Assembly (NCBI RefSeq): GCF_025420485.1
Contig: NZ_JAOEFD010000005.1
Coordinates: forward strand, 1-64,000
Direction of reading: 5' to 3'
Length of the DNA: 64,000 nt
Source: Nesterenkonia marinintestina
Lineage (GTDB): Bacteria; Actinomycetota; Actinomycetes; Actinomycetales; Micrococcaceae
The translations under genes and the position numbers were made by a program. Each line of letters opens with the position of its first letter. Positions within the stretch are counted from its first letter, which is position 1. Of the stretch, positions 1 through 64,000 are shown in pieces. Under the pieces are notes generated by a model. That model was not told where the DNA came from, ran no database searches, and saw nothing but the letters and a program-made list of their open reading frames with translations.

Positions 1-2
1 CC

Positions 3-8
3 TAGAGT
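3..8 (+). promoter_or_regulatory. -10 hexamer of a leaderless promoter (GNAT gene)
   Basis: TAGAGT is followed by six bases and then the ATG at 15. This places the expected transcription start at or next to the start codon, giving a leaderless mRNA. The -35 region lies outside the window. Confidence 0.55.
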
Positions 9-14
9 GAAGGC

Positions 15-668
15 ATGATCGATGACGATGTGCGGGTGTCCCGCGCCACCTCCGAGGAGCTCCCCCGGTGCGCGACGACCATGGCTGAGGCTTTCCACGA
101 CAACGCCGAGTTCCGATGGATCATCCCCGACGAGGACACCCGCAGCTCGCTGCTGCCGGTGTTCTTCGGCTCATCCCTGCGCCATGCCGCGGCCGCCGGC
201 ACCGTCCTGGTCGTCCGCCGGCCCCCATCTGCCGCCGGTGAGCGATCGGAGGCGGAGATCCGCGGTGCGGCCGCCTGGTGTCCGCCCGGCCGCTGGCGCC
301 CGGCGTGGTGGCGGGATCTGTCCAACGCCCCACGTATGTTCTTCGCCGCCGCCCCGCCCCAGCTGCGCCGCTTCGCCCGGCGGGGCTCCCAGGTGGACCG
401 TGCCATGCGCGACGTGCATCCGGAGACTCCGCACTGGTACCTCGCAGGGGTCGGCGTCTCCTCCGACGCCCGGGGCACCGGAGTCGGCTCCGCCTTGATC
501 CGCGCCGGACTCGACCGCGCCGACGCCCAGGGCCTGCCGGTGTATCTGGAGTGCGTGCGGGAGCTCATCCCGTACTACGAGCGTTTCGGCTTCGAGGAGA
601 TCGCCCGGATCGACGTCGGCGACGGATGTCCCGACCAGGTCGGCATGTGGCGGGAGCCCGTCGGCTGA
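15..668 (+). CDS. GNAT family N-acetyltransferase
   Basis: This 217-residue protein should transfer an acetyl group from acetyl-CoA to an amine; the substrate is unknown. The acetyl-CoA binding motif A is clear at about residues 145-161 (VGVSSDARGTGVGSALI, with R153-G154-x-G156-x-G158). It is followed by a motif B-like segment containing YYERFGF near residues 187-193. The N-terminal half is poorly conserved, as is usual for the family. The ATG start is supported by TAGAGT at 3-8, exactly 6 nt upstream, the leaderless promoter pattern seen repeatedly in this window. The gene converges on dnaG with a 16-nt gap. Confidence 0.85.
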   Translation: MIDDDVRVSRATSEELPRCATTMAEAFHDNAEFRWIIPDEDTRSSLLPVFFGSSLRHAAAAGTVLVVRRPPSAAGERSEAEIRGAAAWCPPGRWRPAWWRDLSNAPRMFFAAAPPQLRRFARRGSQVDRAMRDVHPETPHWYLAGVGVSSDARGTGVGSALIRAGLDRADAQGLPVYLECVRELIPYYERFGFEEIARIDVGDGCPDQVGMWREPVG

Positions 669-684
669 GGCCTCGGGGTCGGCC

Positions 685-2592
685 TCAGTCGTCGCCGCGC
701 AGGGCTCGACGGCGCTGCTCGAGCTCCATGAGCTCTCGGTTCAGCCGCTGATGCTCCTCCGGACTCTCCCGCGGGTCCATGCGCTGCAGGCGCCCCAGCA
801 GGTTCGCCTTCTGGTGGGTGATCTTCAGCTCCACCAGCCGATTCAGGATCGACTGGCAGTACCGTTCCACGTCCTCCTCCGTGCGGGCCGGCAGCTGGGC
901 CACCGCGAGCGCGCCCACCAGGGATCTCAGCGGCTGCGGCACCTCGTCGGAGACCGCGGCCACCCAGTTCCGCGGGTCCGTGGCCGAGGCCGCCGCGCTG
1001 ATCACTCCCGCGTGCACCGCCGCGTGGGCCGGGGCGGTGAGGCGGACCGCGAAGATCTCCTCCCACTGCTCGGCGGTCAGCCGGGTCGGGTGCTGCAGGA
1101 TGACCTCCAGCGCCTGCCGCTCCATGGCCACCGCCGGGTCCCGGGGATCAGGCTGCGGATAGCCCCGACCCTCGGCCTCCGAAGGCGGGGCGGACTGCTC
1201 CGGACCCGCCGCATGCCGCGGCCGAGGCTCTGCGCCCCGCTCCGAGCCTCTGGCCGGGGCGGAGCCGCGCCGGCCGGCGGACTGCACCGCGGACTGCACC
1301 TCAGCCATGTCCATCCCCAGCCAGCCGGCCAGCTCTCGGGTGTAGGCCGGCCGCAGAGCCGGATCCTTGATCCCCGCCACCACGGGGGCCGCGTACCGCA
1401 GAGCACCGACCCGGCCCTCGACGGTGGAGAGGTCGTAGCGCTTCATGCCCGCCCGGATGGCGAACTCGAACAGCGGCCGACGGGAGTCGATGAGCTCACG
1501 CACCGCCTGGTCACCACGATGCTGACGCACGTCGCAGGGGTCCATGCCCTCAGGACCCACGGCGATGAACGTCCTGGCCAGGAACTGCTGGTCCTCCTCG
1601 AAGGCCTTCAGGGCGGCGGCCTGTCCGGCGTCGTCGCCGTCGAAGGTGAAGATCACCTCTCCCCCGCCGCCGTCGTCGGAGAGCAGCCGGCGGGCGATCT
1701 TCACATGCCCCTCACCGAAGGCCGTGCCGCAGGTGGCCACCGCGGTGTCGATGCCGGCGGCGTGACAGGCCATCACGTCGGTGTAGCCCTCGACGACGAC
1801 GAGCTCCTTCTTCTTCGCGACCTGCCGCTTCGCGTGCTCGATGCCGTAGAGCACCTGGGACTTCTTGTAGATCTGGGTCTCGGGCGAGTTCAGGTACTTC
1901 GGTCCCTTGTCGTCCTCGTACAGCCGTCGACCGCCGAAGCCGACGGTGGCACCGGTGATGTCTCGGATGGGCCAGATCAGCCGCCCGCGGAACCGGTCGT
2001 AGATGCCGCGGCTCCCCTCGGAGAACAGGCCGGTGTGCTTGAGCTCCTCGTCGCGGAAGCCCTTCGTCCTGAGGTGGCCGAGGAGGTTGTCCCATCCCTT
2101 CGGGGCGTAGCCGACGCCGAAGTCCGAGGCCTCCTGACGGCCGAATCCGCGCCCGGTGAGGAACTCCCGCCCGGTCTGCGCCTCGGGTGATCCGAGCTGG
2201 TGCTGGAAGAACTCGTCGGCGATCTTGTGTGCGTCGAGCAGTCGCTGACGGCGGGAGATCTCCTGCCTGCTGGGTCCGGAGCCCCCGTCCTCGTAGCGCA
2301 GCTCGACGCCGACCTTCGCCGCGAGCCGTTCGACGGTCTCGGTGAATCCGGTGTGCTCCATACCCATGACGAAGGCGAAGACGTCGCCGGACTCCCCGCA
2401 GCCGAAGCAGTGGTAGGTGCCGATGTGCGGGCGGATGTGGAAGCTGGGAGTCCGCTCGTCGTGGAACGGGCAGAGACCCTTCCAGGAGCCGACGCCGGCG
2501 CCGCGGAGGGTCACGTACTGTTCGACGATCTCCCGCAGGTCGGCGCGCTCCCGTACGGCGTCTATGTCCTCGCGTCTGATCAGCCCTGCCAC
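685..2592 (-). CDS. dnaG: DNA primase DnaG
   Basis: This 635-residue enzyme makes RNA primers at the replication fork. The N-terminal CHC2 zinc finger is complete (C41, H44, C62, C65 in CPFHDERTPSF...HCFGC). The TOPRIM catalytic core begins at about residue 265 (VVVEGYTD, catalytic E268) and continues to TFDGDDAG near residue 315. A variable Pro/Arg/Glu-rich linker separates it from the C-terminal helicase-binding region. The length is normal for actinobacterial DnaG. The start is GTG at 2592, placed 6 nt after TAGAGT, so the mRNA is probably leaderless. In many actinobacteria dnaG follows dgt directly; here ybaK and vapBC lie between them. Confidence 0.97.
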   Translation of the reverse strand: MAGLIRREDIDAVRERADLREIVEQYVTLRGAGVGSWKGLCPFHDERTPSFHIRPHIGTYHCFGCGESGDVFAFVMGMEHTGFTETVERLAAKVGVELRYEDGGSGPSRQEISRRQRLLDAHKIADEFFQHQLGSPEAQTGREFLTGRGFGRQEASDFGVGYAPKGWDNLLGHLRTKGFRDEELKHTGLFSEGSRGIYDRFRGRLIWPIRDITGATVGFGGRRLYEDDKGPKYLNSPETQIYKKSQVLYGIEHAKRQVAKKKELVVVEGYTDVMACHAAGIDTAVATCGTAFGEGHVKIARRLLSDDGGGGEVIFTFDGDDAGQAAALKAFEEDQQFLARTFIAVGPEGMDPCDVRQHRGDQAVRELIDSRRPLFEFAIRAGMKRYDLSTVEGRVGALRYAAPVVAGIKDPALRPAYTRELAGWLGMDMAEVQSAVQSAGRRGSAPARGSERGAEPRPRHAAGPEQSAPPSEAEGRGYPQPDPRDPAVAMERQALEVILQHPTRLTAEQWEEIFAVRLTAPAHAAVHAGVISAAASATDPRNWVAAVSDEVPQPLRSLVGALAVAQLPARTEEDVERYCQSILNRLVELKITHQKANLLGRLQRMDPRESPEEHQRLNRELMELEQRRRALRGDD

Positions 2593-2598
2593 AGTGCA

Positions 2599-2604
2599 AC
2601 TCTA
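2599..2604 (-). promoter_or_regulatory. -10 hexamer of a leaderless promoter (dnaG)
   Basis: TAGAGT on the minus strand is followed by TGCACT and then the GTG start of dnaG. No convincing -35 hexamer is visible, which is common for this promoter type in actinobacteria. Confidence 0.6.
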
Positions 2605-2690
2605 CCCAGACGGACGAGTCCGCCGCCCTCGTTCTCCACAGGGTCGGACCGGTGAGGAATCAGACGCCCACAGCCGGGGTTGGACCGAGC

Positions 2691-3209
2691 ATGACCGTCG
2701 AAGATCCCGCCGTGGAACGCCTGCGCCGTGACGCCGTGGAGCACGGCGTCGACATCGAGTTCGTCGCCCGCGGGCCGGCCCGGACCCTGGAGGAGGCTGC
2801 GGCGTCCCTGGACGTGGCACCCCATGTGATCGTCAAGACGCTGGTGGCCAAGGCCCGGCGGACCCAGTCGGCGAAGGACCACAGCTTCGTGATCGCACTG
2901 ATCCCCGGCGACCGTCAGGTCGACTGGGCGAAGCTGCGTCGCCTGACCGGGATGAAGAAGGTGTCCATGACCGCCCCCGAGGAGGCGCTCGAGGCCACCG
3001 GATTCCAGCCGGGGACCATCACACCCTTCGGTGCCGCGGCGGCCGACGGGACCAGGTGGCCGATATTCGCGGACGAGTCGATCGCCGGACGCATCGCCAT
3101 GGGCGCCGGCGCGGACGGGCTGAGCCTGTTCGTCGACTCCGCCGAGCTGTTCGCGGCCTACGACGTCGTCGTCGACGACATCACCAAGACGCCGCCACAG
3201 GCCTCCTGA
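2691..3209 (+). CDS. YbaK/EbsC-type aminoacyl-tRNA deacylase
   Basis: This 172-residue single-domain protein belongs to the YbaK/EbsC/ProX family, whose members hydrolyse mischarged aminoacyl-tRNAs, typically Cys-tRNA(Pro). The family lysine is present in VIVKTLV (K49). The conserved ITPFGA segment and the region ending AMGAGADGLSLFV also fit. I chose ATG 2691 (MTVEDPAVERL) over the upstream GTG at 2652, because homologues begin near this point and the extra 13 residues look non-conserved. The gene is divergent from dnaG and convergent with vapC. The exact tRNA substrate cannot be read from sequence. Confidence 0.85.
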   Translation: MTVEDPAVERLRRDAVEHGVDIEFVARGPARTLEEAAASLDVAPHVIVKTLVAKARRTQSAKDHSFVIALIPGDRQVDWAKLRRLTGMKKVSMTAPEEALEATGFQPGTITPFGAAAADGTRWPIFADESIAGRIAMGAGADGLSLFVDSAELFAAYDVVVDDITKTPPQAS

Positions 3210-3221
3210 AGCCGACGGCGC

Positions 3222-3608
3222 TCACCGACGGGCGTCCAGGATCCAGCTTCGTCCCAGACCCAGCAGCACCGTGTCCGAGGTCAGCAGATCGCATCCCTCG
3301 GCACTCGCCTGAGCCATCAGCATCCTGTCGAAGGGGTCATGCCTGGGCAGATGATCTTCTCGCAGCATCATCGCCGCATGCGTCGAGGACAGCGGAAGCT
3401 CCTTCAACCCGGCCTGGACGAATATCGCAGGGAACGCCTCACCCCCGGGCAGCTCCAGGCGACCGAGCATGTGCTTGATGACGATCTCGGTGACGGATGC
3501 CGAGGAGAAGAGGACACGACGACCATCGGTCAGCATCCGACGTGCCCCCGGCCCCAGCTGCTCGGCATCGCGGTGGACCCACAGCAGGGCGTTCGTATCC
3601 AGGAGCAT
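3222..3608 (-). CDS. vapC: VapC-type PIN-domain toxin
   Basis: This 128-residue PIN-domain ribonuclease is the likely toxin of a type II toxin-antitoxin pair. All four acidic residues expected for metal binding are visible: D4 (MLLDTNALLW), E41 (SVTEIVIKH), D91/D94 (HDPFDRML) and D112 (TSDTVLL). Family members cut specific RNAs, often tRNA or rRNA, when free of antitoxin; the target here is unknown. It starts 3 nt after the stop codon of the antitoxin gene, so the two are almost certainly co-transcribed and translationally coupled. Confidence 0.9.
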   Translation of the reverse strand: MLLDTNALLWVHRDAEQLGPGARRMLTDGRRVLFSSASVTEIVIKHMLGRLELPGGEAFPAIFVQAGLKELPLSSTHAAMMLREDHLPRHDPFDRMLMAQASAEGCDLLTSDTVLLGLGRSWILDARR

Positions 3609-3611
3609 CGA

Positions 3612-3884
3612 TCAGCCGTCTGCCGGACGCACACCAGGGTCGGCCTCGGAATCCCCGTAGAACATCTCCGCGATCTCTGCGTCCGGGCCGTCGAAGACCT
3701 CCACCGGAGTCGTCGCTTCCCGGCGACCCAGGCCGATGACCACCGCAGGTTCGGTGTGTACGACGAGGTCCACCACCGGCCTGCCCGCCCGGGCGATCGT
3801 CACCTCTTCACCCGCCAGAACCCGTTCGACCAGGGCGGAGAGCTGGGACTTCGCCTCATGCATGTTGACCTGGACGGCATTCAT
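3612..3884 (-). CDS. vapB: Phd/YefM-type antitoxin
   Basis: This 90-residue protein has the typical Phd/YefM N-terminus (VNMHEAKSQLSALVERVLAGEEVTIARAGRPV split across residues 6-37), a DNA-binding fold that forms dimers. The C-terminal acidic part should wrap and inhibit the PIN toxin encoded immediately downstream. Such antitoxins repress their own operon together with the toxin. ATG 3884 lies 6 nt after TAGACT, so the mRNA is probably leaderless. Directly upstream of the -10 is a TAGCTA-centred stretch flanked by GACT repeats (3891-3907) that could be the autoregulatory operator (inference). Confidence 0.9.
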   Translation of the reverse strand: MNAVQVNMHEAKSQLSALVERVLAGEEVTIARAGRPVVDLVVHTEPAVVIGLGRREATTPVEVFDGPDAEIAEMFYGDSEADPGVRPADG

Positions 3885-3890
3885 GGACCA

Positions 3891-3896
3891 AGTCTA
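3891..3896 (-). promoter_or_regulatory. -10 hexamer of a leaderless promoter (vapBC)
   Basis: TAGACT on the minus strand is followed by TGGTCC and then the ATG of the antitoxin gene. It overlaps the TAGCTA-centred sequence that is a candidate VapB operator. Confidence 0.6.
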
Positions 3897-4029
3897 GCTA
3901 AGTCGAGTCACTCCGACCAGACCGCCTGTCGTCGAGATCCACGCGCCGCTCGACCTGCGGACCCCGGATCAGGGCATCAGAAGACCGGTCAGCGACAGAT
4001 TTCGGGGACCCTGCGCGGGCGCTCCCGGC

Positions 4030-5373
4030 TCATCCGAACAGCGGGTTGTACATCGGGCGTCCCTGGACGAGAGAGGCATACCATTCCAGAGCCGCACCGT
4101 CGGTCAGGGAGGCGACCTGGTCCACGGCGGCGCGACGGCGGCCGGCGTCGTCCTCCGCGGCCAGGAAGTCACCCTGGAACATCGGCTCCAGGTACTGGCT
4201 TCCCGTGCCGATGAGCAGCTCCATCAGGGATTCGAGCACCTCGCGCTGGCGCAGGTAGATGGGGCGCTGCTGCTTCGAGGTCATGATGTAGGCCGCCGCG
4301 ATCCCCTTCATCGCGGCGATCTCCTCATCGGTCTCCTCCGGCACCACCAGATCCGCCTCGTGGCGGACCAGCGCGCGGTCCCCATAGGCCTCTCGCGTGG
4401 CCCGGTAGCAGGCGCCGGAGAAGCGACCGATGAGCTCACTGGTCATATTCTTCAGCGCGGCCAGCGACCGGCGGGAGCCGTCGGACTCACGCACCCATCC
4501 CTCGGTGGAGGCGAGCCGGTCCAGGGCCGCGCTGATCCGATCATCCTCGGCCTCGGGCAGGTACCACTCACGGGTGACCTGGATGACCCGGCGACGCTGT
4601 ACGGAGTCGTCGATGAACTTCAGCTGGAAGAGCCCGGAGAAGATGCCGTCCTCGACGTCGTGGACCGAGTAGGCGATGTCGTCGGCGGCGTCCATCACCT
4701 GCGCCTCCATGGACTTCCGCGTCCCCGCGACGCCCTCACGCATCCACCCGAACACGTCGAGATCGTCCAGATACACTCCGAACTTCCGGCTGCGCGTGCC
4801 GTCGGCGCGCAGCGGTGCCTCATCGGCCGTCCACGGGTACTTGCACGCCGCGTCCAGCGAGGCGCGGGTCAGGTTCAGCCCGGCCGACCGTCCGTCGGGG
4901 TGGAAGCGCTTGGTCTCCAACCGGGTCAGCAGCCGCAGGGTCTGAGCGTTGCCCTCGAACCCGCCGATGCCCGAGGCGAGGTCGTCGAGCACCGCCTCCC
5001 CGTTGTGGCCGAAGGGCGGGTGGCCGAGGTCGTGGGACAGACAGGCGGCGTCGACGACGTCGGGGTCGCACCCCAGCATCCTCCCGAGCTCGCGGCCCAC
5101 CTGCGCCACCTCGAGGGAGTGGGTCAGCCGGGTGCGGGCGAAGTCGTCGGCGTCGGGCGAGACCACCTGGGTCTTCGCGCCCAGACGCCGCAGCGCGGAG
5201 GAGTGCAGCAGGCGGGCGCGGTCGCGCTCGAACGATGAGCGGTAGACGGACTTGCCGTGCTCGGGCAGCCACCGCTGCTCGTCGGCCTCGGTGTAGCCGG
5301 GCCCCAGTGCGGCGTAGTCCCCCTCGACCCGCTCGGTGCTCGCCGTACCCACAGTCCTGTCCAGATTCCTCAC
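4030..5373 (-). CDS. dgt: Deoxyguanosinetriphosphate triphosphohydrolase-like protein
   Basis: This HD-domain enzyme of about 447 residues is expected to hydrolyse dGTP or other dNTPs to the nucleoside and triphosphate. The HD metal ligands are visible: H85 (RLTHSLEVAQ), H114-D115 (SHDLGHPPFGHNG) and a later D in MDAADDIAYS. Length fits the actinobacterial dgt family. The open frame continues upstream to 5949 but that part is antisense to dusB. I prefer the GTG at 5373, because TACACT lies exactly 6 nt before it. ATG 5415 is an alternative start adding 14 residues. A 72-nt palindrome (5421-5492) separates it from dusB. Confidence 0.88.
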   Translation of the reverse strand: MRNLDRTVGTASTERVEGDYAALGPGYTEADEQRWLPEHGKSVYRSSFERDRARLLHSSALRRLGAKTQVVSPDADDFARTRLTHSLEVAQVGRELGRMLGCDPDVVDAACLSHDLGHPPFGHNGEAVLDDLASGIGGFEGNAQTLRLLTRLETKRFHPDGRSAGLNLTRASLDAACKYPWTADEAPLRADGTRSRKFGVYLDDLDVFGWMREGVAGTRKSMEAQVMDAADDIAYSVHDVEDGIFSGLFQLKFIDDSVQRRRVIQVTREWYLPEAEDDRISAALDRLASTEGWVRESDGSRRSLAALKNMTSELIGRFSGACYRATREAYGDRALVRHEADLVVPEETDEEIAAMKGIAAAYIMTSKQQRPIYLRQREVLESLMELLIGTGSQYLEPMFQGDFLAAEDDAGRRRAAVDQVASLTDGAALEWYASLVQGRPMYNPLFG

Positions 5374-5379
5374 CGGCAC

Positions 5380-5385
5380 AGTGTA
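5380..5385 (-). promoter_or_regulatory. -10 hexamer of a leaderless promoter (dgt)
   Basis: TACACT on the minus strand is followed by GTGCCG and then GTG 5373. The spacing matches the other leaderless promoters here, and it decides between the two possible dgt starts. Confidence 0.5.
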
Positions 5386-5420
5386 CCGAGCCGCACCGGG
5401 GCCGCTCCGGCTCATCCCCC

Positions 5421-5492
5421 ATCGGTTGGGCGTTCCGCGTCGCCCGAAACGCCTCCCAGCGGTGTCTGGGCGACGCGGAACGCCCAACGGAT
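5421..5492 (-). repeat. 72-nt palindromic intergenic element between dusB and dgt
   Basis: The arms GTTGGGCGTTCCGCGTCGCC(C) at 5425-5445 and 5468-5488 are perfectly complementary over 21 bp, with a 22-nt loop. They extend outward to ATC/GAT ends at 5421 and 5492 with one mismatch. RNA from either strand would form a very stable hairpin. It lies after the dusB stop and before the dgt promoter, so it could end dusB transcription. It matches the 72-nt size and ATCG-type outer ends of the elements at 41510 and 61059. Confidence 0.8.
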
Positions 5493-5507
5493 GAAGAGGG
5501 GAGGGGA

Positions 5508-6722
5508 TCAGCCTCCTGAGATGTCGACCTCGGCGGCGTGGATCATGGCCTGCTGGTCCGCATTGAGCTCCTGGGACGCCAACCAGTCCTCCGGCAGGTG
5601 GACCTTCTTCGGCGACCCGGCCCTGCCCCGGGGGCCTTCGGCGTCGGCGCCGGGGTAGCAGATGCTCTGGTCCAGCCGGCCCAGCAGCTCGGCCAGCTGA
5701 TCCAGCGACTCCACCCCGACCAGTCGGGTTCGCAGCTCCGAGCCCACGGGGTAGCCCTTGAAGTACCAGGCGACGTGCTTGCGGATGTCCTGCATGGCCT
5801 TGCGCTCGTCGCCGTCGAAGTAGGGCACCAGCATCTGGGCGTGCCGCATCAGTGTGTCCGAGACCATGGGCAGGTCCGGACGGTGCCGCTCGCCGCGGCC
5901 CTCGAAGGCGGCCTGCAGATCGCCGAAGAGCCAGGGGCGCCCCTGGCACCCGCGTCCGACGACGACGCCGTCGACTCCGGTGCGCCCGACCATCTCCACC
6001 GCGTCCTCGGCGGACCAGATGTCCCCGTTGCCCAGGACGGGCACGTCGGGCAGGGCCTCACGCAGGCGGGCGATCGCGTCCCAGTCCGCGGTGCCGGAGT
6101 AGTGCTGGCGTGCGGTGCGTCCGTGCAGGGCGACGGCGACGACGCCGACGTCGCGGGCCACCCGTCCGGCCTCCAGGTAGGTCAGGTGCTCCTCGTCGAC
6201 GCCCTTGCGCATCTTCACCGTCACCGGGATGCCTCCGCGGGAGGCCTCTCGCACAGCGGTGGAGACGATCGACTCGAAGAGTCGGATCTTCCAGGGCAGG
6301 GCGGAGCCGCCGCCCTTGCGCGTCACCTTGGGCACCGGGCAGCCGAAGTTCAGGTCGATGTGGTCCGCCCGGTCCTCCTCGACCAGCATCCGCACCGCAT
6401 GGCCGGTGGTCACCGGATCCACCGAGTACAGCTGGACGGACCGGGGGCGCTCGTCGGGCTCGTGGCGGATGATCCGCAGGGATTCCGGGCGCCGCTCGAC
6501 AAGGGCCCGGGCGGTGACCATCTCGTTGACATAGAGCCCGCCGCCGTACTCCCGGCACAGCCGACGGAATGCGGTGTTGGTGATCCCAGCCATCGGGGCC
6601 AGCACCACAGGGGTGTCCACAGTGATCGGACCCAGGCGCAGCGGCGGCAGCAGCGCGGTGCGCCCCCGACCGGCGACGGCGTCAGCGGTCACGGACTCAG
6701 CGGTCACGGCCTCAGTGGTCAC
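5508..6722 (-). CDS. dusB: tRNA-dihydrouridine synthase
   Basis: This 404-residue FMN enzyme reduces uridines in the D-loop of tRNA. Family motifs are present in order: APMAGITN (residues 42-49), LNFGCP with catalytic C128, KMRKG, the HGRTA(R)Q segment and the FMN phosphate-binding GNGDIW. The annotated start is GTG 6722, which overlaps the end of the upstream acetyltransferase gene by 11 nt. The first 18 residues are a short repetitive run (TTEAVTAESVTADAVAG) made by near-tandem 15-bp repeats, so in-frame GTG codons slightly downstream are possible true starts. The gene is in the conserved glyS-dusB-dgt order. Confidence 0.95.
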   Translation of the reverse strand: MTTEAVTAESVTADAVAGRGRTALLPPLRLGPITVDTPVVLAPMAGITNTAFRRLCREYGGGLYVNEMVTARALVERRPESLRIIRHEPDERPRSVQLYSVDPVTTGHAVRMLVEEDRADHIDLNFGCPVPKVTRKGGGSALPWKIRLFESIVSTAVREASRGGIPVTVKMRKGVDEEHLTYLEAGRVARDVGVVAVALHGRTARQHYSGTADWDAIARLREALPDVPVLGNGDIWSAEDAVEMVGRTGVDGVVVGRGCQGRPWLFGDLQAAFEGRGERHRPDLPMVSDTLMRHAQMLVPYFDGDERKAMQDIRKHVAWYFKGYPVGSELRTRLVGVESLDQLAELLGRLDQSICYPGADAEGPRGRAGSPKKVHLPEDWLASQELNADQQAMIHAAEVDISGG

Positions 6723-7674
6723 GGGCGTAGACCATGGCTTCGAAGTCCGAGTCCGCCGCGCCCTCGTCGATGAGTCGGCGGGCCACCCGCTTCAGCGGCG
6801 CCATGGAGTCGTCGACCTCGACGGTGACCGGGAAGCGGGCGGAGAGCATGGCGAGGAGCACCTGGGAGGCCGCCTCGGCCTCGTCGTCCTCCAGCTCGGG
6901 GTTCCAGCCGAGCAGCACGTCGGAGGGGTCCTCGCCGCGCTCGGGCGTGTAGCTGATCGCGAAGGCCAGGATGCGGTCCTGCGCACCGGGGGCCCGGTCG
7001 CGCAGCACCACTGCGCCGGAGGCTCCGGTCTCGGGCGAGAGCAGCAGCTGCTGCGCCTTGCCCACCGTCATCTCGGAGCGGTCCCAGGTGTGGATCGAGT
7101 TGTAGAACTCGGCCACCAGGGAGCTCAGCTCCACCGATCCGGTGGCGATGTCCTCGAGGTCGAGCTGATCGGCTTCGAGGTCCGGCGTCGGCAGCGCCCC
7201 GGGGCGCACGACGACACGGCGGGAGGCCTGGACCTTCTGGAAACCGTTGTCCCTCAGGAAGCACTGGGCCGCCGTGCGGGATCCGCACCGCGCCTTGAGG
7301 CTCTGCACCTGGCAGTTCTCGGCCTCACTCTGCAGCAGGTTCAGCAGTTCTGCCGCCACCCCGCGGCGGCGGTGCTCCGGGGCGACCTCCGCATAGAAGG
7401 AGAGGCGGTCCGGGTGCAGGGAGGAGCGCAGCAGCGTGGCCGCCGCCACCGGCACGCCCTGGTCCTCGGCGACCACGGTCCGGGACCACGGCTTGTCGGA
7501 GGAGGGGCGCAGCAGGCTGCGGTCCTGATGGTGCATGGGGTTCTCGGGGTCCCCCCAGACCTCCAGCAGCGCGAGGTCGTCGCCGTCCTCCCAGGGACGC
7601 ACGGTCAGTCCGGAGTCCAGGGTCAGGCAGGCGACCTCTTCGGCGTCGGGGGCGCCGTGGGGCGAGAAGCTCAT
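6712..7674 (-). CDS. GNAT family N-acetyltransferase with two domains
   Basis: This 320-residue protein has an N-terminal GNAT domain with motif A at about residues 102-115 (VAPEHRRRGVAAELL). A second, weaker GNAT-like half contains ILAFAISYTPERGEDPS and ends in PLKRVARRLIDEGA. Two-domain GNATs of this layout resemble mycothiol synthase, but I do not see enough to name it so; the substrate is unknown. The start ATG 7674 has a good ribosome site (GAAGGA, 7 nt upstream). The longer frame to 7740 is rejected because its extra residues are Arg/Pro-rich and lie upstream of that site. It is co-directional with glyS and overlaps dusB. Confidence 0.75.
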   Translation of the reverse strand: MSFSPHGAPDAEEVACLTLDSGLTVRPWEDGDDLALLEVWGDPENPMHHQDRSLLRPSSDKPWSRTVVAEDQGVPVAAATLLRSSLHPDRLSFYAEVAPEHRRRGVAAELLNLLQSEAENCQVQSLKARCGSRTAAQCFLRDNGFQKVQASRRVVVRPGALPTPDLEADQLDLEDIATGSVELSSLVAEFYNSIHTWDRSEMTVGKAQQLLLSPETGASGAVVLRDRAPGAQDRILAFAISYTPERGEDPSDVLLGWNPELEDDEAEAASQVLLAMLSARFPVTVEVDDSMAPLKRVARRLIDEGAADSDFEAMVYARDH

Positions 7675-7813
7675 CGCGTGTCCTTCGTGCACGGGGGGCG
7701 TGCGCGTCGGTCGGCGCAGACCGCGCCGAGGGACGCACACGTGGTATGCGTTCAGCCTCGCGAGTCTAGTCCCGGCCCCGGAGTCCGAGCAATTCCCCGG
7801 TGCCGCCCCCTGA

Positions 7814-9193
7814 TCAGCCGATCAGGTGCTGGGCGAGGTACGAGGTGACCTGATCCAGCGAGATGCGCTCCTGGGTCATCTCATCGCGGTGGCGCACCGT
7901 GACGGCCTGGTCCTCGAGGGTGTCGAAGTCCACGGTCAGGCAGAACGGGGTGCCGACCTCGTCCTGGCGGCGGTAGCGGCGGCCGATGGCGCCGGCGTCG
8001 TCGTAGTCCACGTTCCACTCCCGGCGCAGCTCGGCGGCCAGCCGCTGTGCGGGCTCGGCGAGCTCGGGCTTCTTCGACAGCGGCAGCACCGCGGCCTTCA
8101 CCGGAGCCAGCTTCGGGTGCAGCTTGAGCACGGTGCGCACGTCCACCCCGCCCTTGGTGTTGGGGGCCTCGTCCTCGGAATAGGCGTCGATGAGGAAGGC
8201 CATCATGGCGCGCGTCAGTCCGAAGGAGGGCTCGATGACGTACGGGGTGTACCGCTCCCCGGTGCCCTGGTCGAAGTACTGCAGCTTCTGCCCGGAGGCC
8301 TCGGTGTGGGAGCCGAGGTCGTAGTCGGTGCGGTTGGCGATGCCCATCAGCTCGCCCCACTCCGAGCCCTGGAACCCGAAGCGGTACTCGAGGTCGATGG
8401 TGGAGGCCGAGTAGTGGGCGCGCTCCTCCTGGGGCACGTCGAAGCGGCGCAGGTTCTCCGGGTCGAGCCCGAGGTCGACGAACCAGTCCCAGCAGGCCTC
8501 GACCCAGTGGTCGAACCAGCCCGGGGCGTCGTCCGGATAGGTGAAGTACTCGATCTCCATCTGCTCGAACTCGCGGGTCCGGAAGATGAAGTTTCCGGGG
8601 GTGATCTCGTTGCGGAACGCCTTGCCGATCTGACCGATGCCGAACGGCGGCTTCTTCCGGGCCGAGGTCACCACGTTGTTGAAGTTCACGAAGATGCCCT
8701 GGGCGGTCTCCGGGCGCATGTAGTGCAGGCCCTCTTCGTTGTCCACCGGGCCGAGGTAGGTCTTCATCAGGCCGGAGAACTGCTGGGGCTCGGTCCACGC
8801 GCCGCGCGTGCCGCAGTCGGGGCAGACGATCTCGGCCATGGACTCGGCCTCACGGCCCTTCTTGTCGGCGAAGGCCTCCTCCAGGTGGTCCTGACGGTGG
8901 CGGCGGTGACACTGGGTGCACTCGACCAGCGGGTCGGAGAACGTCTTCACGTGGCCCGAGGCGTGCCAGACCTGCTGCGGGAGGATGATGGCCGAGTCGA
9001 GGCCGACCATGTCGCCGCGTCCGCGCACGAAGGTCTTCCACCACTGGTCCTTGATGTTCTCCTTCAGCTCCGTGCCCAGCGGCCCGTAGTCCCAGGCCGA
9101 GCGGGAGCCCCCGTAGATGTCACCGGACTGGTAGACGAAGCCGCGGCGCTTCGCCAGGGAGATGACTTTGTCGAGGGCGTTCTCAACGGACAT
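7814..9193 (-). CDS. glyS: Glycyl-tRNA synthetase (dimeric, class II)
   Basis: This 459-residue enzyme charges tRNA-Gly. It is the alpha2-type GlyRS found in actinobacteria, not the alpha2beta2 type. Visible signatures are the N-terminal [18 protein letters not shown], a zinc-type CTQCHRRH...CPDCG pair, class II motif 2 in [25 protein letters not shown] (split across about residues 205-229), and motif 3 in [11 protein letters not shown]. The C-terminal anticodon-binding domain ends in [20 protein letters not shown] 9193 follows a purine-rich GAGG about 10 nt upstream. Confidence 0.97.
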
Positions 9194-9279
9194 GGGTGCT
9201 TCTCACCTCGGGGGAGCGTGGGAGTGTCGGGACAGGGGGGCACCGACCGCACGGGCCGGCGCATCACCACTGGGCAAGC

Positions 9280-10272
9280 TTACCGCCCGCGGCGGGACCG
9301 GAGCATGTCCGGCAGGGAGGCCAGCGCCACCGCGACGAGGGTCAGTGCTGTGCCGAGCACGGTCGCGGTGGTGACCACCGCTCCCGGCGCCGGGGCGACG
9401 ACGTCGAGCAGCAGGGATCCGACCAGCTGGCCTCCGATCATGCCCATCGCGGCCACGAGCACACCGACCCGGGTCACCAGCAGCGCGCCGAGACCGATGA
9501 ACAGCACGCCCAGCGGACCGCCCAGGTACAGCCACCACTGCCCCGGCAGGGTGCCGGGAAGCTCGGTCCCCCCGGCGACCAGCACACCGAGCCACACCAG
9601 CGCCAGCGCCGCGGCCCCGGAGGCGAAGTTGAACAGGGTCGACGGGATGGGGCTGCGGTAGGCGGCGGTCTGTCGACCGTTCAGCGCCTGCTGGGCGGAG
9701 TTGACGAATCCGCCGGTGAACGGGACGACCACGAACAGCAGCAGGTCCCATCCACCGCGGCCTCCCCCGAACTGCGGGGACACCGCCCAGACCACGGCGA
9801 GGACGGTCAGCACCGCGGCGATCACCCGCAGCGGGCTCAGTCGGATGCGCCCGGCCGGTCCCAGACCGATCCGGTCCCAGAGGAGCCCGCCGACGGTCTG
9901 CCCGGTGACCACGGCCACGGTGAACACTGCGACGCCGATCAGACCGATGGTCAGGGTCTGGGCGAGTACGAAGTACGCCCCGCCGAGGCCCACCAGCAGG
10001 TACCAGGGGCGCACGGCCCCGCTGCGCAGGGCGGCGGGCACCCGCCGCATCGTCGACCTCCCGCGGCGGGTGCCCGCCGCGACGGCGCCGATCAGCACGA
10101 GTCCGCCCCCGAAGCTCAGCAGCGCGGCGAGGAAGGGGTCGCCGAGCTCGGCGCCCAGCGCCGAATTGATCCGCCCCTGCATCGGGATCGCCGCACCGGC
10201 GACCAGCATCAGGACGATCAGTCCGACCCAGACGACCGGAGAGTGGGCGGGCGGGCCCTTCACAGCATGCAC
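9280..10272 (-). CDS. YdcZ-type (DUF606) DMT superfamily transporter
   Basis: This 330-residue integral membrane protein has about ten predicted transmembrane segments in two similar halves. Each half carries the DUF606/YdcZ look: IPMQGRINSALGAELGDPFLAALLSFGGG near the N-terminus and the related TGGFVNSAQQALNGRQ...LFNFASG in the second half. It is an inner-membrane exporter or importer of unknown substrate. The start is GTG 10272, exactly 6 nt after TAAGAT, suggesting a leaderless mRNA. Its promoter overlaps back-to-back with that of the S4-domain gene within about 35 bp. Confidence 0.85.
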   Translation of the reverse strand: MHAVKGPPAHSPVVWVGLIVLMLVAGAAIPMQGRINSALGAELGDPFLAALLSFGGGLVLIGAVAAGTRRGRSTMRRVPAALRSGAVRPWYLLVGLGGAYFVLAQTLTIGLIGVAVFTVAVVTGQTVGGLLWDRIGLGPAGRIRLSPLRVIAAVLTVLAVVWAVSPQFGGGRGGWDLLLFVVVPFTGGFVNSAQQALNGRQTAAYRSPIPSTLFNFASGAAALALVWLGVLVAGGTELPGTLPGQWWLYLGGPLGVLFIGLGALLVTRVGVLVAAMGMIGGQLVGSLLLDVVAPAPGAVVTTATVLGTALTLVAVALASLPDMLRSRRGR

Positions 10273-10278
10273 CCGGAC

Positions 10279-10284
10279 ATCTTA
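10279..10284 (-). promoter_or_regulatory. -10 hexamer of a leaderless promoter (YdcZ transporter)
   Basis: TAAGAT on the minus strand is followed by GTCCGG and then GTG 10272. It is divergent from, and only 9 bp away from, the -10 hexamer of the S4-domain gene. Confidence 0.55.
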
Positions 10285-10293
10285 GTCACCTGC

Positions 10294-10299
10294 GAGACT
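10294..10299 (+). promoter_or_regulatory. -10 hexamer of a leaderless promoter (S4-domain gene)
   Basis: GAGACT (one change from TAGACT) is followed by GAACCC and then ATG 10306. No ribosome-binding site is present, which agrees with leaderless translation. Confidence 0.45.
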
Positions 10300-10305
10300 G
10301 AACCC

Positions 10306-10551
10306 ATGAGCGAGGAACACATCGAGGTGCCCATCCGTGACGGCGCCATCCGTCTGGGACAGCTGCTGAAGCTCTCCGGGATCGCGGAGGACGGGGTGAT
10401 GGCACGGGACCTGATCGAGACCGAGGCGGTGCGCGTGGACGGGGATCCGGAGACCCGGCGCGGCCGCCAGGTCGAGGTGGGTCAGGTCGTCGTGGTCGAG
10501 GGGGAGCCCTTCGGTCTGCCGACGGTGCGACTGAGCGTCACCTCGGACTGA
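10306..10551 (+). CDS. S4-domain RNA-binding protein (YaaA/RqcP-like)
   Basis: This small protein of 81 residues is almost entirely one S4 RNA-binding domain: IRLGQLLKLSGIAEDGVMAR, then VRVDGDPETRRGRQVEVGQVV and a short tail. Stand-alone S4 proteins of this type bind structured RNA or ribosomal subunits; some act in ribosome quality control. Which role applies here is not visible. ATG 10306 is used; the frame upstream is antisense to the transporter gene. There is no Shine-Dalgarno sequence, but a -10-like hexamer sits 6 nt upstream. Confidence 0.88.
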   Translation: MSEEHIEVPIRDGAIRLGQLLKLSGIAEDGVMARDLIETEAVRVDGDPETRRGRQVEVGQVVVVEGEPFGLPTVRLSVTSD

Positions 10552-10610
10552 GGGCCGTGCGGTCCGGCGACGGCCCGACGGCTGAGTGCGGCGGTCCGGT
10601 CCCCGGCCGC

Positions 10611-11276
10611 TCAGTCCCGGACCGTGAACTCCAGGAACTCACCCATGTGGCGGATCTCCTGCGGCACCACACCGTGGCCGGCGCCGGCGTAGAGCACCTT
10701 GGTGAGCTTCACCGTGCGGTTCGCCCAGGAGTGGGTGTAGTCCACATACTCCGCCGGGATGACCGGGTCCTCCTGGTCCCGTCCCCAGAAGAACGGCACC
10801 TGCTGGGCGGCCAGGGCCTCGTCGTCGAAGTACTCGGAGGTCTCCGGGTCGTCCTGCGGATCCACGGCGAATCCGGAGAGCCCGACCACCGCGGCGAAGG
10901 CGTCCGGACGTGAGCGCAGCAGCGACGTCGCCATCGCCATGCCCATGGAGAAGCCGAGGAGGGTGACCGAACTGTGGTGGCCTCGGACCCCGTCGATCCA
11001 GTTCCAGAGGTCGTCGACGGCGGCGCGGGCGTCGGCCGAGCGGTAGGCCAGGCGCATCGGATCGAGGGCGAACCACGTGTAGCCGGGGCCCTCCGGGAGG
11101 GGTGCCCGGACCGAGGCGTAGGTGAAGCGCTCGGGCAGCATGTGCGCGAAGGAGAAGAGGTCGTGCTCGTGGGAGCCGAAGCCGTGGAGCATCACCACCA
11201 GCGGCGTGCCCTCCCGCTCCTCAGGATCGCGCGACCAGACCACCACAGGCTGCTCGACGGCGGTGTCCTCGGTCAT
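10611..11276 (-). CDS. Phospholipase/carboxylesterase family alpha/beta hydrolase
   Basis: This 221-residue protein has the fold and catalytic triad of the short carboxylesterase/phospholipase family. The nucleophile lies in GFSMG (about residue 108), the oxyanion region in MLHGFGSHEHD, the acid in QEDPVIP and the histidine in GAGHGV. No signal peptide is present, so it should be cytoplasmic. The natural substrate is unknown. ATG 11276 is preceded by a strong GAGGAGG ribosome site. It is divergent from the SGNH hydrolase gene. Confidence 0.85.
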   Translation of the reverse strand: MTEDTAVEQPVVVWSRDPEEREGTPLVVMLHGFGSHEHDLFSFAHMLPERFTYASVRAPLPEGPGYTWFALDPMRLAYRSADARAAVDDLWNWIDGVRGHHSSVTLLGFSMGMAMATSLLRSRPDAFAAVVGLSGFAVDPQDDPETSEYFDDEALAAQQVPFFWGRDQEDPVIPAEYVDYTHSWANRTVKLTKVLYAGAGHGVVPQEIRHMGEFLEFTVRD

Positions 11277-11359
11277 GGGGCCTCCTCAGCGGCGATGCGG
11301 CAGGTTCGTGGGGTTGCGACGGGGCACCGGCCATCCTACGTCCGGGCAGCACGGTCTGA

Positions 11360-11365
11360 CACAAT
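11360..11365 (+). promoter_or_regulatory. -10 hexamer of a leaderless promoter (SGNH hydrolase)
   Basis: CACAAT is followed by GTCCGG and then GTG 11372. This spacing supports the GTG start over an out-of-frame ATG that overlaps the hexamer. Confidence 0.45.
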
Positions 11366-11371
11366 GTCCGG

Positions 11372-12250
11372 GTGAGCCCCTACGACGACGAGCCCCGCAG
11401 CATCGGCCGCCCGGACGTCGGCCGCTCCGACGCCGGACCACCCGTGAAGCACCCGTGGACCAGGTACGTCGCCGTCGGAGACTCGTTCACCGAGGGCATC
11501 GGCGACCCGGACCCGGACCGTGAGGGGTACCACCTCGGCTGGGCGGACCGTGTAGCCGAGGAGCTGGCGCTGGGAGGTCCGCACTTCGCCTACGCCAATC
11601 TGGCGGTGCGCGGGAAGCTCATCGAGCAGATCCGCGACGACCAGGTGGCCCCCGCCCTGGAGCTGAAGCCCGACCTGATCTCGGTCTGCGCCGGCGGGAA
11701 CAACGTCATCCGACCCGGCGGAGATCCGGACCAGGTCGCCGCCACCCTCGACACCATGGTCCAGATCCTCGCCACCACGGGTGCGACGATCGTGCTGTTC
11801 AACGGACCCGACGTGCGCGACAGCGCAGTCATGGGCTCCATCCGCTCCAAGGTCGCGATCTTCAACGAGAACGTGCGCACCGTGGCCCTGCGCCACGACG
11901 CCCTGGTGGCCGACATGTGGTCGCTGCGGGAGCTGGCCAACCCCGTGATGTGGGACGAGGATCGTCTGCACTTCTCCCCCATGGGCCACCACACCATCGC
12001 CCGTATGGTGCTGGACACGCTCAACGTCCCCCATGAGCTGGATCCGATCGAGCCCCGCCCGCTGCCGGAGCGGACCTGGCGAGAGGCCTACGCCGACGAC
12101 GTCGTCTGGGCGCGTCAGCACCTCTTCCCGTGGGTGGTCCGCCGACTGCGCGGACGCTCCTCCGGCGACGGGATGAATCCGAAGCGGCCCCAGGCGGAGC
12201 CGCTGTTCGGCGGAGCCATGCCCCCGGGCACCTCCGAGGAGGACGCCTGA
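11372..12250 (+). CDS. SGNH/GDSL-type hydrolase
   Basis: This 292-residue protein carries the four SGNH blocks: the serine in VAVGDSFTEGIGD (about residue 35), a glycine in ANLAVRGKL, the asparagine in CAGGNNVIR, and the Asp/His pair in EDRLHFSPMGHH (about residues 193-204). Such enzymes are esterases or lipases acting on esters of lipids, sugars or cell-wall acyl groups. No secretion signal is visible. The start is GTG 11372, 6 nt after a -10-like hexamer. A C-terminal extension of about 80 residues follows the catalytic domain and is typical of actinobacterial members. Confidence 0.9.
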   Translation: MSPYDDEPRSIGRPDVGRSDAGPPVKHPWTRYVAVGDSFTEGIGDPDPDREGYHLGWADRVAEELALGGPHFAYANLAVRGKLIEQIRDDQVAPALELKPDLISVCAGGNNVIRPGGDPDQVAATLDTMVQILATTGATIVLFNGPDVRDSAVMGSIRSKVAIFNENVRTVALRHDALVADMWSLRELANPVMWDEDRLHFSPMGHHTIARMVLDTLNVPHELDPIEPRPLPERTWREAYADDVVWARQHLFPWVVRRLRGRSSGDGMNPKRPQAEPLFGGAMPPGTSEEDA

Positions 12251-12282
12251 ACCGCCGCTGAGCAGACCGGAAGGATCGCTCC

Positions 12283-13053
12283 ATGGACCTGCCCATCCAT
12301 CCCCTGGCCGCACATCTGCCGGTGGTCCTCATCCCGCTCTCGAGCATCATGCTCATCCTGGCCGTGACGATCAGGCCCCTGCGCCGACACCTGATGCTGG
12401 TGGCGGTGGTGCTCGTCGGCATGGGCGCGGCGGGCGCGTTCCTGGCGATGCAGACCGGCGAGCAGCTCGCCGAGACCGTGGGAGATCCCGAGGCCCACTC
12501 ACGCTGGGGCCTGCCGACCTTCCTGACCGCGGCCGCGCTGACCGTCGTCGCCGCCGCGTGGGCCTGGACCACATGGCGCGCCGGTCGCGCCGTGCCCGCC
12601 GCCGCGGAGCCCACCGAGGGCGCCCCGCGGCCCAGGCCCTCGCCGCTGGGTGCGGTGCTCGGAACCGCCACGGTGGTGCTGGCGGTGACCGCCACGGCGC
12701 TGACCGTGATGGCCGGCCACTCCGGGGCCGAGGAGGTCTGGTCCGACACTGAGGAGGAGGCCGACGCCGCTGAGGATGAGGGGCAGGAGGAAGAGGACGG
12801 GCAGGAGGCGGACGGCGACGTCGCGCTGACGATGGAGGAGGTCTCCGAGCACGATTCCTCGGACTCCTGCTGGGCGGCCGTCGACGGCACCGTCTACGAC
12901 CTCACCGACTGGGTCCCCGACCATCCGGGCGGCGAGCAGGCCATCGAAGGGCTGTGCGGGACCGATGCCACCGAAGACTTCCGGCAGCAGCACGGCGGGC
13001 AGTCCCGGCCGGAGGACCAGCTGGCCCAGTTCGAGCTCGGGCCCCTGGACTGA
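12283..13053 (+). CDS. DUF2231-like membrane protein fused to a cytochrome b5 domain
   Basis: This 256-residue protein begins with a DUF2231-like membrane region of about four helices (starting IHPLAAHLPVVLIPLSS, residues 5-21). An acidic low-complexity linker follows (Glu/Asp-rich, about residues 150-185), and then a C-terminal cytochrome b5 heme domain. The heme ligands are visible: HPGG near residue 214 and a second His in DFRQQHGG near residue 235. DUF2231 proteins are often linked to redox enzymes. I infer a membrane-tethered electron carrier facing the outside, but partners are unknown. A GGAAGGA ribosome site precedes ATG 12283. The gene follows the SGNH gene by 32 nt. Confidence 0.75.
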   Translation: MDLPIHPLAAHLPVVLIPLSSIMLILAVTIRPLRRHLMLVAVVLVGMGAAGAFLAMQTGEQLAETVGDPEAHSRWGLPTFLTAAALTVVAAAWAWTTWRAGRAVPAAAEPTEGAPRPRPSPLGAVLGTATVVLAVTATALTVMAGHSGAEEVWSDTEEEADAAEDEGQEEEDGQEADGDVALTMEEVSEHDSSDSCWAAVDGTVYDLTDWVPDHPGGEQAIEGLCGTDATEDFRQQHGGQSRPEDQLAQFELGPLD

Positions 13054-13123
13054 GCCCGGCGCAGTCCAGGTCCGGTGCGGGCACGGCTGGGCACAGCCGG
13101 GTTCGGCCGGGTTCGGCCGGGCT

Positions 13124-14254
13124 CTAGAGGCGCAGCACCTGGCGGATCTCGTCGCCGAGCTGCTGGGCGCTGGTGAGGAAGCCGTCGTGTCCGATGGGCG
13201 AGGAGATCATGCGGACCCGGTGGTCCCCGGGGATCATCCGCGCGAGCTCCTCGCTCTGTGCGGGCAGGTACAGCCGGTCCGAATCCACGGCCACGATCAG
13301 CGGCCTCGCGGCGACCCTACCGAGCGCGCGGGCCGCTCCCCCGCGCCCGCGACCGACGTCGTGGCTGATCAGCGCCTCCGCCACCACGAGGTAGGCGTTG
13401 GGGTCGAACCGGGAGATGAGCTTCGTCGCCTGGTGGTCCAGGTAGGACTCCACCTGATACCGACCGGTGCGCCGGCCGGCCGCGCCCAGCGGCTCCTCCG
13501 AGCCCTGCTTCTCGCGGCCGAAGCGGAACCCGAGCTCCTGCTCGGAACGATAGGTGATGTGGGCGATGCGTCGAGCCAGGGCCAGTCCCTGCAGCGGGGG
13601 CCGCAGTCCGTAGTAGTCGCCTCCGGCGAAGTCGGGGTCGTTCTCGATGGCCTTGATCTGCGCCTGGCCGAAGGCGATCTGCTCGGCGGTCGTCTCCGCT
13701 CCGCAGGCGAACACCCCCACCCCTGCGACCATCTCAGGGAACGTGGCGGCCCACTCCAGGGCCCGGGCCCCGCCCATCGAACCGCCGATCACCGCCTGCA
13801 GCCGGGTGACGCCCAGGGCGCCGAGCAGCCGGCGCTCCAGGCGGACGGCGTCGCGGATGGTGACGAACGGGAACCGTGAGCCCCAGGGGCGGCCGTCCGG
13901 GTCCGCCGACGCGGGGCCGGTGGAGCCGTAGCAGCCGCCGACCATCGCCGGGGCGACGACGAACCAGCGGTCGGTGTCCACCGGGCGGCCGGGGCCGACC
14001 AGCGCCTCCCACCAGCCGGGCGAGGGGTCGGCCTCGGTGGTCGCCACGTGCGAGTCGCCGGTCAGTGCGTGGGCCACGAGCACCACGTTGTCGCCGGCCG
14101 CGTTGAGCCGCCCCCAGGTCTCGTAGGCGATCTCCACGTGGGGAAGATGCCCGCCCGCCTCGAAGGTGTGGCCGCCGACCTCCCGGACCCGGAGGGCCCC
14201 GGCCGGCCGGTGGCCGAAGTCGTTCGCGGCGGCGGTGAGCGCGGGTGTGCTCAT
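13124..14254 (-). CDS. metX: Homoserine O-acetyltransferase
   Basis: This 376-residue enzyme acylates homoserine as the first committed step of methionine synthesis by sulfhydrylation. It shows the MetX alpha/beta hydrolase signatures: VLVAHALTGDSH, GGCYGSTGP, the nucleophile elbow VIGGSMGG (S159), the acid in VAVDSDRLY and the histidine in PIGHDGF. MetX and the succinyl-transferring MetA activity cannot be fully separated by eye, but the acetyl activity is usual for actinobacterial MetX. It begins 7 nt after the metY stop codon. The long upstream frame is antisense to metY and is not coding. Confidence 0.95.
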   Translation of the reverse strand: MSTPALTAAANDFGHRPAGALRVREVGGHTFEAGGHLPHVEIAYETWGRLNAAGDNVVLVAHALTGDSHVATTEADPSPGWWEALVGPGRPVDTDRWFVVAPAMVGGCYGSTGPASADPDGRPWGSRFPFVTIRDAVRLERRLLGALGVTRLQAVIGGSMGGARALEWAATFPEMVAGVGVFACGAETTAEQIAFGQAQIKAIENDPDFAGGDYYGLRPPLQGLALARRIAHITYRSEQELGFRFGREKQGSEEPLGAAGRRTGRYQVESYLDHQATKLISRFDPNAYLVVAEALISHDVGRGRGGAARALGRVAARPLIVAVDSDRLYLPAQSEELARMIPGDHRVRMISSPIGHDGFLTSAQQLGDEIRQVLRL

Positions 14255-14261
14255 CGTCGGA

Positions 14262-15596
14262 TCAGCCTTCCGTCGGTGCGGCGGCGAGCGCCTGGTCGAG
14301 GTCGGCGAGGATGTCGTCGATGTGCTCGAGCCCGACCGAGAGCCGCACCATCCCGGGAGAGACGCCGGCGGCGCGCTGGTCCTCCTCGGAGAGCTGGCTG
14401 TGGGTGGTCGAGGCCGGGTGGATCGCCAGGGAGCGCACGTCACCGACGTTGGCCACCAACGAGTGCAGCTCCAGGGCGTCGACGAGCGCCCGGCCCGCCT
14501 CCGCACCCCCGTGGACCTCGAAGGCCAGCACGGACCCGGCCCCACGGGGCAGGTACCGCCGGGCGCGCTCGGCCGACGGGCTGGAGTCCAGGCCGGCGTA
14601 GTCGACCCGCCGGACCGCGGGGTGGGACCGGAGGTGGGCGGCGACCCGCTGGGCGTTGGCGACGTGACGCTCCATCCGCAGGCTGAGGGTCTCCAGTCCG
14701 AGGTTGATCTCGAAGGCGTTGTGCGGCGACAGCGCCGGTCCGAAGTCGCGCAGCAGCTGCACGCGGGCCTTGAGGATGTAGGACAGGTTGACGCCGAAGG
14801 CGCCGTCGGCTCCGAGGTCTCGGCCGTAGACCAGCCCGTGGTAGCTCTCATCGGGCTGGGAGAAGCCGGGGAATCGCTCGGGGTATCGGGTGTAGTCGAA
14901 GCGCCCGGCGTCCACGATGACCCCGGCGATGGCGGTGCCGTGTCCGCCGAGGAACTTCGTCGCCGAGTGGACCACGACGTCGGCGCCGTGGTCGATGGGA
15001 CGGATCAGGTACGGGGTCGTCAGAGTGGAGTCGACGATGAGCGGGACGCCCAACTCCCGGGCCACCCCGGAGACGGCTTCGACGTCGAGCACGTCGCCGC
15101 GCGGGTTGGCGACGATTTCCCCGAACAGTGCCACGGTGTCCTCCTGGGCCGCGGCCCGCCAGGAGGCGACGTCGTCGGGGTCCTCGACGAAGCTCACCCT
15201 CACCCCGAACTTCGGCAGCGTGTGCTTGAAGAGGTTCTGCGTGCCCCCGTAGAGCTGCGGGGAGGCCACGATGTGGGCGCCCGACTCCGCGATGTTCAGC
15301 AGAGCCAGTGAGGTGGCCGCCTGGCCGGAGCCGACGGCGAGTGCCCCGACGCCTCCCTCCAGCGCGGCGATCTTGTTCTCCACCGCCTCCACGGTGGGAT
15401 TGGTGAGGCGGGAGTAGATGGGCCCGAGCTCTTCGAGTCCGAACCGTCGGGCGGCGGACTCGGTGTCCGGGAAGACGAAGGAGGTGGTCTGCTGGATGGG
15501 CAGGGCTCGGGCTCCGGTGTGCGGGTCGGGCTCGACGCCGGCGTGGATCTGCAGGGTCTCGAAGCGGGGGGTGTGCTGGGTCGAGTTCTCGCTCAT
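14262..15596 (-). CDS. metY: O-acetylhomoserine sulfhydrylase
   Basis: This 444-residue PLP enzyme of the Cys/Met metabolism family makes homocysteine from O-acetylhomoserine and sulfide. The PLP lysine is K214 in HSATKFLGGHG, and the conserved substrate segment YSRLTNPTVE is at about residues 61-70. ATG 15596 (MSENSTQHT) is the start; the region upstream to 15677 is the riboswitch leader. It is the first gene of the metY-metX operon and should be switched off when SAM is abundant, through the SAM-IV riboswitch at 15722-15860. Confidence 0.95.
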   Translation of the reverse strand: MSENSTQHTPRFETLQIHAGVEPDPHTGARALPIQQTTSFVFPDTESAARRFGLEELGPIYSRLTNPTVEAVENKIAALEGGVGALAVGSGQAATSLALLNIAESGAHIVASPQLYGGTQNLFKHTLPKFGVRVSFVEDPDDVASWRAAAQEDTVALFGEIVANPRGDVLDVEAVSGVARELGVPLIVDSTLTTPYLIRPIDHGADVVVHSATKFLGGHGTAIAGVIVDAGRFDYTRYPERFPGFSQPDESYHGLVYGRDLGADGAFGVNLSYILKARVQLLRDFGPALSPHNAFEINLGLETLSLRMERHVANAQRVAAHLRSHPAVRRVDYAGLDSSPSAERARRYLPRGAGSVLAFEVHGGAEAGRALVDALELHSLVANVGDVRSLAIHPASTTHSQLSEEDQRAAGVSPGMVRLSVGLEHIDDILADLDQALAAAPTEG

Positions 15597-15721
15597 GGCC
15601 GACTCCGTTCGGTCCTGGCCCGATGGAGCAGCGCCCCGGATCTCCGGCGACGGGTCGACCGTTGGGCCCTGCCCCATGGACGTGGTGGCGTCTCATGGAC
15701 TGGTGTAGGGCCGCACTGGTG

Positions 15722-15860
15722 TGGAGGCCCGCGCTTGCCCGTCCGGGTCCGCGGAGCATCCGCAGGCCGTCCGGGCCAGGTCGTCACCCGGGGCACCCCA
15801 CCGCGAACTGGAGGGTTGCCGGCCAGCAAACCGGGGTTTCGCGCTGGCACTCTTGACCTT
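15722..15860 (-). ncRNA. SAM-IV riboswitch upstream of metY-metX
   Basis: On the minus strand this leader reads AAGGTCAAGAGTGCCAGCGC, then AAACCCCGGTTTGCTGGCCG, then GCAACCCTCC, CGCGGTGGGGTGCCCCGGGT and GACGACC. P1 can form between GGTC and GACC. The long stem pairs CCAGC with GCTGG around CCCCGG. The downstream hairpin is followed by GGCAAGCGCGGG, as in SAM-IV pseudoknots. This closely fits what I recall of actinobacterial SAM-IV sequences, which bind S-adenosylmethionine and repress methionine genes. About 125 nt separate it from the metY start codon. The class assignment is by recognition, not by a covariance-model search. Confidence 0.85.
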
Positions 15861-15946
15861 CGGAATCAGTGTGCCCGGGAAACCCCCGCAGGGCAACCCG
15901 GGCACACCGTCGACCGCCCTCAAGCCCACCCGAGCGCACCTCCCGC

Positions 15947-16007
15947 ATCGAGGGAGAGAGGCTCGTCGCGACACGCCGTCGCCCAGGGCGAACTTCTCTC
16001 CGTCGAT
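15947..16007. repeat. 61-nt palindromic element, copy 1
   Basis: The left arm ATCGAGGGAGAGAG (15947-15960) pairs with the right arm CTTCTCTCCGTCGAT (15993-16007) with small mismatches. The outer ends are ATCGA and TCGAT. A second unit of the same length follows 23 nt later. Confidence 0.6.
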
Positions 16008-16030
16008 GGGCGGTACGACCCCCACCCCTC

Positions 16031-16091
16031 ATCGAAGGAGCATGACTGGTGCCGACACGCGGACCCGGAAGACCAGATTCTCTCCCTCGAT
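16031..16091. repeat. 61-nt palindromic element, copy 2
   Basis: The left arm ATCGAAGGAG (16031-16040) pairs imperfectly with CTCTCCCTCGAT (16080-16091). The right arm TTCTCTCCCTCGATGGGCGG (16078-16097) matches the right arm of copy 1 (TTCTCTCCGTCGATGGGCGG) at 19 of 20 positions. Confidence 0.6.
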
Positions 16092-16125
16092 GGGCGGCGG
16101 CGGGGGTGCGGGGTTCAGCGTCCGG

Positions 16126-17310
16126 TCACGGCACGCGGAGGATGAGCGCATCCCCCTGGCCGCCGCCGCCGCAGAGGGCGGCCGCCCCCGTGCCGCCGCC
16201 GCGGCGCCTCAGCTCCAGAGCCAGGTGCAGCAGGATGCGGGCGCCCGACATCCCCACCGGGTGGCCCAGCGCGATGGCCCCGCCGTCGACGTTGACCTTC
16301 TCCGGGGCGATGCCCAGCTCATCGGCGGAGGCCAGCCCGACGGCGGCGAAGGCCTCGTTGATCTCCACCAGGTCCAGGGACCCGGGCTCGAGGCCGTCCT
16401 TCTCACAGGCGCGCGCGACGGCGTTGGCCGGCTGCAGCTGCAGCGAGGAGTCGGGGCCGGCGACCATGCCGTGGGCTCCGATCTCGGCCAGCCAGGTCAG
16501 ACCCAGCCGTTCGGCCCTCTCCTTGGGCATCACGACCATGGCGCAGGCGCCGTCGGAGATCTGGGACGCGGACCCGGCCGTGATCGTGCCGTCCTTCGCG
16601 AACGCCGGCCGCAGCCGACCCAGGGACTCGGCGGTGGTGCCGGCGCGGACTCCCTCGTCTGCGGTGACGCGGATCGGGTCGCCCTTACGCTGAGGCACCT
16701 CGACCTCGACGATCTCCTCGTCGAAGCGGCCGGCCTCCGAGGCGTCGGCGGCGCGGCGGTGGGACTCGGCGGCGAACTCGTCCTGCTGCTGCCTCGTGTA
16801 GGAGCGCTCACCGGTGTTGCAGGACTCGGTGAGGGCACCCATGGACTGGTCGGTGGCCTGGTCCCAGAGCGCGTCGTGGGCCATCGAGTCCACCAGCGTC
16901 CCGTCTCCGTAGGCGATTCCGGTCCGCGACTTCGTCAGCAGGTGCGGCGCCTGGGACATCGACTCCATGCCCCCGGCGACGACGACCTCGCACTCCCCCG
17001 CCCGGATCATCTGGTCGGCGGTGGCGACGGCGTTGAGGCCCGAGAGGCAGACCTTGTTGATGGTGATCGATGGGATCCCGGCGGGGACGCCGCCGGCCAG
17101 TGCTGCGGTGCGGGCGGCGTTCTGGCCGGTCCCGGCCTGGATGACCTGCCCCATGATGACGTAGTCGACGTCCTCTCCGGAGACGCCGGCCCGTTCCAGG
17201 GCACCGGCGATCGCGACGCCGCCGAGCTCGGCGGCGCTGAGGCTCGAGAGGCCCCCGAGGAGCTTGCCGACGGGGGTGCGGGCGCCGGAGACGATGACGT
17301 TCACGGACAT
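16126..17310 (-). CDS. Acetyl-CoA C-acetyltransferase (thiolase)
   Basis: This 394-residue thiolase carries the three active-site blocks: nucleophile C88 in [11 protein letters not shown], the His in [10 protein letters not shown] (near residue 350) and the second Cys in the C-terminal CGGGGQGDA. It makes or cleaves acetoacetyl-CoA or longer 3-oxoacyl-CoA. Given divergent mmsA and mmsB, it may finish branched-chain or fatty acid degradation (inference). ATG 17310 has a clear GGAGG ribosome site 8 nt upstream. The frame starting at 17343 is rejected because it lacks such a site. Confidence 0.93.
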
Positions 17311-17415
17311 GGGCGGGACCTCCAGAAATAGTTGCACGTCCAATAATCTCTCGCTAGATTACCAACGAGACTCAGCTCACAGACTATTCCAGCCGCGACG
17401 CGGAGGAGAAGCTCC
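17311..17415. promoter_or_regulatory. Divergent promoter region, thiolase / mmsA, with palindrome
   Basis: This AT-richer spacer contains the inverted repeat TAATCT-CTCGCT-AGATTA (17344-17361) within CCAATAATC...GATTACCAAC. It is a plausible operator for a dimeric regulator; the MarR protein encoded at 19921-20436 is the nearest candidate. That link is inference only. Confidence 0.4.
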
Positions 17416-18912
17416 ATGCACCAGGTGACGCACTTCATCGACGGACGACGCACCGAGGGCACCTCGGGCCGCACCAAGGAGGTCTTCGATCCGGTGCGGG
17501 GCGCGCCGCAGGCCACGGTGCCGCTGGCCTCCGAGGCCGAGGTCGACGCCGCGATCGCCTCCTCCCAGGCCGCCTTCGACGGATGGGCGTCCATGAACCC
17601 GCAGCGTCGTGCCCGGATCCTGCTCAAGTGGGTCGATCTGATCTACACCCACATGGATGAGCTCGCCGAGACGCTGTCGGGCGAGCACGGCAAGACCTTC
17701 CCCGACGCCAAGGGGGACATCCAGCGCGGCGTCGAGGTCGTCGAGTTCGCCGCCGGCGCTCCGCACCTGCTCAAGGGAGAGTTCTCCACCGAGGTCTCCG
17801 GCGGGGTCGACGTGCACTCGATGCGCCAGCCCCTGGGCGTGGTCACCGGGATCACCCCGTTCAACTTCCCCGCCATGATCCCGCTGTGGAAGGCCGGCGT
17901 CGCGCTGGCCGCGGGGAACACCTTCGTCCTCAAGCCCTCGGAGCGCGACCCCTCGGTGCCGGTCCGGCTGGCCGAGCTGGCGATCGAGGCCGGTATGCCC
18001 GCAGGCGTGCTCAACGTCCTCCACGGAGACAAGACGGCGGTGGACGCCCTCATCGCGGACGACCGCATCAGGGCGGTCGGATTCGTGGGCTCCACCCCCA
18101 TCGCCCAGGCGATCTACACCGCCGCCGCGACCCACGGCAAGCGCGCCCAGTGCTTCGGCGGCGCGAAGAACCACATGGTGATCATGCCCGACGCCGACCT
18201 GGAGCAGGCGGCCGACGCTCTGATCGGTGCGGCCTTCGGCTCCGCCGGTGAGCGCTGCATGGCGATCTCCGTGGCGGTGCCCGTCGGTGAGGAGACCGCG
18301 GACCGGCTCGTGGAGCTGCTCGAGGAGCGCATGGCGGAGCTGACCCTCGGTCCGTCCCTCGAGGAGTCCTCGGACTTCGGCCCCGTGGTAGGCCCCGACG
18401 CCAAGGCCCGCATCGAGGACTACATCGGTGTCGGAGTCGAGGAGGGCGCCGAGCTGCGCGTCGACGGACGCGGCGCGACCGTCGACGGTCACCCTGACGG
18501 CTTCTGGGTCGGTGCCACCCTGTTCGACCGCGTCACCCCGCAGATGCGCATCTACCGGGAGGAGATCTTCGGTCCGGTGCTGAGCGTGGTCCGCGCCGCC
18601 GACTACGAGGAGGCTCTGCGCCTGCCCACTGAGCACGAGTTCGGCAACGGCGTCTCGATCTTCACCCGCGACGGCGACGCCGCCCGCGACTTCACCCGTC
18701 GGGTCGAGGTCGGGATGGTCGGAGTCAACGTGCCGATCCCGGTGCCGATCGCCTACTACACCTTCGGCGGCTGGAAGGCCTCCGGGTTCGGAGACCTCAA
18801 CCAGCACGGCACCGACGGCCTGAAGTTCTACACCAAGACCAAGACGGTGACGACCCGCTGGCCGTCCGGCATCAAGGACGGTGCCAGCTTCGTCATGCCA
18901 GAAGGCAGCTGA
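17416..18912 (+). CDS. mmsA: CoA-acylating methylmalonate-semialdehyde dehydrogenase
   Basis: This 498-residue aldehyde dehydrogenase oxidises methylmalonate semialdehyde to propionyl-CoA in valine breakdown, and malonate semialdehyde to acetyl-CoA. The catalytic cysteine is C281 in GSAGERCMAISVAVPVG, a segment typical of MmsA rather than other ALDHs. The typical GGAKNHMVIMPDAD precedes it, and the general-base Glu of ordinary ALDHs is absent, as expected in this CoA-dependent class. ATG 17416 follows GGAGGAG. mmsB follows 27 nt downstream, making a valine-degradation operon. Confidence 0.95.
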   Translation: MHQVTHFIDGRRTEGTSGRTKEVFDPVRGAPQATVPLASEAEVDAAIASSQAAFDGWASMNPQRRARILLKWVDLIYTHMDELAETLSGEHGKTFPDAKGDIQRGVEVVEFAAGAPHLLKGEFSTEVSGGVDVHSMRQPLGVVTGITPFNFPAMIPLWKAGVALAAGNTFVLKPSERDPSVPVRLAELAIEAGMPAGVLNVLHGDKTAVDALIADDRIRAVGFVGSTPIAQAIYTAAATHGKRAQCFGGAKNHMVIMPDADLEQAADALIGAAFGSAGERCMAISVAVPVGEETADRLVELLEERMAELTLGPSLEESSDFGPVVGPDAKARIEDYIGVGVEEGAELRVDGRGATVDGHPDGFWVGATLFDRVTPQMRIYREEIFGPVLSVVRAADYEEALRLPTEHEFGNGVSIFTRDGDAARDFTRRVEVGMVGVNVPIPVPIAYYTFGGWKASGFGDLNQHGTDGLKFYTKTKTVTTRWPSGIKDGASFVMPEGS

Positions 18913-18939
18913 GACCCAGGTTTCCGAAGGGAGACGATC

Positions 18940-19896
18940 ATGACAGAGACCTCTGACGACGCGACCGGGGCCGTCCCCGGATCGGACCTTCCGCGGGTGG
19001 CCTTCATCGGGCTCGGCAACATGGGCGGGCCGATGGCGGCCAACCTCGTCGCCGCCGGCGTCGTCGTCCACGGCTTCGACGTGGTCCCCGCCGCCCTGGA
19101 CGCCGCACGTTCGAAGGGGGTCACCGTCGTCGACGACCCGCTGGACGCCGTGGCCGAGGCCGAGGTCGTCCTGACGATGCTGCCCAGCGGGCAGCACGTC
19201 AAGGAGGCCTACGCCGGGACCCCCGAACGGCCCGGCCTGCTCTCCGCCGCCCGTGCGGAGACCATCTTCCTCGACTGCTCGACCATCAACACCTCCGAGG
19301 CCGTGGAGGCGGCGAACATGGCCCGCGAGGCCGGGTTCCGCGCGGCCGATGCGCCGGTCTCCGGCGGTGTGGTCGGTGCGGAGGCCGGCACCCTGGCCTT
19401 CATGGTCGGAGCGACCGAGGAGGTCTTCTCCGAGCTCCACCCGCTGCTGGACATCATGGGACGCCGGGTCGTCCACTGCGGCGACGCGGGCCTGGGACAG
19501 GCCGCCAAGATCTGCAACAACATGATCCTCGGGGTCTCGATGATCGCGGTCTCGGAGGCCTTCGTCCTGGCGGAGAAGCTGGGGCTCTCCGACGAGGCGA
19601 TGTTCGACGTGGTCTCCGGGGCCACCGGACAGTGCTGGGCCCTGACCACCAACTGTCCCGTCCCCGGCCCCGTGCCCACCAGCCCGGCCAACCGCGACTT
19701 CGCCCCCGGGTTCGCCGGGGCGCTGATGGCCAAGGACCTGACCCTGGCCGCGAACGCCCTGGACGAGACCGGTGTGGACGCGCAGCTGGGTCGTGCGGCC
19801 GGTGAGATCTACCGGCGCTTCGCCGAGGGTGAGGGCGCCGGGCTGGACTTCTCCGGCATCATCACCACCATCCGCGAGGCGTCCCAGGAGCGCTGA
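18940..19896 (+). CDS. mmsB: 3-hydroxyisobutyrate dehydrogenase
   Basis: This 318-residue NAD-dependent dehydrogenase oxidises 3-hydroxyisobutyrate to methylmalonate semialdehyde, the step just before MmsA. The Rossmann motif is VAFIGLGNMGGPMAANL (about residues 18-34). The substrate-binding segment SGGVVGAEAGTLAFMVG and the catalytic lysine in GQAAKICNN are present. The length is slightly above the family norm because of a 16-residue N-terminal extension. A GAAGGGAG ribosome site precedes ATG 18940. Confidence 0.95.
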   Translation: MTETSDDATGAVPGSDLPRVAFIGLGNMGGPMAANLVAAGVVVHGFDVVPAALDAARSKGVTVVDDPLDAVAEAEVVLTMLPSGQHVKEAYAGTPERPGLLSAARAETIFLDCSTINTSEAVEAANMAREAGFRAADAPVSGGVVGAEAGTLAFMVGATEEVFSELHPLLDIMGRRVVHCGDAGLGQAAKICNNMILGVSMIAVSEAFVLAEKLGLSDEAMFDVVSGATGQCWALTTNCPVPGPVPTSPANRDFAPGFAGALMAKDLTLAANALDETGVDAQLGRAAGEIYRRFAEGEGAGLDFSGIITTIREASQER

Positions 19897-19920
19897 GTCG
19901 ACCCGCGGCACCGCGTCCGG

Positions 19921-20436
19921 TCACAGGCTGAAGTCGCCGGACCGGGCGCGGAATCGTGTGAAGATGTCGTTGACGAGGGCGACGTCGGCGGCCTCGAACC
20001 CGGTGTCCGCGAAGAGCTCGTCGTTCAGCGCCTGAGTGGCCTCGGTGGCCACGCGCCGTCCCTCGTCGGTGAGGACCAGGAGGACGGCCCGCCGGTCCGA
20101 GGCGTGCGGACGGCGCTCCACCAGACCCGCGGCCTCCAGACGGTCCACCGTGTTCGTCACCGAGGTGGGGTGGACCTGCAGCAGGGCGCTGGCCTTGCTC
20201 ATCAGCATCTGCTTCTCGCGGGAGAAGCTGAGCAGCGCGATCATCTCATAGCGGGCGAACGTCAGCCGGAACGGCTTCAGCACCTCCTGCGCCCGGGCGA
20301 GGAGGATCTGCTGCACCCTCATGACGGAGGTGACCGCGGCCATGGGTGCGGCCACCTCAGTCCATCCGTGGCGCTCCCAGTTCCGGCGGGCCTCGGCGAT
20401 GGGATCCCTGCTCAGCTCTGTGGCTCTCTTGGACAT
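19921..20436 (-). CDS. MarR family transcriptional regulator
   Basis: This 171-residue protein has the winged helix-turn-helix of MarR regulators: LMSKASALLQVHPTSVTNTV is the recognition part (about residues 77-96), followed by the wing VERRPHASDRRAVLLVLTDEG (split across residues 105-125). It is probably a ligand-responsive repressor of the surrounding acyl-CoA genes; the ligand is unknown. ATG 20436 lies 6 nt after TAGACT, so the mRNA is probably leaderless. It converges on mmsB and lies downstream of the acyl-CoA synthetase gene, 22 nt after its stop. Confidence 0.9.
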   Translation of the reverse strand: MSKRATELSRDPIAEARRNWERHGWTEVAAPMAAVTSVMRVQQILLARAQEVLKPFRLTFARYEMIALLSFSREKQMLMSKASALLQVHPTSVTNTVDRLEAAGLVERRPHASDRRAVLLVLTDEGRRVATEATQALNDELFADTGFEAADVALVNDIFTRFRARSGDFSL

Positions 20437-20442
20437 CGCAAC

Positions 20443-20448
20443 AGTCTA
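20443..20448 (-). promoter_or_regulatory. -10 hexamer of a leaderless promoter (MarR gene)
   Basis: TAGACT on the minus strand is followed by GTTGCG and then ATG 20436. This would give the regulator its own promoter, apart from the upstream synthetase gene. Confidence 0.55.
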
Positions 20449-20458
20449 CGGCGGCGCC

Positions 20459-22219
20459 TCAGCGGCGCAGCGGCAGGTCCTCCTCCCGGAATTCGCGTCC
20501 CAGTGCGGGAGCGGACGCTGCATCGTCCGGACCGGCCCCGGCACGGTCGTTCTCGTGCTGACGCAGCTCCACCCGTCGGATCTTCCCGGAGATCGTCTTG
20601 GGCAGCTCGGTGAACTCGATGCGACGGATCCGCTTGTACGGGGCCAACCGGTCCAGGCAGAACTGCAGGATGTCGGCGGCGGTCTCCTCCGTGGGCTCGT
20701 ACCCGGCGGTCAGGGTCACGTACGCCTTGGGGATCGCCAGACGCATCTCGTCCGGAGCCGGAACCAGGGCCGCCTCGACGACGCCGGGGTGCTGGACCAG
20801 GACCGACTCGAGCTCGAACGGGGAGATCTTGTAGTCGCTGGACTTGAAGACGTCGTCGGCCCGACCCACATAGGTGACGATGCCCTGCTCGTCCTGCGAG
20901 GCGATGTCACCGGTGTGGTAGACCCCGTCGCGGAAGACCTCGTCGTTCTTGTCGGGGGCGCCGAAGTAGCCCTTCATCAGACCGACCGGTCGAGGGTCCA
21001 GGCGCAGGCAGATCTCCCCCTCCTGCGACTCCTCCCCGGTGACCGGGTCGATCAGCACGACGTCGTAGCCGGGCAGGGGCAGCCCCATGGCTCCGATCCG
21101 GACCGGACGGCCGGGCGTGTTCGCCACCTGCAGCGTGGACTCGGTCTGACCGAAGCCGTCGCGGATGGTGCAGCCCCAGGCCTTCTGGACCTGGTCGATG
21201 ACCTCGGCGTTGAGCGGCTCGCCCGCCGAGATCGTCTTCTGCGGAGGGGTCCTGAGCTGACTCAGGTCCGCCTTGATGAGCATCCGCCACACGGTGGGCG
21301 GGGCGCAGAAGCTGGTCACGCCGACCCGGTCCATGGCGTCCATCAGGGCGCCGGCGTCGAACTTCCGGAAGTTGTGGACGAAGATCGTGGCCTCGGCGAT
21401 CCACGGGGCGAAGAAGTTCGACCAGGCGTGCTTGGCCCATCCCGGCGAGGCGACGTTGAGGTGGACGTCTCCGGGCTCCAGTCCGATCCAGTACATGGTG
21501 GACAGGTGTCCCACCGGGTAGGAGGTGTGGGTGTGCTCGACCAGCTTCGGCTTCGACGTGGTCCCGGAGGTGAAGTAGAGCAGCAGGGTGTCCTCGGCGC
21601 CGGTGGGCCCGTCGGGGGCGAAGTCGGCCGGCGCCCCGTAGGCCTCGGGCAGGCTGAGCACCGTGCGCCCGGGGACCTCGGGCGTGCGGCGTGCGGCCTC
21701 GTCGGCGTAGACCCCGGGGACGTGGATGAGGGTGTATCCGCCGTCGACCTCGGCGAACTTCGCCAGGTCCTCGCCGCCGGCCACGGCCCACTCGGCCTCG
21801 GCCCGGTCGATCCGGTCCTGCAGGTCCGCCGGACCCATCTGCGTGGTGGTCGGAACCATCACCGCGCCGAGCTTGATGCAGGCCAGCATGACCTCCCACA
21901 GCTCGACCTGGTTGTTCAGCATGAGGATCAGTCGGTCCCCCCGGGCGACGCCCTTCTCCCGCAGCCAGTTGGCCATCCGGCTCGACGTCGCCGAGAGGTC
22001 GGCGAAGCTGCGCCGAAGCTCCGAGCCGTCCTCCTCCAGGATCACCAGCGCGTCCTGCGAGCCGCGGGCCTCGGAGGCGGCGACGGCGTCGAACCAGTCC
22101 AGGGCGAAGTTGAACTGCTCGAACCGGGGCCAGACGAACTCCTCGCGGGCCCGCTCCCAGTCCTGCTGGAGCGACACGAGGTGGTCACGGGCCTCTGTGA
22201 ACTGCTCGGTCACCGACAT
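20459..22219 (-). CDS. AMP-dependent acyl-CoA synthetase
   Basis: This 586-residue ANL-superfamily ligase activates a carboxylic acid to its CoA thioester with ATP. The P-loop YFTSGTTSKPKLVEHTH, the A5 motif GFGQTEST, the A7/A8 region YHTGDIAS...GRADDVFKSSDYKISPFELE and the C-terminal lysine in KTISGKIRR are all intact. The overall pattern resembles medium-chain acyl-CoA synthetases. Beside mmsAB and an acyl-CoA dehydrogenase, isobutyrate or another short branched acid is a reasonable substrate guess (inference). ATG 22219 follows AGGAGG. Confidence 0.88.
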   Translation of the reverse strand: MSVTEQFTEARDHLVSLQQDWERAREEFVWPRFEQFNFALDWFDAVAASEARGSQDALVILEEDGSELRRSFADLSATSSRMANWLREKGVARGDRLILMLNNQVELWEVMLACIKLGAVMVPTTTQMGPADLQDRIDRAEAEWAVAGGEDLAKFAEVDGGYTLIHVPGVYADEAARRTPEVPGRTVLSLPEAYGAPADFAPDGPTGAEDTLLLYFTSGTTSKPKLVEHTHTSYPVGHLSTMYWIGLEPGDVHLNVASPGWAKHAWSNFFAPWIAEATIFVHNFRKFDAGALMDAMDRVGVTSFCAPPTVWRMLIKADLSQLRTPPQKTISAGEPLNAEVIDQVQKAWGCTIRDGFGQTESTLQVANTPGRPVRIGAMGLPLPGYDVVLIDPVTGEESQEGEICLRLDPRPVGLMKGYFGAPDKNDEVFRDGVYHTGDIASQDEQGIVTYVGRADDVFKSSDYKISPFELESVLVQHPGVVEAALVPAPDEMRLAIPKAYVTLTAGYEPTEETAADILQFCLDRLAPYKRIRRIEFTELPKTISGKIRRVELRQHENDRAGAGPDDAASAPALGREFREEDLPLRR

Positions 22220-22374
22220 GATGGGGAACCTCCTGGGTCGACGGTCGCGGACGGCGGATCGCCGGCTGTGATGTGAGACACGCCCAATTTACTTGGATAT
22301 CCTATAGTCGGTAAAGCCACTGCGGGCGACGACGGGCGATCCTCGTCCCGCCCGTCCGCGACGAAGGAGTCACG
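22220..22374. promoter_or_regulatory. Divergent promoter region, acyl-CoA synthetase / acyl-CoA dehydrogenase
   Basis: The spacer contains a good plus-strand -10 hexamer, TATAGT (22303-22308), and an overlapping palindromic core GGATATCC (22295-22302) within TACTTGGATATCCTATAGT. A TGTGA half-site lies at 22267-22271. The palindrome could be an operator for the nearby MarR protein; no experimental link is visible. Confidence 0.4.
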
Positions 22375-23580
22375 ATGACCCACACCGTCTCTCCCGCCGG
22401 AGGACCCGACGCCGCCCACCTCGACGGCCTGCCGCACGTCGACCTGTTCGACCTGCGCTCCCGCCTCGACGCCGCGGAGCGCACCCGCCTCGAGACGATC
22501 GAGACGCATCTGGAGGAGCACGTCCGTCGGCAGACGATCGAGCCCTGGAACCGCGAGGAGTTCGCGCCGGAGCTGCTGCCCGGGCTGGGCGCACTGGGGC
22601 TCGGAGAGGTCTTCACCGACGGCTCCTCGCTCCTGTTCCAGGGGCTCGCCCATGCGGCCCTCGCCCGCTGCGACCTGTCGATCTCCGCGCTGATCGGCAT
22701 CCACAACGAGCTCAACGTCGGCACCATCGAGCACCTGGGCTCCGAGGCCCAGCGGGAGCGGTGGCTGCCTCGGATGAAGCGGCTCGAGTCGCTGGGAGCC
22801 TTCTGCCTCACCGAGCCCGAGCACGGCTCCGACATCGCCGGCGGACTCGAGACCTCGGCGACACTCGAGGACGACGGATGGGTCATCAGGGGCACCAAGC
22901 GCTGGATCGGCGCCGGAACCCTGGCCGACGTCGCGCTGGTCTGGGCCCGGGACACCGCCGACGACGAGATCCGCTGCTTCCTGGTGCCCACCGACACCCC
23001 CGGATACCGGGCGACCAAGATCGGCAACAAGATCGGCCTGCGCATCATGCAGAACGCCGACATCGTCTTCGACGACGTCCGTGTCCCGCAGGACGCGCTG
23101 CTGCCCGGGGCGCAGAGCTTCGGGGCCGCCAACGACCTGCTGCGAGCCTCCCGCGCCTGGGTCGGCTGGCAGGCCGTGGGTGCCCAGCAGGGCCTGCTGG
23201 AGATCCTCCGCCGGTACACGCTGAGCCGGCACCAGTTCGGGCGCCCGCTGGCCAAGCTGCAGCTCATCCAGCAGGCGCTCTCCCACATCGCCGGGAACCT
23301 GGCGGCCAGCATCGGCATGATGTCCGAGGTCACCCGCCTGCAGGAGGAGGGGCGGCTGGAGATGATGCATGCGGCGATGGCCAAGGCCACCACCACCCGT
23401 CTGGGCCGCGAGTCGGCCGCGATGGGGCGCGACGCGATGGGCGGCAACGGCATCGTCAGCGACTTCGAGATGGCCAAGATGATGAACGACCTCGAAGCCA
23501 TCTACACCTACGAGGGCACCTACGGCATCAACTCCCTCATCGTCGGCCGCGGCCTGACCGGACTCTCCGCCTTCGTCTGA
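22375..23580 (+). CDS. Acyl-CoA dehydrogenase (glutaryl-CoA dehydrogenase-like)
   Basis: This 401-residue flavoenzyme removes two hydrogens from an acyl-CoA. The FAD/substrate segment FCLTEPEHGSDI and the RHQFGRPLAK motif are present. The catalytic Glu is in YTYEGTYGINSLIVGR near residue 379, the position used by glutaryl-CoA dehydrogenase and most short-chain enzymes rather than isovaleryl-CoA dehydrogenase. By context it may act on isobutyryl-CoA or glutaryl-CoA; sequence reading alone does not decide. A GAAGGAG ribosome site precedes ATG 22375. Confidence 0.88.
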   Translation: MTHTVSPAGGPDAAHLDGLPHVDLFDLRSRLDAAERTRLETIETHLEEHVRRQTIEPWNREEFAPELLPGLGALGLGEVFTDGSSLLFQGLAHAALARCDLSISALIGIHNELNVGTIEHLGSEAQRERWLPRMKRLESLGAFCLTEPEHGSDIAGGLETSATLEDDGWVIRGTKRWIGAGTLADVALVWARDTADDEIRCFLVPTDTPGYRATKIGNKIGLRIMQNADIVFDDVRVPQDALLPGAQSFGAANDLLRASRAWVGWQAVGAQQGLLEILRRYTLSRHQFGRPLAKLQLIQQALSHIAGNLAASIGMMSEVTRLQEEGRLEMMHAAMAKATTTRLGRESAAMGRDAMGGNGIVSDFEMAKMMNDLEAIYTYEGTYGINSLIVGRGLTGLSAFV

Positions 23581-23588
23581 GCCGCAGG

Positions 23589-23594
23589 TAGGGT
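23589..23594 (+). promoter_or_regulatory. -10 hexamer of a leaderless promoter (SDR gene 23601)
   Basis: TAGGGT is followed by GCAGCC and then ATG 23601, only 12 nt after the acyl-CoA dehydrogenase stop codon. This suggests an independent leaderless transcript despite the close spacing. Confidence 0.5.
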
Positions 23595-23600
23595 GCAGCC

Positions 23601-24482
23601 ATGGACCATGACGGGAGCACAGCGGGCCGCGCCGTCGTCGTCGGATGCGGCGACCTCGGCACACGCATCGGCCTGCGGCTGCACGCCCGCGGGCACGACG
23701 TCGACGGCTGGCGCCGGTCTCCCGAACGCCTCCCCGCCGAGATCCGCGGCGTCGCGGCCGACCTGCTTCGACCCGCAGACCTTCCGGAGCTGCCCGAGGA
23801 CACCTCCACGGTGGTGTTCACACCCAGCGCCGGCGAGCGCAGCGCCGCCCGATACCGCGCCGTCCTCCACGACGGCCTGGCGGCGGTCCTGGAGCGGATC
23901 GCCGCGATGCCGGCCCCGCGTCCCCGCCTGATCGTCATCGGTTCGACGTCGGTCCACGGAGGGGCCGAGGGCCGTCTCGACGAGGAGTCCCCGCTCACCC
24001 CGGCCTCCCCCACCGCGGAGGTGCTGGTCCAGGTCGAGGAGCTCGTCGTCGGGGCGCGCACGCACGGGATCACGGCCTCGACCCTGCGGCTCTCCGGGAT
24101 CTACGGTCCCGGACGCCGACGGCTCATCAGCCGCATCGAGGCGTTCGACGGCGGTGCGGAGGCCCGCGAGCGCCTCGGCGACCCGCTGCGGATCTCGAAC
24201 AGGATCCACGTCGACGACGCCGCCCTGGCCGCGTGCACGCTCGCCGGGGTCGAGGAGCCGCCCGGGGTGCTCATCGGAGTCGATGAGATGCCGATCGCGG
24301 TCGGAGAGGTCCACAACTGGCTCGCCGACAGGCTCGATCGACCGCGTCCATGGCCCGAGCTCGACCCGGACCGGGCGCACGGCCGTCGGATGGACGGCTC
24401 ACGGCTGCACGGCCTCCTCGCCGCCTGCGGAACCGCTCTGCGGCACCGCGACTACCGGTCGGGCTACGCCCTCGAACTCTGA
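23601..24482 (+). CDS. NAD(P)-dependent epimerase/dehydratase-like protein
   Basis: This 293-residue protein has an extended SDR Rossmann fold with a degenerate nucleotide motif, VVVGCGDLGTRIG (residues 12-24). It also shows IVIGSTSVHGG (active-site serine region) and STLRLSGIYGPGRRR. The YxxxK pair of classical SDRs is not evident. Similar YeeZ-like proteins are common and poorly characterised; the reaction is unknown. It precedes the paaI promoter but is separated from it by the PaaR-type operator. Confidence 0.75.
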   Translation: MDHDGSTAGRAVVVGCGDLGTRIGLRLHARGHDVDGWRRSPERLPAEIRGVAADLLRPADLPELPEDTSTVVFTPSAGERSAARYRAVLHDGLAAVLERIAAMPAPRPRLIVIGSTSVHGGAEGRLDEESPLTPASPTAEVLVQVEELVVGARTHGITASTLRLSGIYGPGRRRLISRIEAFDGGAEARERLGDPLRISNRIHVDDAALAACTLAGVEEPPGVLIGVDEMPIAVGEVHNWLADRLDRPRPWPELDPDRAHGRRMDGSRLHGLLAACGTALRHRDYRSGYALEL

Positions 24483-24523
24483 GATCGGCGACGTCCCGCC
24501 TGCTGGGGACAGACACCCCCGGC

Positions 24524-24539
24524 TGTGGTTGACATCACA
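24524..24539. promoter_or_regulatory. CRP-like site upstream of paaI
   Basis: TGTGG-TTGACA-TCACA matches TGTGA-N6-TCACA with one change. The six central bases form the probable -35 hexamer of the paaI promoter. Confidence 0.5.
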
Positions 24540-24557
24540 GACCCCCGGTGCTTGAGT
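24529..24557 (+). promoter_or_regulatory. paaI promoter
   Basis: A perfect -35 hexamer TTGACA (24529-24534) is followed after 17 bp by a weak -10 TTGAGT (24552-24557). The TetR-type operator begins 5 bp further on, so bound repressor would block initiation. Confidence 0.55.
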
Positions 24558-24561
24558 TGAG

Positions 24562-24583
24562 TTACCGACCGAACGGTCTGTAA
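24562..24583. promoter_or_regulatory. PaaR-type operator, site A (paaI-paaK-paaR)
   Basis: A 22-bp inverted repeat of the form TTACCGACCG-AA-CGGTCTGTAA, with 18 of 22 positions symmetric. It lies 26 nt before the paaI start codon and shares its core with sites at 27112, 36751, 44507 and 53112. Confidence 0.7.
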
Positions 24584-24608
24584 TTCCTCGCACCACTCCG
24601 GAGAACCC

Positions 24609-25067
24609 ATGCCGCAGCCCCTCGAAGCTCCCACCCACGCGATGCTCGCCTCGGACCACGCCTCCCAGTGGCTCGGCATCGAGGTCCTCCAGGCCGACCT
24701 CGGGCACGCCCGGATCACCATGACCGTCCGGCGGGAGATGACCAACGGCTTCGCCATCACCCACGGGGGGATGGTCTTCTCCCTGGCGGACACCGCATTC
24801 GCCATGTCGTGCAACGCCCCCGACGGCGACGCGGACACCGTGACGGTGGCCTCCGGAGTGGACATCAACTTCCTGCGGCCCGCGGCCGTCGGCGACGTGC
24901 TGATCGCCGAGGCACGCGCCGTGGCGGCGACCGGACGCAGCGGAGTCTGCGACGTCGTGGTCACCCGGGACAGCGACGACGAGCCCATCGCCCTGTTCCG
25001 GGGCCGCTACCGCACCATCCCCGCCCCCTCCTCGCCCGCCGGGGCCGAGACCTCCCGAGAGAAGTGA
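24609..25067 (+). CDS. paaI: Hydroxyphenylacetyl-CoA thioesterase PaaI
   Basis: This 152-residue hotdog-fold thioesterase removes CoA from stalled ring-hydroxylated phenylacetyl-CoA intermediates and so rescues the CoA pool. The PaaI signature TNGFAITHGGMVFSLADTAF is at residues 41-60, with HGG and the catalytic Asp in LADTAFA. It is the first gene after operator site A and is followed by paaK after 4 nt. Length and motif order are standard for the family. Confidence 0.93.
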   Translation: MPQPLEAPTHAMLASDHASQWLGIEVLQADLGHARITMTVRREMTNGFAITHGGMVFSLADTAFAMSCNAPDGDADTVTVASGVDINFLRPAAVGDVLIAEARAVAATGRSGVCDVVVTRDSDDEPIALFRGRYRTIPAPSSPAGAETSREK

Positions 25068-25071
25068 CGCC

Positions 25072-26397
25072 ATGAGCATCGAGACGCCCTCCGAACTCGC
25101 GCCGACCGACCCCTCACAGCCCGACCCCGAGGAGCTGATGAGCCGGGCTGAGATCGAAGCGCTCCAGCTCACCCGCCTGCAGGACGCCGTGCGGCGCGCC
25201 TACGACGGCGTGGAGGCGTACCGGGAGCTCTACGACTCCCACGGCGTCTCCCCCGACGACCTGCAGACCCTCGACGACCTGGCGAAGTTCCCCTTCACGG
25301 ACAAGGAGTTCCTGCGCCGGGCCTACCCGTTCAAGGGCTTCGCCGTGCCGATGGAGCAGATCCGCCGGATCCACGCCTCCTCCGGCACCACCGGCCTGCC
25401 GACCGTCGTGGGCTACACCGACGAGGACCTCGACACCTGGGCCACGCTGGTGGCGCGCTGCCTGCGCTTCGCCGGAGTGCGTCCCGGGGACATGGTCCAC
25501 AACGCCTACGGCTACGGGCTGTTCACCGGAGGCCTGGGGGCCCATGCGGGCATCGAGAAGCTCCGGGCCACCGTCATCCCGATGTCGGGCGGGCAGACGG
25601 AGAAGCAGGTCCAGCTCATCGAGGACTTCCGCCCGCGGGCGATCCTGTGCACCCCGACCTACCTCCTCGCACTGGCCGACGGGTTCCGTGCGGCCGGCGT
25701 CGACCCCCGGGAGACCTCGCTCGAGGTGGCCGTGCTCGGCGCCGAGCCGTGGACCGACGAGATGCGCCGTGAGATCGAGCGGACCTTCGACCTGCGGGCC
25801 TGCGACATCTACGGGCTCTCGGAGGTCATGGGCCCGGGCGTGGCCGGAGAGTCCGGCGAGCGCCAGGACGCCTCGACGATCTGGGAGGACCACTTCCGCC
25901 CGGAGATCATCGACCCCTTCACCGACGAGGTGCTGCCCACCGGTCAGCACGGCGAGCTGGTCTTCACCGCGCTGACCAAACAGGCGCTGCCGATCATCCG
26001 CTACCGGACCCACGACCTCACCCAGCTGCTGCCGGGCACCGACCGGCCCGGCCACCGCCGCATGGGCCGCATCACCGGCCGCAGCGACGACATGATCATC
26101 CTGCGCGGAGTGAACCTCTTCCCCTCGCAGATCGAGGAGATCGCACTCGGCATCGACCACCTGTCCCCGCACTTCCAGCTGCGGCTGACGCGCCCGGACC
26201 GGATGGACCAGATGACGGTGCACATCGAGCGCCGCTCCGACTGCACCGCCGAGGACGGCGAGGGCGCCGGACGCACCCTGGCGGAGCGGATCAAGATCCG
26301 GATCGGCAGCTCCTGCCGCGTCGTGGTCGAGGAGCCCGGAGCGCTGGCACGCTCGTCGGGCAAGCTGAGGAGGATCTATGACGAACGGCCCAAGTGA
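25072..26397 (+). CDS. paaK: Phenylacetate-CoA ligase
   Basis: This 441-residue AMP-forming ligase makes phenylacetyl-CoA, the inducer and first intermediate of the pathway. The P-loop-like HASSGTTGLPTVVGYT (about residues 101-116), the motif IYGLSEVMGPGVA and the C-terminal GRSDDMIILRGVNLFPSQIEE (split across about residues 337-357) are those of PaaK. It starts 4 nt after paaI. Its end lies 56 nt before the repressor start, so paaI, paaK and the TetR gene form one operon. Confidence 0.95.
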   Translation: MSIETPSELAPTDPSQPDPEELMSRAEIEALQLTRLQDAVRRAYDGVEAYRELYDSHGVSPDDLQTLDDLAKFPFTDKEFLRRAYPFKGFAVPMEQIRRIHASSGTTGLPTVVGYTDEDLDTWATLVARCLRFAGVRPGDMVHNAYGYGLFTGGLGAHAGIEKLRATVIPMSGGQTEKQVQLIEDFRPRAILCTPTYLLALADGFRAAGVDPRETSLEVAVLGAEPWTDEMRREIERTFDLRACDIYGLSEVMGPGVAGESGERQDASTIWEDHFRPEIIDPFTDEVLPTGQHGELVFTALTKQALPIIRYRTHDLTQLLPGTDRPGHRRMGRITGRSDDMIILRGVNLFPSQIEEIALGIDHLSPHFQLRLTRPDRMDQMTVHIERRSDCTAEDGEGAGRTLAERIKIRIGSSCRVVVEEPGALARSSGKLRRIYDERPK

Positions 26398-26453
26398 GGT
26401 GCGACGATGACGCGTTCCCCCTCGGCCCCGTCGGGCCGCGGCGGGGGGATGCC

Positions 26454-27059
26454 ATGACGGACGCCGCCACACAGCCCGCGGTCCGTCGGGGCCGTCCGGG
26501 ATACGACCGCGACGAGCTGATCACCGTCTGCGTCGAGACCTTCAACCGCCACGGGTACGAGGGTACGTCCATGGGCGCACTGGCCCGTGAGCTGGGGATC
26601 TCGAAGTCGGCGATCTACCACCACGTCTCCTCCAAGGAGGAGATCCTCGACATCGCCCTGACCCACTCCCTGTCCGAGCTGGAGAGCGTGGTCGAGGAGG
26701 CCGGCTCGGCAGGGCTGCGGCCGGTCGAGGAGTTCGAACGCATCCTGGGCTCCTCGATCGAGGTGCTCACCCGTTCGCTGCCCTACGTGACGCTGCTGCT
26801 GCGCCTGCGGGGCAACTCGGACCTCGAGGTCCGGGCCCTGCAGCGTCGGCGGGACATCACCCTGCGCCTGGCCGAGCTGGTCCGCCGGGCGCAGAGCGAC
26901 GGCGATCTGCGCGCCGACATCGATGCGCGCACGGTCTCGCGCCTGACCATGGGCATGGTGAACTCCATAGTGGACTGGTACCGGCCGGAGCGGGTCGCCT
27001 CGGTGGATGCGCTGCGCGACCACATGGTCTCCCTGATGCTGGACGGCCTGCGCCGCTGA
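26454..27059 (+). CDS. paaR: TetR family regulator, probable PaaR repressor
   Basis: This 201-residue protein has an N-terminal TetR helix-turn-helix: [19 protein letters not shown], then [17 protein letters not shown] (about residues 24-60). A helical ligand domain follows. Its place inside the cluster and the TetR-type palindromes at paa promoters make it the likely phenylacetyl-CoA-responsive repressor (inference; PaaR-type TetR proteins are known from other bacteria). I chose ATG 26454, preceded by GGGGGG, over GTG 26394, which would overlap the paaK stop and add 20 non-TetR residues. Confidence 0.85.
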
Positions 27060-27081
27060 ACCGTCGGCGTCGCGGCGGCGA

Positions 27082-27097
27082 TGTGTTGACTGTCACA
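27082..27097. promoter_or_regulatory. CRP-like site upstream of paaA
   Basis: TGTGT-TGACTG-TCACA matches TGTGA-N6-TCACA with one change and overlaps the -35 hexamer of the paaA promoter. Confidence 0.5.
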
Positions 27098-27115
27098 GGC
27101 CTGTGGGGATATACT
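27086..27115 (+). promoter_or_regulatory. paaABCDE promoter
   Basis: -35 TTGACT (27086-27091) and -10 TATACT (27110-27115) are separated by 18 bp, close to the vegetative consensus. The PaaR-type operator overlaps the -10 and the expected start point. Confidence 0.75.
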
Positions 27116-27131
27116 GAACGAACGGTCAGTA
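27112..27131. promoter_or_regulatory. PaaR-type operator, site B (paaABCDE)
   Basis: TACTGAACGAACGGTCAGTA is a 20-bp inverted repeat with 16 symmetric positions. It overlaps the -10 hexamer, an ideal place for repression, and lies 27 nt upstream of the paaA start. Confidence 0.7.
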
Positions 27132-27157
27132 ATTCTTCGACGGATCGAGGACGCAGC

Positions 27158-28144
27158 ATGTCAGCCGATGTCACCTCCCTGCAGGACGCACGCGAGGACG
27201 CCCAGGCCGGCGAGGCCCGCTTCGAGCAGCTCATCGCCGACGACTCCCGCGTGGAGCCGCGGGACTGGATGCCGGAGAAGTACCGGAAGACCCTGGTCCG
27301 GCAGGTCTCCCAGCACGCGCACTCCGAGATCATCGGCATGCAGCCGGAGGGGAACTGGATCACCCGCGCTCCCAGCCTCAAGCGCAAGGCCATCCTCATG
27401 GCGAAGGTCCAGGACGAGGCCGGCCACGGCCTCTACCTGTACTCGGCCGCCGAGACGCTGGGCACCCCGCGCGACGAGATGTACGACCAGCTCTACACCG
27501 GCCGCGCCAAGTACTCCTCGATCTTCAACTACCCGGCCCGCACGTGGGCCGACATCGGCGCCATCGGCTGGCTGGTCGACGGTGCCGCGATCTGCAACCA
27601 GGTCCCGCTCTGCCGCGCCTCCTACGGCCCCTACGGCCGGGCCATGGTCCGGATCTGCAAGGAGGAGTCGTTCCACCAGCGCCAGGGCTGGGAGATCCTC
27701 CACACCCTGGCCCACGGCACGGAGGCCCAGAAGCAGATGGCCCAGGACGCCGTGGACCGGTTCTACGGCCCCGCGCTACAGATGTTCGGCCCGCCCGACG
27801 CCGACTCCCCGAACTCCCAGCAGTCGATGGCCTGGAACATCAAGCGGTTCTCCAACGACGAGCTGCGCCAGCGGTTCGTCGACATGATCGTCCCCCAGGC
27901 CGAGGCGCTGGGACTGACCCTGCCCGACCCCGACCTGAAGTGGAACGAGGAGCGGGGCCACTACGACTTCGGCGAGCTCGACTGGGACGAGTTCTTCACC
28001 GTGCTCAAGGGCGGAGGCCCGTGCAGCCGCCAGCGCATGGACCACTACCGCCGGGCCCGCGACGAGGGCGCCTGGGTGCGCGAGGCCGCGGCCGCATACG
28101 CCCGCCGCGAGGCCGCCCCGCAGGCCGGTCTCGTCGGCGCCTGA
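27158..28144 (+). CDS. paaA: Phenylacetyl-CoA epoxidase subunit A (catalytic)
   Basis: This 328-residue ferritin-like diiron subunit carries out the oxygen-dependent epoxidation of phenylacetyl-CoA. Iron-ligand motifs are visible as Glu-x-x-His pairs: [11 protein letters not shown] (E87, H90) and [12 protein letters not shown] (E170, H173). The segment [10 protein letters not shown] and the C-terminal [14 protein letters not shown] are conserved in PaaA. ATG 27158 has a GAGG ribosome site; the frame from 27083 includes the promoter and operator and is rejected. It heads paaABCDE, with paaB 45 nt downstream. Confidence 0.96.
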
Positions 28145-28189
28145 GCCGCACCCACACGATCCACGTCACGTCAGAGAGGCACCACACCC

Positions 28190-28492
28190 ATGACCTCCGA
28201 GCACTCCTCCTCCAACACCTGGCCGCTGTGGGAGGTCTTCATCCGGTCCTCGCGGGGACTCTCCCACGTCCACGCCGGCTCGCTCCACGCCCCGGACGCC
28301 ACCATGGCCGTGCGCAACGCCCGGGACCTCTACACCCGCCGGAACGAGGGGACCTCCGTGTGGGTCGTCCCGGCCGATGCGGTCACCGCCTCCGACCCGG
28401 ACTCCAAGGGCGGCTTCTTCGAGTCGGCGCAGGGCAAGAGCTACCGCCACGCCACCTACTACACGAAGTCCGAAGGGGTGAAGCACCTGTGA
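28190..28492 (+). CDS. paaB: Phenylacetyl-CoA epoxidase subunit B
   Basis: This 100-residue subunit bridges PaaA-PaaC heterodimers in the epoxidase complex. The typical opening WPLWEVFIRSSRGLSHVHAG and the segment RNEGTSVWVVPAD identify it. Its stop codon overlaps the paaC start by 4 nt (GTGA), so translation is coupled. A GAGAGG-like site precedes ATG 28190. Confidence 0.95.
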   Translation: MTSEHSSSNTWPLWEVFIRSSRGLSHVHAGSLHAPDATMAVRNARDLYTRRNEGTSVWVVPADAVTASDPDSKGGFFESAQGKSYRHATYYTKSEGVKHL

Positions 28493-29316
28493 GCTTCGCC
28501 TCCCACGACTCCGCGACCAAGCAGTCGCAGGGCGACGCGATCACCGCGGAGGAGATCGCCGACTCCGGTGCGACGGCCTCCGAGGACGTCGCCCGGTATG
28601 CGCTCATCCTCGGCGACGACTCCCTGATGCTCGCCCAGCGCCTCGGCGGCTGGATCTCCCGGGCTCCGGAGCTCGAGGAGGACATCGCCCTGGCGAACAT
28701 CGCCCTCGACCTGCTGGGCCACGCCCGGTTCCTGCTCACCTACGCCGGCAGCGCCTGGGGGAAGTCCGAGGACGACCTCGCCTACTTCCGCGATGAGGAG
28801 GACTTCCGGTCCTGCCGGCTCGTGGAGCAGGAGAACGGCGACTTCGGCACGACCATCGCCCGGCAGCTGATCTTCAGCTTCTACGCCCACGAGCTCTACA
28901 CCCGGCTGCTGGACTCCGAGGACCGGACCCTGTCGGCCATCGCCGACAAGGCGCTCAAGGAGGTCGCCTACCACCAGGACCACGCCGCCCAGTGGGTGCT
29001 GCGCCTGGGCCTGGGCACCGAGGAGTCCTCCCGCCGGATGCAGTCCGGACTCGACTCGCTGTGGCCCCTGGTCGAGGAGCTCTTCGTCGACGTCGAGCCG
29101 ATCGAACGTCTCGAGGGCGTCGCCGTGCCGCCGTCGTCGCTGCGTGAGCCGACCATGCGCCGGGTCGCCGAGATCATCGAGGAGGCCGGACTCACCGTGC
29201 CCGATGCGGCTCCGGCCTACGGCGGAGACCGCCGAGGGCTCCACTCCGAGCAGCGCGGCTTCATCCTCGCCGAGATGCAGGTCCTCGCCCGCCGGCACCC
29301 CGACGCCACCTGGTGA
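28489..29316 (+). CDS. paaC: Phenylacetyl-CoA epoxidase subunit C (structural)
   Basis: This 275-residue ferritin-like subunit pairs with PaaA but is catalytically inactive in known complexes. It matches PaaC in YALILGDDSLMLAQRLGGW, IALANIALDLLGHARFLL and EVAYHQDHAAQWVLRLG. The start is GTG 28489, which overlaps the paaB stop; the much longer open frame upstream is a shadow of paaA and paaB. paaD begins 59 nt downstream. Confidence 0.95.
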   Translation: MSFASHDSATKQSQGDAITAEEIADSGATASEDVARYALILGDDSLMLAQRLGGWISRAPELEEDIALANIALDLLGHARFLLTYAGSAWGKSEDDLAYFRDEEDFRSCRLVEQENGDFGTTIARQLIFSFYAHELYTRLLDSEDRTLSAIADKALKEVAYHQDHAAQWVLRLGLGTEESSRRMQSGLDSLWPLVEELFVDVEPIERLEGVAVPPSSLREPTMRRVAEIIEEAGLTVPDAAPAYGGDRRGLHSEQRGFILAEMQVLARRHPDATW

Positions 29317-29375
29317 CGGTCCCCGGGCCCGCCCCGGATCACCACACGCACCCCACACCGAGAGGAGCCCGCCCG

Positions 29376-29873
29376 ATGGCCACCACCGCCGCGCCGCAGA
29401 CCAGCGTCTGGGACATCGCCGCCACGGTGCCGGACCCGGAGATCCCGGTGCTCTCCATCGCCGACCTGGGGATCCTCCGACGCACCGACGTCGAGGAGGA
29501 CGGCACCGCCGTCGTCGTCATCACGCCCACCTACTCGGGCTGCCCGGCGATGGACACCATCACCGCCGACGTCCGAACCGCTCTGGAGCAGGCCGGCTTC
29601 GAGAAGGTGCGTGTCGACCTGGTCCTCCATCCGGCCTGGACCACCGACTGGATGACCGAGGAGGGGAAGCGGAAGCTGCGTGAGTACGGCATCGCGCCGC
29701 CCACCGGCCGAGCCGCGGCGGGCGGACCGGTCCGTGTGGGCCTGAGCGTGAAGTGCCCGCGCTGCGACTCCCCCGACACCCGCGAGATGGCCCACTTCGG
29801 CTCCACCGCCTGCAAGGCCCTCTACCGCTGCAACAGCTGCCTGGAACCCTTCGACCATTTCAAGGTGCACTGA
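29376..29873 (+). CDS. paaD: Phenylacetyl-CoA epoxidase assembly protein PaaD
   Basis: This 165-residue protein belongs to the MIP18/DUF59 family and is thought to help iron-sulfur or metal maturation of the epoxidase system. The DUF59 motif TVPDPEIPVLSIADLGIL is at about residues 16-33 and the conserved cysteine in YSGCPAMD follows. A C-terminal zinc-ribbon-like CPRC...CNSC is typical of PaaD. ATG 29376 has GGAG 8 nt upstream and is preferred over the frame start at 29313, which overlaps paaC. The stop overlaps the paaE start (ATGA). Confidence 0.93.
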   Translation: MATTAAPQTSVWDIAATVPDPEIPVLSIADLGILRRTDVEEDGTAVVVITPTYSGCPAMDTITADVRTALEQAGFEKVRVDLVLHPAWTTDWMTEEGKRKLREYGIAPPTGRAAAGGPVRVGLSVKCPRCDSPDTREMAHFGSTACKALYRCNSCLEPFDHFKVH

Positions 29874-31051
29874 TGACCACTGACACCGCCGACGCGCAGA
29901 GCGGGGCCCCCGCACGACGCCGAGCCACCTTCAATACGCTCACCGTCTCCGAGGTCCGCCGGCTGACCCCGGACTCGGTGGAGGTCACCTTCGCGATCCC
30001 CGAGGAGCTGCAGGACGACTTCGACTACGCGCCGGGACAGTACGTGGCCCTGCGGGCGGAGATCGAGGGGCAGGAGATCCGCCGCTCCTACTCGATCTGC
30101 ACCGTCCCGGTGCCCGGAGAGATCCGGGTCGCCATCAAGCGCGACTTCGGCGGGCTCTTCTCCTCGTGGGCCAACGACGAGCTCCGGGCCGGAGACACCC
30201 TCGAGGTCATGAACCCGGCCGGGACCTTCGTCTCCAAGACCGCGCTGCGCACCCTCAACCGTCCTGAGGAGGTGGCCGCCGAGGCCGCCGCCGAGCCGGG
30301 CCACGTGCACATGGTGGCGTTCGCCGCCGGATCCGGGATCACTCCGATCATGTCGATCGCGAAGTCGGTCCTGGCCACCGCGGAGGACACCTCCTTCGAC
30401 CTGGTCTACGGCAACCGTTCGGCGGGCGACGTGATGTTCGCGGAAGAGATCGGTGATCTGAAGGACCGCTACCCCTCCAGGTTCGCCGTCCACCACGTCC
30501 TCTCCCGCGAACAGCGCATCAACCCGATGCTGACCGGTCGCATCGACCACGAGAAGCTCGACGACCTGCTCGACAAGGTGCTGCGGGTGGACGGGACAGA
30601 CGAATGGTTCCTCTGCGGCCCGTTCGAGCTCGTGCAGCTGGTCCGCGACGGACTGTCCTCCCGCGGAGTGCCGGAGGAGAAGGTGCGCTTCGAGCTGTTC
30701 ACCACCGGTCGGCCGGACCGCCCGACGGGCCAGCAGGGTCGCGAGGTGAAGGCCGACCCGAAGGGCGACAACTTCGAGATCGAGTTCACCCTCGACGGGC
30801 TCACCGGACAGGTGGAGTCCCCGAAGTCCGCCCAGGAGACGGTGCTCAACGCCGCGCTGCGCACCCGACCCGACGTGCCCTTCGCCTGCGCCGGCGGCGT
30901 CTGCGGCACCTGCCGGGCCAAGGTCGTCTCCGGGGACTTCGAGATGGAGGAGAACTTCGCCCTCGAGCCCGACGAGGTCGAGGCCGGCTACGTGCTGACC
31001 TGCCAGACCCGTCCCACCTCGAAGAAGCTGGCCGTCGACTTCGACTCCTGA
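29873..31051 (+). CDS. paaE: Phenylacetyl-CoA epoxidase reductase subunit PaaE
   Basis: This 392-residue reductase passes electrons from NADPH through FAD and a 2Fe-2S centre to the epoxidase. The FAD-binding RRSYSICTVP, the NAD(P)-binding FAAGSGITPIMSI and the plant-type ferredoxin cluster CAGGVCGTCRAKV with a further Cys in LTCQTRP are all present, in the order FAD, NAD(P), 2Fe-2S. The start overlaps the paaD stop by 4 nt in a different frame; the upstream extension in the open frame is a shadow of paaD. Confidence 0.96.
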   Translation: MTTDTADAQSGAPARRRATFNTLTVSEVRRLTPDSVEVTFAIPEELQDDFDYAPGQYVALRAEIEGQEIRRSYSICTVPVPGEIRVAIKRDFGGLFSSWANDELRAGDTLEVMNPAGTFVSKTALRTLNRPEEVAAEAAAEPGHVHMVAFAAGSGITPIMSIAKSVLATAEDTSFDLVYGNRSAGDVMFAEEIGDLKDRYPSRFAVHHVLSREQRINPMLTGRIDHEKLDDLLDKVLRVDGTDEWFLCGPFELVQLVRDGLSSRGVPEEKVRFELFTTGRPDRPTGQQGREVKADPKGDNFEIEFTLDGLTGQVESPKSAQETVLNAALRTRPDVPFACAGGVCGTCRAKVVSGDFEMEENFALEPDEVEAGYVLTCQTRPTSKKLAVDFDS

Positions 31052-31097
31052 CCCACCCCGCATCATCGGCCGTGTCTGCGGTCGAGAGGAGAGCACC

Positions 31098-31868
31098 GTG
31101 ATCGACTGGACCATGGACGGCGGACTCGCCGAGGTCGTGCTGGACGCGCCGAAGAAGCTGAACTCCCTGGACGAGGCCGCACTGTCCGAGCTCGACGACG
31201 CCTACCGTGAGGCCGAGGCCGCCGGCGCCCGTGCGCTGCTGCTGCGCGGCGAGGGGAAGGGCTTCTGCGCCGGGCGCGACATCTCCGCGGTCGACCCGTC
31301 GACCGACGACGCCCTGGGCTATCTGCAGGAGAAGGTCACCCCAGTGCTCCGGCGGATGGCGGCCTTCCCGGCACCGACGTTCGCCGCCGTACACGGGCCA
31401 TGCCTGGGCGTCGGACTGGGGCTGGCGATCGCCACCGACGTGGTCTACGTCGCCGAGGACGCGAAGATCGGTTCGCCCTTCGCCAACCTCGGGGCGACGC
31501 TGGACTCCGGCGGCCACGCACTGTTCGTCGAGCGGCTCGGCGCCCACCGCACCCTGGACCTCATCTACACCGCAGATCTGATGACCGGCGAGGAGGCCGT
31601 CCGGTCCGGCCTGTTCTCCCGCGCACTGCCGGGCGAGGAGCTGGTCGAGTTCACCCGCGGCAAGGCGGTCCGGGCCGCAGCGGGCGCGACCCTGGCCTTC
31701 CGTGAGTCCAAGGAGCTGGTCCGGCGTCTGCGCGACGACCGCATCGGCCTGTGGGAGTCTCTGGACGAGGAGAACCGCGCCCAGGGCCGACTCTGCTCCT
31801 CGCAGGACTATGCCGAGGGGTTCGCCGCGTTCCAGGACAAGCGCCGCCCGGAGTTCCGGGGCGTCTGA
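31098..31868 (+). CDS. paaG: Enoyl-CoA hydratase/isomerase, probable PaaG
   Basis: This 256-residue crotonase-fold protein probably isomerises ring-1,2-epoxyphenylacetyl-CoA to the oxepin. The oxyanion segment FCAGRDIS and the second block GPCLGVGLGLAIA are clear. The active-site region reads FANLGATLDSGGHALF, where the Asp-Ser-Gly-Gly arrangement is closer to PaaG isomerases than to hydratases with two glutamates. GTG 31098 has a GAGAGGAGAG site upstream. It ends the paaABCDE-G unit. Confidence 0.85.
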   Translation: MIDWTMDGGLAEVVLDAPKKLNSLDEAALSELDDAYREAEAAGARALLLRGEGKGFCAGRDISAVDPSTDDALGYLQEKVTPVLRRMAAFPAPTFAAVHGPCLGVGLGLAIATDVVYVAEDAKIGSPFANLGATLDSGGHALFVERLGAHRTLDLIYTADLMTGEEAVRSGLFSRALPGEELVEFTRGKAVRAAAGATLAFRESKELVRRLRDDRIGLWESLDEENRAQGRLCSSQDYAEGFAAFQDKRRPEFRGV

Positions 31869-31980
31869 CCGGGCACACCGGCCCTCGCCGAACCGTGGTC
31901 CCGGGTCTATCCTCAGAGATGTGACGCGCCTGCGGTCCTGAACCCCGGCGCGAGATCGGACGGGGAGGATGGGGCGAGCC

Positions 31981-33036
31981 ATGACGACGCCGGAGCCGGG
32001 CTGGTACTCCGACCCACAGGTCCCCGATCAGCTGCGCTGGTGGGACGGCACCGCATGGACGGCGCACACCGCGCCGGCACCGGCGACCGCGCCGGGCACT
32101 CCGATGCATGACGGATTCCCCTCCCCCGGCGCTCCGAGAGCAGACTCGAGCTCCGGCGGCGGCATGCGTCCCGGGGTGGTGCTCGGGGTCCTCGCCGTGG
32201 TCGGGGTGCTGCTCATCGGCGCGCTCGTCGCCACCCTGCTTCTCCTCGGCGGCGATGAGGACACCACGCAGGCCGACGACTCGGATCAGGGGACCGATCC
32301 GGACACGGACGAGGATCCGGACGAGAGCGACGACGAGGGCGACGAGACGGATCGTGACGGGGACCGGGACGGCGGTTCCGCGAACCCGGAGACCCTCGAG
32401 GCTGACGGGGAGGCCGCCTCACTGACAGTGGACCGCGGAGAGTCCGCGTCGCTGACGCTGACCGTCGAGGAGGCCGGCCTCTACCATGTGCAGACCGCCA
32501 GCTCCTCGGGGAACGACCCGATGCTGAGTCTGAACAGTCCGGAGGGCACTCAGATCGCCTCGGTCGACGACGGCGGCGCCGACTCCTCGAACACCCTCGA
32601 CGCCGGCATCGTCACCCATCTGGAGCCCGGCGACTACGAGGTCGTCGTCGACACCTTCTTCTTCGGCGGCGCCGACACCGAGGTCTCCGCGACCTCCGTC
32701 GAGGCTGACGAGAGCGCCCTGGAACCCGGTGACTTCGACCTCTCCATCGACGACGGCGACCAGTGGATCGGCACCGTGGATCTGGCGGAGGGCGAGACGC
32801 TCACCGTCGACGTCCGTGGTGACGGACCCGGCGACGACGGCGTGCTGAACATCGTGATGCCCGACCACACGCACCTGGAGAACGACGACCGCGGCTCCGA
32901 CGCATCCGGCGACGGCAGCGTCTTCGATCCGTACCTCGAGGTCCGATCCTCCGAGGCGGGGACGGCGACGATCATCGTCGGCGGCTACGGCGACGGGGCG
33001 CTGGACGGCACGGTCACCGTCGAGGTGGAGGACTGA
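31981..33036 (+). CDS. DUF2510 protein with one membrane helix and an acidic linker
   Basis: This protein of about 351 residues opens with a DUF2510 motif (GWYSDPQVPDQLRWWDGTAW, residues 6-25). A single transmembrane helix follows (about residues 57-80, VLGVLAVVGVLLIGALVATL), then an Asp/Glu-rich linker and a beta-rich exported part with two similar Asp-rich repeats (SLTLTVEEAGLYHVQT and the later SEAGTATIIVGGYGDG). No enzymatic motif is visible; a surface or adhesion-like role is only a guess. I chose ATG 31981 because DUF2510 proteins start there; ATG 31969 adds four residues. Confidence 0.7.
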   Translation: MTTPEPGWYSDPQVPDQLRWWDGTAWTAHTAPAPATAPGTPMHDGFPSPGAPRADSSSGGGMRPGVVLGVLAVVGVLLIGALVATLLLLGGDEDTTQADDSDQGTDPDTDEDPDESDDEGDETDRDGDRDGGSANPETLEADGEAASLTVDRGESASLTLTVEEAGLYHVQTASSSGNDPMLSLNSPEGTQIASVDDGGADSSNTLDAGIVTHLEPGDYEVVVDTFFFGGADTEVSATSVEADESALEPGDFDLSIDDGDQWIGTVDLAEGETLTVDVRGDGPGDDGVLNIVMPDHTHLENDDRGSDASGDGSVFDPYLEVRSSEAGTATIIVGGYGDGALDGTVTVEVED

Positions 33037-33045
33037 CCGTTCCGC

Positions 33046-33765
33046 TCATCCCGGCGCCCTCCACACGTGGAGCAGGTAGCCGTAGCTCAACTCAACGGTG
33101 GGCCCGTGCTCCTGCCACCACTCATCGACGACGTGACCCGGAAACTCCATCCGCAGCACCGCCTCGCAGGTCGCGGCGTCGTCGAAGCTCCAGGAGCTCA
33201 TCACTGGTGTCGTCTCGGCTCCCCGCTCGGCCCACCACCGGGAGGCGAACGGTGTGCGGCCCTGCTCCTCGGCCCAGTCGCTGCGGCGCAGCAGTTCGGC
33301 GAACTCTCCGCGTTCGGTGTCGTTGTCGATGACGACGAGCCGACCGCCGGGCCTCAGCACGCGTGCGACCTCATCCAAGCCCGGGCCGGGATCGAAGCGC
33401 TCATGGGGGAAGAAGTAGGCGAAGCGGGCATGGACGACGTCGACGCTGTCATCGCCGAGCGGCAGGTGCTCGGCGGAGCCGTGCAGCACCTGCGCTCCGC
33501 CCGGACGGGCCCGTGCGGCATCGAGCAGCCGCTCGTCCGGCTCGACGCCGATCACCTCGCCCGCCTCGCGGTAGTGCGGAAGCCAGTACCCGGTGCCGCA
33601 CCCCAGATCGACCAGGGTGCGACCGGACCAGGGAGCCGCCTCGATCAGCGCATGCCACAGGTGCCCCTTCGGATCGATCGCACGGTTCTCCACCTCGTAG
33701 AGGTCGGGATCGTCGGCCTGGTTGGGTGCTGGGACGAAGTCGTCGAAGCTGCGGTCTGCGGTCAC
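33046..33765 (-). CDS. Class I SAM-dependent methyltransferase
   Basis: This 239-residue protein carries the SAM-binding motif LVDLGCGTGYWLPHY (about residues 48-62), then VIGVEPDE, and the post-I motif ARVLRPGGRLVVID. The methyl acceptor is unknown. The start is GTG 33765, whose GTGA overlaps the stop of the upstream SDR gene, indicating translational coupling. The longer frame to 33915 is rejected because it runs antisense-like into the SDR gene. The pair sits between paaG and paaZ but has no visible PaaR operator. Confidence 0.85.
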   Translation of the reverse strand: MTADRSFDDFVPAPNQADDPDLYEVENRAIDPKGHLWHALIEAAPWSGRTLVDLGCGTGYWLPHYREAGEVIGVEPDERLLDAARARPGGAQVLHGSAEHLPLGDDSVDVVHARFAYFFPHERFDPGPGLDEVARVLRPGGRLVVIDNDTERGEFAELLRRSDWAEEQGRTPFASRWWAERGAETTPVMSSWSFDDAATCEAVLRMEFPGHVVDEWWQEHGPTVELSYGYLLHVWRAPG

Positions 33766-34541
33766 GTCCTCCACCGGGCGAAGCCTCCTTCGGAGTTGAT
33801 GACCTGTCCGGTGATCCATCGGGAGTCGTCGTCGAGCAGCCAGGTCACCAGCCGGGCGGCGTCGTCGGGCTGACCGAAGCGGCCGAAGGGGAACTTCGAG
33901 CGCACCGACGCCCACATCTCATCGTTCAGATAACCGGTGTCCACGGGTCCGGGATTGACGGTGTTGACGCGGATCCCCCGATCGGAGAGCTGGTCGGCGA
34001 TGGTCGTCGTGGCCCCGGCGATCGCCGCTTTGGCCGCCGCATAGGCCACCTCTCCGGGCAGCGGTCCCTGCGCCTGACCCGAGGTCATGAAGACGATGGA
34101 TCCGTCGACGCCGTCCCCGCATCGGGCGGCGAACTCCTGCGCCAACAGGATGGAGGCGCGGGCGTCGACCTGCCAGTGGCGGTCGAGCTCTCCGGCGGTC
34201 AGCGCGCCCAAGGGTCCGTCCCGTCCGGACTGCGCCTGATTGCACACCAGCCCGTCCAGACGTCCGAACTCTTCGTGAGCGACGGAGACGACACGTTCGG
34301 GCTCACCCTCGACCGTGAGGTCCGCGTGCAGTCCGACCACCTGGGCGGAGCCCCTGGCATGCTCGCGGAGGTCGGCGAGCACGGCCTCGACGTCGTCGCC
34401 GCCCCAGGGCTGCTCGGCGTCGTGCGGGGCGTAGTGCTGACACAGCACGGAGGCACCCCGGGCGACGAGTCGGCGCGCCACGGCGAAGCCGATCCCCCGG
34501 CGTCGGCTGACCCCGGTGACGACGACGGCGCGCCGGTGCAT
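33762..34541 (-). CDS. Short-chain dehydrogenase/reductase
   Basis: This 259-residue classical SDR shows VVVTGVSRRRGIGFAVARRL (an FabG-like cofactor motif with an extra Arg-Arg), NQAQSG in place of the usual NNAG, the serine in FMTSGQAQG and the catalytic YAAAK. The substrate is unknown. ATG 34541 has GGGGA 7 nt upstream. It is coupled to the downstream methyltransferase gene by a 4-nt overlap, suggesting the two act on the same molecule (inference). Confidence 0.85.
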   Translation of the reverse strand: MHRRAVVVTGVSRRRGIGFAVARRLVARGASVLCQHYAPHDAEQPWGGDDVEAVLADLREHARGSAQVVGLHADLTVEGEPERVVSVAHEEFGRLDGLVCNQAQSGRDGPLGALTAGELDRHWQVDARASILLAQEFAARCGDGVDGSIVFMTSGQAQGPLPGEVAYAAAKAAIAGATTTIADQLSDRGIRVNTVNPGPVDTGYLNDEMWASVRSKFPFGRFGQPDDAARLVTWLLDDDSRWITGQVINSEGGFARWRT

Positions 34542-34622
34542 GGTCAGTCCCCGGTCGACATCGCGGTCGACTTCCCGCTCGTCACGCATCGGCTGCGGCA
34601 CCGTCCTTCCGTCGGTCGGGGG

Positions 34623-36728
34623 TCACTCCTGCGGCGGCCAGGTCTTCGCCACGCGGGTGAGCACGTCGTAGGTGGCGACGACCTCGTCGCGCTGGTTGTG
34701 CAGGACGGTGTCCCAACGGACCTCGCCGTAGTCGTCGGTCTCCCGCGGGGTGATCTGCTTGGCGGTCAGGGTGACCCGGATGGAGTCGTCGTAGGTCACC
34801 GGCACCTGGAAGGACAGGTCGTCCAGCCCGGTGTTGGCCAGCACGGGTCCCGGTGCGGGCTCCACGAAGAGGCCGGCCGCCCAGGAGACCAGCAGGTAGC
34901 CGTGGGCCACCCGTCGCGGGAAGAACGGGTTGGCCATGGCGGCCTCCTCGTCCGTGTGGGCGTAGAAGGTGTCCCCTGTGGACTCGGCGAAGGCGAGGAT
35001 GTCCTCCAGGGTGACCAGTCGGAGGTCGGAGGCGAACTGGTCGCCGATGCGCAGTTCGGCCAGCGACTTCCGGAACGGGTGGACGGCGGTCCCGTCGGCC
35101 ACGGTGGCCGGGGTGGCGGTGTTCGCCTGCGCCCCGCGGTGCCAGATCCCGGTCACGCCGGTGAGCAGGTCCGGCGAGCCCTGGACGGCGGTGCGCTGCA
35201 TGTAGTGCTTGACCGCGCGCACTCCGCCGAGCTCCTCTCCGCCGCCGGCGCGGCCCGGGCCGCCGTGGACCAGGTGCGGCAGCGGGGACCCGTGCCCGGT
35301 GGAGGTCTTCGCGTCGTCGCGGTCCAGGAACAGCACACGTCCGTGGTGGGAGCCGATGCCGCGGGCGAAGGCTCCGGCGATCTGCGGGTCGTGGGTGCAG
35401 ACCGTGGCCACCAGGGACCCGCCCCCGAGGGCGGCGAGCTCGACCGCGTCGTCGACGTCTGCGTAGCCCAGCACCGAGGTGACCGGGCCGAACGCCTCCA
35501 CCGCGTGGACCTGAGGGGTGCGCGCGTCGTCGAAGGAGAGGACGGTGGCCGGATAGAAGGCCCCGGCCTCGGCGTCGGCGGAGCCGGTGCCGGCCTCCTC
35601 GCCGCCGAAGCGGACGGTGCCGCCGGAGTCGACGAGGGTGCGCACCGCCTTGGACACCTCGGCCTGCTGGTCCTTCGAGGCCAGGGCACCCATCGTGGTG
35701 GCCTCGTCGCGGGGGTCTCCGAGCACGGTGCGGGACTCCAGCCGCTCACTGAGGGCCGTCACGACGGCGTCGACGTGCTCGCCGGGCACGATGGTCCGGC
35801 GCACCGCGGTGCACTTCTGGCCGGCCTTGGCGGTCATCTCCAGGGTGACCGAGCGGATGAAGGCGTCGAACTCCTCGGTGCCGGGTCCGGCGTCGGGTCC
35901 CAGGATCGCAGCGTTGAGCGAATCGGTCTCCGCGGTGAAGCGGACGCCCTCATTCTGCACGTTCCGGTGGGAGCGCAGCAGCTGCGCGGTGGCGGCCGAG
36001 CCGGTGAACGCGACGTGGTCGCGGTGGTCGAGGTGGTCGAGGAGGTCCCGGGCGGAGCCGGAGATCAGCTGCAGGGACCCTTCGGGCAGGAGTCCGGAGT
36101 CGAGCATGAGCCGGACGCAGGCCTGGGTGACGTAGGCGGTCTGGGTGGCGGGCTTGACGATGGTGGGCACGCCGGCGATGAAGCTGGGGCCGAACTTCTC
36201 GAGCATCCCCCAGACGGGGAAGTTGAACGCGTTGATCTGCACGGCGACGCCGGTGAGCCGGGTGTAGATGTGCTCGCCGAGGAAGGAGCCGTCGCGGGAG
36301 AGCTGTTCGACCTCGCCGTCGACGACGACGTTGGCGTTGGGCAGCTCCTTGCGGCCCTTGGAGGAGAACACGCGGATGGTGCCGATGCCGCCGTCGACGT
36401 CGATCAGGTGGTCCCTGCGGGTGGAACCGGTCATGTCGGAGAGCTCGTAGAGCTCCTCCTTGTGGGCGTCGAGGTGCTGGGCGATCTCCTTCAGGCGCAG
36501 CGCGCGCTGGTGGATGGTCATCTCACCCAGGGTCTGCTGGCCGCGGGTGCGGGCGTGGTCGACGGCGCCGGCGACGTCGACGCCGTCGGTGGAGACCCGG
36601 GTGACCAGCTCGCCGGTGGAGGCGTCGTGGACGTCGGTGATCCGCTCGGGCGCCTCCGGCCGCCACCACTCGTCTCGGATGAGGCTGGGGAGGATCTCGG
36701 TGGGCACAAGGGTCTCGGACGCGGGCAT
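34623..36728 (-). CDS. paaZ: Bifunctional oxepin-CoA hydrolase / 3-oxo-5,6-dehydrosuberyl-CoA semialdehyde dehydrogenase
   Basis: This 701-residue fusion enzyme opens the oxepin ring and oxidises the resulting aldehyde. The N-terminal aldehyde dehydrogenase half has the catalytic cysteine in AKAGQKCTAVRR and the Glu in FTAETDSLNA. The C-terminal R-specific enoyl-CoA hydratase (MaoC) half has FAESTGDTFYAHTDEEAA, with the Asp/His pair. Both halves look intact. ATG 36728 has GAGAGGA 7 nt upstream. A perfect 18-bp PaaR-type palindrome lies 23 nt upstream of the start, so it is a separate unit of the same regulon. Confidence 0.96.
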   Translation of the reverse strand: MPASETLVPTEILPSLIRDEWWRPEAPERITDVHDASTGELVTRVSTDGVDVAGAVDHARTRGQQTLGEMTIHQRALRLKEIAQHLDAHKEELYELSDMTGSTRRDHLIDVDGGIGTIRVFSSKGRKELPNANVVVDGEVEQLSRDGSFLGEHIYTRLTGVAVQINAFNFPVWGMLEKFGPSFIAGVPTIVKPATQTAYVTQACVRLMLDSGLLPEGSLQLISGSARDLLDHLDHRDHVAFTGSAATAQLLRSHRNVQNEGVRFTAETDSLNAAILGPDAGPGTEEFDAFIRSVTLEMTAKAGQKCTAVRRTIVPGEHVDAVVTALSERLESRTVLGDPRDEATTMGALASKDQQAEVSKAVRTLVDSGGTVRFGGEEAGTGSADAEAGAFYPATVLSFDDARTPQVHAVEAFGPVTSVLGYADVDDAVELAALGGGSLVATVCTHDPQIAGAFARGIGSHHGRVLFLDRDDAKTSTGHGSPLPHLVHGGPGRAGGGEELGGVRAVKHYMQRTAVQGSPDLLTGVTGIWHRGAQANTATPATVADGTAVHPFRKSLAELRIGDQFASDLRLVTLEDILAFAESTGDTFYAHTDEEAAMANPFFPRRVAHGYLLVSWAAGLFVEPAPGPVLANTGLDDLSFQVPVTYDDSIRVTLTAKQITPRETDDYGEVRWDTVLHNQRDEVVATYDVLTRVAKTWPPQE

Positions 36729-36750
36729 GATGTCCTCTCGGCACGGGATT

Positions 36751-36768
36751 ACCGACCGATCGGTCGGT
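36751..36768. promoter_or_regulatory. PaaR-type operator, site C (paaZ)
   Basis: ACCGACCGATCGGTCGGT is a perfect 18-bp palindrome, the most symmetric of the five copies. It lies between the paaZ promoter region and the ribosome-binding site. Confidence 0.75.
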
Positions 36769-36784
36769 TTAGTCTCCATCCTAG

Positions 36785-36800
36785 CGTGTGCCACCTCACA
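36785..36800. promoter_or_regulatory. CRP-like site upstream of paaZ
   Basis: CGTGT-GCCACC-TCACA has one perfect half-site and one with two changes from TGTGA. It lies 16 bp upstream of operator site C with respect to paaZ. Confidence 0.35.
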
Positions 36801-36901
36801 GGGGCCACCGTGTGATCACCACCCGCTCAGAGCCCTTCAGAGCCCTGACGACAGTCTGATCAGTCTCGCGTGAGCTCAGCCCCACGGGACCAACGACGGA
36901 C

Positions 36902-37078
36902 TCAGCCCTCCGGTGATGGGTCCTTCTTATCGCTCCCGCCCCGTCCCGTCGCCCCGAAGCAGACGCCGAGGCTGAGGCCCAGTGAGATCCCGAGGGCGAC
37001 GTTGTCCATCGTCAGGCCGAAGGCGACTCCCAACGGGAGTCCGATTCCGATCCCGTAGCCCATACGGTTCTCATCCAT
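36902..37078 (-). CDS. Small glycine-zipper-like membrane protein
   Basis: This 58-residue hypothetical protein has two short hydrophobic, Gly-rich segments, YGIGIGLPLGVAFGLTM and VALGISLGLSLGVCFGA, and a charged tail (DKKDPSPEG). Regular Gly spacing suggests tight helix packing in a membrane. I do not recognise a function. ATG 37078 lies 7 nt after TAGGCT, which supports it over ATG 37096. It stands alone between paaZ and the Lrp gene. Confidence 0.6.
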   Translation of the reverse strand: MDENRMGYGIGIGLPLGVAFGLTMDNVALGISLGLSLGVCFGATGRGGSDKKDPSPEG

Positions 37079-37085
37079 ATCCCGG

Positions 37086-37091
37086 AGCCTA
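37086..37091 (-). promoter_or_regulatory. -10 hexamer of a leaderless promoter (small membrane protein)
   Basis: TAGGCT on the minus strand is followed by seven bases and then ATG 37078. There is no ribosome-binding site. Confidence 0.45.
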
Positions 37092-37169
37092 CCCATCGGT
37101 CCGGCTCGAACGATGGGACGAGCACGGCCTGTGCCCGCTCCACCGGTGCAGGCCCGACCAGACCCCGCC

Positions 37170-37679
37170 TCAGTCCGACCCGGGGACCGCGTAGCGGTGC
37201 TCGGCGTGATCGTCGAAGATCAGCGCAGTCTGGGTGGACTCCACACAGCCCAGCGACTGGATCCGCTCGAAGATCACCCGACGCAGCTCCTCCACCGAGG
37301 CGGTGCGCACCAGCAGCACCGCGTCGTACTGCCCGCCGACCAGCGCCAGATGCTGGACGGCCGGCTCGTCGGCCAGGCCGCTGCGCAGCACCTCCCAGTC
37401 GTCCTGCTTCAGCGTGAGGAACACGTAGGCCGCCGTCGCCTGCCCCGCTCGGCGGCGGTCGATCACCGCAGTGAAGCCCCGGAGCACGCCGGCCGTCCGC
37501 AGCCGAGAGATCCGATCGTAGGTGGCGGCCCGGGAGAGGTGAAGAGACTGGGCGAGGGCCGTCACCGACTGTCGGGCGTCACGGCTCAGGGCCGCGAGGA
37601 TGCGGTGGTCGGCGTCGTCCAGCACCACCTGGCGGGCGGAGCCGGCCGGCGAGGTCTGATCGTCCGGTGAGACCTGCAT
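37170..37679 (-). CDS. Lrp/AsnC family transcriptional regulator
   Basis: This 169-residue regulator has the AsnC-type helix-turn-helix (LDDADHRILAALSRDARQSV, then LAQSLHLSRAATYDRISRL) and a C-terminal RAM ligand domain. It is divergent from the branched-chain 2-oxoacid dehydrogenase operon, a common arrangement in which the regulator senses a branched-chain amino acid and activates the operon (known for BkdR-type regulators; inferred here). I chose ATG 37679 (MQVSPDD); the upstream 24 residues of the frame fall in the promoter region. Confidence 0.9.
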   Translation of the reverse strand: MQVSPDDQTSPAGSARQVVLDDADHRILAALSRDARQSVTALAQSLHLSRAATYDRISRLRTAGVLRGFTAVIDRRRAGQATAAYVFLTLKQDDWEVLRSGLADEPAVQHLALVGGQYDAVLLVRTASVEELRRVIFERIQSLGCVESTQTALIFDDHAEHRYAVPGSD

Positions 37680-37859
37680 AGCACCAGACGATATCACTGC
37701 TCTCTCACGCTGAAGTGACAGATCGTCCAGCCTGATCGACTCATCGAGCACCTGTCGTCCGGAATGTCCTGACCGACGCGCTCAGGCCTGGCGGCCCTCC
37801 TATGAAGCGGGTCACACTCATAGGAGCCGCCCCGCACCCGACGCAGAAGAAGGTGACCC

Positions 37860-39065
37860 ATGTCCGAAGAGAGCACCCCTCTGCAGGACTCCTTCGACGG
37901 CCCCTCCTCCGATCCTGCCGCGCAGATCATGGAGGCCAGCCGCGAGTTCGGCATCAGCCCCGAGCAGTACATGCTCCCCGCAGAGCAGCAGATCCGCCTG
38001 CTCTCCCCCACCGGCGAGCTCGTCCCCGAGGAGGAGCAGGGCACGAGCCCCGGCCACGAATATCCGCTGCCCGACGACGACCTGCTCGTGCGCGCCTACG
38101 AGGCGCTGGTCATCGGCCGCCGCATCAACGATCAGAACTACGCCCTGGTCCGCCAGGGCCGCCTCGCGGTCTACCCCTCCTCGCACGGGCAGGAGGCCTG
38201 CCAGGTCGGGGCCGCACTGGCCCTGGACGACGGCGACTGGATGTTCCCCACCTACCGGGACACCGTCGCGGTGATCTCCCGCGGCGTCGCCCCCGAGGAC
38301 GTCATGGTCTCCTTCCGCGGCGACTGGCACTGCGGATACGACCCCCAGCAGCACCAGGTGGCCCCGCAGTCCACCCCGCTGACCACCCAGCTGCTCCACG
38401 CCGTCGGCGTCGCCCACGCGGCCAAGCTCCGCGGCGAGGACACCGTCGTCATCGCCATGTGCGGCGACGGGGCCACCAGTGAGGGCGACTTCCATGAGGC
38501 GCTGAACTTCGCCGCGGTCTTCGAGGTCCCGGTGGTGTTCCTGGTCCAGAACAACGGATTCGCCATCTCCGTGCCGCTGTCCAGCCAGTCGGCCGCACCG
38601 ACACTGGCGCACAAGGCCATCGGCTACGGCCTGGCCGGCGAGCGGGTCGACGGCAACGACCTCGTCGCGGTGCTCGCCACCCTGCGTCGTGCGGTCCACC
38701 TGGCCCGCGAGCACTCGATGCCGCTGCTGGTGGAGGCGATGACCTACCGCATGCAGGCCCACACCAACGCCGACGACGACTCCCGCTACCGGGACTCCGA
38801 CGAGGTCGACCAGTGGAAGCAGAAGGACCCGCTGCAGCGGATGCAGCGCTTCCTCTCCGGCAGGGGTGTGCTGACGAACGAGGACGAGACCCGCATCGGA
38901 GAGCGCGCCGAAGAGGTCGCCGCCGCCCTGCGCGCCACCATGACCACCGACCCGTCGATGGATCCGCTCGAGATCTTCGACCACGTCTACTCCGAGCCCA
39001 CCGCACAGCTGCGCGCCCAGCGCGAGCAGCTGGCCGACGAGCTGGCTCGCAGCGAGGAGGGCTGA
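37860..39065 (+). CDS. bkdA: 2-oxoacid dehydrogenase E1 alpha subunit (branched-chain type)
   Basis: This 401-residue thiamine-diphosphate subunit decarboxylates branched-chain 2-oxoacids. The TPP motif is GDGATSEGDFHEALNFAA ending in QNNGFAIS (about residues 202-237). The phosphorylation-loop-like HTNADDDSRYRD is that of BCKDH and actinobacterial PDH E1 alpha. The neighbouring Lrp regulator and the nearby mmsAB genes favour branched-chain substrates over pyruvate (inference). It is followed by E1 beta after 2 nt. Confidence 0.9.
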   Translation: MSEESTPLQDSFDGPSSDPAAQIMEASREFGISPEQYMLPAEQQIRLLSPTGELVPEEEQGTSPGHEYPLPDDDLLVRAYEALVIGRRINDQNYALVRQGRLAVYPSSHGQEACQVGAALALDDGDWMFPTYRDTVAVISRGVAPEDVMVSFRGDWHCGYDPQQHQVAPQSTPLTTQLLHAVGVAHAAKLRGEDTVVIAMCGDGATSEGDFHEALNFAAVFEVPVVFLVQNNGFAISVPLSSQSAAPTLAHKAIGYGLAGERVDGNDLVAVLATLRRAVHLAREHSMPLLVEAMTYRMQAHTNADDDSRYRDSDEVDQWKQKDPLQRMQRFLSGRGVLTNEDETRIGERAEEVAAALRATMTTDPSMDPLEIFDHVYSEPTAQLRAQREQLADELARSEEG

Positions 39066-39067
39066 CC

Positions 39068-40099
39068 ATGACCGCGACCACCACCCAGGCTCCCGCGAAG
39101 ACCACCTTCGCCGCAGCGCTGAACACGGCCCTGGCCGACTCCATGGAGACCGACGCCGGGGTCTGCGTCTTCGGCGAGGACGTCGGCACCCTCGGCGGCG
39201 TCTTCCGCATCACCGACGGGCTGACCGCCCGCTTCGGCACCTCCCGCTGCTTCGACACCCCGCTGGCCGAATCCGGGATCGCCGGCATGGCGGTGGGCAT
39301 GGCGCTCAACGGCATGCGCCCGGTGATCGAGATGCAGTTCGACGCCTTCGCCTACCCGGCCCTGGAGCAGATCTTCAGCCACATCGCCAAGTACGCGAAC
39401 CGCACCCGCGGCAACGTCCGGCTGCCCATCGTCATCCGGATCCCCTACGGCGGCGGGGTCGGCGGAGTCGAGCACCACTGCGACTCCTCCGAGGCCTACT
39501 ACGCCCACACCGCCGGACTGAAGGTCTTCACCCCCGCGACGGTCTCCGACGCATACCTGATGCTGCGCGAGGCCGTCGACTCTCCCGACCCGGTCGTGTT
39601 CTTCGAGCCGAAGAAGCTGTACTGGTCCAAGGATGAGGTCAGCCTCGACGACCTGCGCGCCCGGTACGACGGCGAGCCGACCGCGGTGGGCTCCGAGGGG
39701 CGTGCGGCGGTGGTCCGTGAGGGCACCGACGTCTCGCTGATCAGCTACGGCCCCTCCGTCTCCGCGGCGGTGAAGGCCGCCGAGGCCGCAGAGGAGGACG
39801 GCATCTCCGCCGAGGTGCTGGACCTGCGCACCATCGTCCCCTTCGACGACGCGGCCCTGCGGGCGACGGTGGAGAAGACCGGACGGGCCGTCGTCGTCGC
39901 CGAGGCCCAGGGATTCGTCTCCGTGGCCAGCGAGATCGTCGCCCGGATCCAGGAGCAGTGCTTCCACTCCCTGGCCTCCCCGGTGCTGCGCGTGACCGGA
40001 TTCGACATCCCCTACCCCGCCCCCAAGCTCGAGGAGCACCACCTGCCGAACGTGGACCGCATCCTCGACGCCCTCGACGAGCTCCAGTGGGAGGACTGA
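39068..40099 (+). CDS. bkdB: 2-oxoacid dehydrogenase E1 beta subunit (branched-chain type)
   Basis: This 343-residue subunit completes the E1 heterotetramer. The segments GEDVGTLGGVFRITDGL, DTPLAESGIAGMAVGMAL and RIPYGGGVGGVEHH are diagnostic. The C-terminal transketolase-like domain carries VSLISYGPSV and VLDLRTIVPFDDAAL. ATG 39068 is used; the open frame upstream to 38813 is a shadow of bkdA. The E2 gene follows 1 nt after the stop codon. Confidence 0.93.
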   Translation: MTATTTQAPAKTTFAAALNTALADSMETDAGVCVFGEDVGTLGGVFRITDGLTARFGTSRCFDTPLAESGIAGMAVGMALNGMRPVIEMQFDAFAYPALEQIFSHIAKYANRTRGNVRLPIVIRIPYGGGVGGVEHHCDSSEAYYAHTAGLKVFTPATVSDAYLMLREAVDSPDPVVFFEPKKLYWSKDEVSLDDLRARYDGEPTAVGSEGRAAVVREGTDVSLISYGPSVSAAVKAAEAAEEDGISAEVLDLRTIVPFDDAALRATVEKTGRAVVVAEAQGFVSVASEIVARIQEQCFHSLASPVLRVTGFDIPYPAPKLEEHHLPNVDRILDALDELQWED

Positions 40100-40100
40100 G

Positions 40101-41492
40101 ATGACCACCTTCGATCTGCCCGATCTGGGCGAAGGACTCACCGAGGCGACCCTGCTGAGTTGGCTGGTGGAGGAGGGCGAGGAGATCGTCGTCGATCAGC
40201 CCATCGCCGAGGTCGAGACGGCCAAGTCCGCCGTCGAGGTGCCCTCCCCGTATGCCGGGGTGGTGAAGACTCTGCACGGCGCAGTGGGTGACACGCTCAT
40301 CGTCGATGAGCCGCTGATCACCGTCGACACCGGTGATGGTGCTGACTCCGCCGGCGCGGGCGCACAGTCCTACCGCGAGGAGGAGCGTGCGGGCACCGAC
40401 CCCTCGGCCGCCGACGAGGCTGACGACGAGGGGTCGGGCAACGTGCTCATCGGCTACGGCACCTCGTCCTCCGCAGGAGGTCGACGTCGTCGTCGCAGGG
40501 GCGGCGGCCGAGGCTCCGAGGCTCCCGCTCCGGCGTCGGAGCCTGCCGCTGCGGCGCCAGAGAAGGCGCCCCGCGTCTCCTCCCCGCTGGTGCGCAAGCT
40601 CGCCCGGCAGCACGGCCTCGCGCTGTCCTCGCTGAGCGGCTCAGGTCCGGACGGACTGATCGTGCGTGCCGACGTGCTCGCAGCCGCCGAGGCCGGCGGG
40701 ACGGCAGAGGCTCCCGCGGCACGCGGCTCCTCCGAGTACGCGGCGGCTCCGCAGGCCGGCACCGGGGCTCAGGCCCCGGGAGGGCTGGAGATCGTGGAGC
40801 GGACCCCGGTGACCGGGATGCGCCGCGCCGTGGCGACCAAGCTCAGCCAGTCCCGCCGGGAGATCCCCGAGGCGACGGTCTGGCAGGACGTCGACGTCAC
40901 CGAGCTGATGCAGATGCGGGCGAAGCTCAAGGCGACCTCCGCAGAGGGCGCGCCGTCGATCCTCGCCTTCGTCGGTCGCTTCGTGCTCGCCGGGCTGGCG
41001 AAGTACCCGGAGCTGGCCGCCCGGCTGGACACCGACGAGTCCGGTGAGCAGGAGATCGTCCGCTTCGACGGAGTGAACTTGGGCTTCGCCGCGCAGACCG
41101 AGAAGGGTCTCGTCGTGCCGGTGATCCGTCACGCCGAGCGTCTCTCGGCCCGCGGACTGCACGCCGAGATCGGGCGCATCGTGGGCGAGGCGCGCGACGG
41201 CACGCTCTCCGGCAAGGAGCTGACCGGAGGGACGTTCACCGTGAACAACTACGGAGTCTTCGGCTCCGACGGAGCGACGCCGATCATCAACCACCCGGAG
41301 GTGGGCATCCTGGGCATGGGCCGGATTCTGGAGCGCCCGTGGGCGATGGACGGCGAGCTGGCGGTCCGTCAGGTCACCACGCTGACCCTGGCGTTCGACC
41401 ACCGGGTCTGCGACGGCGGCACCGCCGGTGGGTTCCTCAACTTCGTGGCCACCTGCCTGCAGAACCCCGCCGGGGCCCTGGCCGACATGTGA
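40101..41492 (+). CDS. bkdC: Dihydrolipoamide acyltransferase E2 (branched-chain type)
   Basis: This 463-residue E2 core has one N-terminal lipoyl domain with the lipoylated lysine K42 in EVETAKSAVEVP. After an Ala/Arg/Glu-rich linker comes a peripheral subunit-binding domain (SPLVRKLARQHGLALSSLSG) and then the acyltransferase domain with the active-site DHRVCDGGTAGGFL. No E3 gene is present in the window, so lipoamide dehydrogenase must be encoded elsewhere. A 72-nt palindrome immediately follows the gene. Confidence 0.93.
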   Translation: MTTFDLPDLGEGLTEATLLSWLVEEGEEIVVDQPIAEVETAKSAVEVPSPYAGVVKTLHGAVGDTLIVDEPLITVDTGDGADSAGAGAQSYREEERAGTDPSAADEADDEGSGNVLIGYGTSSSAGGRRRRRRGGGRGSEAPAPASEPAAAAPEKAPRVSSPLVRKLARQHGLALSSLSGSGPDGLIVRADVLAAAEAGGTAEAPAARGSSEYAAAPQAGTGAQAPGGLEIVERTPVTGMRRAVATKLSQSRREIPEATVWQDVDVTELMQMRAKLKATSAEGAPSILAFVGRFVLAGLAKYPELAARLDTDESGEQEIVRFDGVNLGFAAQTEKGLVVPVIRHAERLSARGLHAEIGRIVGEARDGTLSGKELTGGTFTVNNYGVFGSDGATPIINHPEVGILGMGRILERPWAMDGELAVRQVTTLTLAFDHRVCDGGTAGGFLNFVATCLQNPAGALADM

Positions 41493-41509
41493 CCCACCCC
41501 CACCCCACC

Positions 41510-41581
41510 ATCGAGTCCCCGATCTCTGCGGCGTGTCGGGCCGGAATCGGCCTGAGATGCTGCAGAGATCGGGGACTCGAT
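41510..41581. repeat. 72-nt palindromic element between bkdC and paaH
   Basis: ATCGAGTCCCCGATCTCTGC (41510-41529) is perfectly complementary to 41562-41581, and pairing extends inward with G-U pairs. Transcripts from either side would form a strong hairpin, so it could serve as a bidirectional terminator for two converging operons. It shares ATCGAG(T)CCCCGAT with the 61059-61130 element. Confidence 0.85.
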
Positions 41582-41594
41582 GTGTGATGAGGGG

Positions 41595-42449
41595 TCAGGA
41601 GTAGTCGAAGAAGCCCCTGCCGGACTTCCGGCCGAGCTCGCCGCGGGCGACCTTGTCGCGCAGCAGCTGCGGGGGCTCGAACCGGTCTCCCAGCTCGCGG
41701 TGCAGGTGCTCGGCGATCCCCAGGCGCACGTCCAGCCCGACGACGTCGGTCAGCGCGAGTGGGCCCATCGGGTACCGGTAGCCCAGCACCATGGCGTTGT
41801 CGATGTCCTCGGCCGAGGCCACACCCTCCTCGACCATGCGGATGGCCTCCAGACCGATGGCGACCCCGAGCCGGGACGAGGCGAAGCCGGGGGCGTCGTT
41901 GACGACGACGGCGGTCTTGCCCAGCCCCTCGACCCAGCCGCGGGTCTGACCGGCCAGCTCCTCGCCGGTGGCCTCCCCCAGGACGACCTCCACCAGCTTG
42001 GAGGCGGGCACCGGGTTGAAGAAGTGCAGTCCGCAGAAGCGCTCCGGGCGCTGCAGGGACGTCGCCAGCTCGGTGATGGACAGGGACGAGGTGTTCGAGG
42101 CCAACCACGCCTCTGCCCCCAGCTGGGACTCCACCTGCTGCAGCGCCGCGACCTTCAGGTCCATGTCCTCGGGCACGGCTTCGACGACGAGCTCGCAGGC
42201 GCCGAAGTCGGCGTGGTCGAGGCTCACGGTCAGGTGCTCGACCCAGACGTCGAGGTTCCCGTCGATCTTGCCGCGCTCCAGCGACTTCGCCAGGTCCGAC
42301 TCGATGCGCTCGCGCGCGGCCTGGGCGGCCTGCGGGTCGCGTTCGACCACGGTCACGCTCGCCCCCGAGATGAGGAAGGCGTGGGCGATGCCGGCGCCCA
42401 TCCGCCCTCCGCCGAGGACTCCGACGCGGGTGGGGATCGATGCGGTCAT
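41595..42449 (-). CDS. paaH: 3-hydroxyacyl-CoA dehydrogenase, probable PaaH
   Basis: This 284-residue enzyme oxidises a 3-hydroxyacyl-CoA, here probably 3-hydroxyadipyl-CoA to 3-oxoadipyl-CoA. The NAD motif VGVLGGGRMGAGIAHAF is near the N-terminus. The HFFNP motif with the catalytic His (FCGLHFFNPVPASKLVEVV) and NDAPGFASSRL follow. E. coli PaaH is longer, so this is the short 3-hydroxybutyryl-CoA dehydrogenase form; the role is assigned mainly from its operon. ATG 42449 overlaps the paaF stop (ATGA). Confidence 0.85.
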   Translation of the reverse strand: MTASIPTRVGVLGGGRMGAGIAHAFLISGASVTVVERDPQAAQAARERIESDLAKSLERGKIDGNLDVWVEHLTVSLDHADFGACELVVEAVPEDMDLKVAALQQVESQLGAEAWLASNTSSLSITELATSLQRPERFCGLHFFNPVPASKLVEVVLGEATGEELAGQTRGWVEGLGKTAVVVNDAPGFASSRLGVAIGLEAIRMVEEGVASAEDIDNAMVLGYRYPMGPLALTDVVGLDVRLGIAEHLHRELGDRFEPPQLLRDKVARGELGRKSGRGFFDYS

Positions 42450-43255
42450 GAGCTGCTCCCTCTCTTCTTCCGGTCCAGAAACGCCTGCATGCGGGCGAAC
42501 TTCTCCTCGGACTCGAAGAGGATCGCCTGGGCGAGGTTGTCGACGTGCGGGTGCGCGTCGCGCGGCATCGCGAACACCTGCTTGGTGACGCGCACCGCCA
42601 GGGGGTCCTGCGTCGCGATGCGGTCGGCCAGCGCATCGGCGGCCGACAGCAGCTCGTCGGAGGGGTGCACCGAGCTGATCAGCCCGTGCTCCAGCGCCTC
42701 CTGGGCATCGAGGATGCGTCCGGCGAAGAGCATCTCCTTGGCGATCGCCTCGCCGGCGAGTTCGCGCAGCCGCCACAGGGCGCCCGCGGCGGGGATGATC
42801 CCCAGCCCGGTCTCCGGCTGGCCGACCTTCAGCGACTCGGATCCGAGGCGGAAGTCCGCGGCCCAGGCGAGTTCGGCCCCGCCTCCGAGTGCGAAGCCGT
42901 CGAGGGCCGCGATGACCGGCATGGGCAGCTTCGCGATCCTGTCGAAGATCGTGGAGTTGATCCCGCGGAGCGCATCGTCCCGGCGCCGCTCCTTCAGCTG
43001 TCCGATGTCTGCGCCGGAGGCGAAGAGCCCCTTCTTCGTGCCGTCCCGGCCGGGAACCTCGGTGCCGGAGAGGATGAGGATCCTCGGCGCGGCTTCGAGC
43101 GCGGCGCAGATCGTGTGCAGCTCGGTCACCATGTCCGCGTCGATGGCGTTCCGGACCTCGGGGCGGTCCAGCACCGCGTGGACACGATCCTCGGACTCGT
43201 GCAGCCGCAGGGTGGTGAAGTCGTCCGGGTCCAGTCCGGTGGTGGAGTCGACCAT
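42446..43255 (-). CDS. paaF: Enoyl-CoA hydratase, probable PaaF
   Basis: This 269-residue crotonase probably hydrates 2,3-dehydroadipyl-CoA. Motifs are the oxyanion region FASGADIGQL, the segment DGFALGGGAELAWAADFR and the active-site QPETGLGIIPAAG with the catalytic Glu. It lies between paaJ and paaH in a three-gene operon, overlapping paaH by 4 nt. It is less certain than the epoxidase genes because crotonases are hard to assign individually. Confidence 0.82.
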   Translation of the reverse strand: MVDSTTGLDPDDFTTLRLHESEDRVHAVLDRPEVRNAIDADMVTELHTICAALEAAPRILILSGTEVPGRDGTKKGLFASGADIGQLKERRRDDALRGINSTIFDRIAKLPMPVIAALDGFALGGGAELAWAADFRLGSESLKVGQPETGLGIIPAAGALWRLRELAGEAIAKEMLFAGRILDAQEALEHGLISSVHPSDELLSAADALADRIATQDPLAVRVTKQVFAMPRDAHPHVDNLAQAILFESEEKFARMQAFLDRKKRGSSS

Positions 43256-43259
43256 CGGC

Positions 43260-44468
43260 TCAGACCGTCTCCACCAGCATGGCGGAGCCTTGTCCGACGC
43301 CGACGCACATGGTCGCCAGGCCGCGGCCGACGCCCTCGTCCTCCATGCGGCGCACCAGGGTCAGCAGGATGCGTGAGCCGGAGGAGCCCAGCGGGTGTCC
43401 CAGTGCGATGGCGCCGCCGTCGGCGTTGACCGTGGCCTGGTCCAGGCCGAGCCGGCGGATGCAGGCCAGGGACTGGGTCGCGAAGGCCTCGTTGAGCTCG
43501 ACGGCCCCGAGGTCCCCGACCCCCCAGCCGGCGCGCTCGAGGACCTTCTCCGTGGCGGGGACCGGCCCGATTCCCATGATCTCCGGGGCCACACCGGCGT
43601 TGGCCGAACCGACCACCCGCGCCCGCGGAGCCAGTCCGTACTTCTCGATCGCACGCTCCGAGGCGACGATCACCGCGGAGGCGCCGTCGTTCAGCGAGGA
43701 GGCGTTGCCGGCGGTGACGACCTCTCCCCCGGCGACCACGGGCCGCAGCTTGGCCAGCACCTCGGCGGTGGTGTCCGGACGGGGTCCCTCGTCGGTGTCG
43801 ACGACGGTCACCGCACCCTTGCGCCCCTTCACCTCCACCGGGGTGATCTCACGGGTCAGACGCCCGGCCTCGACCGCGGCCACGGCGCGGCGCTGGGATT
43901 CGGCGGCGAAGGCGTCGGCGTCCTCCCGGGTGATGGAGTCCAGCCGCGCGACCTCCTCGGCGGTCTCGGGCATGGAGTAGGTGCGCTTGTCGATGCACAG
44001 GAACTCCGGGTTCACGAACCGCCATCCGATGGAGGTGTCGAAGACCTCCCCCGGCTTGGCGAAGGGCGTGGTCGGCTTGGCCATGACCCAGGGCGCCCGG
44101 GACATCGACTCGACGCCTCCGGCGACGACGATGTCGGCCGCGCCTGCTGCGATCATGTGGGAGGCCTGGGCGACTGCGGAGAGCCCGGAGGCGCAGAGCC
44201 GGTTGACGGTGATCCCAGGCACCGAGTCGGGGAACCCGGCCAGCAGCCAGGCCATGCGGGCGACGTTGCGGTTCTCCTCGCCGGCGCCGTTGGCGTTGCC
44301 GAGGATGACCTCGTCGACGTCGGCGGGGTCGATCCCCGAGTCCTCCACCACGCGGCGGACCACCAGCGCGGCGAGGTCGTCGGGGCGGACGGAGGACAGT
44401 GCGCCTCCGTAGCGTCCCACGGGGGTCCGGGTGCCGGAGACGAGGAATGCGGGCGATGGGGCGGGCAC
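43260..44468 (-). CDS. paaJ: 3-oxoadipyl-CoA thiolase, probable PaaJ
   Basis: This 402-residue thiolase cleaves 3-oxoadipyl-CoA to succinyl-CoA and acetyl-CoA, and in PaaJ also the earlier 3-oxo-5,6-dehydrosuberyl-CoA. The nucleophile is C92 in NRLCASGLSAVAQA, with GHPLGSSGSR and the C-terminal CVGVGQG. The phrase EVILGNANGAGEENRNVARM is typical of beta-ketoadipyl-CoA thiolases. The start is GTG 44468, 7 nt after GGAGGA; the longer frame to 44558 would cross operator site D and is rejected. It is first in paaJ-paaF-paaH. Confidence 0.92.
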   Translation of the reverse strand: MPAPSPAFLVSGTRTPVGRYGGALSSVRPDDLAALVVRRVVEDSGIDPADVDEVILGNANGAGEENRNVARMAWLLAGFPDSVPGITVNRLCASGLSAVAQASHMIAAGAADIVVAGGVESMSRAPWVMAKPTTPFAKPGEVFDTSIGWRFVNPEFLCIDKRTYSMPETAEEVARLDSITREDADAFAAESQRRAVAAVEAGRLTREITPVEVKGRKGAVTVVDTDEGPRPDTTAEVLAKLRPVVAGGEVVTAGNASSLNDGASAVIVASERAIEKYGLAPRARVVGSANAGVAPEIMGIGPVPATEKVLERAGWGVGDLGAVELNEAFATQSLACIRRLGLDQATVNADGGAIALGHPLGSSGSRILLTLVRRMEDEGVGRGLATMCVGVGQGSAMLVETV

Positions 44469-44506
44469 GGCGGCTCCTCCGAGTCTCGGGATGCAGGGGC
44501 CAGAAT

Positions 44507-44526
44507 TACTGACCGATCGTTCATAT
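44507..44526. promoter_or_regulatory. PaaR-type operator, site D (paaJFH)
   Basis: TACTGACCGATCGTTCATAT contains the symmetric core TGACCGATCGTTCA, with one mismatch per half. It is the most degenerate of the five copies. It lies 38 nt upstream of paaJ and downstream of a minus-strand TTGACC -35 at 44553-44558. Confidence 0.6.
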
Positions 44527-44547
44527 AATACTCTTCCACGGCACCCC

Positions 44548-44563
44548 TGTGAGGTCAATCACG
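44548..44563. promoter_or_regulatory. CRP-like site upstream of paaJ
   Basis: TGTGA-GGTCAA-TCACG has one perfect half-site and one with a single change. The minus-strand centre includes TTGACC, the probable -35 hexamer. Confidence 0.55.
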
Positions 44564-44599
44564 ACAGGACCGGGCATCGGACGACCCCTCCGGGCGCGG

Positions 44600-44615
44600 T
44601 GTGATGCCGCCCACA
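44600..44615. promoter_or_regulatory. CRP-like site upstream of atoE
   Basis: TGTGA-TGCCGC-CCACA matches the CRP consensus with one change. It lies 47 nt before the atoE start codon. Confidence 0.45.
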
Positions 44616-44661
44616 CTACAGTGGGGGCGTATCTGCCACACGTGGAGGGGACGGAGCACCT

Positions 44662-46059
44662 ATGAGCACCTCGGAGCACACCGCGGGCACGCCCTCGGGA
44701 GGCTCGCCGCGCGGCGGCGGCGCCCTTCTGGGACCGGTCATGCGCCCGATTAACGCACTGGTCGAACGGTTCATCCCGTCGGCCCTGCTCTTCGCCATCG
44801 CCCTGACTCTGATCGTCGCGGCGCTGGCCCTGGTCCTCACCGACTCCGGCCCGCTGACCGTGGTCGAGGAGTGGGGGCTCGGGCTCTCCGGCCTGCTGGA
44901 CTTCATCACCCAGATGGCGCTGATCCTGTTCCTCGGCCACATCCTGGCCTCCACCCGTCCGGTCCGCGCCCTGCTGCGCCGTCTGGGCCGTGTGCCGCGC
45001 ACGCCGATGCAGGCCTATCTCTTCGTCTTCCTCGTCGCCGCACTGGCTTCGCTGATCACCTGGGGGCTGGGCCTGGTGGTCGGCGGACTGCTGGCCCGCG
45101 AGGTCGCCGAACAGAGCCGGCGCCGCGAGATCCCCGTGCACTTCCCGATGCTGGTGGCCTCAGGCTTCGCCGGATTCGTCGTGTGGCACATGGGGTACTC
45201 GGCCTCCGGCCCGCTGACCGCCGCCACGGAGGACTCCTTCGTCGCCGAGCAGCTCGGCGAGCCCCTGCCGATCTCCGAGACGATCTTCGCCTCGTGGAAC
45301 CTCATCGCCGTGGTGGTCACGATCCTCGTCGTCGGGCTCTCCCTGGCCCTGGTCGCACCCCGGGACCCGTCTCAGATCCGGACGCTGGACGCGGACATCA
45401 CCGAGGGCGACGTCGACGCCGAGGCGGAGGTCGTCACTCCGGCCGACCGCGCCGACGCCTCCCGCATCCCGACGCTGATCATGGGGCTGCTGTTCACCGG
45501 CTACCTGGTGATCCACTTCGCCGGCGGCGGCTCGCTGACCCTGGACATCGTCAACTGGTCCTTCCTGGCGCTGATCATGCTGCTGGTGCGCAGCCCGTTC
45601 GAACTGATCGTGCTGACGAAGAACGCGGCGTCGAACGTGGGTGAGATCCTGCTGCAGTTCCCGCTCTACGCGGGGATCCTCGGCATGATGGACGGCACCG
45701 GGCTGATCGAGGTCTTCTCCGAGGCCTTCGTGGCGATCTCCACTCCGGAGACCTTCGGCCTGTGGGCGTTCCTCTCGGCGGGACTGGTGAACTTCTTCGT
45801 CCCCTCGGGAGGCGGACAGATCGCCATCCAGGCGCCGATCCTGCTCGACGCCGCCGAAGCCCTGGGCACCGATCCGGCCGTGGCCATCATGGCGGTGGCC
45901 TACGGGGACCAGTGGACGAACATGATCCAGCCGTTCTGGGCGCTGCCGCTGCTGGCCATCGCGGGGCTGAAGATGCGCGACATCCTCAGCTACACCACCA
46001 TCGCGCTCATCGCCTCAGGACTGGTGTTCGGTGCCACGATGCTCATCGTCTCCGGCTGA
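44662..46059 (+). CDS. atoE: AtoE-type short-chain fatty acid transporter
   Basis: This 465-residue membrane protein has about 12 hydrophobic helices and belongs to the AtoE/short-chain fatty acid transporter family. Conserved segments include VERFIPSALLFAIALTL, the loop GMMDGTGLIEVFSE and FFVPSGGGQIAIQAP, and GDQWTNMIQPFWALPL near the C-terminus. It probably imports acetoacetate, butyrate or similar acids. It is divergent from paaJFH across a spacer with two CRP-like sites. Its last 45 nt overlap the end of the converging MTHFR-like gene. Confidence 0.88.
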   Translation: MSTSEHTAGTPSGGSPRGGGALLGPVMRPINALVERFIPSALLFAIALTLIVAALALVLTDSGPLTVVEEWGLGLSGLLDFITQMALILFLGHILASTRPVRALLRRLGRVPRTPMQAYLFVFLVAALASLITWGLGLVVGGLLAREVAEQSRRREIPVHFPMLVASGFAGFVVWHMGYSASGPLTAATEDSFVAEQLGEPLPISETIFASWNLIAVVVTILVVGLSLALVAPRDPSQIRTLDADITEGDVDAEAEVVTPADRADASRIPTLIMGLLFTGYLVIHFAGGGSLTLDIVNWSFLALIMLLVRSPFELIVLTKNAASNVGEILLQFPLYAGILGMMDGTGLIEVFSEAFVAISTPETFGLWAFLSAGLVNFFVPSGGGQIAIQAPILLDAAEALGTDPAVAIMAVAYGDQWTNMIQPFWALPLLAIAGLKMRDILSYTTIALIASGLVFGATMLIVSG

Positions 46060-46920
46060 CCGGCGCACCCGTCGCCACCAGCGGGCCGAATCCGCCACGG
46101 CGTTGAACGTGTAGAGGTGCAGCCCGACCGGGCCGAGGTCGTCGGCGGAGGCGGAGCGCCGGACCACCTCGTCGAGCAGGGCGTCGGGCGTCCATGTGCC
46201 CGGGCCCATCAGCGCCCGCAGCCCCCCGCGGTGACGGCTGAGGACGCGCAGCGAGTCCCCGACCCCGATCCGGGCCCCGACTCTGATCAGGCGTGCGGTG
46301 CTCGTCGGCCCGGCCACCCCGAGGCGCACCGGCGGTCCGACGCCGCGTCCGGGCAGCCCCGAGATCCAGTCCACGATCGCCTCGGCGTCGAAGCACATCT
46401 GGCTGACCACCTCGCTGGCGTGCTCCCGCTTGGCCGCCCAGGCGGCGTCGAGGTCCTCGGGGGCTATGCCCGGATGCGGTTCGGGGTAGCCGGCGATCCC
46501 GATCCGCAGGTCGGGACGCTGCTGGAGCAGGGACCGCATGAGGTCCTCGGCCGAGCCGTACGGACCTGCCGGTCTGGCGGCGTCGCCCCCGATGACGAAC
46601 ACCTCGTCGACACCCGCCGCGCCCAGGCGGGCCACGATCTCCTCCGTCTCGGAGGGGCCGCGGATCATCCGGGCCGCCAGGTGCGGGACCGCCCGCCGGC
46701 CCTCTGCGCTCAGCGCGTCGACGACCTCCAGGGTGCCCTGGAGGCCGTGGCGGGGGGAGGCCGTCACGGTGACGACGTCCTCGGGGTCCAGATGGGTCAG
46801 CACCGCGTCGACGACGCCGTCGAGCGGTATGACCTCGAATCGGACGGAGCCGCCGAGGACCGACGGCCAGAGCGGCGACGGAGGGCCCACCGACCCCGCA
46901 CCGACCCCGACGCCGCCCAT
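46015..46920 (-). CDS. Methylenetetrahydrofolate reductase family protein
   Basis: This 301-residue protein has the MTHFR TIM-barrel pattern: VTVTASPRHGLQGTLEVV, PHLAARMI, VFVIGGDAARPAGPYGSAEDL, IGIAGYPEPHPG, SQMCFDAEAIVDWI and a C-terminal VGLHLYTFNAVADSARWW. Compared with MetF, the N-terminal region is short. It follows the GcvT-like gene by 2 nt, so it probably converts the methyl-THF or methylene-THF made by that partner, as MetF does beside LigM-type demethylases (known in sphingomonads; inferred here). Confidence 0.8.
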   Translation of the reverse strand: MGGVGVGAGSVGPPSPLWPSVLGGSVRFEVIPLDGVVDAVLTHLDPEDVVTVTASPRHGLQGTLEVVDALSAEGRRAVPHLAARMIRGPSETEEIVARLGAAGVDEVFVIGGDAARPAGPYGSAEDLMRSLLQQRPDLRIGIAGYPEPHPGIAPEDLDAAWAAKREHASEVVSQMCFDAEAIVDWISGLPGRGVGPPVRLGVAGPTSTARLIRVGARIGVGDSLRVLSRHRGGLRALMGPGTWTPDALLDEVVRRSASADDLGPVGLHLYTFNAVADSARWWRRVRRSAGDDEHRGTEHQS

Positions 46921-46922
46921 CC

Positions 46923-48122
46923 TCAGACCCCGGCTCCGGTGAGTCCGCTGACGTCCTGTTTGGGCTGGTCCTTGGTCGGGTCGACGAACGGCTTGGGGAC
47001 CACGACGGCGTCGACGGTCTCCTCCCCGGTCTCGATCTGCAGATCCGTGCCCAGCTCGGCGAGCTCGCTGGGCACCATCGCGTATCCGATGTTCCGCTCG
47101 AGCCGCGGCGACCAGCAGGCCGAGGGGACGTGGCCGACCAGCCGGCCCCCGCGGCGGACGGCGAATGCGTCGATCATGGAGCCGTCGTTGTAGCTGCCCA
47201 GCCGGGCTCCTCCGATCTCCACACCGGCGAGACGTCGTCGGGGACCCTCCTCCCGGATCCGGGCCAGGGCCTGCTTGCCGATGAAGTCAGCCTCCTGGTC
47301 CAGGTCGACCATCCAGTCGTAGCCCATACCCACCTCGTAGGGGTTGGTGTCGAAGGTGATGTCGGCGCCGTGGGCCAGGAAGCCGCCTTCGATCCGACGG
47401 ATGTGGCAGGGACCGATGACCGTCATACCGTACGGTCGTCCGGCCTCCCAGATGCGTTCCCAGACGCGCACCCCGTTGACGCTGGCGTCGTAGACGTAGA
47501 TCTCGTAGCCGATCTCGGCGGTGTAGCCGGTCCGCGAGACGACCACGGGCATCCCGTCGATCTCGTACTCATGGAGCTCGTAGTAGGGCACGTCGAGGAT
47601 CGACTCGCCGAAGAGGTCCCGCATGACCGAGACCGAGAGTGGGCCCTGGACCTGGACGGGGCCCACGTCGGCCTCACGGATCTGCACGTCGAATCCGGAG
47701 TTCCGTGCGACCCCCCGTGCCCAGAGCAGGATGTCGGAGTCGGCCAGCGAGAGCCAGAAGTGGTCGTCCCCCAGGCGCAGCAGCACCGGGTCGTTGAGGA
47801 TGCCGCCGTCGTCATCGGTGAGGAAGACGTACTTGCACTGGCCCACCCGACACTTCGTGAGGTCTCGGGTGACCAGCAGATTCGTGAAGTCGAAGGCGTC
47901 GGGACCGGTGATCTCGATCTGGCGTTCGACGCCGACGTCCCACAGCGTGACCCCGTTGAGCAGGGCCCAGTACTCGGCGATCGGGTCGCCGTAGTGGCGG
48001 GCGTGGTACGTGCGGTTGTAGACGCTGTACATGGCCACGCCGTGCTGTCGCGAGGCGCAGAAGAACGGCGACTTCCGGATCCGCGGGTAGAGGAGCATTC
48101 CGGGGCTGGTGTTGACGGGCAT
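46923..48122 (-). CDS. GcvT-family THF-dependent methyltransferase (DmdA/LigM-like)
   Basis: This 399-residue protein belongs to the aminomethyltransferase fold but resembles the demethylase branch. From memory, DmdA has the same series of landmarks: R-x-R-K-SPF, MYSVYNRTYH, LWDVGVERQIEITGPDAFDF, DDDGGILNDPV, DHFWLSLADSDILLW, VQGPLSVSVM and TNPYEVGMG. Such enzymes move a methyl group from an O- or S-methyl donor to tetrahydrofolate. The donor here is unknown; aromatic methyl ethers, DMSP or methylated amines are options. ATG 48122 is used, with GGAGG upstream. The MTHFR-like partner follows directly. Confidence 0.75.
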   Translation of the reverse strand: MPVNTSPGMLLYPRIRKSPFFCASRQHGVAMYSVYNRTYHARHYGDPIAEYWALLNGVTLWDVGVERQIEITGPDAFDFTNLLVTRDLTKCRVGQCKYVFLTDDDGGILNDPVLLRLGDDHFWLSLADSDILLWARGVARNSGFDVQIREADVGPVQVQGPLSVSVMRDLFGESILDVPYYELHEYEIDGMPVVVSRTGYTAEIGYEIYVYDASVNGVRVWERIWEAGRPYGMTVIGPCHIRRIEGGFLAHGADITFDTNPYEVGMGYDWMVDLDQEADFIGKQALARIREEGPRRRLAGVEIGGARLGSYNDGSMIDAFAVRRGGRLVGHVPSACWSPRLERNIGYAMVPSELAELGTDLQIETGEETVDAVVVPKPFVDPTKDQPKQDVSGLTGAGV

Positions 48123-48159
48123 CGCCGCCTCCTGGGGCCGTAGGAGCCTGTCCCTCCAG

Positions 48160-48175
48160 TGTGACGCCAATCACT
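48160..48175. promoter_or_regulatory. CRP-like site upstream of the GcvT-like gene
   Basis: TGTGA-CGCCAA-TCACT has one perfect half and one with a single change. It lies 38 nt upstream of ATG 48122. Confidence 0.5.
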
Positions 48176-48241
48176 CGTATGGCGCAATGGTGTGCGTACT
48201 GCGCAACATCTCATCGGAGGTCAGGTGCAGCCGGAGACGCA

Positions 48242-48278
48242 GATGCGGGCCCCGCCCCGCAGGGGGTGGGCCCGCATC
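48242..48278 (-). terminator. Probable terminator after the ABC transporter operon
   Basis: The 11-bp perfect arms GATGCGGGCCC and GGGCCCGCATC enclose a GC-rich loop that can itself pair. The hairpin lies 22 nt after the ATPase gene stop. No clear U-tract follows, as is common in GC-rich actinobacteria. Confidence 0.6.
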
Positions 48279-48300
48279 ATGGGCGTCCGGAGGGCTCAGG

Positions 48301-49092
48301 TCACTGCAGCATGGTCTTGTCGTCCAGGGCGGCGCCCTTGAGCTGGGAGAACCGGTGGAGCAGGTCCTCCGGCGTCATGTTCCGCTTCTCCGCCTCGGTG
48401 GCGTCGAGGATGATCCGACCCTCGTGCATCATGATCAGCCGGTTGCCGACCTCAAGCGCCTGGTTCATGTTGTGGGTGACCATCAGCGTGGTCAGCCCCT
48501 GACCTTCGACGACCTGCTTGGTCAGCCGGGTCACCAGCGCCGCGCGCTGGGGGTCCAGGGCCGCGGTGTGCTCGTCGAGGAGCAGGACCTTGGGCCGGGA
48601 GAAGGTCGCCATCAGCAGGCTCAGCGCCTGCCGCTGACCGCCGGAGAGCAGCCCGACCTTCGTCTTCAGCCGGTTCTCCAGGCCCAGCTCCAGGGCCTTG
48701 AGCTCCTCGGCGAACCGATCCCGCTTGGACCGGGTCACCGCCCGCGCCAGCCCGCGGAAGGCACCGCGGCGATCGGCCAGCGCCAGGTTCTCCTCGATGG
48801 TGAGGTTGGGCGCCGTGCCGGCCATGGGGTCCTGGAAGACCCGGCCGATGCGGGCCGCCCGCTGGTGCTCCTTCTGCTTGGAGATCTCGCGACCGGCGAG
48901 CAGCACCTGACCGTGGTCCTGGGGGATGCGGCCGGCGATCGTGTTCAGGATGGTCGACTTGCCGGCGCCGTTGGAGCCGATGACCGTGACGAAGTCGCCC
49001 TCGTGCATGTCCAGGGACACGTCCACCAGGGCCTTGCGCTCGTTGACGGTGCCGGGGAAGAAGGTCTTCGAGACCTGATCGATGGTCAGCAT
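48301..49092 (-). CDS. ABC transporter ATP-binding protein
   Basis: This 263-residue ATPase drives import with the permease and lipoprotein encoded upstream. Walker A is GSNGAGKSTI, the signature LSGGQRQALSL, Walker B VLLLDEHTAALD and the switch His MVTHNMNQAL; all are intact. It starts 2 nt after the permease stop codon. With the ABC_sub_bind lipoprotein it resembles systems annotated for tryptophan/tyrosine or related amino acid uptake, but the substrate is unproven. Confidence 0.93.
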   Translation of the reverse strand: MLTIDQVSKTFFPGTVNERKALVDVSLDMHEGDFVTVIGSNGAGKSTILNTIAGRIPQDHGQVLLAGREISKQKEHQRAARIGRVFQDPMAGTAPNLTIEENLALADRRGAFRGLARAVTRSKRDRFAEELKALELGLENRLKTKVGLLSGGQRQALSLLMATFSRPKVLLLDEHTAALDPQRAALVTRLTKQVVEGQGLTTLMVTHNMNQALEVGNRLIMMHEGRIILDATEAEKRNMTPEDLLHRFSQLKGAALDDKTMLQ

Positions 49093-49094
49093 GC

Positions 49095-50159
49095 TCAGGA
49101 CTCCTTCTGTCCGGTCTGTCCGGTCTGTCCGGTCTCTCCGGCCCCTCCAGGTTCGGCGGACCCTCCGCTTCCCTCGGCCGCGGGGGCGCCCGCGGGCTCC
49201 TCGACGACCTCCTCGGCGGGGGTGCTCTCGGCCTCGGCCGCGGCGTCGGCGCCCTCAGCGGTGAGCATCGCGGAGCCGCCGCCCGCGCCGAGCCCGCGCC
49301 GCCACTTCGCCAGCCGGCGGAAGCCGGACCACTGGGGAAGAAGCAGCGCGGCGATCACCAGCAGCGCGGAGAGCAGCTTCATGTCGTTGGGGTTCAGGCC
49401 GGCGTTGAGGGCGAACTGGATGGCCAGTCGGTAGAGCACCGCACCCAGCAGCACGGCGAAGGTCGCCTGGATGACGAGTCGGGAGCCGAAGATCGCCTGC
49501 CCGACGATCACCGAGGCCAGTCCGACCAGGATCAGACCGATGCCCATCTGGATGTCGACGAAGCCCTGGTACTGGGCCACCAGCGCGCCGGCGACGGCGA
49601 CGAGCCCGTTGGAGATCATCAGACCGTAGATCTTCTGCCGATCGGTGGAGACGGCGAAGGAGCGGATCATCAGTTCGTTGTCACCGGTGGCCTGCAGCGC
49701 CATCCCGGTGTCGGTGTGCAGGTACCAGTCGATGACGAGCTTGAAGAGCAGCGCGACGACGATCAGCACGGCGATGGATGCGATGCCGCGGTCGACGAAG
49801 CCGTACATCATGGTGAACAGGGTGTCCTCGCCCAGCAGGGGGACGTTGGAGGCGCCCATGATGCGCAGGTTGATCGAGTAGAGCCCGATCATGGTCAGGA
49901 TGCCGGCCAGCAGTCCGTTGATGTTCCCCTTGGTGTGCAGCAGGCCGGTGATGAGGCCGGCGATCGCACCGGCGAGGAAGGCCGCCGCGGTGGCCAGGAA
50001 CGGGTTCACCCCCTGGACGATCAGCACGCCGGCCGTGCCGGCGCCGGTGGTGAACGAGCCGTCGACCGTCAGGTCGGGGAAATTGAGCACTCGGAACGTC
50101 AGATAGACGCCCAACGCCACGATCGCGTAGATCAGGCCGAGCTCGACTGCTGTGATCAT
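49095..50159 (-). CDS. ABC transporter permease
   Basis: This 354-residue permease has about eight membrane helices and belongs to the branched-chain/ABC_sub_bind-associated permease type (LIYAIVALGVYLTFRVLNFP, then VDGSFTTGAGTAG). The segment TDTGMALQATGDNELMIRSF is the cytoplasmic coupling loop. The last 60 or so residues are an unusual Glu/Ala/Gly-rich tail that ends in three exact TGQ units, encoded by 9-bp tandem repeats at 49108-49134. The tail is probably disordered and cytoplasmic. Confidence 0.9.
   Translation of the reverse strand: MITAVELGLIYAIVALGVYLTFRVLNFPDLTVDGSFTTGAGTAGVLIVQGVNPFLATAAAFLAGAIAGLITGLLHTKGNINGLLAGILTMIGLYSINLRIMGASNVPLLGEDTLFTMMYGFVDRGIASIAVLIVVALLFKLVIDWYLHTDTGMALQATGDNELMIRSFAVSTDRQKIYGLMISNGLVAVAGALVAQYQGFVDIQMGIGLILVGLASVIVGQAIFGSRLVIQATFAVLLGAVLYRLAIQFALNAGLNPNDMKLLSALLVIAALLLPQWSGFRRLAKWRRGLGAGGGSAMLTAEGADAAAEAESTPAEEVVEEPAGAPAAEGSGGSAEPGGAGETGQTGQTGQKES
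49108..49143 (-). repeat. 9-bp tandem repeat inside the permease gene
   Basis: TGTCCGGTC is repeated three times exactly (49108-49134) and followed by the variant TCTCCGGCC. In the minus-strand frame it encodes the repeated TGQ tail. It may vary in copy number by slippage without breaking the frame. Confidence 0.7.
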
Positions 50160-50254
50160 CTGTCCTCATCGGGGGTGTGGAGAGGTGTATTGCGTGGGCC
50201 GCGGGGTGTGCGGCGGGGTGCGGGGTCCGGTCGACGGTTCGCCGGCCCCGCGGT

Positions 50255-50286
50255 GATCCCCCGCCGCCTCGCGGCGACGGGGGATC
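50255..50286 (-). terminator. Hairpin between lipoprotein and permease genes
   Basis: GATCCCCC-GCCGC pairs with GCGGC-GACGGGGGATC around a 3-nt loop with a small bulge. Such intra-operon hairpins often protect or partly terminate the upstream message, giving more binding protein than permease. The 145-nt spacer otherwise shows only G-rich sequence. Confidence 0.5.
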
Positions 50287-50304
50287 CGGTGCGGGTGACG
50301 GGGA

Positions 50305-51429
50305 TCAGGAGTCGTCGTCCTCGGCCTCTTCGTCCTCGGCGCCCTCGTCCTCGGCGTCCTCGTCCTCAGAGTCCTCGTCGTCCTCCTCCTCTTCCTCCTC
50401 GCCGGCCTCAGCCGGGTCCTGAGCCTCGACGTCCTCGCCGACGACGACGTCGGCGCGGTCGAGCAGGTCGTCAGAGATCTCGATGCCCTGGGCCTCGGCG
50501 GCCTCCGGGTTGATGTAGAGCTCCAGCTCGGACTGCTCCTCGACGGCCATCGACGCCGGGTCCTCGTCGTCCTGCAGCACCCGCAGCGCCATCTCACCGG
50601 CCTGCTGGCCCAGCTTCTCGTAGTTGATGCCGTAGGTGGCCACCGCGCCGCGGGTCACCGAGTCGCCCTCGGCGGCGATGATCGGCAGCTCGTTGTCCTC
50701 GCCGTACTGGATCACGGTCTCCAGGGCGGAGACCACCACGTTGTCGGTCGGCACGTAGACCGCGTCGACGTCGAGGGACTGCAGACCCTGCTGGACCTCG
50801 GCGGAGGTGGTGACCGTGGACTCCTCGATCTCGAGGCCGAGCTCGTCGGCGGCCTCCTTGGCCATGTCGACCTGCACCTGCGAGTTCGCCTCGCCGGAGG
50901 AGTAGACGATGCCCACGGTCTCGGCGTCGGGGTCGATCTCCTGGAGCAGCTCGAGCTGCTCCTGGACCGGGTTCATGTCCGAGGTGCCGGTGATGTTGCC
51001 GCCCGGCTCGTCCCAGGAGTCGACCAGGCCGGCCTCCTCCGGGTCGGTCACCGCGGTGAACACGATGGGGGTGTCGTCGATGGCCTGGGCCGCGGCCTGG
51101 GCGGTCGGAGTCGCGATGGCCAGGACCAGGTCCAGGTCGGCGTTGGCGAAGGTGCCGGCGATGTTGGTCGCGGTGGCCTGCTCGCCCTGGGCGTTCTGCT
51201 CGTCCCATTCGACCTCGACGTCGGCCTCCTCGAAGGCGGACTTGAAGCCGTCCCGCGCGGCGTCGAGCGAGGGGTGGGAGACGATCTGGGTGACGCCGAT
51301 GCTGTAGCTCTCGCCGTCGCCGCCGTCGTCGTCGCCTCCGCCGCCGTCTCCGTTGCCGCATGCGGTGAGCATGAGTGCCGCGGCCCCGGTGAGTGCGGTG
51401 ACCTTCATGATGTGGTGTCGCTGACGCAT
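50305..51429 (-). CDS. ABC transporter substrate-binding lipoprotein (ABC_sub_bind family)
   Basis: This 374-residue lipoprotein has a signal peptide ending in the lipobox LTAC with C24, followed by a Gly/Asp-rich spacer. The binding domain matches the ABC_sub_bind (TrpX-like) family: GVTQIVSHPSLDAARDGF, VFTAVTDPEEAGLV, SDMNPVQEQLELL and VPTDNVVVSALETVI. The last 40 or so residues are almost entirely Glu, Asp and Ala, an unusual acidic tail for this family. ATG 51429 follows AAGGAGG. It is first in the three-gene import operon. Confidence 0.9.
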   Translation of the reverse strand: MRQRHHIMKVTALTGAAALMLTACGNGDGGGGDDDGGDGESYSIGVTQIVSHPSLDAARDGFKSAFEEADVEVEWDEQNAQGEQATATNIAGTFANADLDLVLAIATPTAQAAAQAIDDTPIVFTAVTDPEEAGLVDSWDEPGGNITGTSDMNPVQEQLELLQEIDPDAETVGIVYSSGEANSQVQVDMAKEAADELGLEIEESTVTTSAEVQQGLQSLDVDAVYVPTDNVVVSALETVIQYGEDNELPIIAAEGDSVTRGAVATYGINYEKLGQQAGEMALRVLQDDEDPASMAVEEQSELELYINPEAAEAQGIEISDDLLDRADVVVGEDVEAQDPAEAGEEEEEEDDEDSEDEDAEDEGAEDEEAEDDDS

Positions 51430-51487
51430 TGTTCCTCCTTGATCGGTGCGGGCGAGCCGGGTGCCGCGCCTTGTGGGCTCGGCGCTC

Positions 51488-51515
51488 CGGGTGCCGTCAC
51501 GGTAGACGGCACCCG
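51488..51515 (-). terminator. Hairpin between the MFS gene and the ABC operon
   Basis: CGGGTGCCGTC and GACGGCACCCG form an 11-bp perfect stem around the loop ACGGTA. It lies 48 nt after the MFS stop codon and upstream of the lipoprotein gene, consistent with a terminator of the MFS transcript. Confidence 0.55.
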
Positions 51516-51522
51516 GCAGCTG

Positions 51523-51538
51523 TGTGATGTCTCTCATA
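51523..51538. promoter_or_regulatory. CRP-like site upstream of the ABC operon
   Basis: TGTGA-TGTCTC-TCATA matches the CRP consensus with one change. It lies 94 nt upstream of the lipoprotein start codon. Confidence 0.4.
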
Positions 51539-51562
51539 GTGCCTGACTGATCCGATCGGGGA

Positions 51563-52921
51563 TCAGCGACCCACCGGTGAGAGGCCGGAGCGCTCGGAGT
51601 CGTCCATCAGGTTGATCCCCTGCAGACCCTTCGGGACCAGGGAGACCGCCGTCAGCGACATGATGCCGAGCCCCGCGATGTAGACCCCGATCAGCCACGA
51701 CTGCCCCGTCCCGTCGAGGATCGCCTGGGAGATCATCGGGGCGAAGGCACCACCGATGATGGATCCCAGCGCGTAGCCGATGGAGACTCCGGAGAAGCGG
51801 ATGGAGACGGGGAACATCTCCGCGTAGAGCGCCGACTGCGGACCGTAGGACGGGCCGAGGCCGATGGTGAGGATGAAGATGGCCAGGGCGAACAGCGGCA
51901 GCGAGGCGGTGTCGAGCAGGAACCACATCGGGATCGCCCAGATGATGATGATGATGTAGCCGATCTGGAACGTCCGTACTCGTCCCCACCGGTCGGAGAT
52001 CCATCCGCCGAAGAGCGTGAAGGCGAACCATCCGACGCCGCCGATGACGGAGGCGATGAGGGTGGCCCCGCGGTCCATGCCCAGGGTGTTGACCCCGTAG
52101 GCGGCGAAGAACGCGATGACGAGGTAGCCGGCGGCGTTGTTGGCCGCGAAGATCACCGCGGCGAGGAAGGTGTACTTCTTGTGGGTGGTCACCAGCTCCG
52201 ACAGCGGGGCCGAGGACTCCTTCTTGCGCTCCTTCATCTCCTCGAAGACCGGGGACTCGTCGACCTTCAGTCGGATGAGGATGCCGACGATGATCAGCAC
52301 GAAGGAGAACAGGAACGGCACGCGCCAGCCCCAGGCGAGGAACTGCTCCTCGGTGGTCACGGCGTTGAGGCCGAACATGAAGCCGGTGGCCATCAGCATG
52401 CCCAGCGGGACGCCGACCTGCGGGTAGGCGCCGAAGAGTCCGCGCTTGTGGCGCGGAGCGTGCTCCACCGACAGCAGGGCGGCGCCGCCCCACTCACCGC
52501 CGGCGGACAGGCCCTGCAGGATGCGCAGCACGATCAGCAGGATCGGTGCGGCCGCACCCCAGGCGGCGTAGGTGGGCAGCATACCGATGAGCACGGTGGC
52601 CACACCCATACCGGTCAGGGTGATGAAGAGGACCAGCTTGCGACCGAACCTGTCCCCCAGCCAACCGGAGACGATCGCGCCCAGCGGGCGGAACAGGAAG
52701 GAGATGCCGACCGAGGACCAGGCCACGATCTGTGCCAGGGCCGGGTTCTCGGCGCCGAGCGGTTCGAAGTAGAGGACCGCCAGGACGAAGCCGGCGGCCT
52801 GGGCGTAGATGAAGAAGTCGTACCACTCGATGGTGGTGCCGACGAGGGTCCCTGCGAGGACCTTCTTCTCCTCGCGGGTCATCTCGTGACCCTCGCTGCT
52901 GACATAGGCCTTCTGACTCAA
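51563..52921 (-). CDS. MHS-family MFS transporter
   Basis: This 452-residue proton symporter has 12 predicted helices and the metabolite:H+ symporter look: TIEWYDFFIYAQAAGFV near helix 1, the loop 2-3 motif GWLGDRFGRKLVLF and LRILQGLSAGGEWGGAAL. Family members carry citrate, shikimate, proline/betaine and aromatic acids. The PaaR-type operator in its upstream spacer suggests phenylacetate or a related acid (inference). The start is TTG 52921, supported by GGGAGGGGAG just upstream; the next ATG would delete 13 residues. Confidence 0.88.
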   Translation of the reverse strand: MSQKAYVSSEGHEMTREEKKVLAGTLVGTTIEWYDFFIYAQAAGFVLAVLYFEPLGAENPALAQIVAWSSVGISFLFRPLGAIVSGWLGDRFGRKLVLFITLTGMGVATVLIGMLPTYAAWGAAAPILLIVLRILQGLSAGGEWGGAALLSVEHAPRHKRGLFGAYPQVGVPLGMLMATGFMFGLNAVTTEEQFLAWGWRVPFLFSFVLIIVGILIRLKVDESPVFEEMKERKKESSAPLSELVTTHKKYTFLAAVIFAANNAAGYLVIAFFAAYGVNTLGMDRGATLIASVIGGVGWFAFTLFGGWISDRWGRVRTFQIGYIIIIIWAIPMWFLLDTASLPLFALAIFILTIGLGPSYGPQSALYAEMFPVSIRFSGVSIGYALGSIIGGAFAPMISQAILDGTGQSWLIGVYIAGLGIMSLTAVSLVPKGLQGINLMDDSERSGLSPVGR

Positions 52922-53074
52922 GGGACTCCCCTCCCAGAGATGCGGATTCCATCCGACACTCTTGTGCTCGTGGTGCGGATCGATGATCGCTCAGGAGGCC
53001 TTGGGGCGCCGCTCGCGGGGTGCCGGTCGAGGTCGCGACGTCGTCGTCGCATCCTGATGGGGTCCGCGTTCGGA

Positions 53075-53090
53075 TGTGATGCGAATCACC
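53075..53090. promoter_or_regulatory. CRP-like site between MFS and FAD oxidase genes
   Basis: TGTGA-TGCGAA-TCACC has one perfect half-site and one with a single change. It lies 21 bp from PaaR-type operator site E. Confidence 0.55.
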
Positions 53091-53111
53091 GATGAGTGAA
53101 CTGTAGCACCT

Positions 53112-53133
53112 TTCCCGACCGATTGGTTGGTAA
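53112..53133. promoter_or_regulatory. PaaR-type operator, site E (MFS transporter / FAD oxidase)
   Basis: This 22-bp element reads TTCCCGACCG-AT-TGGTTGGTAA, close to the ideal TTACCGACCG-AT-CGGTCGGTAA. A minus-strand -10-like TACAGT lies at 53100-53105, so the operator would cover the -35 region of the MFS promoter. The divergent FAD oxidase starts 49 nt away. Confidence 0.65.
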
Positions 53134-53169
53134 TTCCCGAGGGCAATGGATCGGGGCCGCCGCCGGACC

Positions 53170-53175
53170 TACGAT
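53170..53175 (+). promoter_or_regulatory. -10 hexamer of a leaderless promoter (FAD oxidase)
   Basis: TACGAT is followed by CGGACC and then ATG 53182. This supports ATG 53182 over the ATG at 53146 that opens the longer reading frame. Confidence 0.5.
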
Positions 53176-53181
53176 CGGACC

Positions 53182-54585
53182 ATGGCGAACTCCTCCGACA
53201 CCCCGACAGACCCCCTCCTCGACGCCCTGCGGGCCGAACTCCCCGATCAGATCGTCAGCACCGATCCCGAGGACCTGCACAGCCGAGCCGCCGACCTGGG
53301 CCCGGCAGACCACCTCACCCCGCAGCTGCCCGCAGCCGTCGTGCGACCGCAGACCGTCGCAGAGGTCCGGACCGCGGTCCGTCTGGCCCGGACCCACGGC
53401 CGCTCCGTGGTCACCCGCGGCGCCGGGACCGGGCTGGCCGGAGGAGCGAATGCGGTCCACGGATGCCTGGTGCTGGAGATGACCGGGATGGACCGCATCA
53501 TCCGGGTCAGCGCCGAAGACTCCACCGCGACCGTGGAACCCGGCGTGATCGTCGCCGACCTCGACGCCGCCGCGGCCGAGCACGGCCTGATGTATGCCCC
53601 GGACCCGGCAAGCTGGACGATCAGCACCATCGGCGGGAACATCGCCACCAACGCCGGAGGCCTGCGCTGCGCGAAGTACGGAGTGACCAGGGACTCGGTG
53701 CTCTCGCTGGACGTGGTGCTCGCCGACGGATCGCTGATCAGCACCCGATCGGCGACGTTCAAGAACGTGGCCGGATACGACCTCACCTCCCTGATCGTCG
53801 GCTCCGAGGGCACCCTGGGGATCGTCGTCGGGGCCACGGTCCGTCTGCGCCACCGGAGCCTCGCCGTGGAGACCATCGGTGCGTTCTTCCCCGACCTCTC
53901 GACCGCGGCCTCCGGCGTGGTGGAGATGTCGCGGGCCGGGGTCCAGCCCGCGATCACCGAACTGCTCGACAGCGCGACCATGCGCGCGCTCGACGAGGCC
54001 CGCGGCTCCGACCTCGCCCGACGCGGAGAGGCCCTGCTCCTGGTGCAGACCGACGGACACGGCGCCTCCGTCGAGGCCGAGCTGGTGCGCGAGGCCCTGC
54101 GCGGACTGGGCGCGGAGGTCACCGAATCGGGCTCCGAGGAGGCGGACCGGCTGGTCGAGCTGCGGCGGCACGCCCGCGGGGACGGCCTGCCCGATGAGAT
54201 CCGGGTCGGCGAGGACATCGCAGTGCCCCGCTCGCAGCTGGTGGCCTGCATCGAACAGATGCACGACATCGCCGTCGCCCACGGGGTCGAGCTGAAGGTC
54301 GTCGCCCACGCCGGCGACGGCAACCTCCATCCCACCTTCTCCGTGCGCACCTCGGGCGACGAACCGTTCGAGCAGGTCTCGGCACGGCTCGACGCCGCGC
54401 TCGACGACTCGGTGCGCACCGCGCTGAGGCTGGGCGGCACCATCACCGGAGAGCACGGCGTGGGCGGATACAAGCTGCGGTGGCTCGACTGGGAGCAGTC
54501 CCCGGAGGTCATCGAACTCCAACGCCGCATCAAGGACGCCTTCGACCCGACCCATCTGCTGAACCCGGCGCGCGGGGTGCTCTGA
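53182..54585 (+). CDS. FAD-linked oxidase (GlcD/D-2-hydroxyacid dehydrogenase-like)
   Basis: This 467-residue flavoprotein has the PCMH FAD fold: RGAGTGLAGGANAVHGCLVL, then STIGGNIATNAGGLRCAKYG and FKNVAGYDLTSLIVGSEGTLG. The C-terminal cap ends EHGVGGYKLRW and DPTHLLNPARGVL. Relatives oxidise glycolate, D-lactate or D-2-hydroxyglutarate. Given the PaaR-type operator upstream, an aromatic 2-hydroxyacid such as mandelate or phenyllactate is possible but unproven. It lacks its own iron-sulfur domain, so an outside electron acceptor is needed. Confidence 0.85.
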   Translation: MANSSDTPTDPLLDALRAELPDQIVSTDPEDLHSRAADLGPADHLTPQLPAAVVRPQTVAEVRTAVRLARTHGRSVVTRGAGTGLAGGANAVHGCLVLEMTGMDRIIRVSAEDSTATVEPGVIVADLDAAAAEHGLMYAPDPASWTISTIGGNIATNAGGLRCAKYGVTRDSVLSLDVVLADGSLISTRSATFKNVAGYDLTSLIVGSEGTLGIVVGATVRLRHRSLAVETIGAFFPDLSTAASGVVEMSRAGVQPAITELLDSATMRALDEARGSDLARRGEALLLVQTDGHGASVEAELVREALRGLGAEVTESGSEEADRLVELRRHARGDGLPDEIRVGEDIAVPRSQLVACIEQMHDIAVAHGVELKVVAHAGDGNLHPTFSVRTSGDEPFEQVSARLDAALDDSVRTALRLGGTITGEHGVGGYKLRWLDWEQSPEVIELQRRIKDAFDPTHLLNPARGVL

Positions 54586-54718
54586 GGCAACAGGATGGTC
54601 ACAGTCTGAGCCGTCACCCCTGATCCGGGGGTCTTCGCCGGTGGGGTCTCCCTAGACTGTGGCCTCAGGGGAACGGAGTCCGGGCGACGGGCAATACGAC
54701 GGGAAAGTGGGACCGCCT

Positions 54719-56752
54719 GTGCAGGAGTCGGCGCGTGCGGAACGGTTCGGCGGTAGGCCGGCCGCCGCGAAGCGGAGCTATACGCTGCCGGGCCTGGACG
54801 GACTCCGCGCACTCGCCGTGGTGCTGGTGCTGATCTATCACCTGATGCCGGCGTGGATGCCCACCGGGATGATCGGGGTCGACGCGTTCTTCGTGATCTC
54901 CGGCTTCCTCATCACCTCCCTGCTGCTCAAGGAGGGGCAGAACAACGGCTACCTGAGCCTGCCGAGGTTCTGGGTCCGTCGCATCCGCCGGCTCCTCCCG
55001 GCGATCCTCCTGCTGGTGCTGGTCACCGTGCCCGCCGCGCTGGCCGTCGGCGGAGACGCCCTGGCCGGCATGGATCGCCAGGTCTTCGGCGCGCTGAGCT
55101 TCACCTCCAACTGGACGAACATCGCCGCGGGCAACGAGTACTTCACCCAGAGCAGTCCGGAGCTGTTCACCCATCTGTGGTCCCTGGCGGTGGAGGAGCA
55201 GTTCTACCTGCTGTGGCCGGTGGTGCTGGCGGTGATGCTCACCCTGCTGCCGGGCATCCGCCGGACCCGATGGGTGGCCGTCGGCCTGGCCGTCGCCTCG
55301 GCGGCGGCGATGCTGGTGCTCATCCAGACCGGGTCCTCCCCCTCGCGGGTCTACTACGGCACCGACACCCATGCCTTCGGCCTGATGGCCGGAGCGGCGC
55401 TGGCCCTGGCCCGCCCGTGGGTGCTGCAGGGCGCCCAGTCGAACAACGCACTCCAGCGCCGGGGGGCCCGACGGTTGAGTCGCCATGTGCTCGGACCGGC
55501 CGCGGTCGTCGCCCTCGTGTGGCTGTCCCTCTCCTCGGTCGGCGAGCAGCCCTTGTGGCTGCATCCCTGGGGGCTGGTCGGGGCGAGCCTGCTGACCCTG
55601 GTCGCGCTGATCGCGGTGGTCGACGATGCTCGGCGCGGATCGCGGGGTCCGTTCGTCCGGCTGCTCGAAGTCCCGCTGGTGGTGTGGATCGGCCAGCGGT
55701 CCTACGGCATCTACCTGTGGCATTGGCCGGTCTACGTGCTGTTCGTCCACGCGGCGCCGACCCTGGATCCCCTGGTCCGCGCCGGCCTGGTGGTCGTGCT
55801 CTCGGTGGCTGCGGCGGCCGCCTCGCACCGGTTCGTCGAGCAGCCGGTGCGCAGGTACGGCTTCGGCGCCTGCACCGAGATGCTGTGGAGGCGGATGGTG
55901 GGGCGCGCCGGTGCGCAGCGGGCGCACTTCGCCCGTGCCGCGAGCGCCGCCGTGCTCGTCGGCGCGCTGGCCACCGGCGCGGCCGTGGCCGTGGCCCCGC
56001 AGCAGACGGCGGCCCAGGACTACGTGGCCGCCGGCGAGCAGGCGCTGGAGGAGGCCGACGAGACCGACGAGACCGAGCGGTCAGAATCCCCGGAGAGTCC
56101 CGAGCCGCCCGAGCAGACTGAGGACGGGACCGTCGAGGAGCCCGACGGCACCAGGGACGAGACCGATGACACCCCTGACGAGGAAGACGATGAGGATGAG
56201 GTCGACGCGGCGGACGACGCCGCGGACGGAGATTCCGACGCGGGCGGGGAGGCCGTCTCCGGAGGGTCGATCACCTACATCGGCGATTCGGTCGGCGTGG
56301 CCGCCTCTCCTCCCCTGCTGGAGCAGCTCGACGGCATCGACATCCATGCCGCGACCTCACGGTTCATCGGAGACGGCGTCGACATCGCCGCACAGCTGGA
56401 GGGTGAGGGCAGACTCCGCGACGTCGTCGTCGTCTCGCTGGCGACCAACGGCCCGGTGACCGAGGAGGAGCTCGACGACCTGCTGGAGACCGCGGGCCGG
56501 GAGCGCGAGGTCTACCTGGTCAATGCGCACGGACTCTCCGTCGACTGGGTGCCGGAGAACAACCGTATCCTCGCCGACGCCGCCGAGGAGCACGACCACG
56601 TGCATCTGGTCGACTGGGACGCCGCGATCAGCGAGCGTCCAGATCTGCTGGCCGGCGACGGCATCCACCCGGGGCCCACCGGTGCGGAGCTCTACGTGGA
56701 GACCCTGGAGTCCGCCCTGGAGTCGGCCCCAGAGCCGGCACCGGAGGACTGA
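54719..56752 (+). CDS. OafA-type membrane acyltransferase with SGNH domain
   Basis: This protein of about 677 residues has an N-terminal acyltransferase-3 domain with 10 helices (LDGLRALAVVLVLIYHLMP, catalytic-type H41; GVDAFFVISGFLIT). An acidic Glu/Asp-rich linker follows, then a C-terminal SGNH domain with GDSVG (near residue 522) and the Asp/His in DGIHPG (near 647-650). Such proteins O-acylate surface glycans, with transfer finished outside the membrane. GTG 54719 is a best guess, since TAGACT at 54653-54658 places transcription start after the GTG at 54659; GTG 54707 is also possible. The 3' end overlaps the converging gene by 61 nt. Confidence 0.88.
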   Translation: MQESARAERFGGRPAAAKRSYTLPGLDGLRALAVVLVLIYHLMPAWMPTGMIGVDAFFVISGFLITSLLLKEGQNNGYLSLPRFWVRRIRRLLPAILLLVLVTVPAALAVGGDALAGMDRQVFGALSFTSNWTNIAAGNEYFTQSSPELFTHLWSLAVEEQFYLLWPVVLAVMLTLLPGIRRTRWVAVGLAVASAAAMLVLIQTGSSPSRVYYGTDTHAFGLMAGAALALARPWVLQGAQSNNALQRRGARRLSRHVLGPAAVVALVWLSLSSVGEQPLWLHPWGLVGASLLTLVALIAVVDDARRGSRGPFVRLLEVPLVVWIGQRSYGIYLWHWPVYVLFVHAAPTLDPLVRAGLVVVLSVAAAAASHRFVEQPVRRYGFGACTEMLWRRMVGRAGAQRAHFARAASAAVLVGALATGAAVAVAPQQTAAQDYVAAGEQALEEADETDETERSESPESPEPPEQTEDGTVEEPDGTRDETDDTPDEEDDEDEVDAADDAADGDSDAGGEAVSGGSITYIGDSVGVAASPPLLEQLDGIDIHAATSRFIGDGVDIAAQLEGEGRLRDVVVVSLATNGPVTEEELDDLLETAGREREVYLVNAHGLSVDWVPENNRILADAAEEHDHVHLVDWDAAISERPDLLAGDGIHPGPTGAELYVETLESALESAPEPAPED

Positions 56753-58734
56753 GCCCGGGGGCCGAGGCCCGCCCGGGCGAGGATCCCCGCGGCCGCGGCG
56801 TCGGCGTCGGCCAGGGTGCGCGCGGTGTCGGCCACCGACCCCCCGGACTCGGCGGCGATGGCGGTGCCCCACTGGACCGAGGAGAGCTGCAGGCCCAGCA
56901 CGTACACGCCGTCGAGGACCTCGCCGCGGACGTCGATGAGCCGGTAGGGCGGGTCGGTCACGTCGAAGCCCTTGCCCGCGCGGGGGGAGCCGACGGAGTC
57001 GAGGATCTCGCGGGGCCGCGCATAGCCGTCGGCGAGCAGCCCCGCCACCAGCGGGGAGTCGGAGAGCTGGACACGGTTGGCGGGCATCATCGCCTCCAGC
57101 AGCCACGAGGCGTGGACGGGGTCGGCGTCGACCCAGGGAGACTCGGCGATGAACGTCCCGGAGTCGCGTTCGACCTCGAAGTTCGGATCCGGGCCGAGGA
57201 ACTCGACCATGCCGGCGCGGCTCAGGGCGACCAGCTCCTCGATGCGCTGCACCGGCGGACCGCTGGCCAGGCCTTCGACCAGCGCCTCGAACCATCCTTC
57301 GACGTCGCTGACCAGGCTGGCGTCGGAGATCGTGTGCTCACTGATGAGCGCCTTGAGCCTGATGCGCCCGGCGTGCAGGGCGCCCACGGCCATCTTCACC
57401 GGGCTGGACGTGCCGGCGACCGAGGAGTGCGCATCGTCTTCGAGGTAGCTCCGCACCTGCTCCTGGTACTGGGCCGAGGAGTCGAAGATGGTGTCGGCGA
57501 AGGGCCGCGCCATGGCACGGACGTCGAACCACAGGGCGTCGGGCGCGTGACGGCTCAGCAGCCGGCGTCCCTGCGCATTGAGCACCTGCTCCCCTCCTCG
57601 GGAGGCGTGCAGCAGCTCGTCGAACTCGTCGAGGAAGTCCTGCGGTCCGTCGGCGAAGAGCTCTGGGGCCACGTGGGCCAGGGTGCGGTAGTAGGTGCGG
57701 AGCACGTCGCGCTGCAGCAGCGGCCACAGGTGGGCCGCGAACTCGACGGTCTCGTGGCGGGAGACGACCTCGGCGATGGTGTCGTCGGTGAAGTGGACGA
57801 GCTCGACGCCCTCGGGCACGAAGCCGCGGGCCACCGACTTCGCCCGGTAGGGGGTGCCTCGGCGGGAGCCGGCGATCAGATGCGGCTCGCGTCCGGAGGG
57901 GGTGTAGTGCATGCGGCGGCCGGCCGGCGCGTGGGGGTCGTGGGTGAAGGTGCCGCCCCGTCCGGCGGTGAGGCCGATCATCAGGTCGAAGAAGTTCAGC
58001 CCCATGCCGCGGATGAGGACGTTCTCTCCGGCGGGTATCGCCTCGAGGTCCACATCGGTGGGGACGCTGGGCGGGACGTAGCGCAGCCCGAGCTCTGCGG
58101 CGACGACGGCGATCCTGGCGGCGGACTCGTTGAGACGGGCGGGCACGTGGCCGAGGCTGAGCACGGCCGAGTCGGCGGCGAGCCACGTGCCGTCGTCGAG
58201 GGTGACCTCGTAGGCCCCGCGCCTGGGGCGCAGGCCGGTGGCCGAGGCACGTCGGGAGTCGACGGTGACGCCGTCGAGCGCCTCCAGCGCCTCGACGATG
58301 CGGCGGTGCAGGGCGGTCAGGTAGCGCCCGTAGTCGGCCCGGGCCGGATAGTCGTTGTCGTCGGCCTCTCCCCCGAGGTTCTGGCCTCGGCCGGTGCGGG
58401 ACTCGTCGGCGCTGACCCGACCCTGGTCGGAGCGGCGCCAGTCGGCGTAGCTCATCGCCGCAGACGAGGCGGGCAGTTCTGCGCATGTCGCCGCGGCGGG
58501 TGCCGCGGTAGGGAATGAGGCGGGCGTGTTCATCAGGAACAGCGGGGACTGGTCCGGATCCCAGACGCGTCCGGCGCCGTGCGGGGCCGGGTCGATCACG
58601 ATGATCCGAAGCCGACGGTCGGCGGGGTCCCGCGGCTCGCCGCGTTCCAGCTGCGAGAGCAGACGTTCCAGGAATGACGTGCCGCGGGGTCCGGCGCCGA
58701 CGACGGCGATCACACGCTCCTGTGCACTGTGCAT
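56692..58734 (-). CDS. FAD/NAD(P)-binding protein
   Basis: This 680-residue protein starts with a nucleotide-binding motif, IAVVGAGPRGTSFLERLLSQ (G13, G15, G18), and carries YPARADYGRYL and VLIRGMGLNFFDLMIGL in the order of the FAD-NAD(P)-binding (PF13454) family. The reaction is unknown; relatives include N-hydroxylating or polyketide-associated oxidoreductases. The C-terminal 20 residues, rich in Ser/Ala/Asp, are encoded in the region overlapping the acyltransferase gene. ATG 58734 lies 7 nt after TAGGCT, suggesting a leaderless mRNA. Confidence 0.78.
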   Translation of the reverse strand: MHSAQERVIAVVGAGPRGTSFLERLLSQLERGEPRDPADRRLRIIVIDPAPHGAGRVWDPDQSPLFLMNTPASFPTAAPAAATCAELPASSAAMSYADWRRSDQGRVSADESRTGRGQNLGGEADDNDYPARADYGRYLTALHRRIVEALEALDGVTVDSRRASATGLRPRRGAYEVTLDDGTWLAADSAVLSLGHVPARLNESAARIAVVAAELGLRYVPPSVPTDVDLEAIPAGENVLIRGMGLNFFDLMIGLTAGRGGTFTHDPHAPAGRRMHYTPSGREPHLIAGSRRGTPYRAKSVARGFVPEGVELVHFTDDTIAEVVSRHETVEFAAHLWPLLQRDVLRTYYRTLAHVAPELFADGPQDFLDEFDELLHASRGGEQVLNAQGRRLLSRHAPDALWFDVRAMARPFADTIFDSSAQYQEQVRSYLEDDAHSSVAGTSSPVKMAVGALHAGRIRLKALISEHTISDASLVSDVEGWFEALVEGLASGPPVQRIEELVALSRAGMVEFLGPDPNFEVERDSGTFIAESPWVDADPVHASWLLEAMMPANRVQLSDSPLVAGLLADGYARPREILDSVGSPRAGKGFDVTDPPYRLIDVRGEVLDGVYVLGLQLSSVQWGTAIAAESGGSVADTARTLADADAAAAGILARAGLGPRAQSSGAGSGADSRADSRVST

Positions 58735-58741
58735 GCAGATC

Positions 58742-58747
58742 AGCCTA
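58742..58747 (-). promoter_or_regulatory. -10 hexamer of a leaderless promoter (FAD/NAD(P)-binding protein)
   Basis: TAGGCT on the minus strand is followed by seven bases and then ATG 58734. No ribosome-binding site is visible between them. Confidence 0.45.
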
Positions 58748-58797
58748 CTGGCCCGTCAGAGGTGTCAGGCTCCGGGGTCCGCTGGTCGCGGTGGGCT

Positions 58798-58827
58798 TTG
58801 ATCTGCACTGTGAGCACGCGTTAGGCT
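58798..58827 (+). promoter_or_regulatory. tRNA-Ser promoter
   Basis: -35 TTGATC (58798-58803) and -10 TAGGCT (58822-58827) are separated by 18 bp. The start point would be about 30 nt before the mature tRNA. Confidence 0.6.
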
Positions 58828-58866
58828 GGTGAGTCGCATCTTCCGGGTCTCGACCCGGTGATGTGA

Positions 58867-58955
58867 GGAGGCGTGCCAGAGCGGCCGAATGGACTTCACT
58901 GCTAATGAAGGGTCCGGCTAACACCGGACCGGGGGTTCAAATCCCCCCGCCTCCG
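58867..58955 (+). tRNA. tRNA-Ser (anticodon GCT)
   Basis: The acceptor arms GGAGGCG and CGCCTCC pair perfectly, with discriminator G58955. The anticodon stem CTTCA/TGAAG encloses the loop CTGCTAA, giving anticodon GCT (58901-58903) for AGC and AGU serine codons. A long variable arm (GGTCCGGCTAACACCGGACC) marks a class II tRNA. The T-loop GGGGGTTCAAATCCCCC is standard. CCA is not encoded. Confidence 0.97.
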
Positions 58956-58960
58956 CACTC

Positions 58961-59001
58961 AGACCCCCGTCTGACCTGGGATGACAGGTCGGCGGGGGTC
59001 T
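58961..59001 (+). terminator. Terminator after tRNA-Ser
   Basis: AGACCCCCG...GACCTG pairs with CAGGTC...CGGGGGTCT in a two-part stem with an internal loop, followed by CTTGT. It begins 6 nt after the tRNA. Confidence 0.75.
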
Positions 59002-59128
59002 CTTGTCGGCCAGATCGCCCGATCTGTCGGCCCGCGAGCGCGTGCGCGCAGCATGCACTCGAAGCTGATCTGCAGGATTCGTCCGGGTCCTCACACCCAA
59101 AGCTCCAGGTCAGGTGTACGATCTGACT

Positions 59129-59146
59129 ATCCGAAGACCTTCGGAT
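59129..59146 (+). promoter_or_regulatory. Hairpin directly upstream of a strong ribosome site
   Basis: ATCCGAA-GACC-TTCGGAT is a perfect 7-bp stem-loop. It ends 4 nt before the AGGAGGA ribosome site of the 24-codon gene, so it could tune or protect its translation start. Confidence 0.45.
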
Positions 59147-59161
59147 TCTTAGGAGGACATC

Positions 59162-59236
59162 ATGCGTGGACCCGTTCTTCCCATCGGACTGGGAACCCTT
59201 CTGCTCATCATCATCATTCTGATCCTCGTCTTCTGA
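59162..59236 (+). CDS. 24-residue hydrophobic membrane peptide
   Basis: A short open frame encodes 24 residues: MRGPVLPIGLG, then TLLLIIIILILVF. This is one basic N-terminal turn followed by a single Leu/Ile-rich membrane helix that runs to the last residue. It has a strong ribosome site (AGGAGGA, 5 nt upstream), a hairpin just before that, and a strong terminator at 59251-59293, so it looks like an independent tiny gene rather than chance. No function is recognised; small stress-induced membrane peptides and type I toxin-like peptides share this look. Confidence 0.6.
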   Translation: MRGPVLPIGLGTLLLIIIILILVF

Positions 59237-59250
59237 GCCGAGACCCCCGG

Positions 59251-59293
59251 GAACGCCCCCGCACCGGTCGACAGCGGCCGCACGGGGGCGTTC
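59251..59293 (+). terminator. Terminator after the 24-codon gene
   Basis: GAACGCCCCCG and CGGGGGCGTTC form a perfect 11-bp stem with a partly paired loop, followed by CTGTCGG. It starts 14 nt after the stop codon. Confidence 0.75.
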
Positions 59294-59416
59294 CTGTCGG
59301 CTGCGCCGACCGCTCGGAGCCCCCCTCCTCCGGCAGCCCCCTAGATACCGGGTGACCTGCGATGAAAAGATGGACGCAGACCGTCAGACCGGAATCACGA
59401 TCCGAGGAGGACACCC

Positions 59417-60226
59417 ATGAGCACAGACATCCGCCTGAACATCCATGACACCGGCGGCGACGGACGACCCGTCGTGCTCATCCACGGATGGCCCCTGTCC
59501 CACGCCTCGTGGTCCGAGCAGATCGGCGCCCTGTCCGACGCCGGCCACCGGGTCGTCGCCTACGACCGCCGAGGCTTCGGGGACTCCGAGAAGCCCGAGG
59601 GCGGCTACGACTACGACACCCTCGCCGACGACCTGCAGCAGGTCATGACGTCCCTCGACCTGACCGACGCCACCCTGGTCGGGTTCTCCATGGGCGGCGG
59701 TGAGGTGGCTCGCTACGCCTCCCGCCACGGCCTGGACCGGGTGCGCTCGGTGGTCTTCGCCGCCGCCGTTCCCCCGTACCTGCGTCAGACCGAGGACAAC
59801 CCCGACGGGCCCCTCGACGACGACACCTACCATTCGCTGCGCGGCGGACTGGAGTCCGACCGGGACAGCTTCTTCGACGAGTTCATCACCGGGTTCTTCA
59901 GCGCCGGCGAGACCGTCACCGTCTCCGACGAGCAGCTCGGCGAGGCCAAGCGCCTGGCTGAGCAGTCCGACCAGCAGGCCGCCCTGGGCTGCATGGACGC
60001 ATGGGCCACGACGGACTTCCGCGGGGACCTCGACGCGGTGACCGTGCCGACCCTGGTCATCCACGGCGACTCCGACGCCACGGTGCCCGCCGAGGGATCC
60101 GCCGAGCGCACCCACCGGCAGGTCGCCGACTCGGAGCTGGTCATCGTCGAGGGCGGCCCGCACGGGCTCAACGTCAGCCACGCCGAGCAGTTCAACCGGG
60201 CGCTGCTGGACTTCCTCCGGAAGTGA
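59417..60226 (+). CDS. Alpha/beta hydrolase (non-heme peroxidase/esterase type)
   Basis: This 269-residue protein matches the arylesterase/non-heme chloroperoxidase branch: VVLIHGWPLSHASWSEQI, YDRRGFGDSEKP, the nucleophile elbow LVGFSMGGGEVARY (serine near residue 92), the acid in IHGDSDATVP and the histidine in GGPHGLNVSHAEQF. The physiological substrate is unknown; peroxidase activity in such proteins is usually a side reaction. ATG 59417 has a strong GAGGAGG site 8 nt upstream. Confidence 0.9.
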   Translation: MSTDIRLNIHDTGGDGRPVVLIHGWPLSHASWSEQIGALSDAGHRVVAYDRRGFGDSEKPEGGYDYDTLADDLQQVMTSLDLTDATLVGFSMGGGEVARYASRHGLDRVRSVVFAAAVPPYLRQTEDNPDGPLDDDTYHSLRGGLESDRDSFFDEFITGFFSAGETVTVSDEQLGEAKRLAEQSDQQAALGCMDAWATTDFRGDLDAVTVPTLVIHGDSDATVPAEGSAERTHRQVADSELVIVEGGPHGLNVSHAEQFNRALLDFLRK

Positions 60227-60249
60227 TCCCCGGCTGAGACGACAGCTCC

Positions 60250-61059
60250 GTGCCCGAAGGTGACAGCGTCTACCGTCAGGCCGCACAGCTGCACCGGGTG
60301 CTCGCCGGACGCACGCTGACGACGTGCGACCTGCGTGTGCCGTCGTACGCCGCAGTGGATCTGTCGGGACGGGTCGTCGACGACGTCGTCGCCCATGGGA
60401 AGTACCTGCTCTGCCGCATCGGCGACACCGTCATCCGCTCCCATCTGAAGATGGAGGGGGTGTGGCACGTCTATCCGCTGGGGCCCGGTCACCCACGATG
60501 GCGCCGTGCGGCCCACACCGCCCGCTGCGTGCTGGCCACCGACGAGCACCAGGCCGTCGGCTTCTCCCTCGGAGAGCTGGTGGTGTTCCCCCGGAGCGAG
60601 AGCGCGCAGCGCCAGCAACACCTGGGGCCCGACCTGCTCGGAGACGACTGGGATGCCCAGGAGGCGCTGCGCAGACTCCGCGCCCGCCCCGAGCGGGCCG
60701 TCGGTCCGGCCTTGTTGGATCAGCACAACCTCGCCGGGATCGGCAACGTCTACCGCAGTGAGATCTGCTTCCTGGCCGGAGTGCACCCGTCCGCCCCCGT
60801 CTCAGCCGTCCCCGACCTGCCGGGCATGGTCGAGACGGCGCACCGACTGCTGCAGGTCAACAGGCTCCGTCCGCGGCGCGTGACCACCGGCACGGCGTCG
60901 GCCGCGGTGCGCACCTGGGTCTACGGCCGTGACGGCCAGCTGTGCCTGCGATGTCGCAGCCGCATCGTCAGGGCCGAGATCGGCGAAGAGGAGGACCGCC
61001 GGCGGGGTCGGGACGACCGTGTCGTCCACTGGTGTCCGCACTGCCAGCCCCAGCCCTGA
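60250..61059 (+). CDS. nei: Nei/Fpg family DNA glycosylase
   Basis: This 269-residue base-excision repair enzyme removes oxidised bases and nicks the AP site. It starts MPEGDSVYR with the catalytic P2 and E3. The DNA-binding H2TH region (LLDQHNLAGIGNVYRSEICF) and the C-terminal zinc finger (CLRCRS...CPHC) are present. The MPEGDS opening and the divergent middle favour the actinobacterial Nei2 type over Fpg. The start is GTG 60250, 23 nt after the hydrolase stop codon, without a clear ribosome site. A palindromic element begins at the stop codon. Confidence 0.9.
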   Translation: MPEGDSVYRQAAQLHRVLAGRTLTTCDLRVPSYAAVDLSGRVVDDVVAHGKYLLCRIGDTVIRSHLKMEGVWHVYPLGPGHPRWRRAAHTARCVLATDEHQAVGFSLGELVVFPRSESAQRQQHLGPDLLGDDWDAQEALRRLRARPERAVGPALLDQHNLAGIGNVYRSEICFLAGVHPSAPVSAVPDLPGMVETAHRLLQVNRLRPRRVTTGTASAAVRTWVYGRDGQLCLRCRSRIVRAEIGEEEDRRRGRDDRVVHWCPHCQPQP

Positions 61060-61130
61060 TCGAGACCCTGATCTCCGACGCTTCCCGGCCCCGCGAGGGC
61101 GGGAAGTGCGTCAGGAATCGGGGACTCGAT
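61059..61130. repeat. 72-nt palindromic element after nei
   Basis: ATCGAGACCCTGATCTCCGA (61059-61078) pairs imperfectly with TCAGGAATCGGGGACTCGAT (61111-61130), and an inner stem forms between CTTCCCG and CGGGAAG. It starts inside the nei stop codon and lies 11 nt before the stop of the converging gene, so it may end both transcripts. Confidence 0.7.
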
Positions 61131-61140
61131 GAGAGGGGCG

Positions 61141-61680
61141 TCAGTGCTCGGTGAGCACGATCGCCGAATGCGGCTTCTCGTCCGAGAGCATCCCCCAGAT
61201 CAGGTGGCGCCGCAGCGTCCGGTCGGTCAGATCCACCTCGGGGACGAGGGTCCACGTCTCCCGTGCGCCGTCGCCCATCCGCAGCTCGACGACCTCACCG
61301 ACCTGCTCCGAGGCCGCCAGCGTCTCGAAGCGCATGTCATGCCGCTCGGCCCAGGCGTCCCAGTCGACGCAGTCGGCGCCATCGATCGCCTCCAGGAGCT
61401 CACGGGTCCAGGTGTCCGTCCCGATGTCGCTGCGGCACAGCATCCCCAGCAGCGGACACATCTCCGCGGCCCTCTCCCCCAGCGGGAGGCTGGGATCGCC
61501 GGTGCCGTGCGATCCGTCCTCGCGGTACTCCTGGTCCAGCGTGCGGATCTCGTCCTGATGGAAGTTCGCCACCGTGTCGACCAGACGGTGCACGTCCCGG
61601 CGTCGGCTCAGCCTCGTGCTCATCGGCACCTGCTCCGGGAGCCGGGGGACCGGCAGATAGGCGTAGCTGATCTCGCGCAT
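61141..61680 (-). CDS. Hypothetical protein
   Basis: This 179-residue protein is not one I recognise. It opens MREISYAYLPVPRLPEQVPM, has a middle with several Cys residues (MCPLLGMLCRSDIG and DGADCVDW) and ends with LRRHLIWGMLSDEKPHSAIVLTE. It has no signal peptide or membrane helix and is moderately acidic. ATG 61680 is supported by GGAGG 6 nt upstream, which makes it a believable gene. It lies downstream of aceB on the same strand, 153 nt after the aceB stop codon. Confidence 0.65.
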   Translation of the reverse strand: MREISYAYLPVPRLPEQVPMSTRLSRRRDVHRLVDTVANFHQDEIRTLDQEYREDGSHGTGDPSLPLGERAAEMCPLLGMLCRSDIGTDTWTRELLEAIDGADCVDWDAWAERHDMRFETLAASEQVGEVVELRMGDGARETWTLVPEVDLTDRTLRRHLIWGMLSDEKPHSAIVLTEH

Positions 61681-61833
61681 CGGAGACCTCCTGTCCGTCC
61701 GACGGGGCAACAGCAACCCCTGGGGACAGAGTAGCACCGCTCTGACCTGGAGTTTCTCCGCACACGAGAGGTGGGGGCCGGCCTGTCGGAACAGACCGGC
61801 CCCCACCGTCGTCACCACCGTCGAACACCCACC

Positions 61834-63567
61834 TCAGGCGGCCATCGCGTCCCTTCGGGCGGATCCGCGACCCGCAGCACGTCGACCGACCGCCGGCTCC
61901 GCGGGCTCCTCGGCGGAGGAGGTGCCCGACGCCGCCGAGAGCGCCTGCTCGTAGGCGGGAACCGTCAGGAAGGCCGGGAAGTCCTGCGCCAGGGCCGAGG
62001 CGACGAACAGCTCGCGGGCCTCGTCCATCCGGTCCTCCCCGCTGCGCGGCAGCTTCGAGGACACATCCTCGACCAGCTCCTCGACCCACCGGCGGGTCAC
62101 CCGTCGCATGGTGCCGTCGTCGCTCATCCGAGCCTCAGCACCGGCGTCGATCCACTGCCAGATCTGGGAGCGGGAGATCTCCGCCGTGGCGGCGTCCTCC
62201 ATCAGACCGTGGATGGCCGCGGCGCCGGAGCCCCGCAGCCAGGACTCCATGTAGCGGATGCCGACGTCGATGTTGGTGCGGACCCCCTCTTCGGTGATCT
62301 CCCCCTCGGTGGCACCGACGTTCAGCAGCGCCGCCGCATCGGGGACGACGTCGTCGCGCCGCCGGGTGCGGATCTGGTGCGGGCAGCCGCCGAGGACCTC
62401 GTCGAAGGCCTCCGCGGCGATCGGCACCAGGTCGGGGTGGGCGACCCAGGATCCGTCGAAGCCGTCGGCGGCCTCGCGCAGCTTGTCCGCGGCGACCTTC
62501 TCCAGGGCGGCGGTGTTGGCCCGCGGGTTCCTCCGGTCGGGGATCTGAGCGGCCATCCCCCCGATCGCGGAGGCCCCGCGCCGGTGGCAGGCCCGGACCA
62601 GCTGGTCGGTGTAGGCCCGCATCATCGGGGCGGTCATGGTCACCTGGACCCGGTCGGGCAGGACGAACTCGGCGCCGCGGTCCCGGAACATCTTGATGAT
62701 CGAGAAGATGTAGTCCCAGCGTCCGGCGTTCAGCCCGGCGGCGTGGTCGCGCAGCTCGTAGAGGATCTCCTCCATCTGGAACGCGGCGGTGATCGTCTCG
62801 ATCAGCACCGTGGCCCGGACGGTGCCCCGCTCGATGCCGAGGTGGTCCTGCGCGGCGCAGAACACCTCGTTCCACCACCGGGCCTCCTCGTAGTGCTCGA
62901 GCTTCGGCAGGTAGAAGTACGGACCGCGCCCACGGGCGATGAGCTCCTCCGCGTTGTGGAAGAAGTACAGCCCGAAGTCCATCAGCGCCCCGGCGATCGG
63001 CTCACCGTCGACGAGCAGGTGGTCCTCCATCAGATGCAGACCTCGCGGCCGCACGTTGATGGTCGGGGTGCGCTCCTCCGGCTCGGGGTCCAGGCGGTAG
63101 CGCTTGCCCGCCTCGGTCCGGAAGTCGATCTGCCGGCGGACCGCGTCGCGCATGTTGATCTGTCCGGAGACGACGTTCTCCCAGGCCGGGGTCGAGGAGT
63201 CCTCGAAGTCGGCCATCCATCCCAGCGCCCCCGAGTTCAGGGCGTTGACCGTCATCTTCCGGTCCACCGGACCGGTGATCTCCACCTGCCGGTAGTTCAG
63301 GCCCGGCGCCAGCGGCGCGACCCTCCAGGTCTCGTCCTCTCGGATCGCCCGCGTCTCTTCGGGGAAGTCCGGCGTCCACCCCTGGGAGATCCGGTCCCGG
63401 ACCTCCTCACGGGCGGCCATCAGCTCCCGGCGGCGAGGCTCGAAGGTGCGGTGCAGGTGGGCGAGGAACTCCAGCGCCTCGATGGTGAGCACCTTGCGCT
63501 GGCCGCGGACCTGGTGTCCGCGCAGCGTGATGCCGTTGACGGTGACTTCGGTGTCGGCTGAATACAT
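61834..63567 (-). CDS. aceB: Malate synthase A
   Basis: This 577-residue enzyme condenses glyoxylate with acetyl-CoA to malate in the glyoxylate shunt. Conserved malate synthase A segments include the ADFEDSSTPAW block, RPRGLHLMEDHLLVDGEP, ATVLIETITAAFQMEEILYEL, GLNAGRWDYIFSIIK and HPDLVPIAAEAF. The final 40 residues (SAASGTSSAEEPAEPAVGRR onward) are a low-complexity tail beyond the usual length of about 535. ATG 63567 has AAGGAG upstream. aceA lies directly upstream on the same strand, so acetyl-CoA from phenylacetate and fatty acids can feed growth. Confidence 0.96.
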   Translation of the reverse strand: MYSADTEVTVNGITLRGHQVRGQRKVLTIEALEFLAHLHRTFEPRRRELMAAREEVRDRISQGWTPDFPEETRAIREDETWRVAPLAPGLNYRQVEITGPVDRKMTVNALNSGALGWMADFEDSSTPAWENVVSGQINMRDAVRRQIDFRTEAGKRYRLDPEPEERTPTINVRPRGLHLMEDHLLVDGEPIAGALMDFGLYFFHNAEELIARGRGPYFYLPKLEHYEEARWWNEVFCAAQDHLGIERGTVRATVLIETITAAFQMEEILYELRDHAAGLNAGRWDYIFSIIKMFRDRGAEFVLPDRVQVTMTAPMMRAYTDQLVRACHRRGASAIGGMAAQIPDRRNPRANTAALEKVAADKLREAADGFDGSWVAHPDLVPIAAEAFDEVLGGCPHQIRTRRRDDVVPDAAALLNVGATEGEITEEGVRTNIDVGIRYMESWLRGSGAAAIHGLMEDAATAEISRSQIWQWIDAGAEARMSDDGTMRRVTRRWVEELVEDVSSKLPRSGEDRMDEARELFVASALAQDFPAFLTVPAYEQALSAASGTSSAEEPAEPAVGRRAAGRGSARRDAMAA

Positions 63568-63595
63568 GATGTGCTCCTTGAAGGCTGTGGCGTCC

Positions 63596-63620
63596 CGGTC
63601 CGGCGTCGTCGGTCGGACCG
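63596..63620 (-). promoter_or_regulatory. Hairpin between aceA and aceB
   Basis: CGGTCCG and CGGACCG form a 7-bp perfect stem with an 11-nt loop in the 59-nt spacer. It could protect the aceA message or attenuate aceB; no more can be said from sequence. Confidence 0.4.
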
Positions 63621-63626
63621 TGGGGA

Positions 63627-64000
63627 TCAGTGGAACTGACCGGCTTCGGTGGATCCGGCGAGGGCCAGGGTGGACCCCTCCGGGTTGAGGGCGGTGGAGA
63701 TGGCGTCGAAGTAGCCGGTGCCGACCTCGCGCTGGTGCTTGGTGGCGGTGTAGCCGTTGACCTCGTCGGCGAACTCGCGCTCCTGCAGCTCCACGTAGGC
63801 CGACATCTGGCGCTCCTTGTAGCCGCGGGCCAGGTCGAACATCGAGTGGTTCAGGGCGTGGAAGCCGGCCAAGGTGATGAACTGGAAGGTGAAGCCCATG
63901 GCACCGAGCTCGCGCTGGAACTTGGCGATGGTGTCGTCGTCGAGGTTCTTCCTCCAGTTGAACGACGGCGAGCAGTTGTATGCCAGCATCTGGTCCGGGA
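63627..64000 (-). CDS. aceA: Isocitrate lyase (C-terminal part, cut by window edge)
   Basis: The last 120 or so residues of isocitrate lyase are visible and run off the window. The catalytic-region continuation [19 protein letters not shown] and [20 protein letters not shown], and the C-terminal [14 protein letters not shown] and [10 protein letters not shown], are standard AceA. The enzyme splits isocitrate to glyoxylate and succinate and supplies AceB. The gene continues beyond 64000, so the true start and promoter are not in view. Confidence 0.95.

Follow-up and report, generated by a model that had tools for sequence, protein, structure and literature searches.

Several separate sets of phenylacetate (paa) genes lie in the 64 kb stretch of Nesterenkonia DNA analysed here (hereafter the window), and related palindromes accompany them. 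This raises the question of whether one regulator reads all of these sites. A sequence-only reading had proposed a single TetR-type (PaaR) regulon over five promoters, and this proposal is supported by the specificity of the sites and by their conservation at the same genes. We regard it as highly likely that the TetR gene at 26454-27059 encodes a PaaR-type repressor of the five promoters, with predicted operator binding and phenylacetyl-CoA as the predicted releasing ligand.

The paa genes and their operators

The earlier gene calls were right in kind, and the ring-1,2-epoxidase pathway is present: paaA-E, paaZ and paaI exceed their NCBIfam cut-offs, with paaK just below. On the forward strand lie paaI (thioesterase, 24609..25067, TIGR02286), paaK (phenylacetate-CoA ligase, 25072..26397; best match TIGR02155, 612 bits, cut-off 646), paaA (27158..28144, ATG at 27158, TIGR02156), paaB (28190..28492, TIGR02157), paaC (28609..29316, start approximate, TIGR02158), paaD (29313..29873, TIGR02159), paaE (29930..31051, start approximate, TIGR02160) and a paaG-like enoyl-CoA hydratase/isomerase gene (31098..31868; best match, 142 bits, cut-off 345). 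The reverse strand carries paaZ (34623..36728, ATG at 36728; TIGR02278, 1031 bits, above cut-off) and a paaJ-like (paaJ/pcaF-like) 3-oxoadipyl-CoA thiolase gene (43260..44468; best match, 533 bits, cut-off 605), followed on its 3' side by a paaF-like enoyl-CoA hydratase gene (42446..43255; 143 bits, cut-off 371). As paaJ starts with the GTG at 44468, operator 4 lies upstream of the gene.

All five reported palindromes were found. We aligned them as 20-mers and counted the complementary pairs among the ten arm positions. The predicted PaaR-type operator 1 (24563..24582) lies 26 bp 5' of paaI and operator 2 (27112..27131) 26 bp 5' of paaA, each with 8/10 complementary positions; operator 3 (36750..36769; 9/10) lies 21 bp 5' of paaZ, operator 4 (44507..44526; 6/10) 38 bp 5' of paaJ, and operator 5 (53113..53132; 7/10) in the spacer between an MFS transporter gene and a FAD oxidase gene. 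A 20-bp palindrome of approximately TACYGAMCG-AW-CGKTCRGTA describes them better than the core GACCG-N2-CGGTC given initially. That core is exact in only two sites (24567 and 36754), the other three deviating from it, and exact copies (GACCGNNCGGTC) also occur inside open reading frames at 20980 and 56071; it is too strict, and we discarded it as a description of the operator. We also set aside the divergent short-chain fatty acid transporter gene (44662) as the gene served by site 4, as the site keeps with paaJ where the neighbour differs.

In a leave-one-out matrix test, each held-out site outscored every position of the window except the training sites. With the full matrix, the five sites scored 25.4-31.9 and the best non-site in the window 13.6. 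The 2.58-Mb genome was then scanned with patterns at up to 3 mismatches, using the same pattern read backwards as control. The pattern TACYGACCGAWCGGTCRGTA matched four places, namely sites 1, 2, 3 and 5; TACYGAMCGAWYGKTYRGTA, composed with the five sites in view, matched five places, exactly the five sites; and TACCGACCGNNCGGTCGGTA matched seven, four of the five sites and three others, which carry 3 mismatches each, score 4.8-12.5 with the matrix and lie inside open reading frames. The backward control gave one forward match in each of the three scans. Genome-wide, barring these three weak matches, the operator is thus restricted to paa-related genes, so the scan did not reveal a motif common at unrelated genes, an outcome that would have spoken against the proposed regulon. 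We conclude that all five inverted repeats are genuine and specific.

The same genes carry the operator across genus and family, which answers the comparison with related genomes that had been suggested. In regions from 20 relatives in the genus, it precedes paaI in 20/20 loci, paaZ in 19/19, the MFS transporter gene in 16/16 and paaA in all 18 loci that passed a 55% identity filter; paaJ has it in 12 of 17 loci and lacks it in five. Of 36 loci from other genera in the family, 32 had a site with a score of at least 20 and four fell below 20; the paaI site is degenerate in several other genera (TACCTAATGAACATTCGGTA, score 13.7). In a wider set (threshold 13 of 16), a spacer of 2 was the best fit upstream of paaI in 108/113 and of paaA in 52/56 regions, and in 64/86 regions for paaZ and 20/35 for paaJ, leaving 22 and 15 without such a site.

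Transporter genes at the fifth operator

The MFS gene (51563..52921, reverse strand; TIGR00883 metabolite/H+ symporter, 375 bits, cut-off 443) is a proposed phenylacetate importer. ABC transporter genes (48301..51537, reverse strand) begin 25 bp behind it, encoding a TrpX-type binding protein (50305-51537), a permease (49095-50159) and an ATPase (48301-49092), and probably belong to the same transcription unit. In 13 of 15 genus loci the ABC genes follow the MFS gene within 350 bp and lack a separate strong site. On the other side of the operator, a GlcD-like FAD-linked oxidase (PF01565 and PF02913) is encoded on the forward strand (53146..54585, with an alternative start ATG at 53182).

The sequence-only reading had placed site 5 between the MFS and FAD oxidase genes. 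The MFS link proved constant, whereas the FAD oxidase is a neighbour that varies. A point against the regulon reading is the distance of site 5 from the MFS start, 191 bp in this genome and 76-134 bp in relatives. As for the FAD oxidase, in nine relatives a close homologue lies near the paaI end and the operator stays with the MFS gene. We therefore rejected site 5 as a site of the FAD oxidase alone; in the window it can serve both genes. Aldehyde dehydrogenase genes in two genomes (G138 and G149) were also dismissed as divergent partners, as they lie upstream of the MFS gene in the same direction and the operator does not face them.

Might site 5 belong to another regulator, leaving the MFS, ABC and FAD oxidase genes outside the phenylacetate regulon? 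The site is the second least palindromic of the five, 8.6 kb separate it from its closest fellow site, and the substrates of the transporters and oxidase are only putative. However, all 23 tetR-positive genus genomes with the MFS gene carry the site there, compared with neither of the two tetR-negative genomes that have this gene. At the two of 15 loci that have the ABC genes apart from the MFS gene, the ABC genes carry their own operator, and at a locus from another genus the paa cluster itself includes the MFS gene, preceded by an operator of its own. In Corynebacterium glutamicum, paaT is a transporter gene. As paaT is listed there in the PaaR-controlled set (PMC8864220), a transporter is less unusual in such a set than had been claimed when two of the genes were called additions to it. 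Taken together, we consider separate control of site 5 improbable, and the preferred reading, one regulon over all five sites, indicates the MFS and ABC transporters as likely phenylacetate uptake systems.

The TetR protein as candidate reader

The candidate paaR (26454..27059, forward strand, as reported before) encodes a protein with TetR_N and TetR_C_24 domains and lies between paaK and paaA. In the window, as in most of the relatives examined, it comes after paaK. The paa-operon TetR lies by paa genes and is conserved among the tetR-positive genus relatives, with 66-73% identity in 22 of 23 and 55% in the remaining one, and its recognition region is nearly invariant among 17 orthologues. 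The protein reached no family cut-off in NCBIfam, and a search of viral contigs found no relatives of it. Its best solved relative is SCO3833 (2iai), for which the listing gives no function, and the second best is the TetR-family regulator 3vpr, which we take to be Thermus PfmR.

All 24 tetR-positive genus genomes, this one included, have at least one motif match, together 95 forward matches against 17 for the backward control (summed by eye). The tetR-negative genomes gave 3 against 6 (likewise summed by eye); four of these six are motif-free, one has a weak match, and one retains the operator 5' of a truncated paaI, which is a relic. As tetR and the operators could vanish jointly with the paa genes, co-occurrence alone is no proof that the sites are read by this TetR. 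It is its position, the co-occurrence and the type of operator together that mark it as the candidate PaaR.

FadR/PfmR-type regulators have a similar operator, and another TetR-type acyl-CoA regulator of this sort could read the sites, with the paa TetR as a bystander or as one of two readers. The genome holds at least five more TetR-like genes (24-34% identity), the neighbourhood contains further acyl-CoA genes, and 3vpr as second-best solved relative points the same way. Against this, the acyl-CoA ligase/dehydrogenase genes at 20459-23580 have no position scoring above 7, the paa-operon TetR is conserved beside paa genes, and genomes without it are largely motif-free, as described above. We judge another reader to be improbable. 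Chance palindromes in a GC-rich genome, to which the two exact GACCGNNCGGTC copies inside open reading frames might point, can practically be dismissed in view of the whole-genome scans, the leave-one-out scores and the conservation of the operator 5' of the same genes across the genus.

Proposed mechanism and a probable second input

In the proposed PaaR regulon, a TetR dimer would bind the 20-bp palindrome at the five promoters and, since operator and promoter overlap or lie side by side, block RNA polymerase. The paaI operator fits between the putative promoter elements TTGAGT and TGTAAT, and the paaA operator begins in the putative element TATACT. Phenylacetate entering the cell would be converted by PaaK to phenylacetyl-CoA, which would release PaaR and permit transcription of the predicted operons paaI-paaK-paaR (hence of paaR itself), paaABCDE-G, paaZ and paaJ-F. 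Release at site 5 would permit transcription of the MFS-ABC unit, with phenylacetate as its putative substrate, and of the FAD oxidase gene.

Each of the five operators is accompanied by a CRP/GlxR-like box, scored out of 10 on a TGTGA-N6-TCACA-like model, at 8/10 or better. Boxes of 9/10 lie near operator 1 (TGTGGTTGACATCACA, 24524..24539; 20/20 genus loci), operator 2 (TGTGTTGACTGTCACA, 27082..27097; 16/18) and operator 4 (44548..44563; 11/12 loci having the operator) and on the MFS side of operator 5 (TGTGATGCGAATCACC, 53075..53090; the same side in 16/16 genus MFS loci), and a weaker one near operator 3 (36785..36800; 8/10, with 17/19 loci at 8/10 or more). The genome encodes a CRP/GlxR-type protein (E 1.3e-79 to 3d0s, 1.4e-73 to 4cyd) and a nucleotide-cyclase domain (32.4 bits, cut-off 21.9). 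As a second, cAMP-type input of putative polarity, each PaaR promoter probably also receives a general carbon-source signal through a GlxR-like cAMP-receptor protein.

Possible rewiring in relatives

Five relatives have no lrp beside paaZ; in these, the operator of paaZ faces bkdABC as well, and in four of them paaJF lies 3' of bkdC without an operator of its own. PaaR control in Nesterenkonia may possibly be modular and rewirable, a view we hold tentatively. The core and the MFS importer would be constant; the ABC genes would travel with the MFS gene or under their own operator; and the gene divergent from MFS would be exchanged: here it encodes a GlcD-like FAD oxidase, and in others a thioesterase gene and an oxidase paralogue take its place. 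In the lrp-less clade, bkdABC-paaJF, encoding a 2-oxoacid (BCKDH-like) dehydrogenase, would have been captured through the paaZ operator and the paaJ operator dropped. If so, the bkd complex could convert phenylpyruvate directly into phenylacetyl-CoA, the inducer, and this clade would offer a naturally occurring example of how a regulon can take over an adjacent operon.

Comparison with known PaaR systems

PaaR regulons have already been described in Corynebacterium, Burkholderia and Thermus, so that the principle (PaaR, phenylacetyl-CoA) is not new. Literature searches on paaT, phenylacetate transporters and phenylacetate in Nesterenkonia returned, at the level of listings, nothing on this regulon. 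Like PaaR of C. glutamicum (Chen et al. 2012), the candidate PaaR of Nesterenkonia is a predicted TetR-type repressor in an actinobacterial host; a FAD oxidase and an ABC transporter at the fifth operator set the present regulon apart. The C. glutamicum PaaR operator reportedly shares the arms ACTNACCG...CGGTNAGT with the present one, with 6 bp between them compared with 2 bp here, and that regulon likewise has additional GlxR sites. We take the spacing as a tentative difference, as arms that repeat every 4 bp allow three loci to accommodate either spacing.

In B. cenocepacia, PaaR is a TetR repressor with an inverted repeat, ACCGACCGGTCGGT, between -10 and -35 (PMC2770484), and several separate paa operons and catabolite repression are reported (PMC2770484, PMC9493321). 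Nesterenkonia shares the repressor type, an operator of similar letters and the separate operons; the B. cenocepacia operator is 4 bp shorter at its centre than the paaZ site of the window, and 'crp' is absent from the main text of PMC2770484. PaaR of T. thermophilus (TTHA0973) is described as a TetR repressor of paa genes with phenylacetyl-CoA as effector and the consensus AACnAACGTTnGTT (PMC6651687, PMC9493321). Its targets include a paaI-ligase unit, as here, whereas its consensus and its distant host differ. For PaaR of S. pristinaespiralis, investigated in the context of antibiotic precursor supply, the site AACGA-N4-TCGGT is marked as putative (PMC10933834); it agrees with sites in relatives, for instance TACTGAACGATCGGTCGGTA. 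To these systems the present analysis adds, for phenylacetate catabolism in Nesterenkonia, a predicted operator tested comparatively across the genus.

Five PaaR-type operators and their specificity

All five inverted repeats reported by the sequence-only reading, which had proposed one TetR (PaaR) regulon over five promoters, were found at their positions in the window. As 20-mers, these PaaR-type operators precede paaI (site 1, 24563-24582, TACCGACCGAACGGTCTGTA), paaA (site 2, 27112-27131, TACTGAACGAACGGTCAGTA), paaZ (site 3, 36750-36769, TACCGACCGATCGGTCGGTT) and paaJ (site 4, 44507-44526, TACTGACCGATCGTTCATAT), and lie between the MFS and FAD oxidase genes (site 5, 53113-53132, TCCCGACCGATTGGTTGGTA). 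The exact core ascribed to them, GACCG-N2-CGGTC, is present at sites 1 and 3 and absent from the other three; it has two additional matches in the window, both within open reading frames. With a symmetric weight matrix, the five sites scored 25.4-31.9 vs 13.6 for the best other window position, and in leave-one-out scans every held-out site ranked over all non-site positions.

The search was extended to the whole source genome (2.58 Mb, 37 contigs, 99.7% complete). With at most 3 mismatches allowed, a degenerate pattern gave 4 matches, all belonging to the five sites, and a wider pattern, composed with knowledge of the five sites, matched exactly these. Without the central AW, 4/5 sites were recovered together with three weak extra places (matrix scores 4.8-12.5), all within open reading frames; a backward control pattern gave one forward match in each whole-genome search. 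Since the matches are confined to the sites and three weak places, the objection that the motif might be common at unrelated genes fails.

NCBIfam and Pfam searches identified a same-direction cluster of paaI, paaK, the TetR gene (26454-27059, forward strand), paaA, B, C, D, E and a paaG-like gene. Further window genes are paaZ, a paaJ/pcaF-like thiolase gene with a paaF-like hydratase gene, a GlcD-like FAD oxidase gene, and an MFS metabolite/H+ symporter gene with the genes of a TrpX-type ABC transporter behind it; paaK, the paaG-, paaJ- and paaF-like genes and the MFS gene scored below curated cut-offs. With start codons checked, the operators lie 26 bp upstream of both paaI and paaA, 21 bp upstream of paaZ and 38 bp upstream of paaJ. 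Site 5 is 13 bp upstream of the FAD oxidase's first ATG and 191 bp from the MFS start codon, a TTG.

Repressor and operators among relatives

Matches to the candidate repressor were found at E <=1e-15 in 138 of 149 family genomes, themselves a sample from a larger group, and at E <=1e-20 in 24/30 genus genomes (source genome counted). Its helix-turn-helix is nearly invariant across 17 aligned orthologues. Among the best 80 of 591 named TetR loci, the top three are from Nesterenkonia (71-73% identity), followed by Kocuria and Rothia (55-58%); the window was assigned to Nesterenkonia on this basis. Another locus, L252, is titled Vibrio cholerae strain 35D, a title that may be wrong; its TetR gene is 53% identical to the window's actinobacterial TetR, and a spacer-2 site lies upstream of a paaJ-like gene.

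Pattern matches were present in 24/24 genus genomes with a TetR match. Four of the six genus genomes lacking one had no pattern match, G162 (62% complete) had one weak match, and G164 had two. One of the latter is a paaI-type operator preceding a truncated paaI (L187:9575-9594), which may be what remains of a paa locus since lost.

The comparison of sites in related genomes that the sequence-only reading had suggested showed operators kept at the same genes. When the paa regions of 20/30 genus genomes were scanned with the window's own matrix, a site scoring at least 15 was found upstream of paaI in 20/20 loci, paaA in 18/18, paaZ in 19/19, paaJ in 12/17 and MFS in 16/16; the paaA genes of G155 and G165, excluded by a 55% identity filter, both carried a site in a separate scan. 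In an extended set, all 23 genomes with both the TetR match and this MFS gene had a site at the MFS gene (>=19.4), and neither of the two genomes having this MFS gene and no TetR match did (best score 4.0); 99% of 1932 random 400-bp windows score <=8.9. Because genus genomes share ancestry, these counts are not independent events.

In other family genera, a site scoring at least 20 was found in 32/36 loci and in none of L199, L205, L221 and L226. With named and family loci pooled, the best arm spacing (>=13/16 matches) was 2 bp in 108/113 upstream regions of paaI and 52/56 of paaA, with many misses at paaZ (64/86) and paaJ (20/35). Three loci of other families (L332, L334, L338) carry sites compatible with both 2-bp and 6-bp spacing, because their arms repeat every 4 bp.

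Transporter genes as predicted members

The MFS gene is the invariable partner of site 5, and the gene divergent from it varies. The window has the FAD oxidase there; six genomes (G151, G154, G155, G161, G165, G170) have a gene of ~880 bp, identified in G151 as a 4HBT-type acyl-CoA thioesterase, followed by an oxidase paralogue of 35-41% identity. The paralogue is 2.3 kb distant in G166, and the divergent gene of G012 shares 79% identity with the mmsA-type aldehyde dehydrogenase of the window. Given this constancy, and an MFS gene with its own operator within the paa cluster of another genus (L223), we propose phenylacetate import as the function of the MFS gene.

The ABC genes (48301-51537) start 25 bp behind the MFS gene on the same strand, and in 13/15 genus loci having both they lie <=350 bp behind it. 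In these 13 loci the ABC genes showed no strong upstream site of their own (best 13.1, inside the MFS gene). Where the ABC genes are separate, in G151 (3.7 kb) and G166 (25 kb), they have their own predicted operator, scoring 20.3 (L130:6136-6155) and 27.0, with a second of 22.3 in G166 (L140:17712-17731 and 17854-17873). Since they either adjoin the MFS gene or have an operator when apart, the ABC transporter genes also appear to follow PaaR. The region fetched from G154 held no ABC gene; an extra PaaR-type site (L132:12-31) lies there between paaG and paaZ, upstream of an inserted TRAP transporter that comprises a fused permease and an NMT1-like binding protein. Behind the window's ABC genes, on the same strand, is a GcvT-type gene (46923-48170) that resembles DMSP demethylase, scoring 333 bits against a cut-off of 410.

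The paaZ operator and bkdABC

Five genus genomes (G151, G154, G155, G165, G170; loci L128-L133, L142-L146, L153-L155) have no lrp between paaZ and bkdA. Here, the paaZ operator sits between divergent paaZ and bkdA, facing bkdABC, and in all but G165, where the contig ends, paaJF follows 26-78 bp behind bkdC without its own operator. The fifth site-less paaJ locus is G168:C23; the other thiolase locus of this genome, G168:C48, carries the operator. G012, G161 and G166 have kept lrp; their paaJ lies 74-93 bp behind bkdC and retains its operator, as does that of G158, with a gap of 826 bp. This arrangement fits a possible capture of bkdABC-paaJF by PaaR in the lrp-less genomes, the five of which may reflect a single event.

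A CRP/GlxR-like box beside the operators

A CRP/GlxR-like palindrome with at least 8/10 matches accompanies 5/5 window operators at a start offset of 30-41 bp (24524-24539, 27082-27097, 36785-36800, 44548-44563 and 53075-53090). Such a box occurs in 3.1% of random 184-bp window stretches, coding and intergenic stretches differing. The box may activate or repress; the one at paaA shares positions with a good -35 hexamer. Offsets are similar in relatives, where the box is on the upstream side at paaI (20/20), paaA (16/18), paaZ (17/19) and paaJ (11/12), and where 16/16 MFS loci have it on the operator's MFS side and 5/16 on the opposite side.

The box was also found at lrp (14/14), bkdA (18/19), acdh (8/8), ampL (6/6), atoE (4/4) and abcS (1/15), and at none of paaK, paaB, the paaF-like gene, FADNAD, epim and tetR in the genus relatives scanned. 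This distribution is what would be expected of a global regulator's box. The source genome encodes a nucleotide-cyclase domain and a CRP-type protein close in sequence to solved CRP/FNR-family regulators, which we take to be mycobacterial CRP and corynebacterial GlxR.

Relation to known PaaR regulons

A study of PaaR in C. glutamicum reportedly covers an operator consensus, GlxR sites and multi-species regulons. According to a recent survey, PaaR predominates as the regulator of phenylacetate loci in Actinomycetes, Arthrobacter and Rothia being among the groups it names (PMC13186573). RegPrecise refers to a paper on a PaaR regulog (PMC3840689), and work on Thermus and Burkholderia has established the phenylacetyl-CoA effector and the PaaR operators (PMC9493321, PMC6651687, PMC2770484). 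With PaaR thus known from Actinomycetes, including C. glutamicum, and from Thermus and Burkholderia, the regulon predicted in the window is an instance of an already known type.
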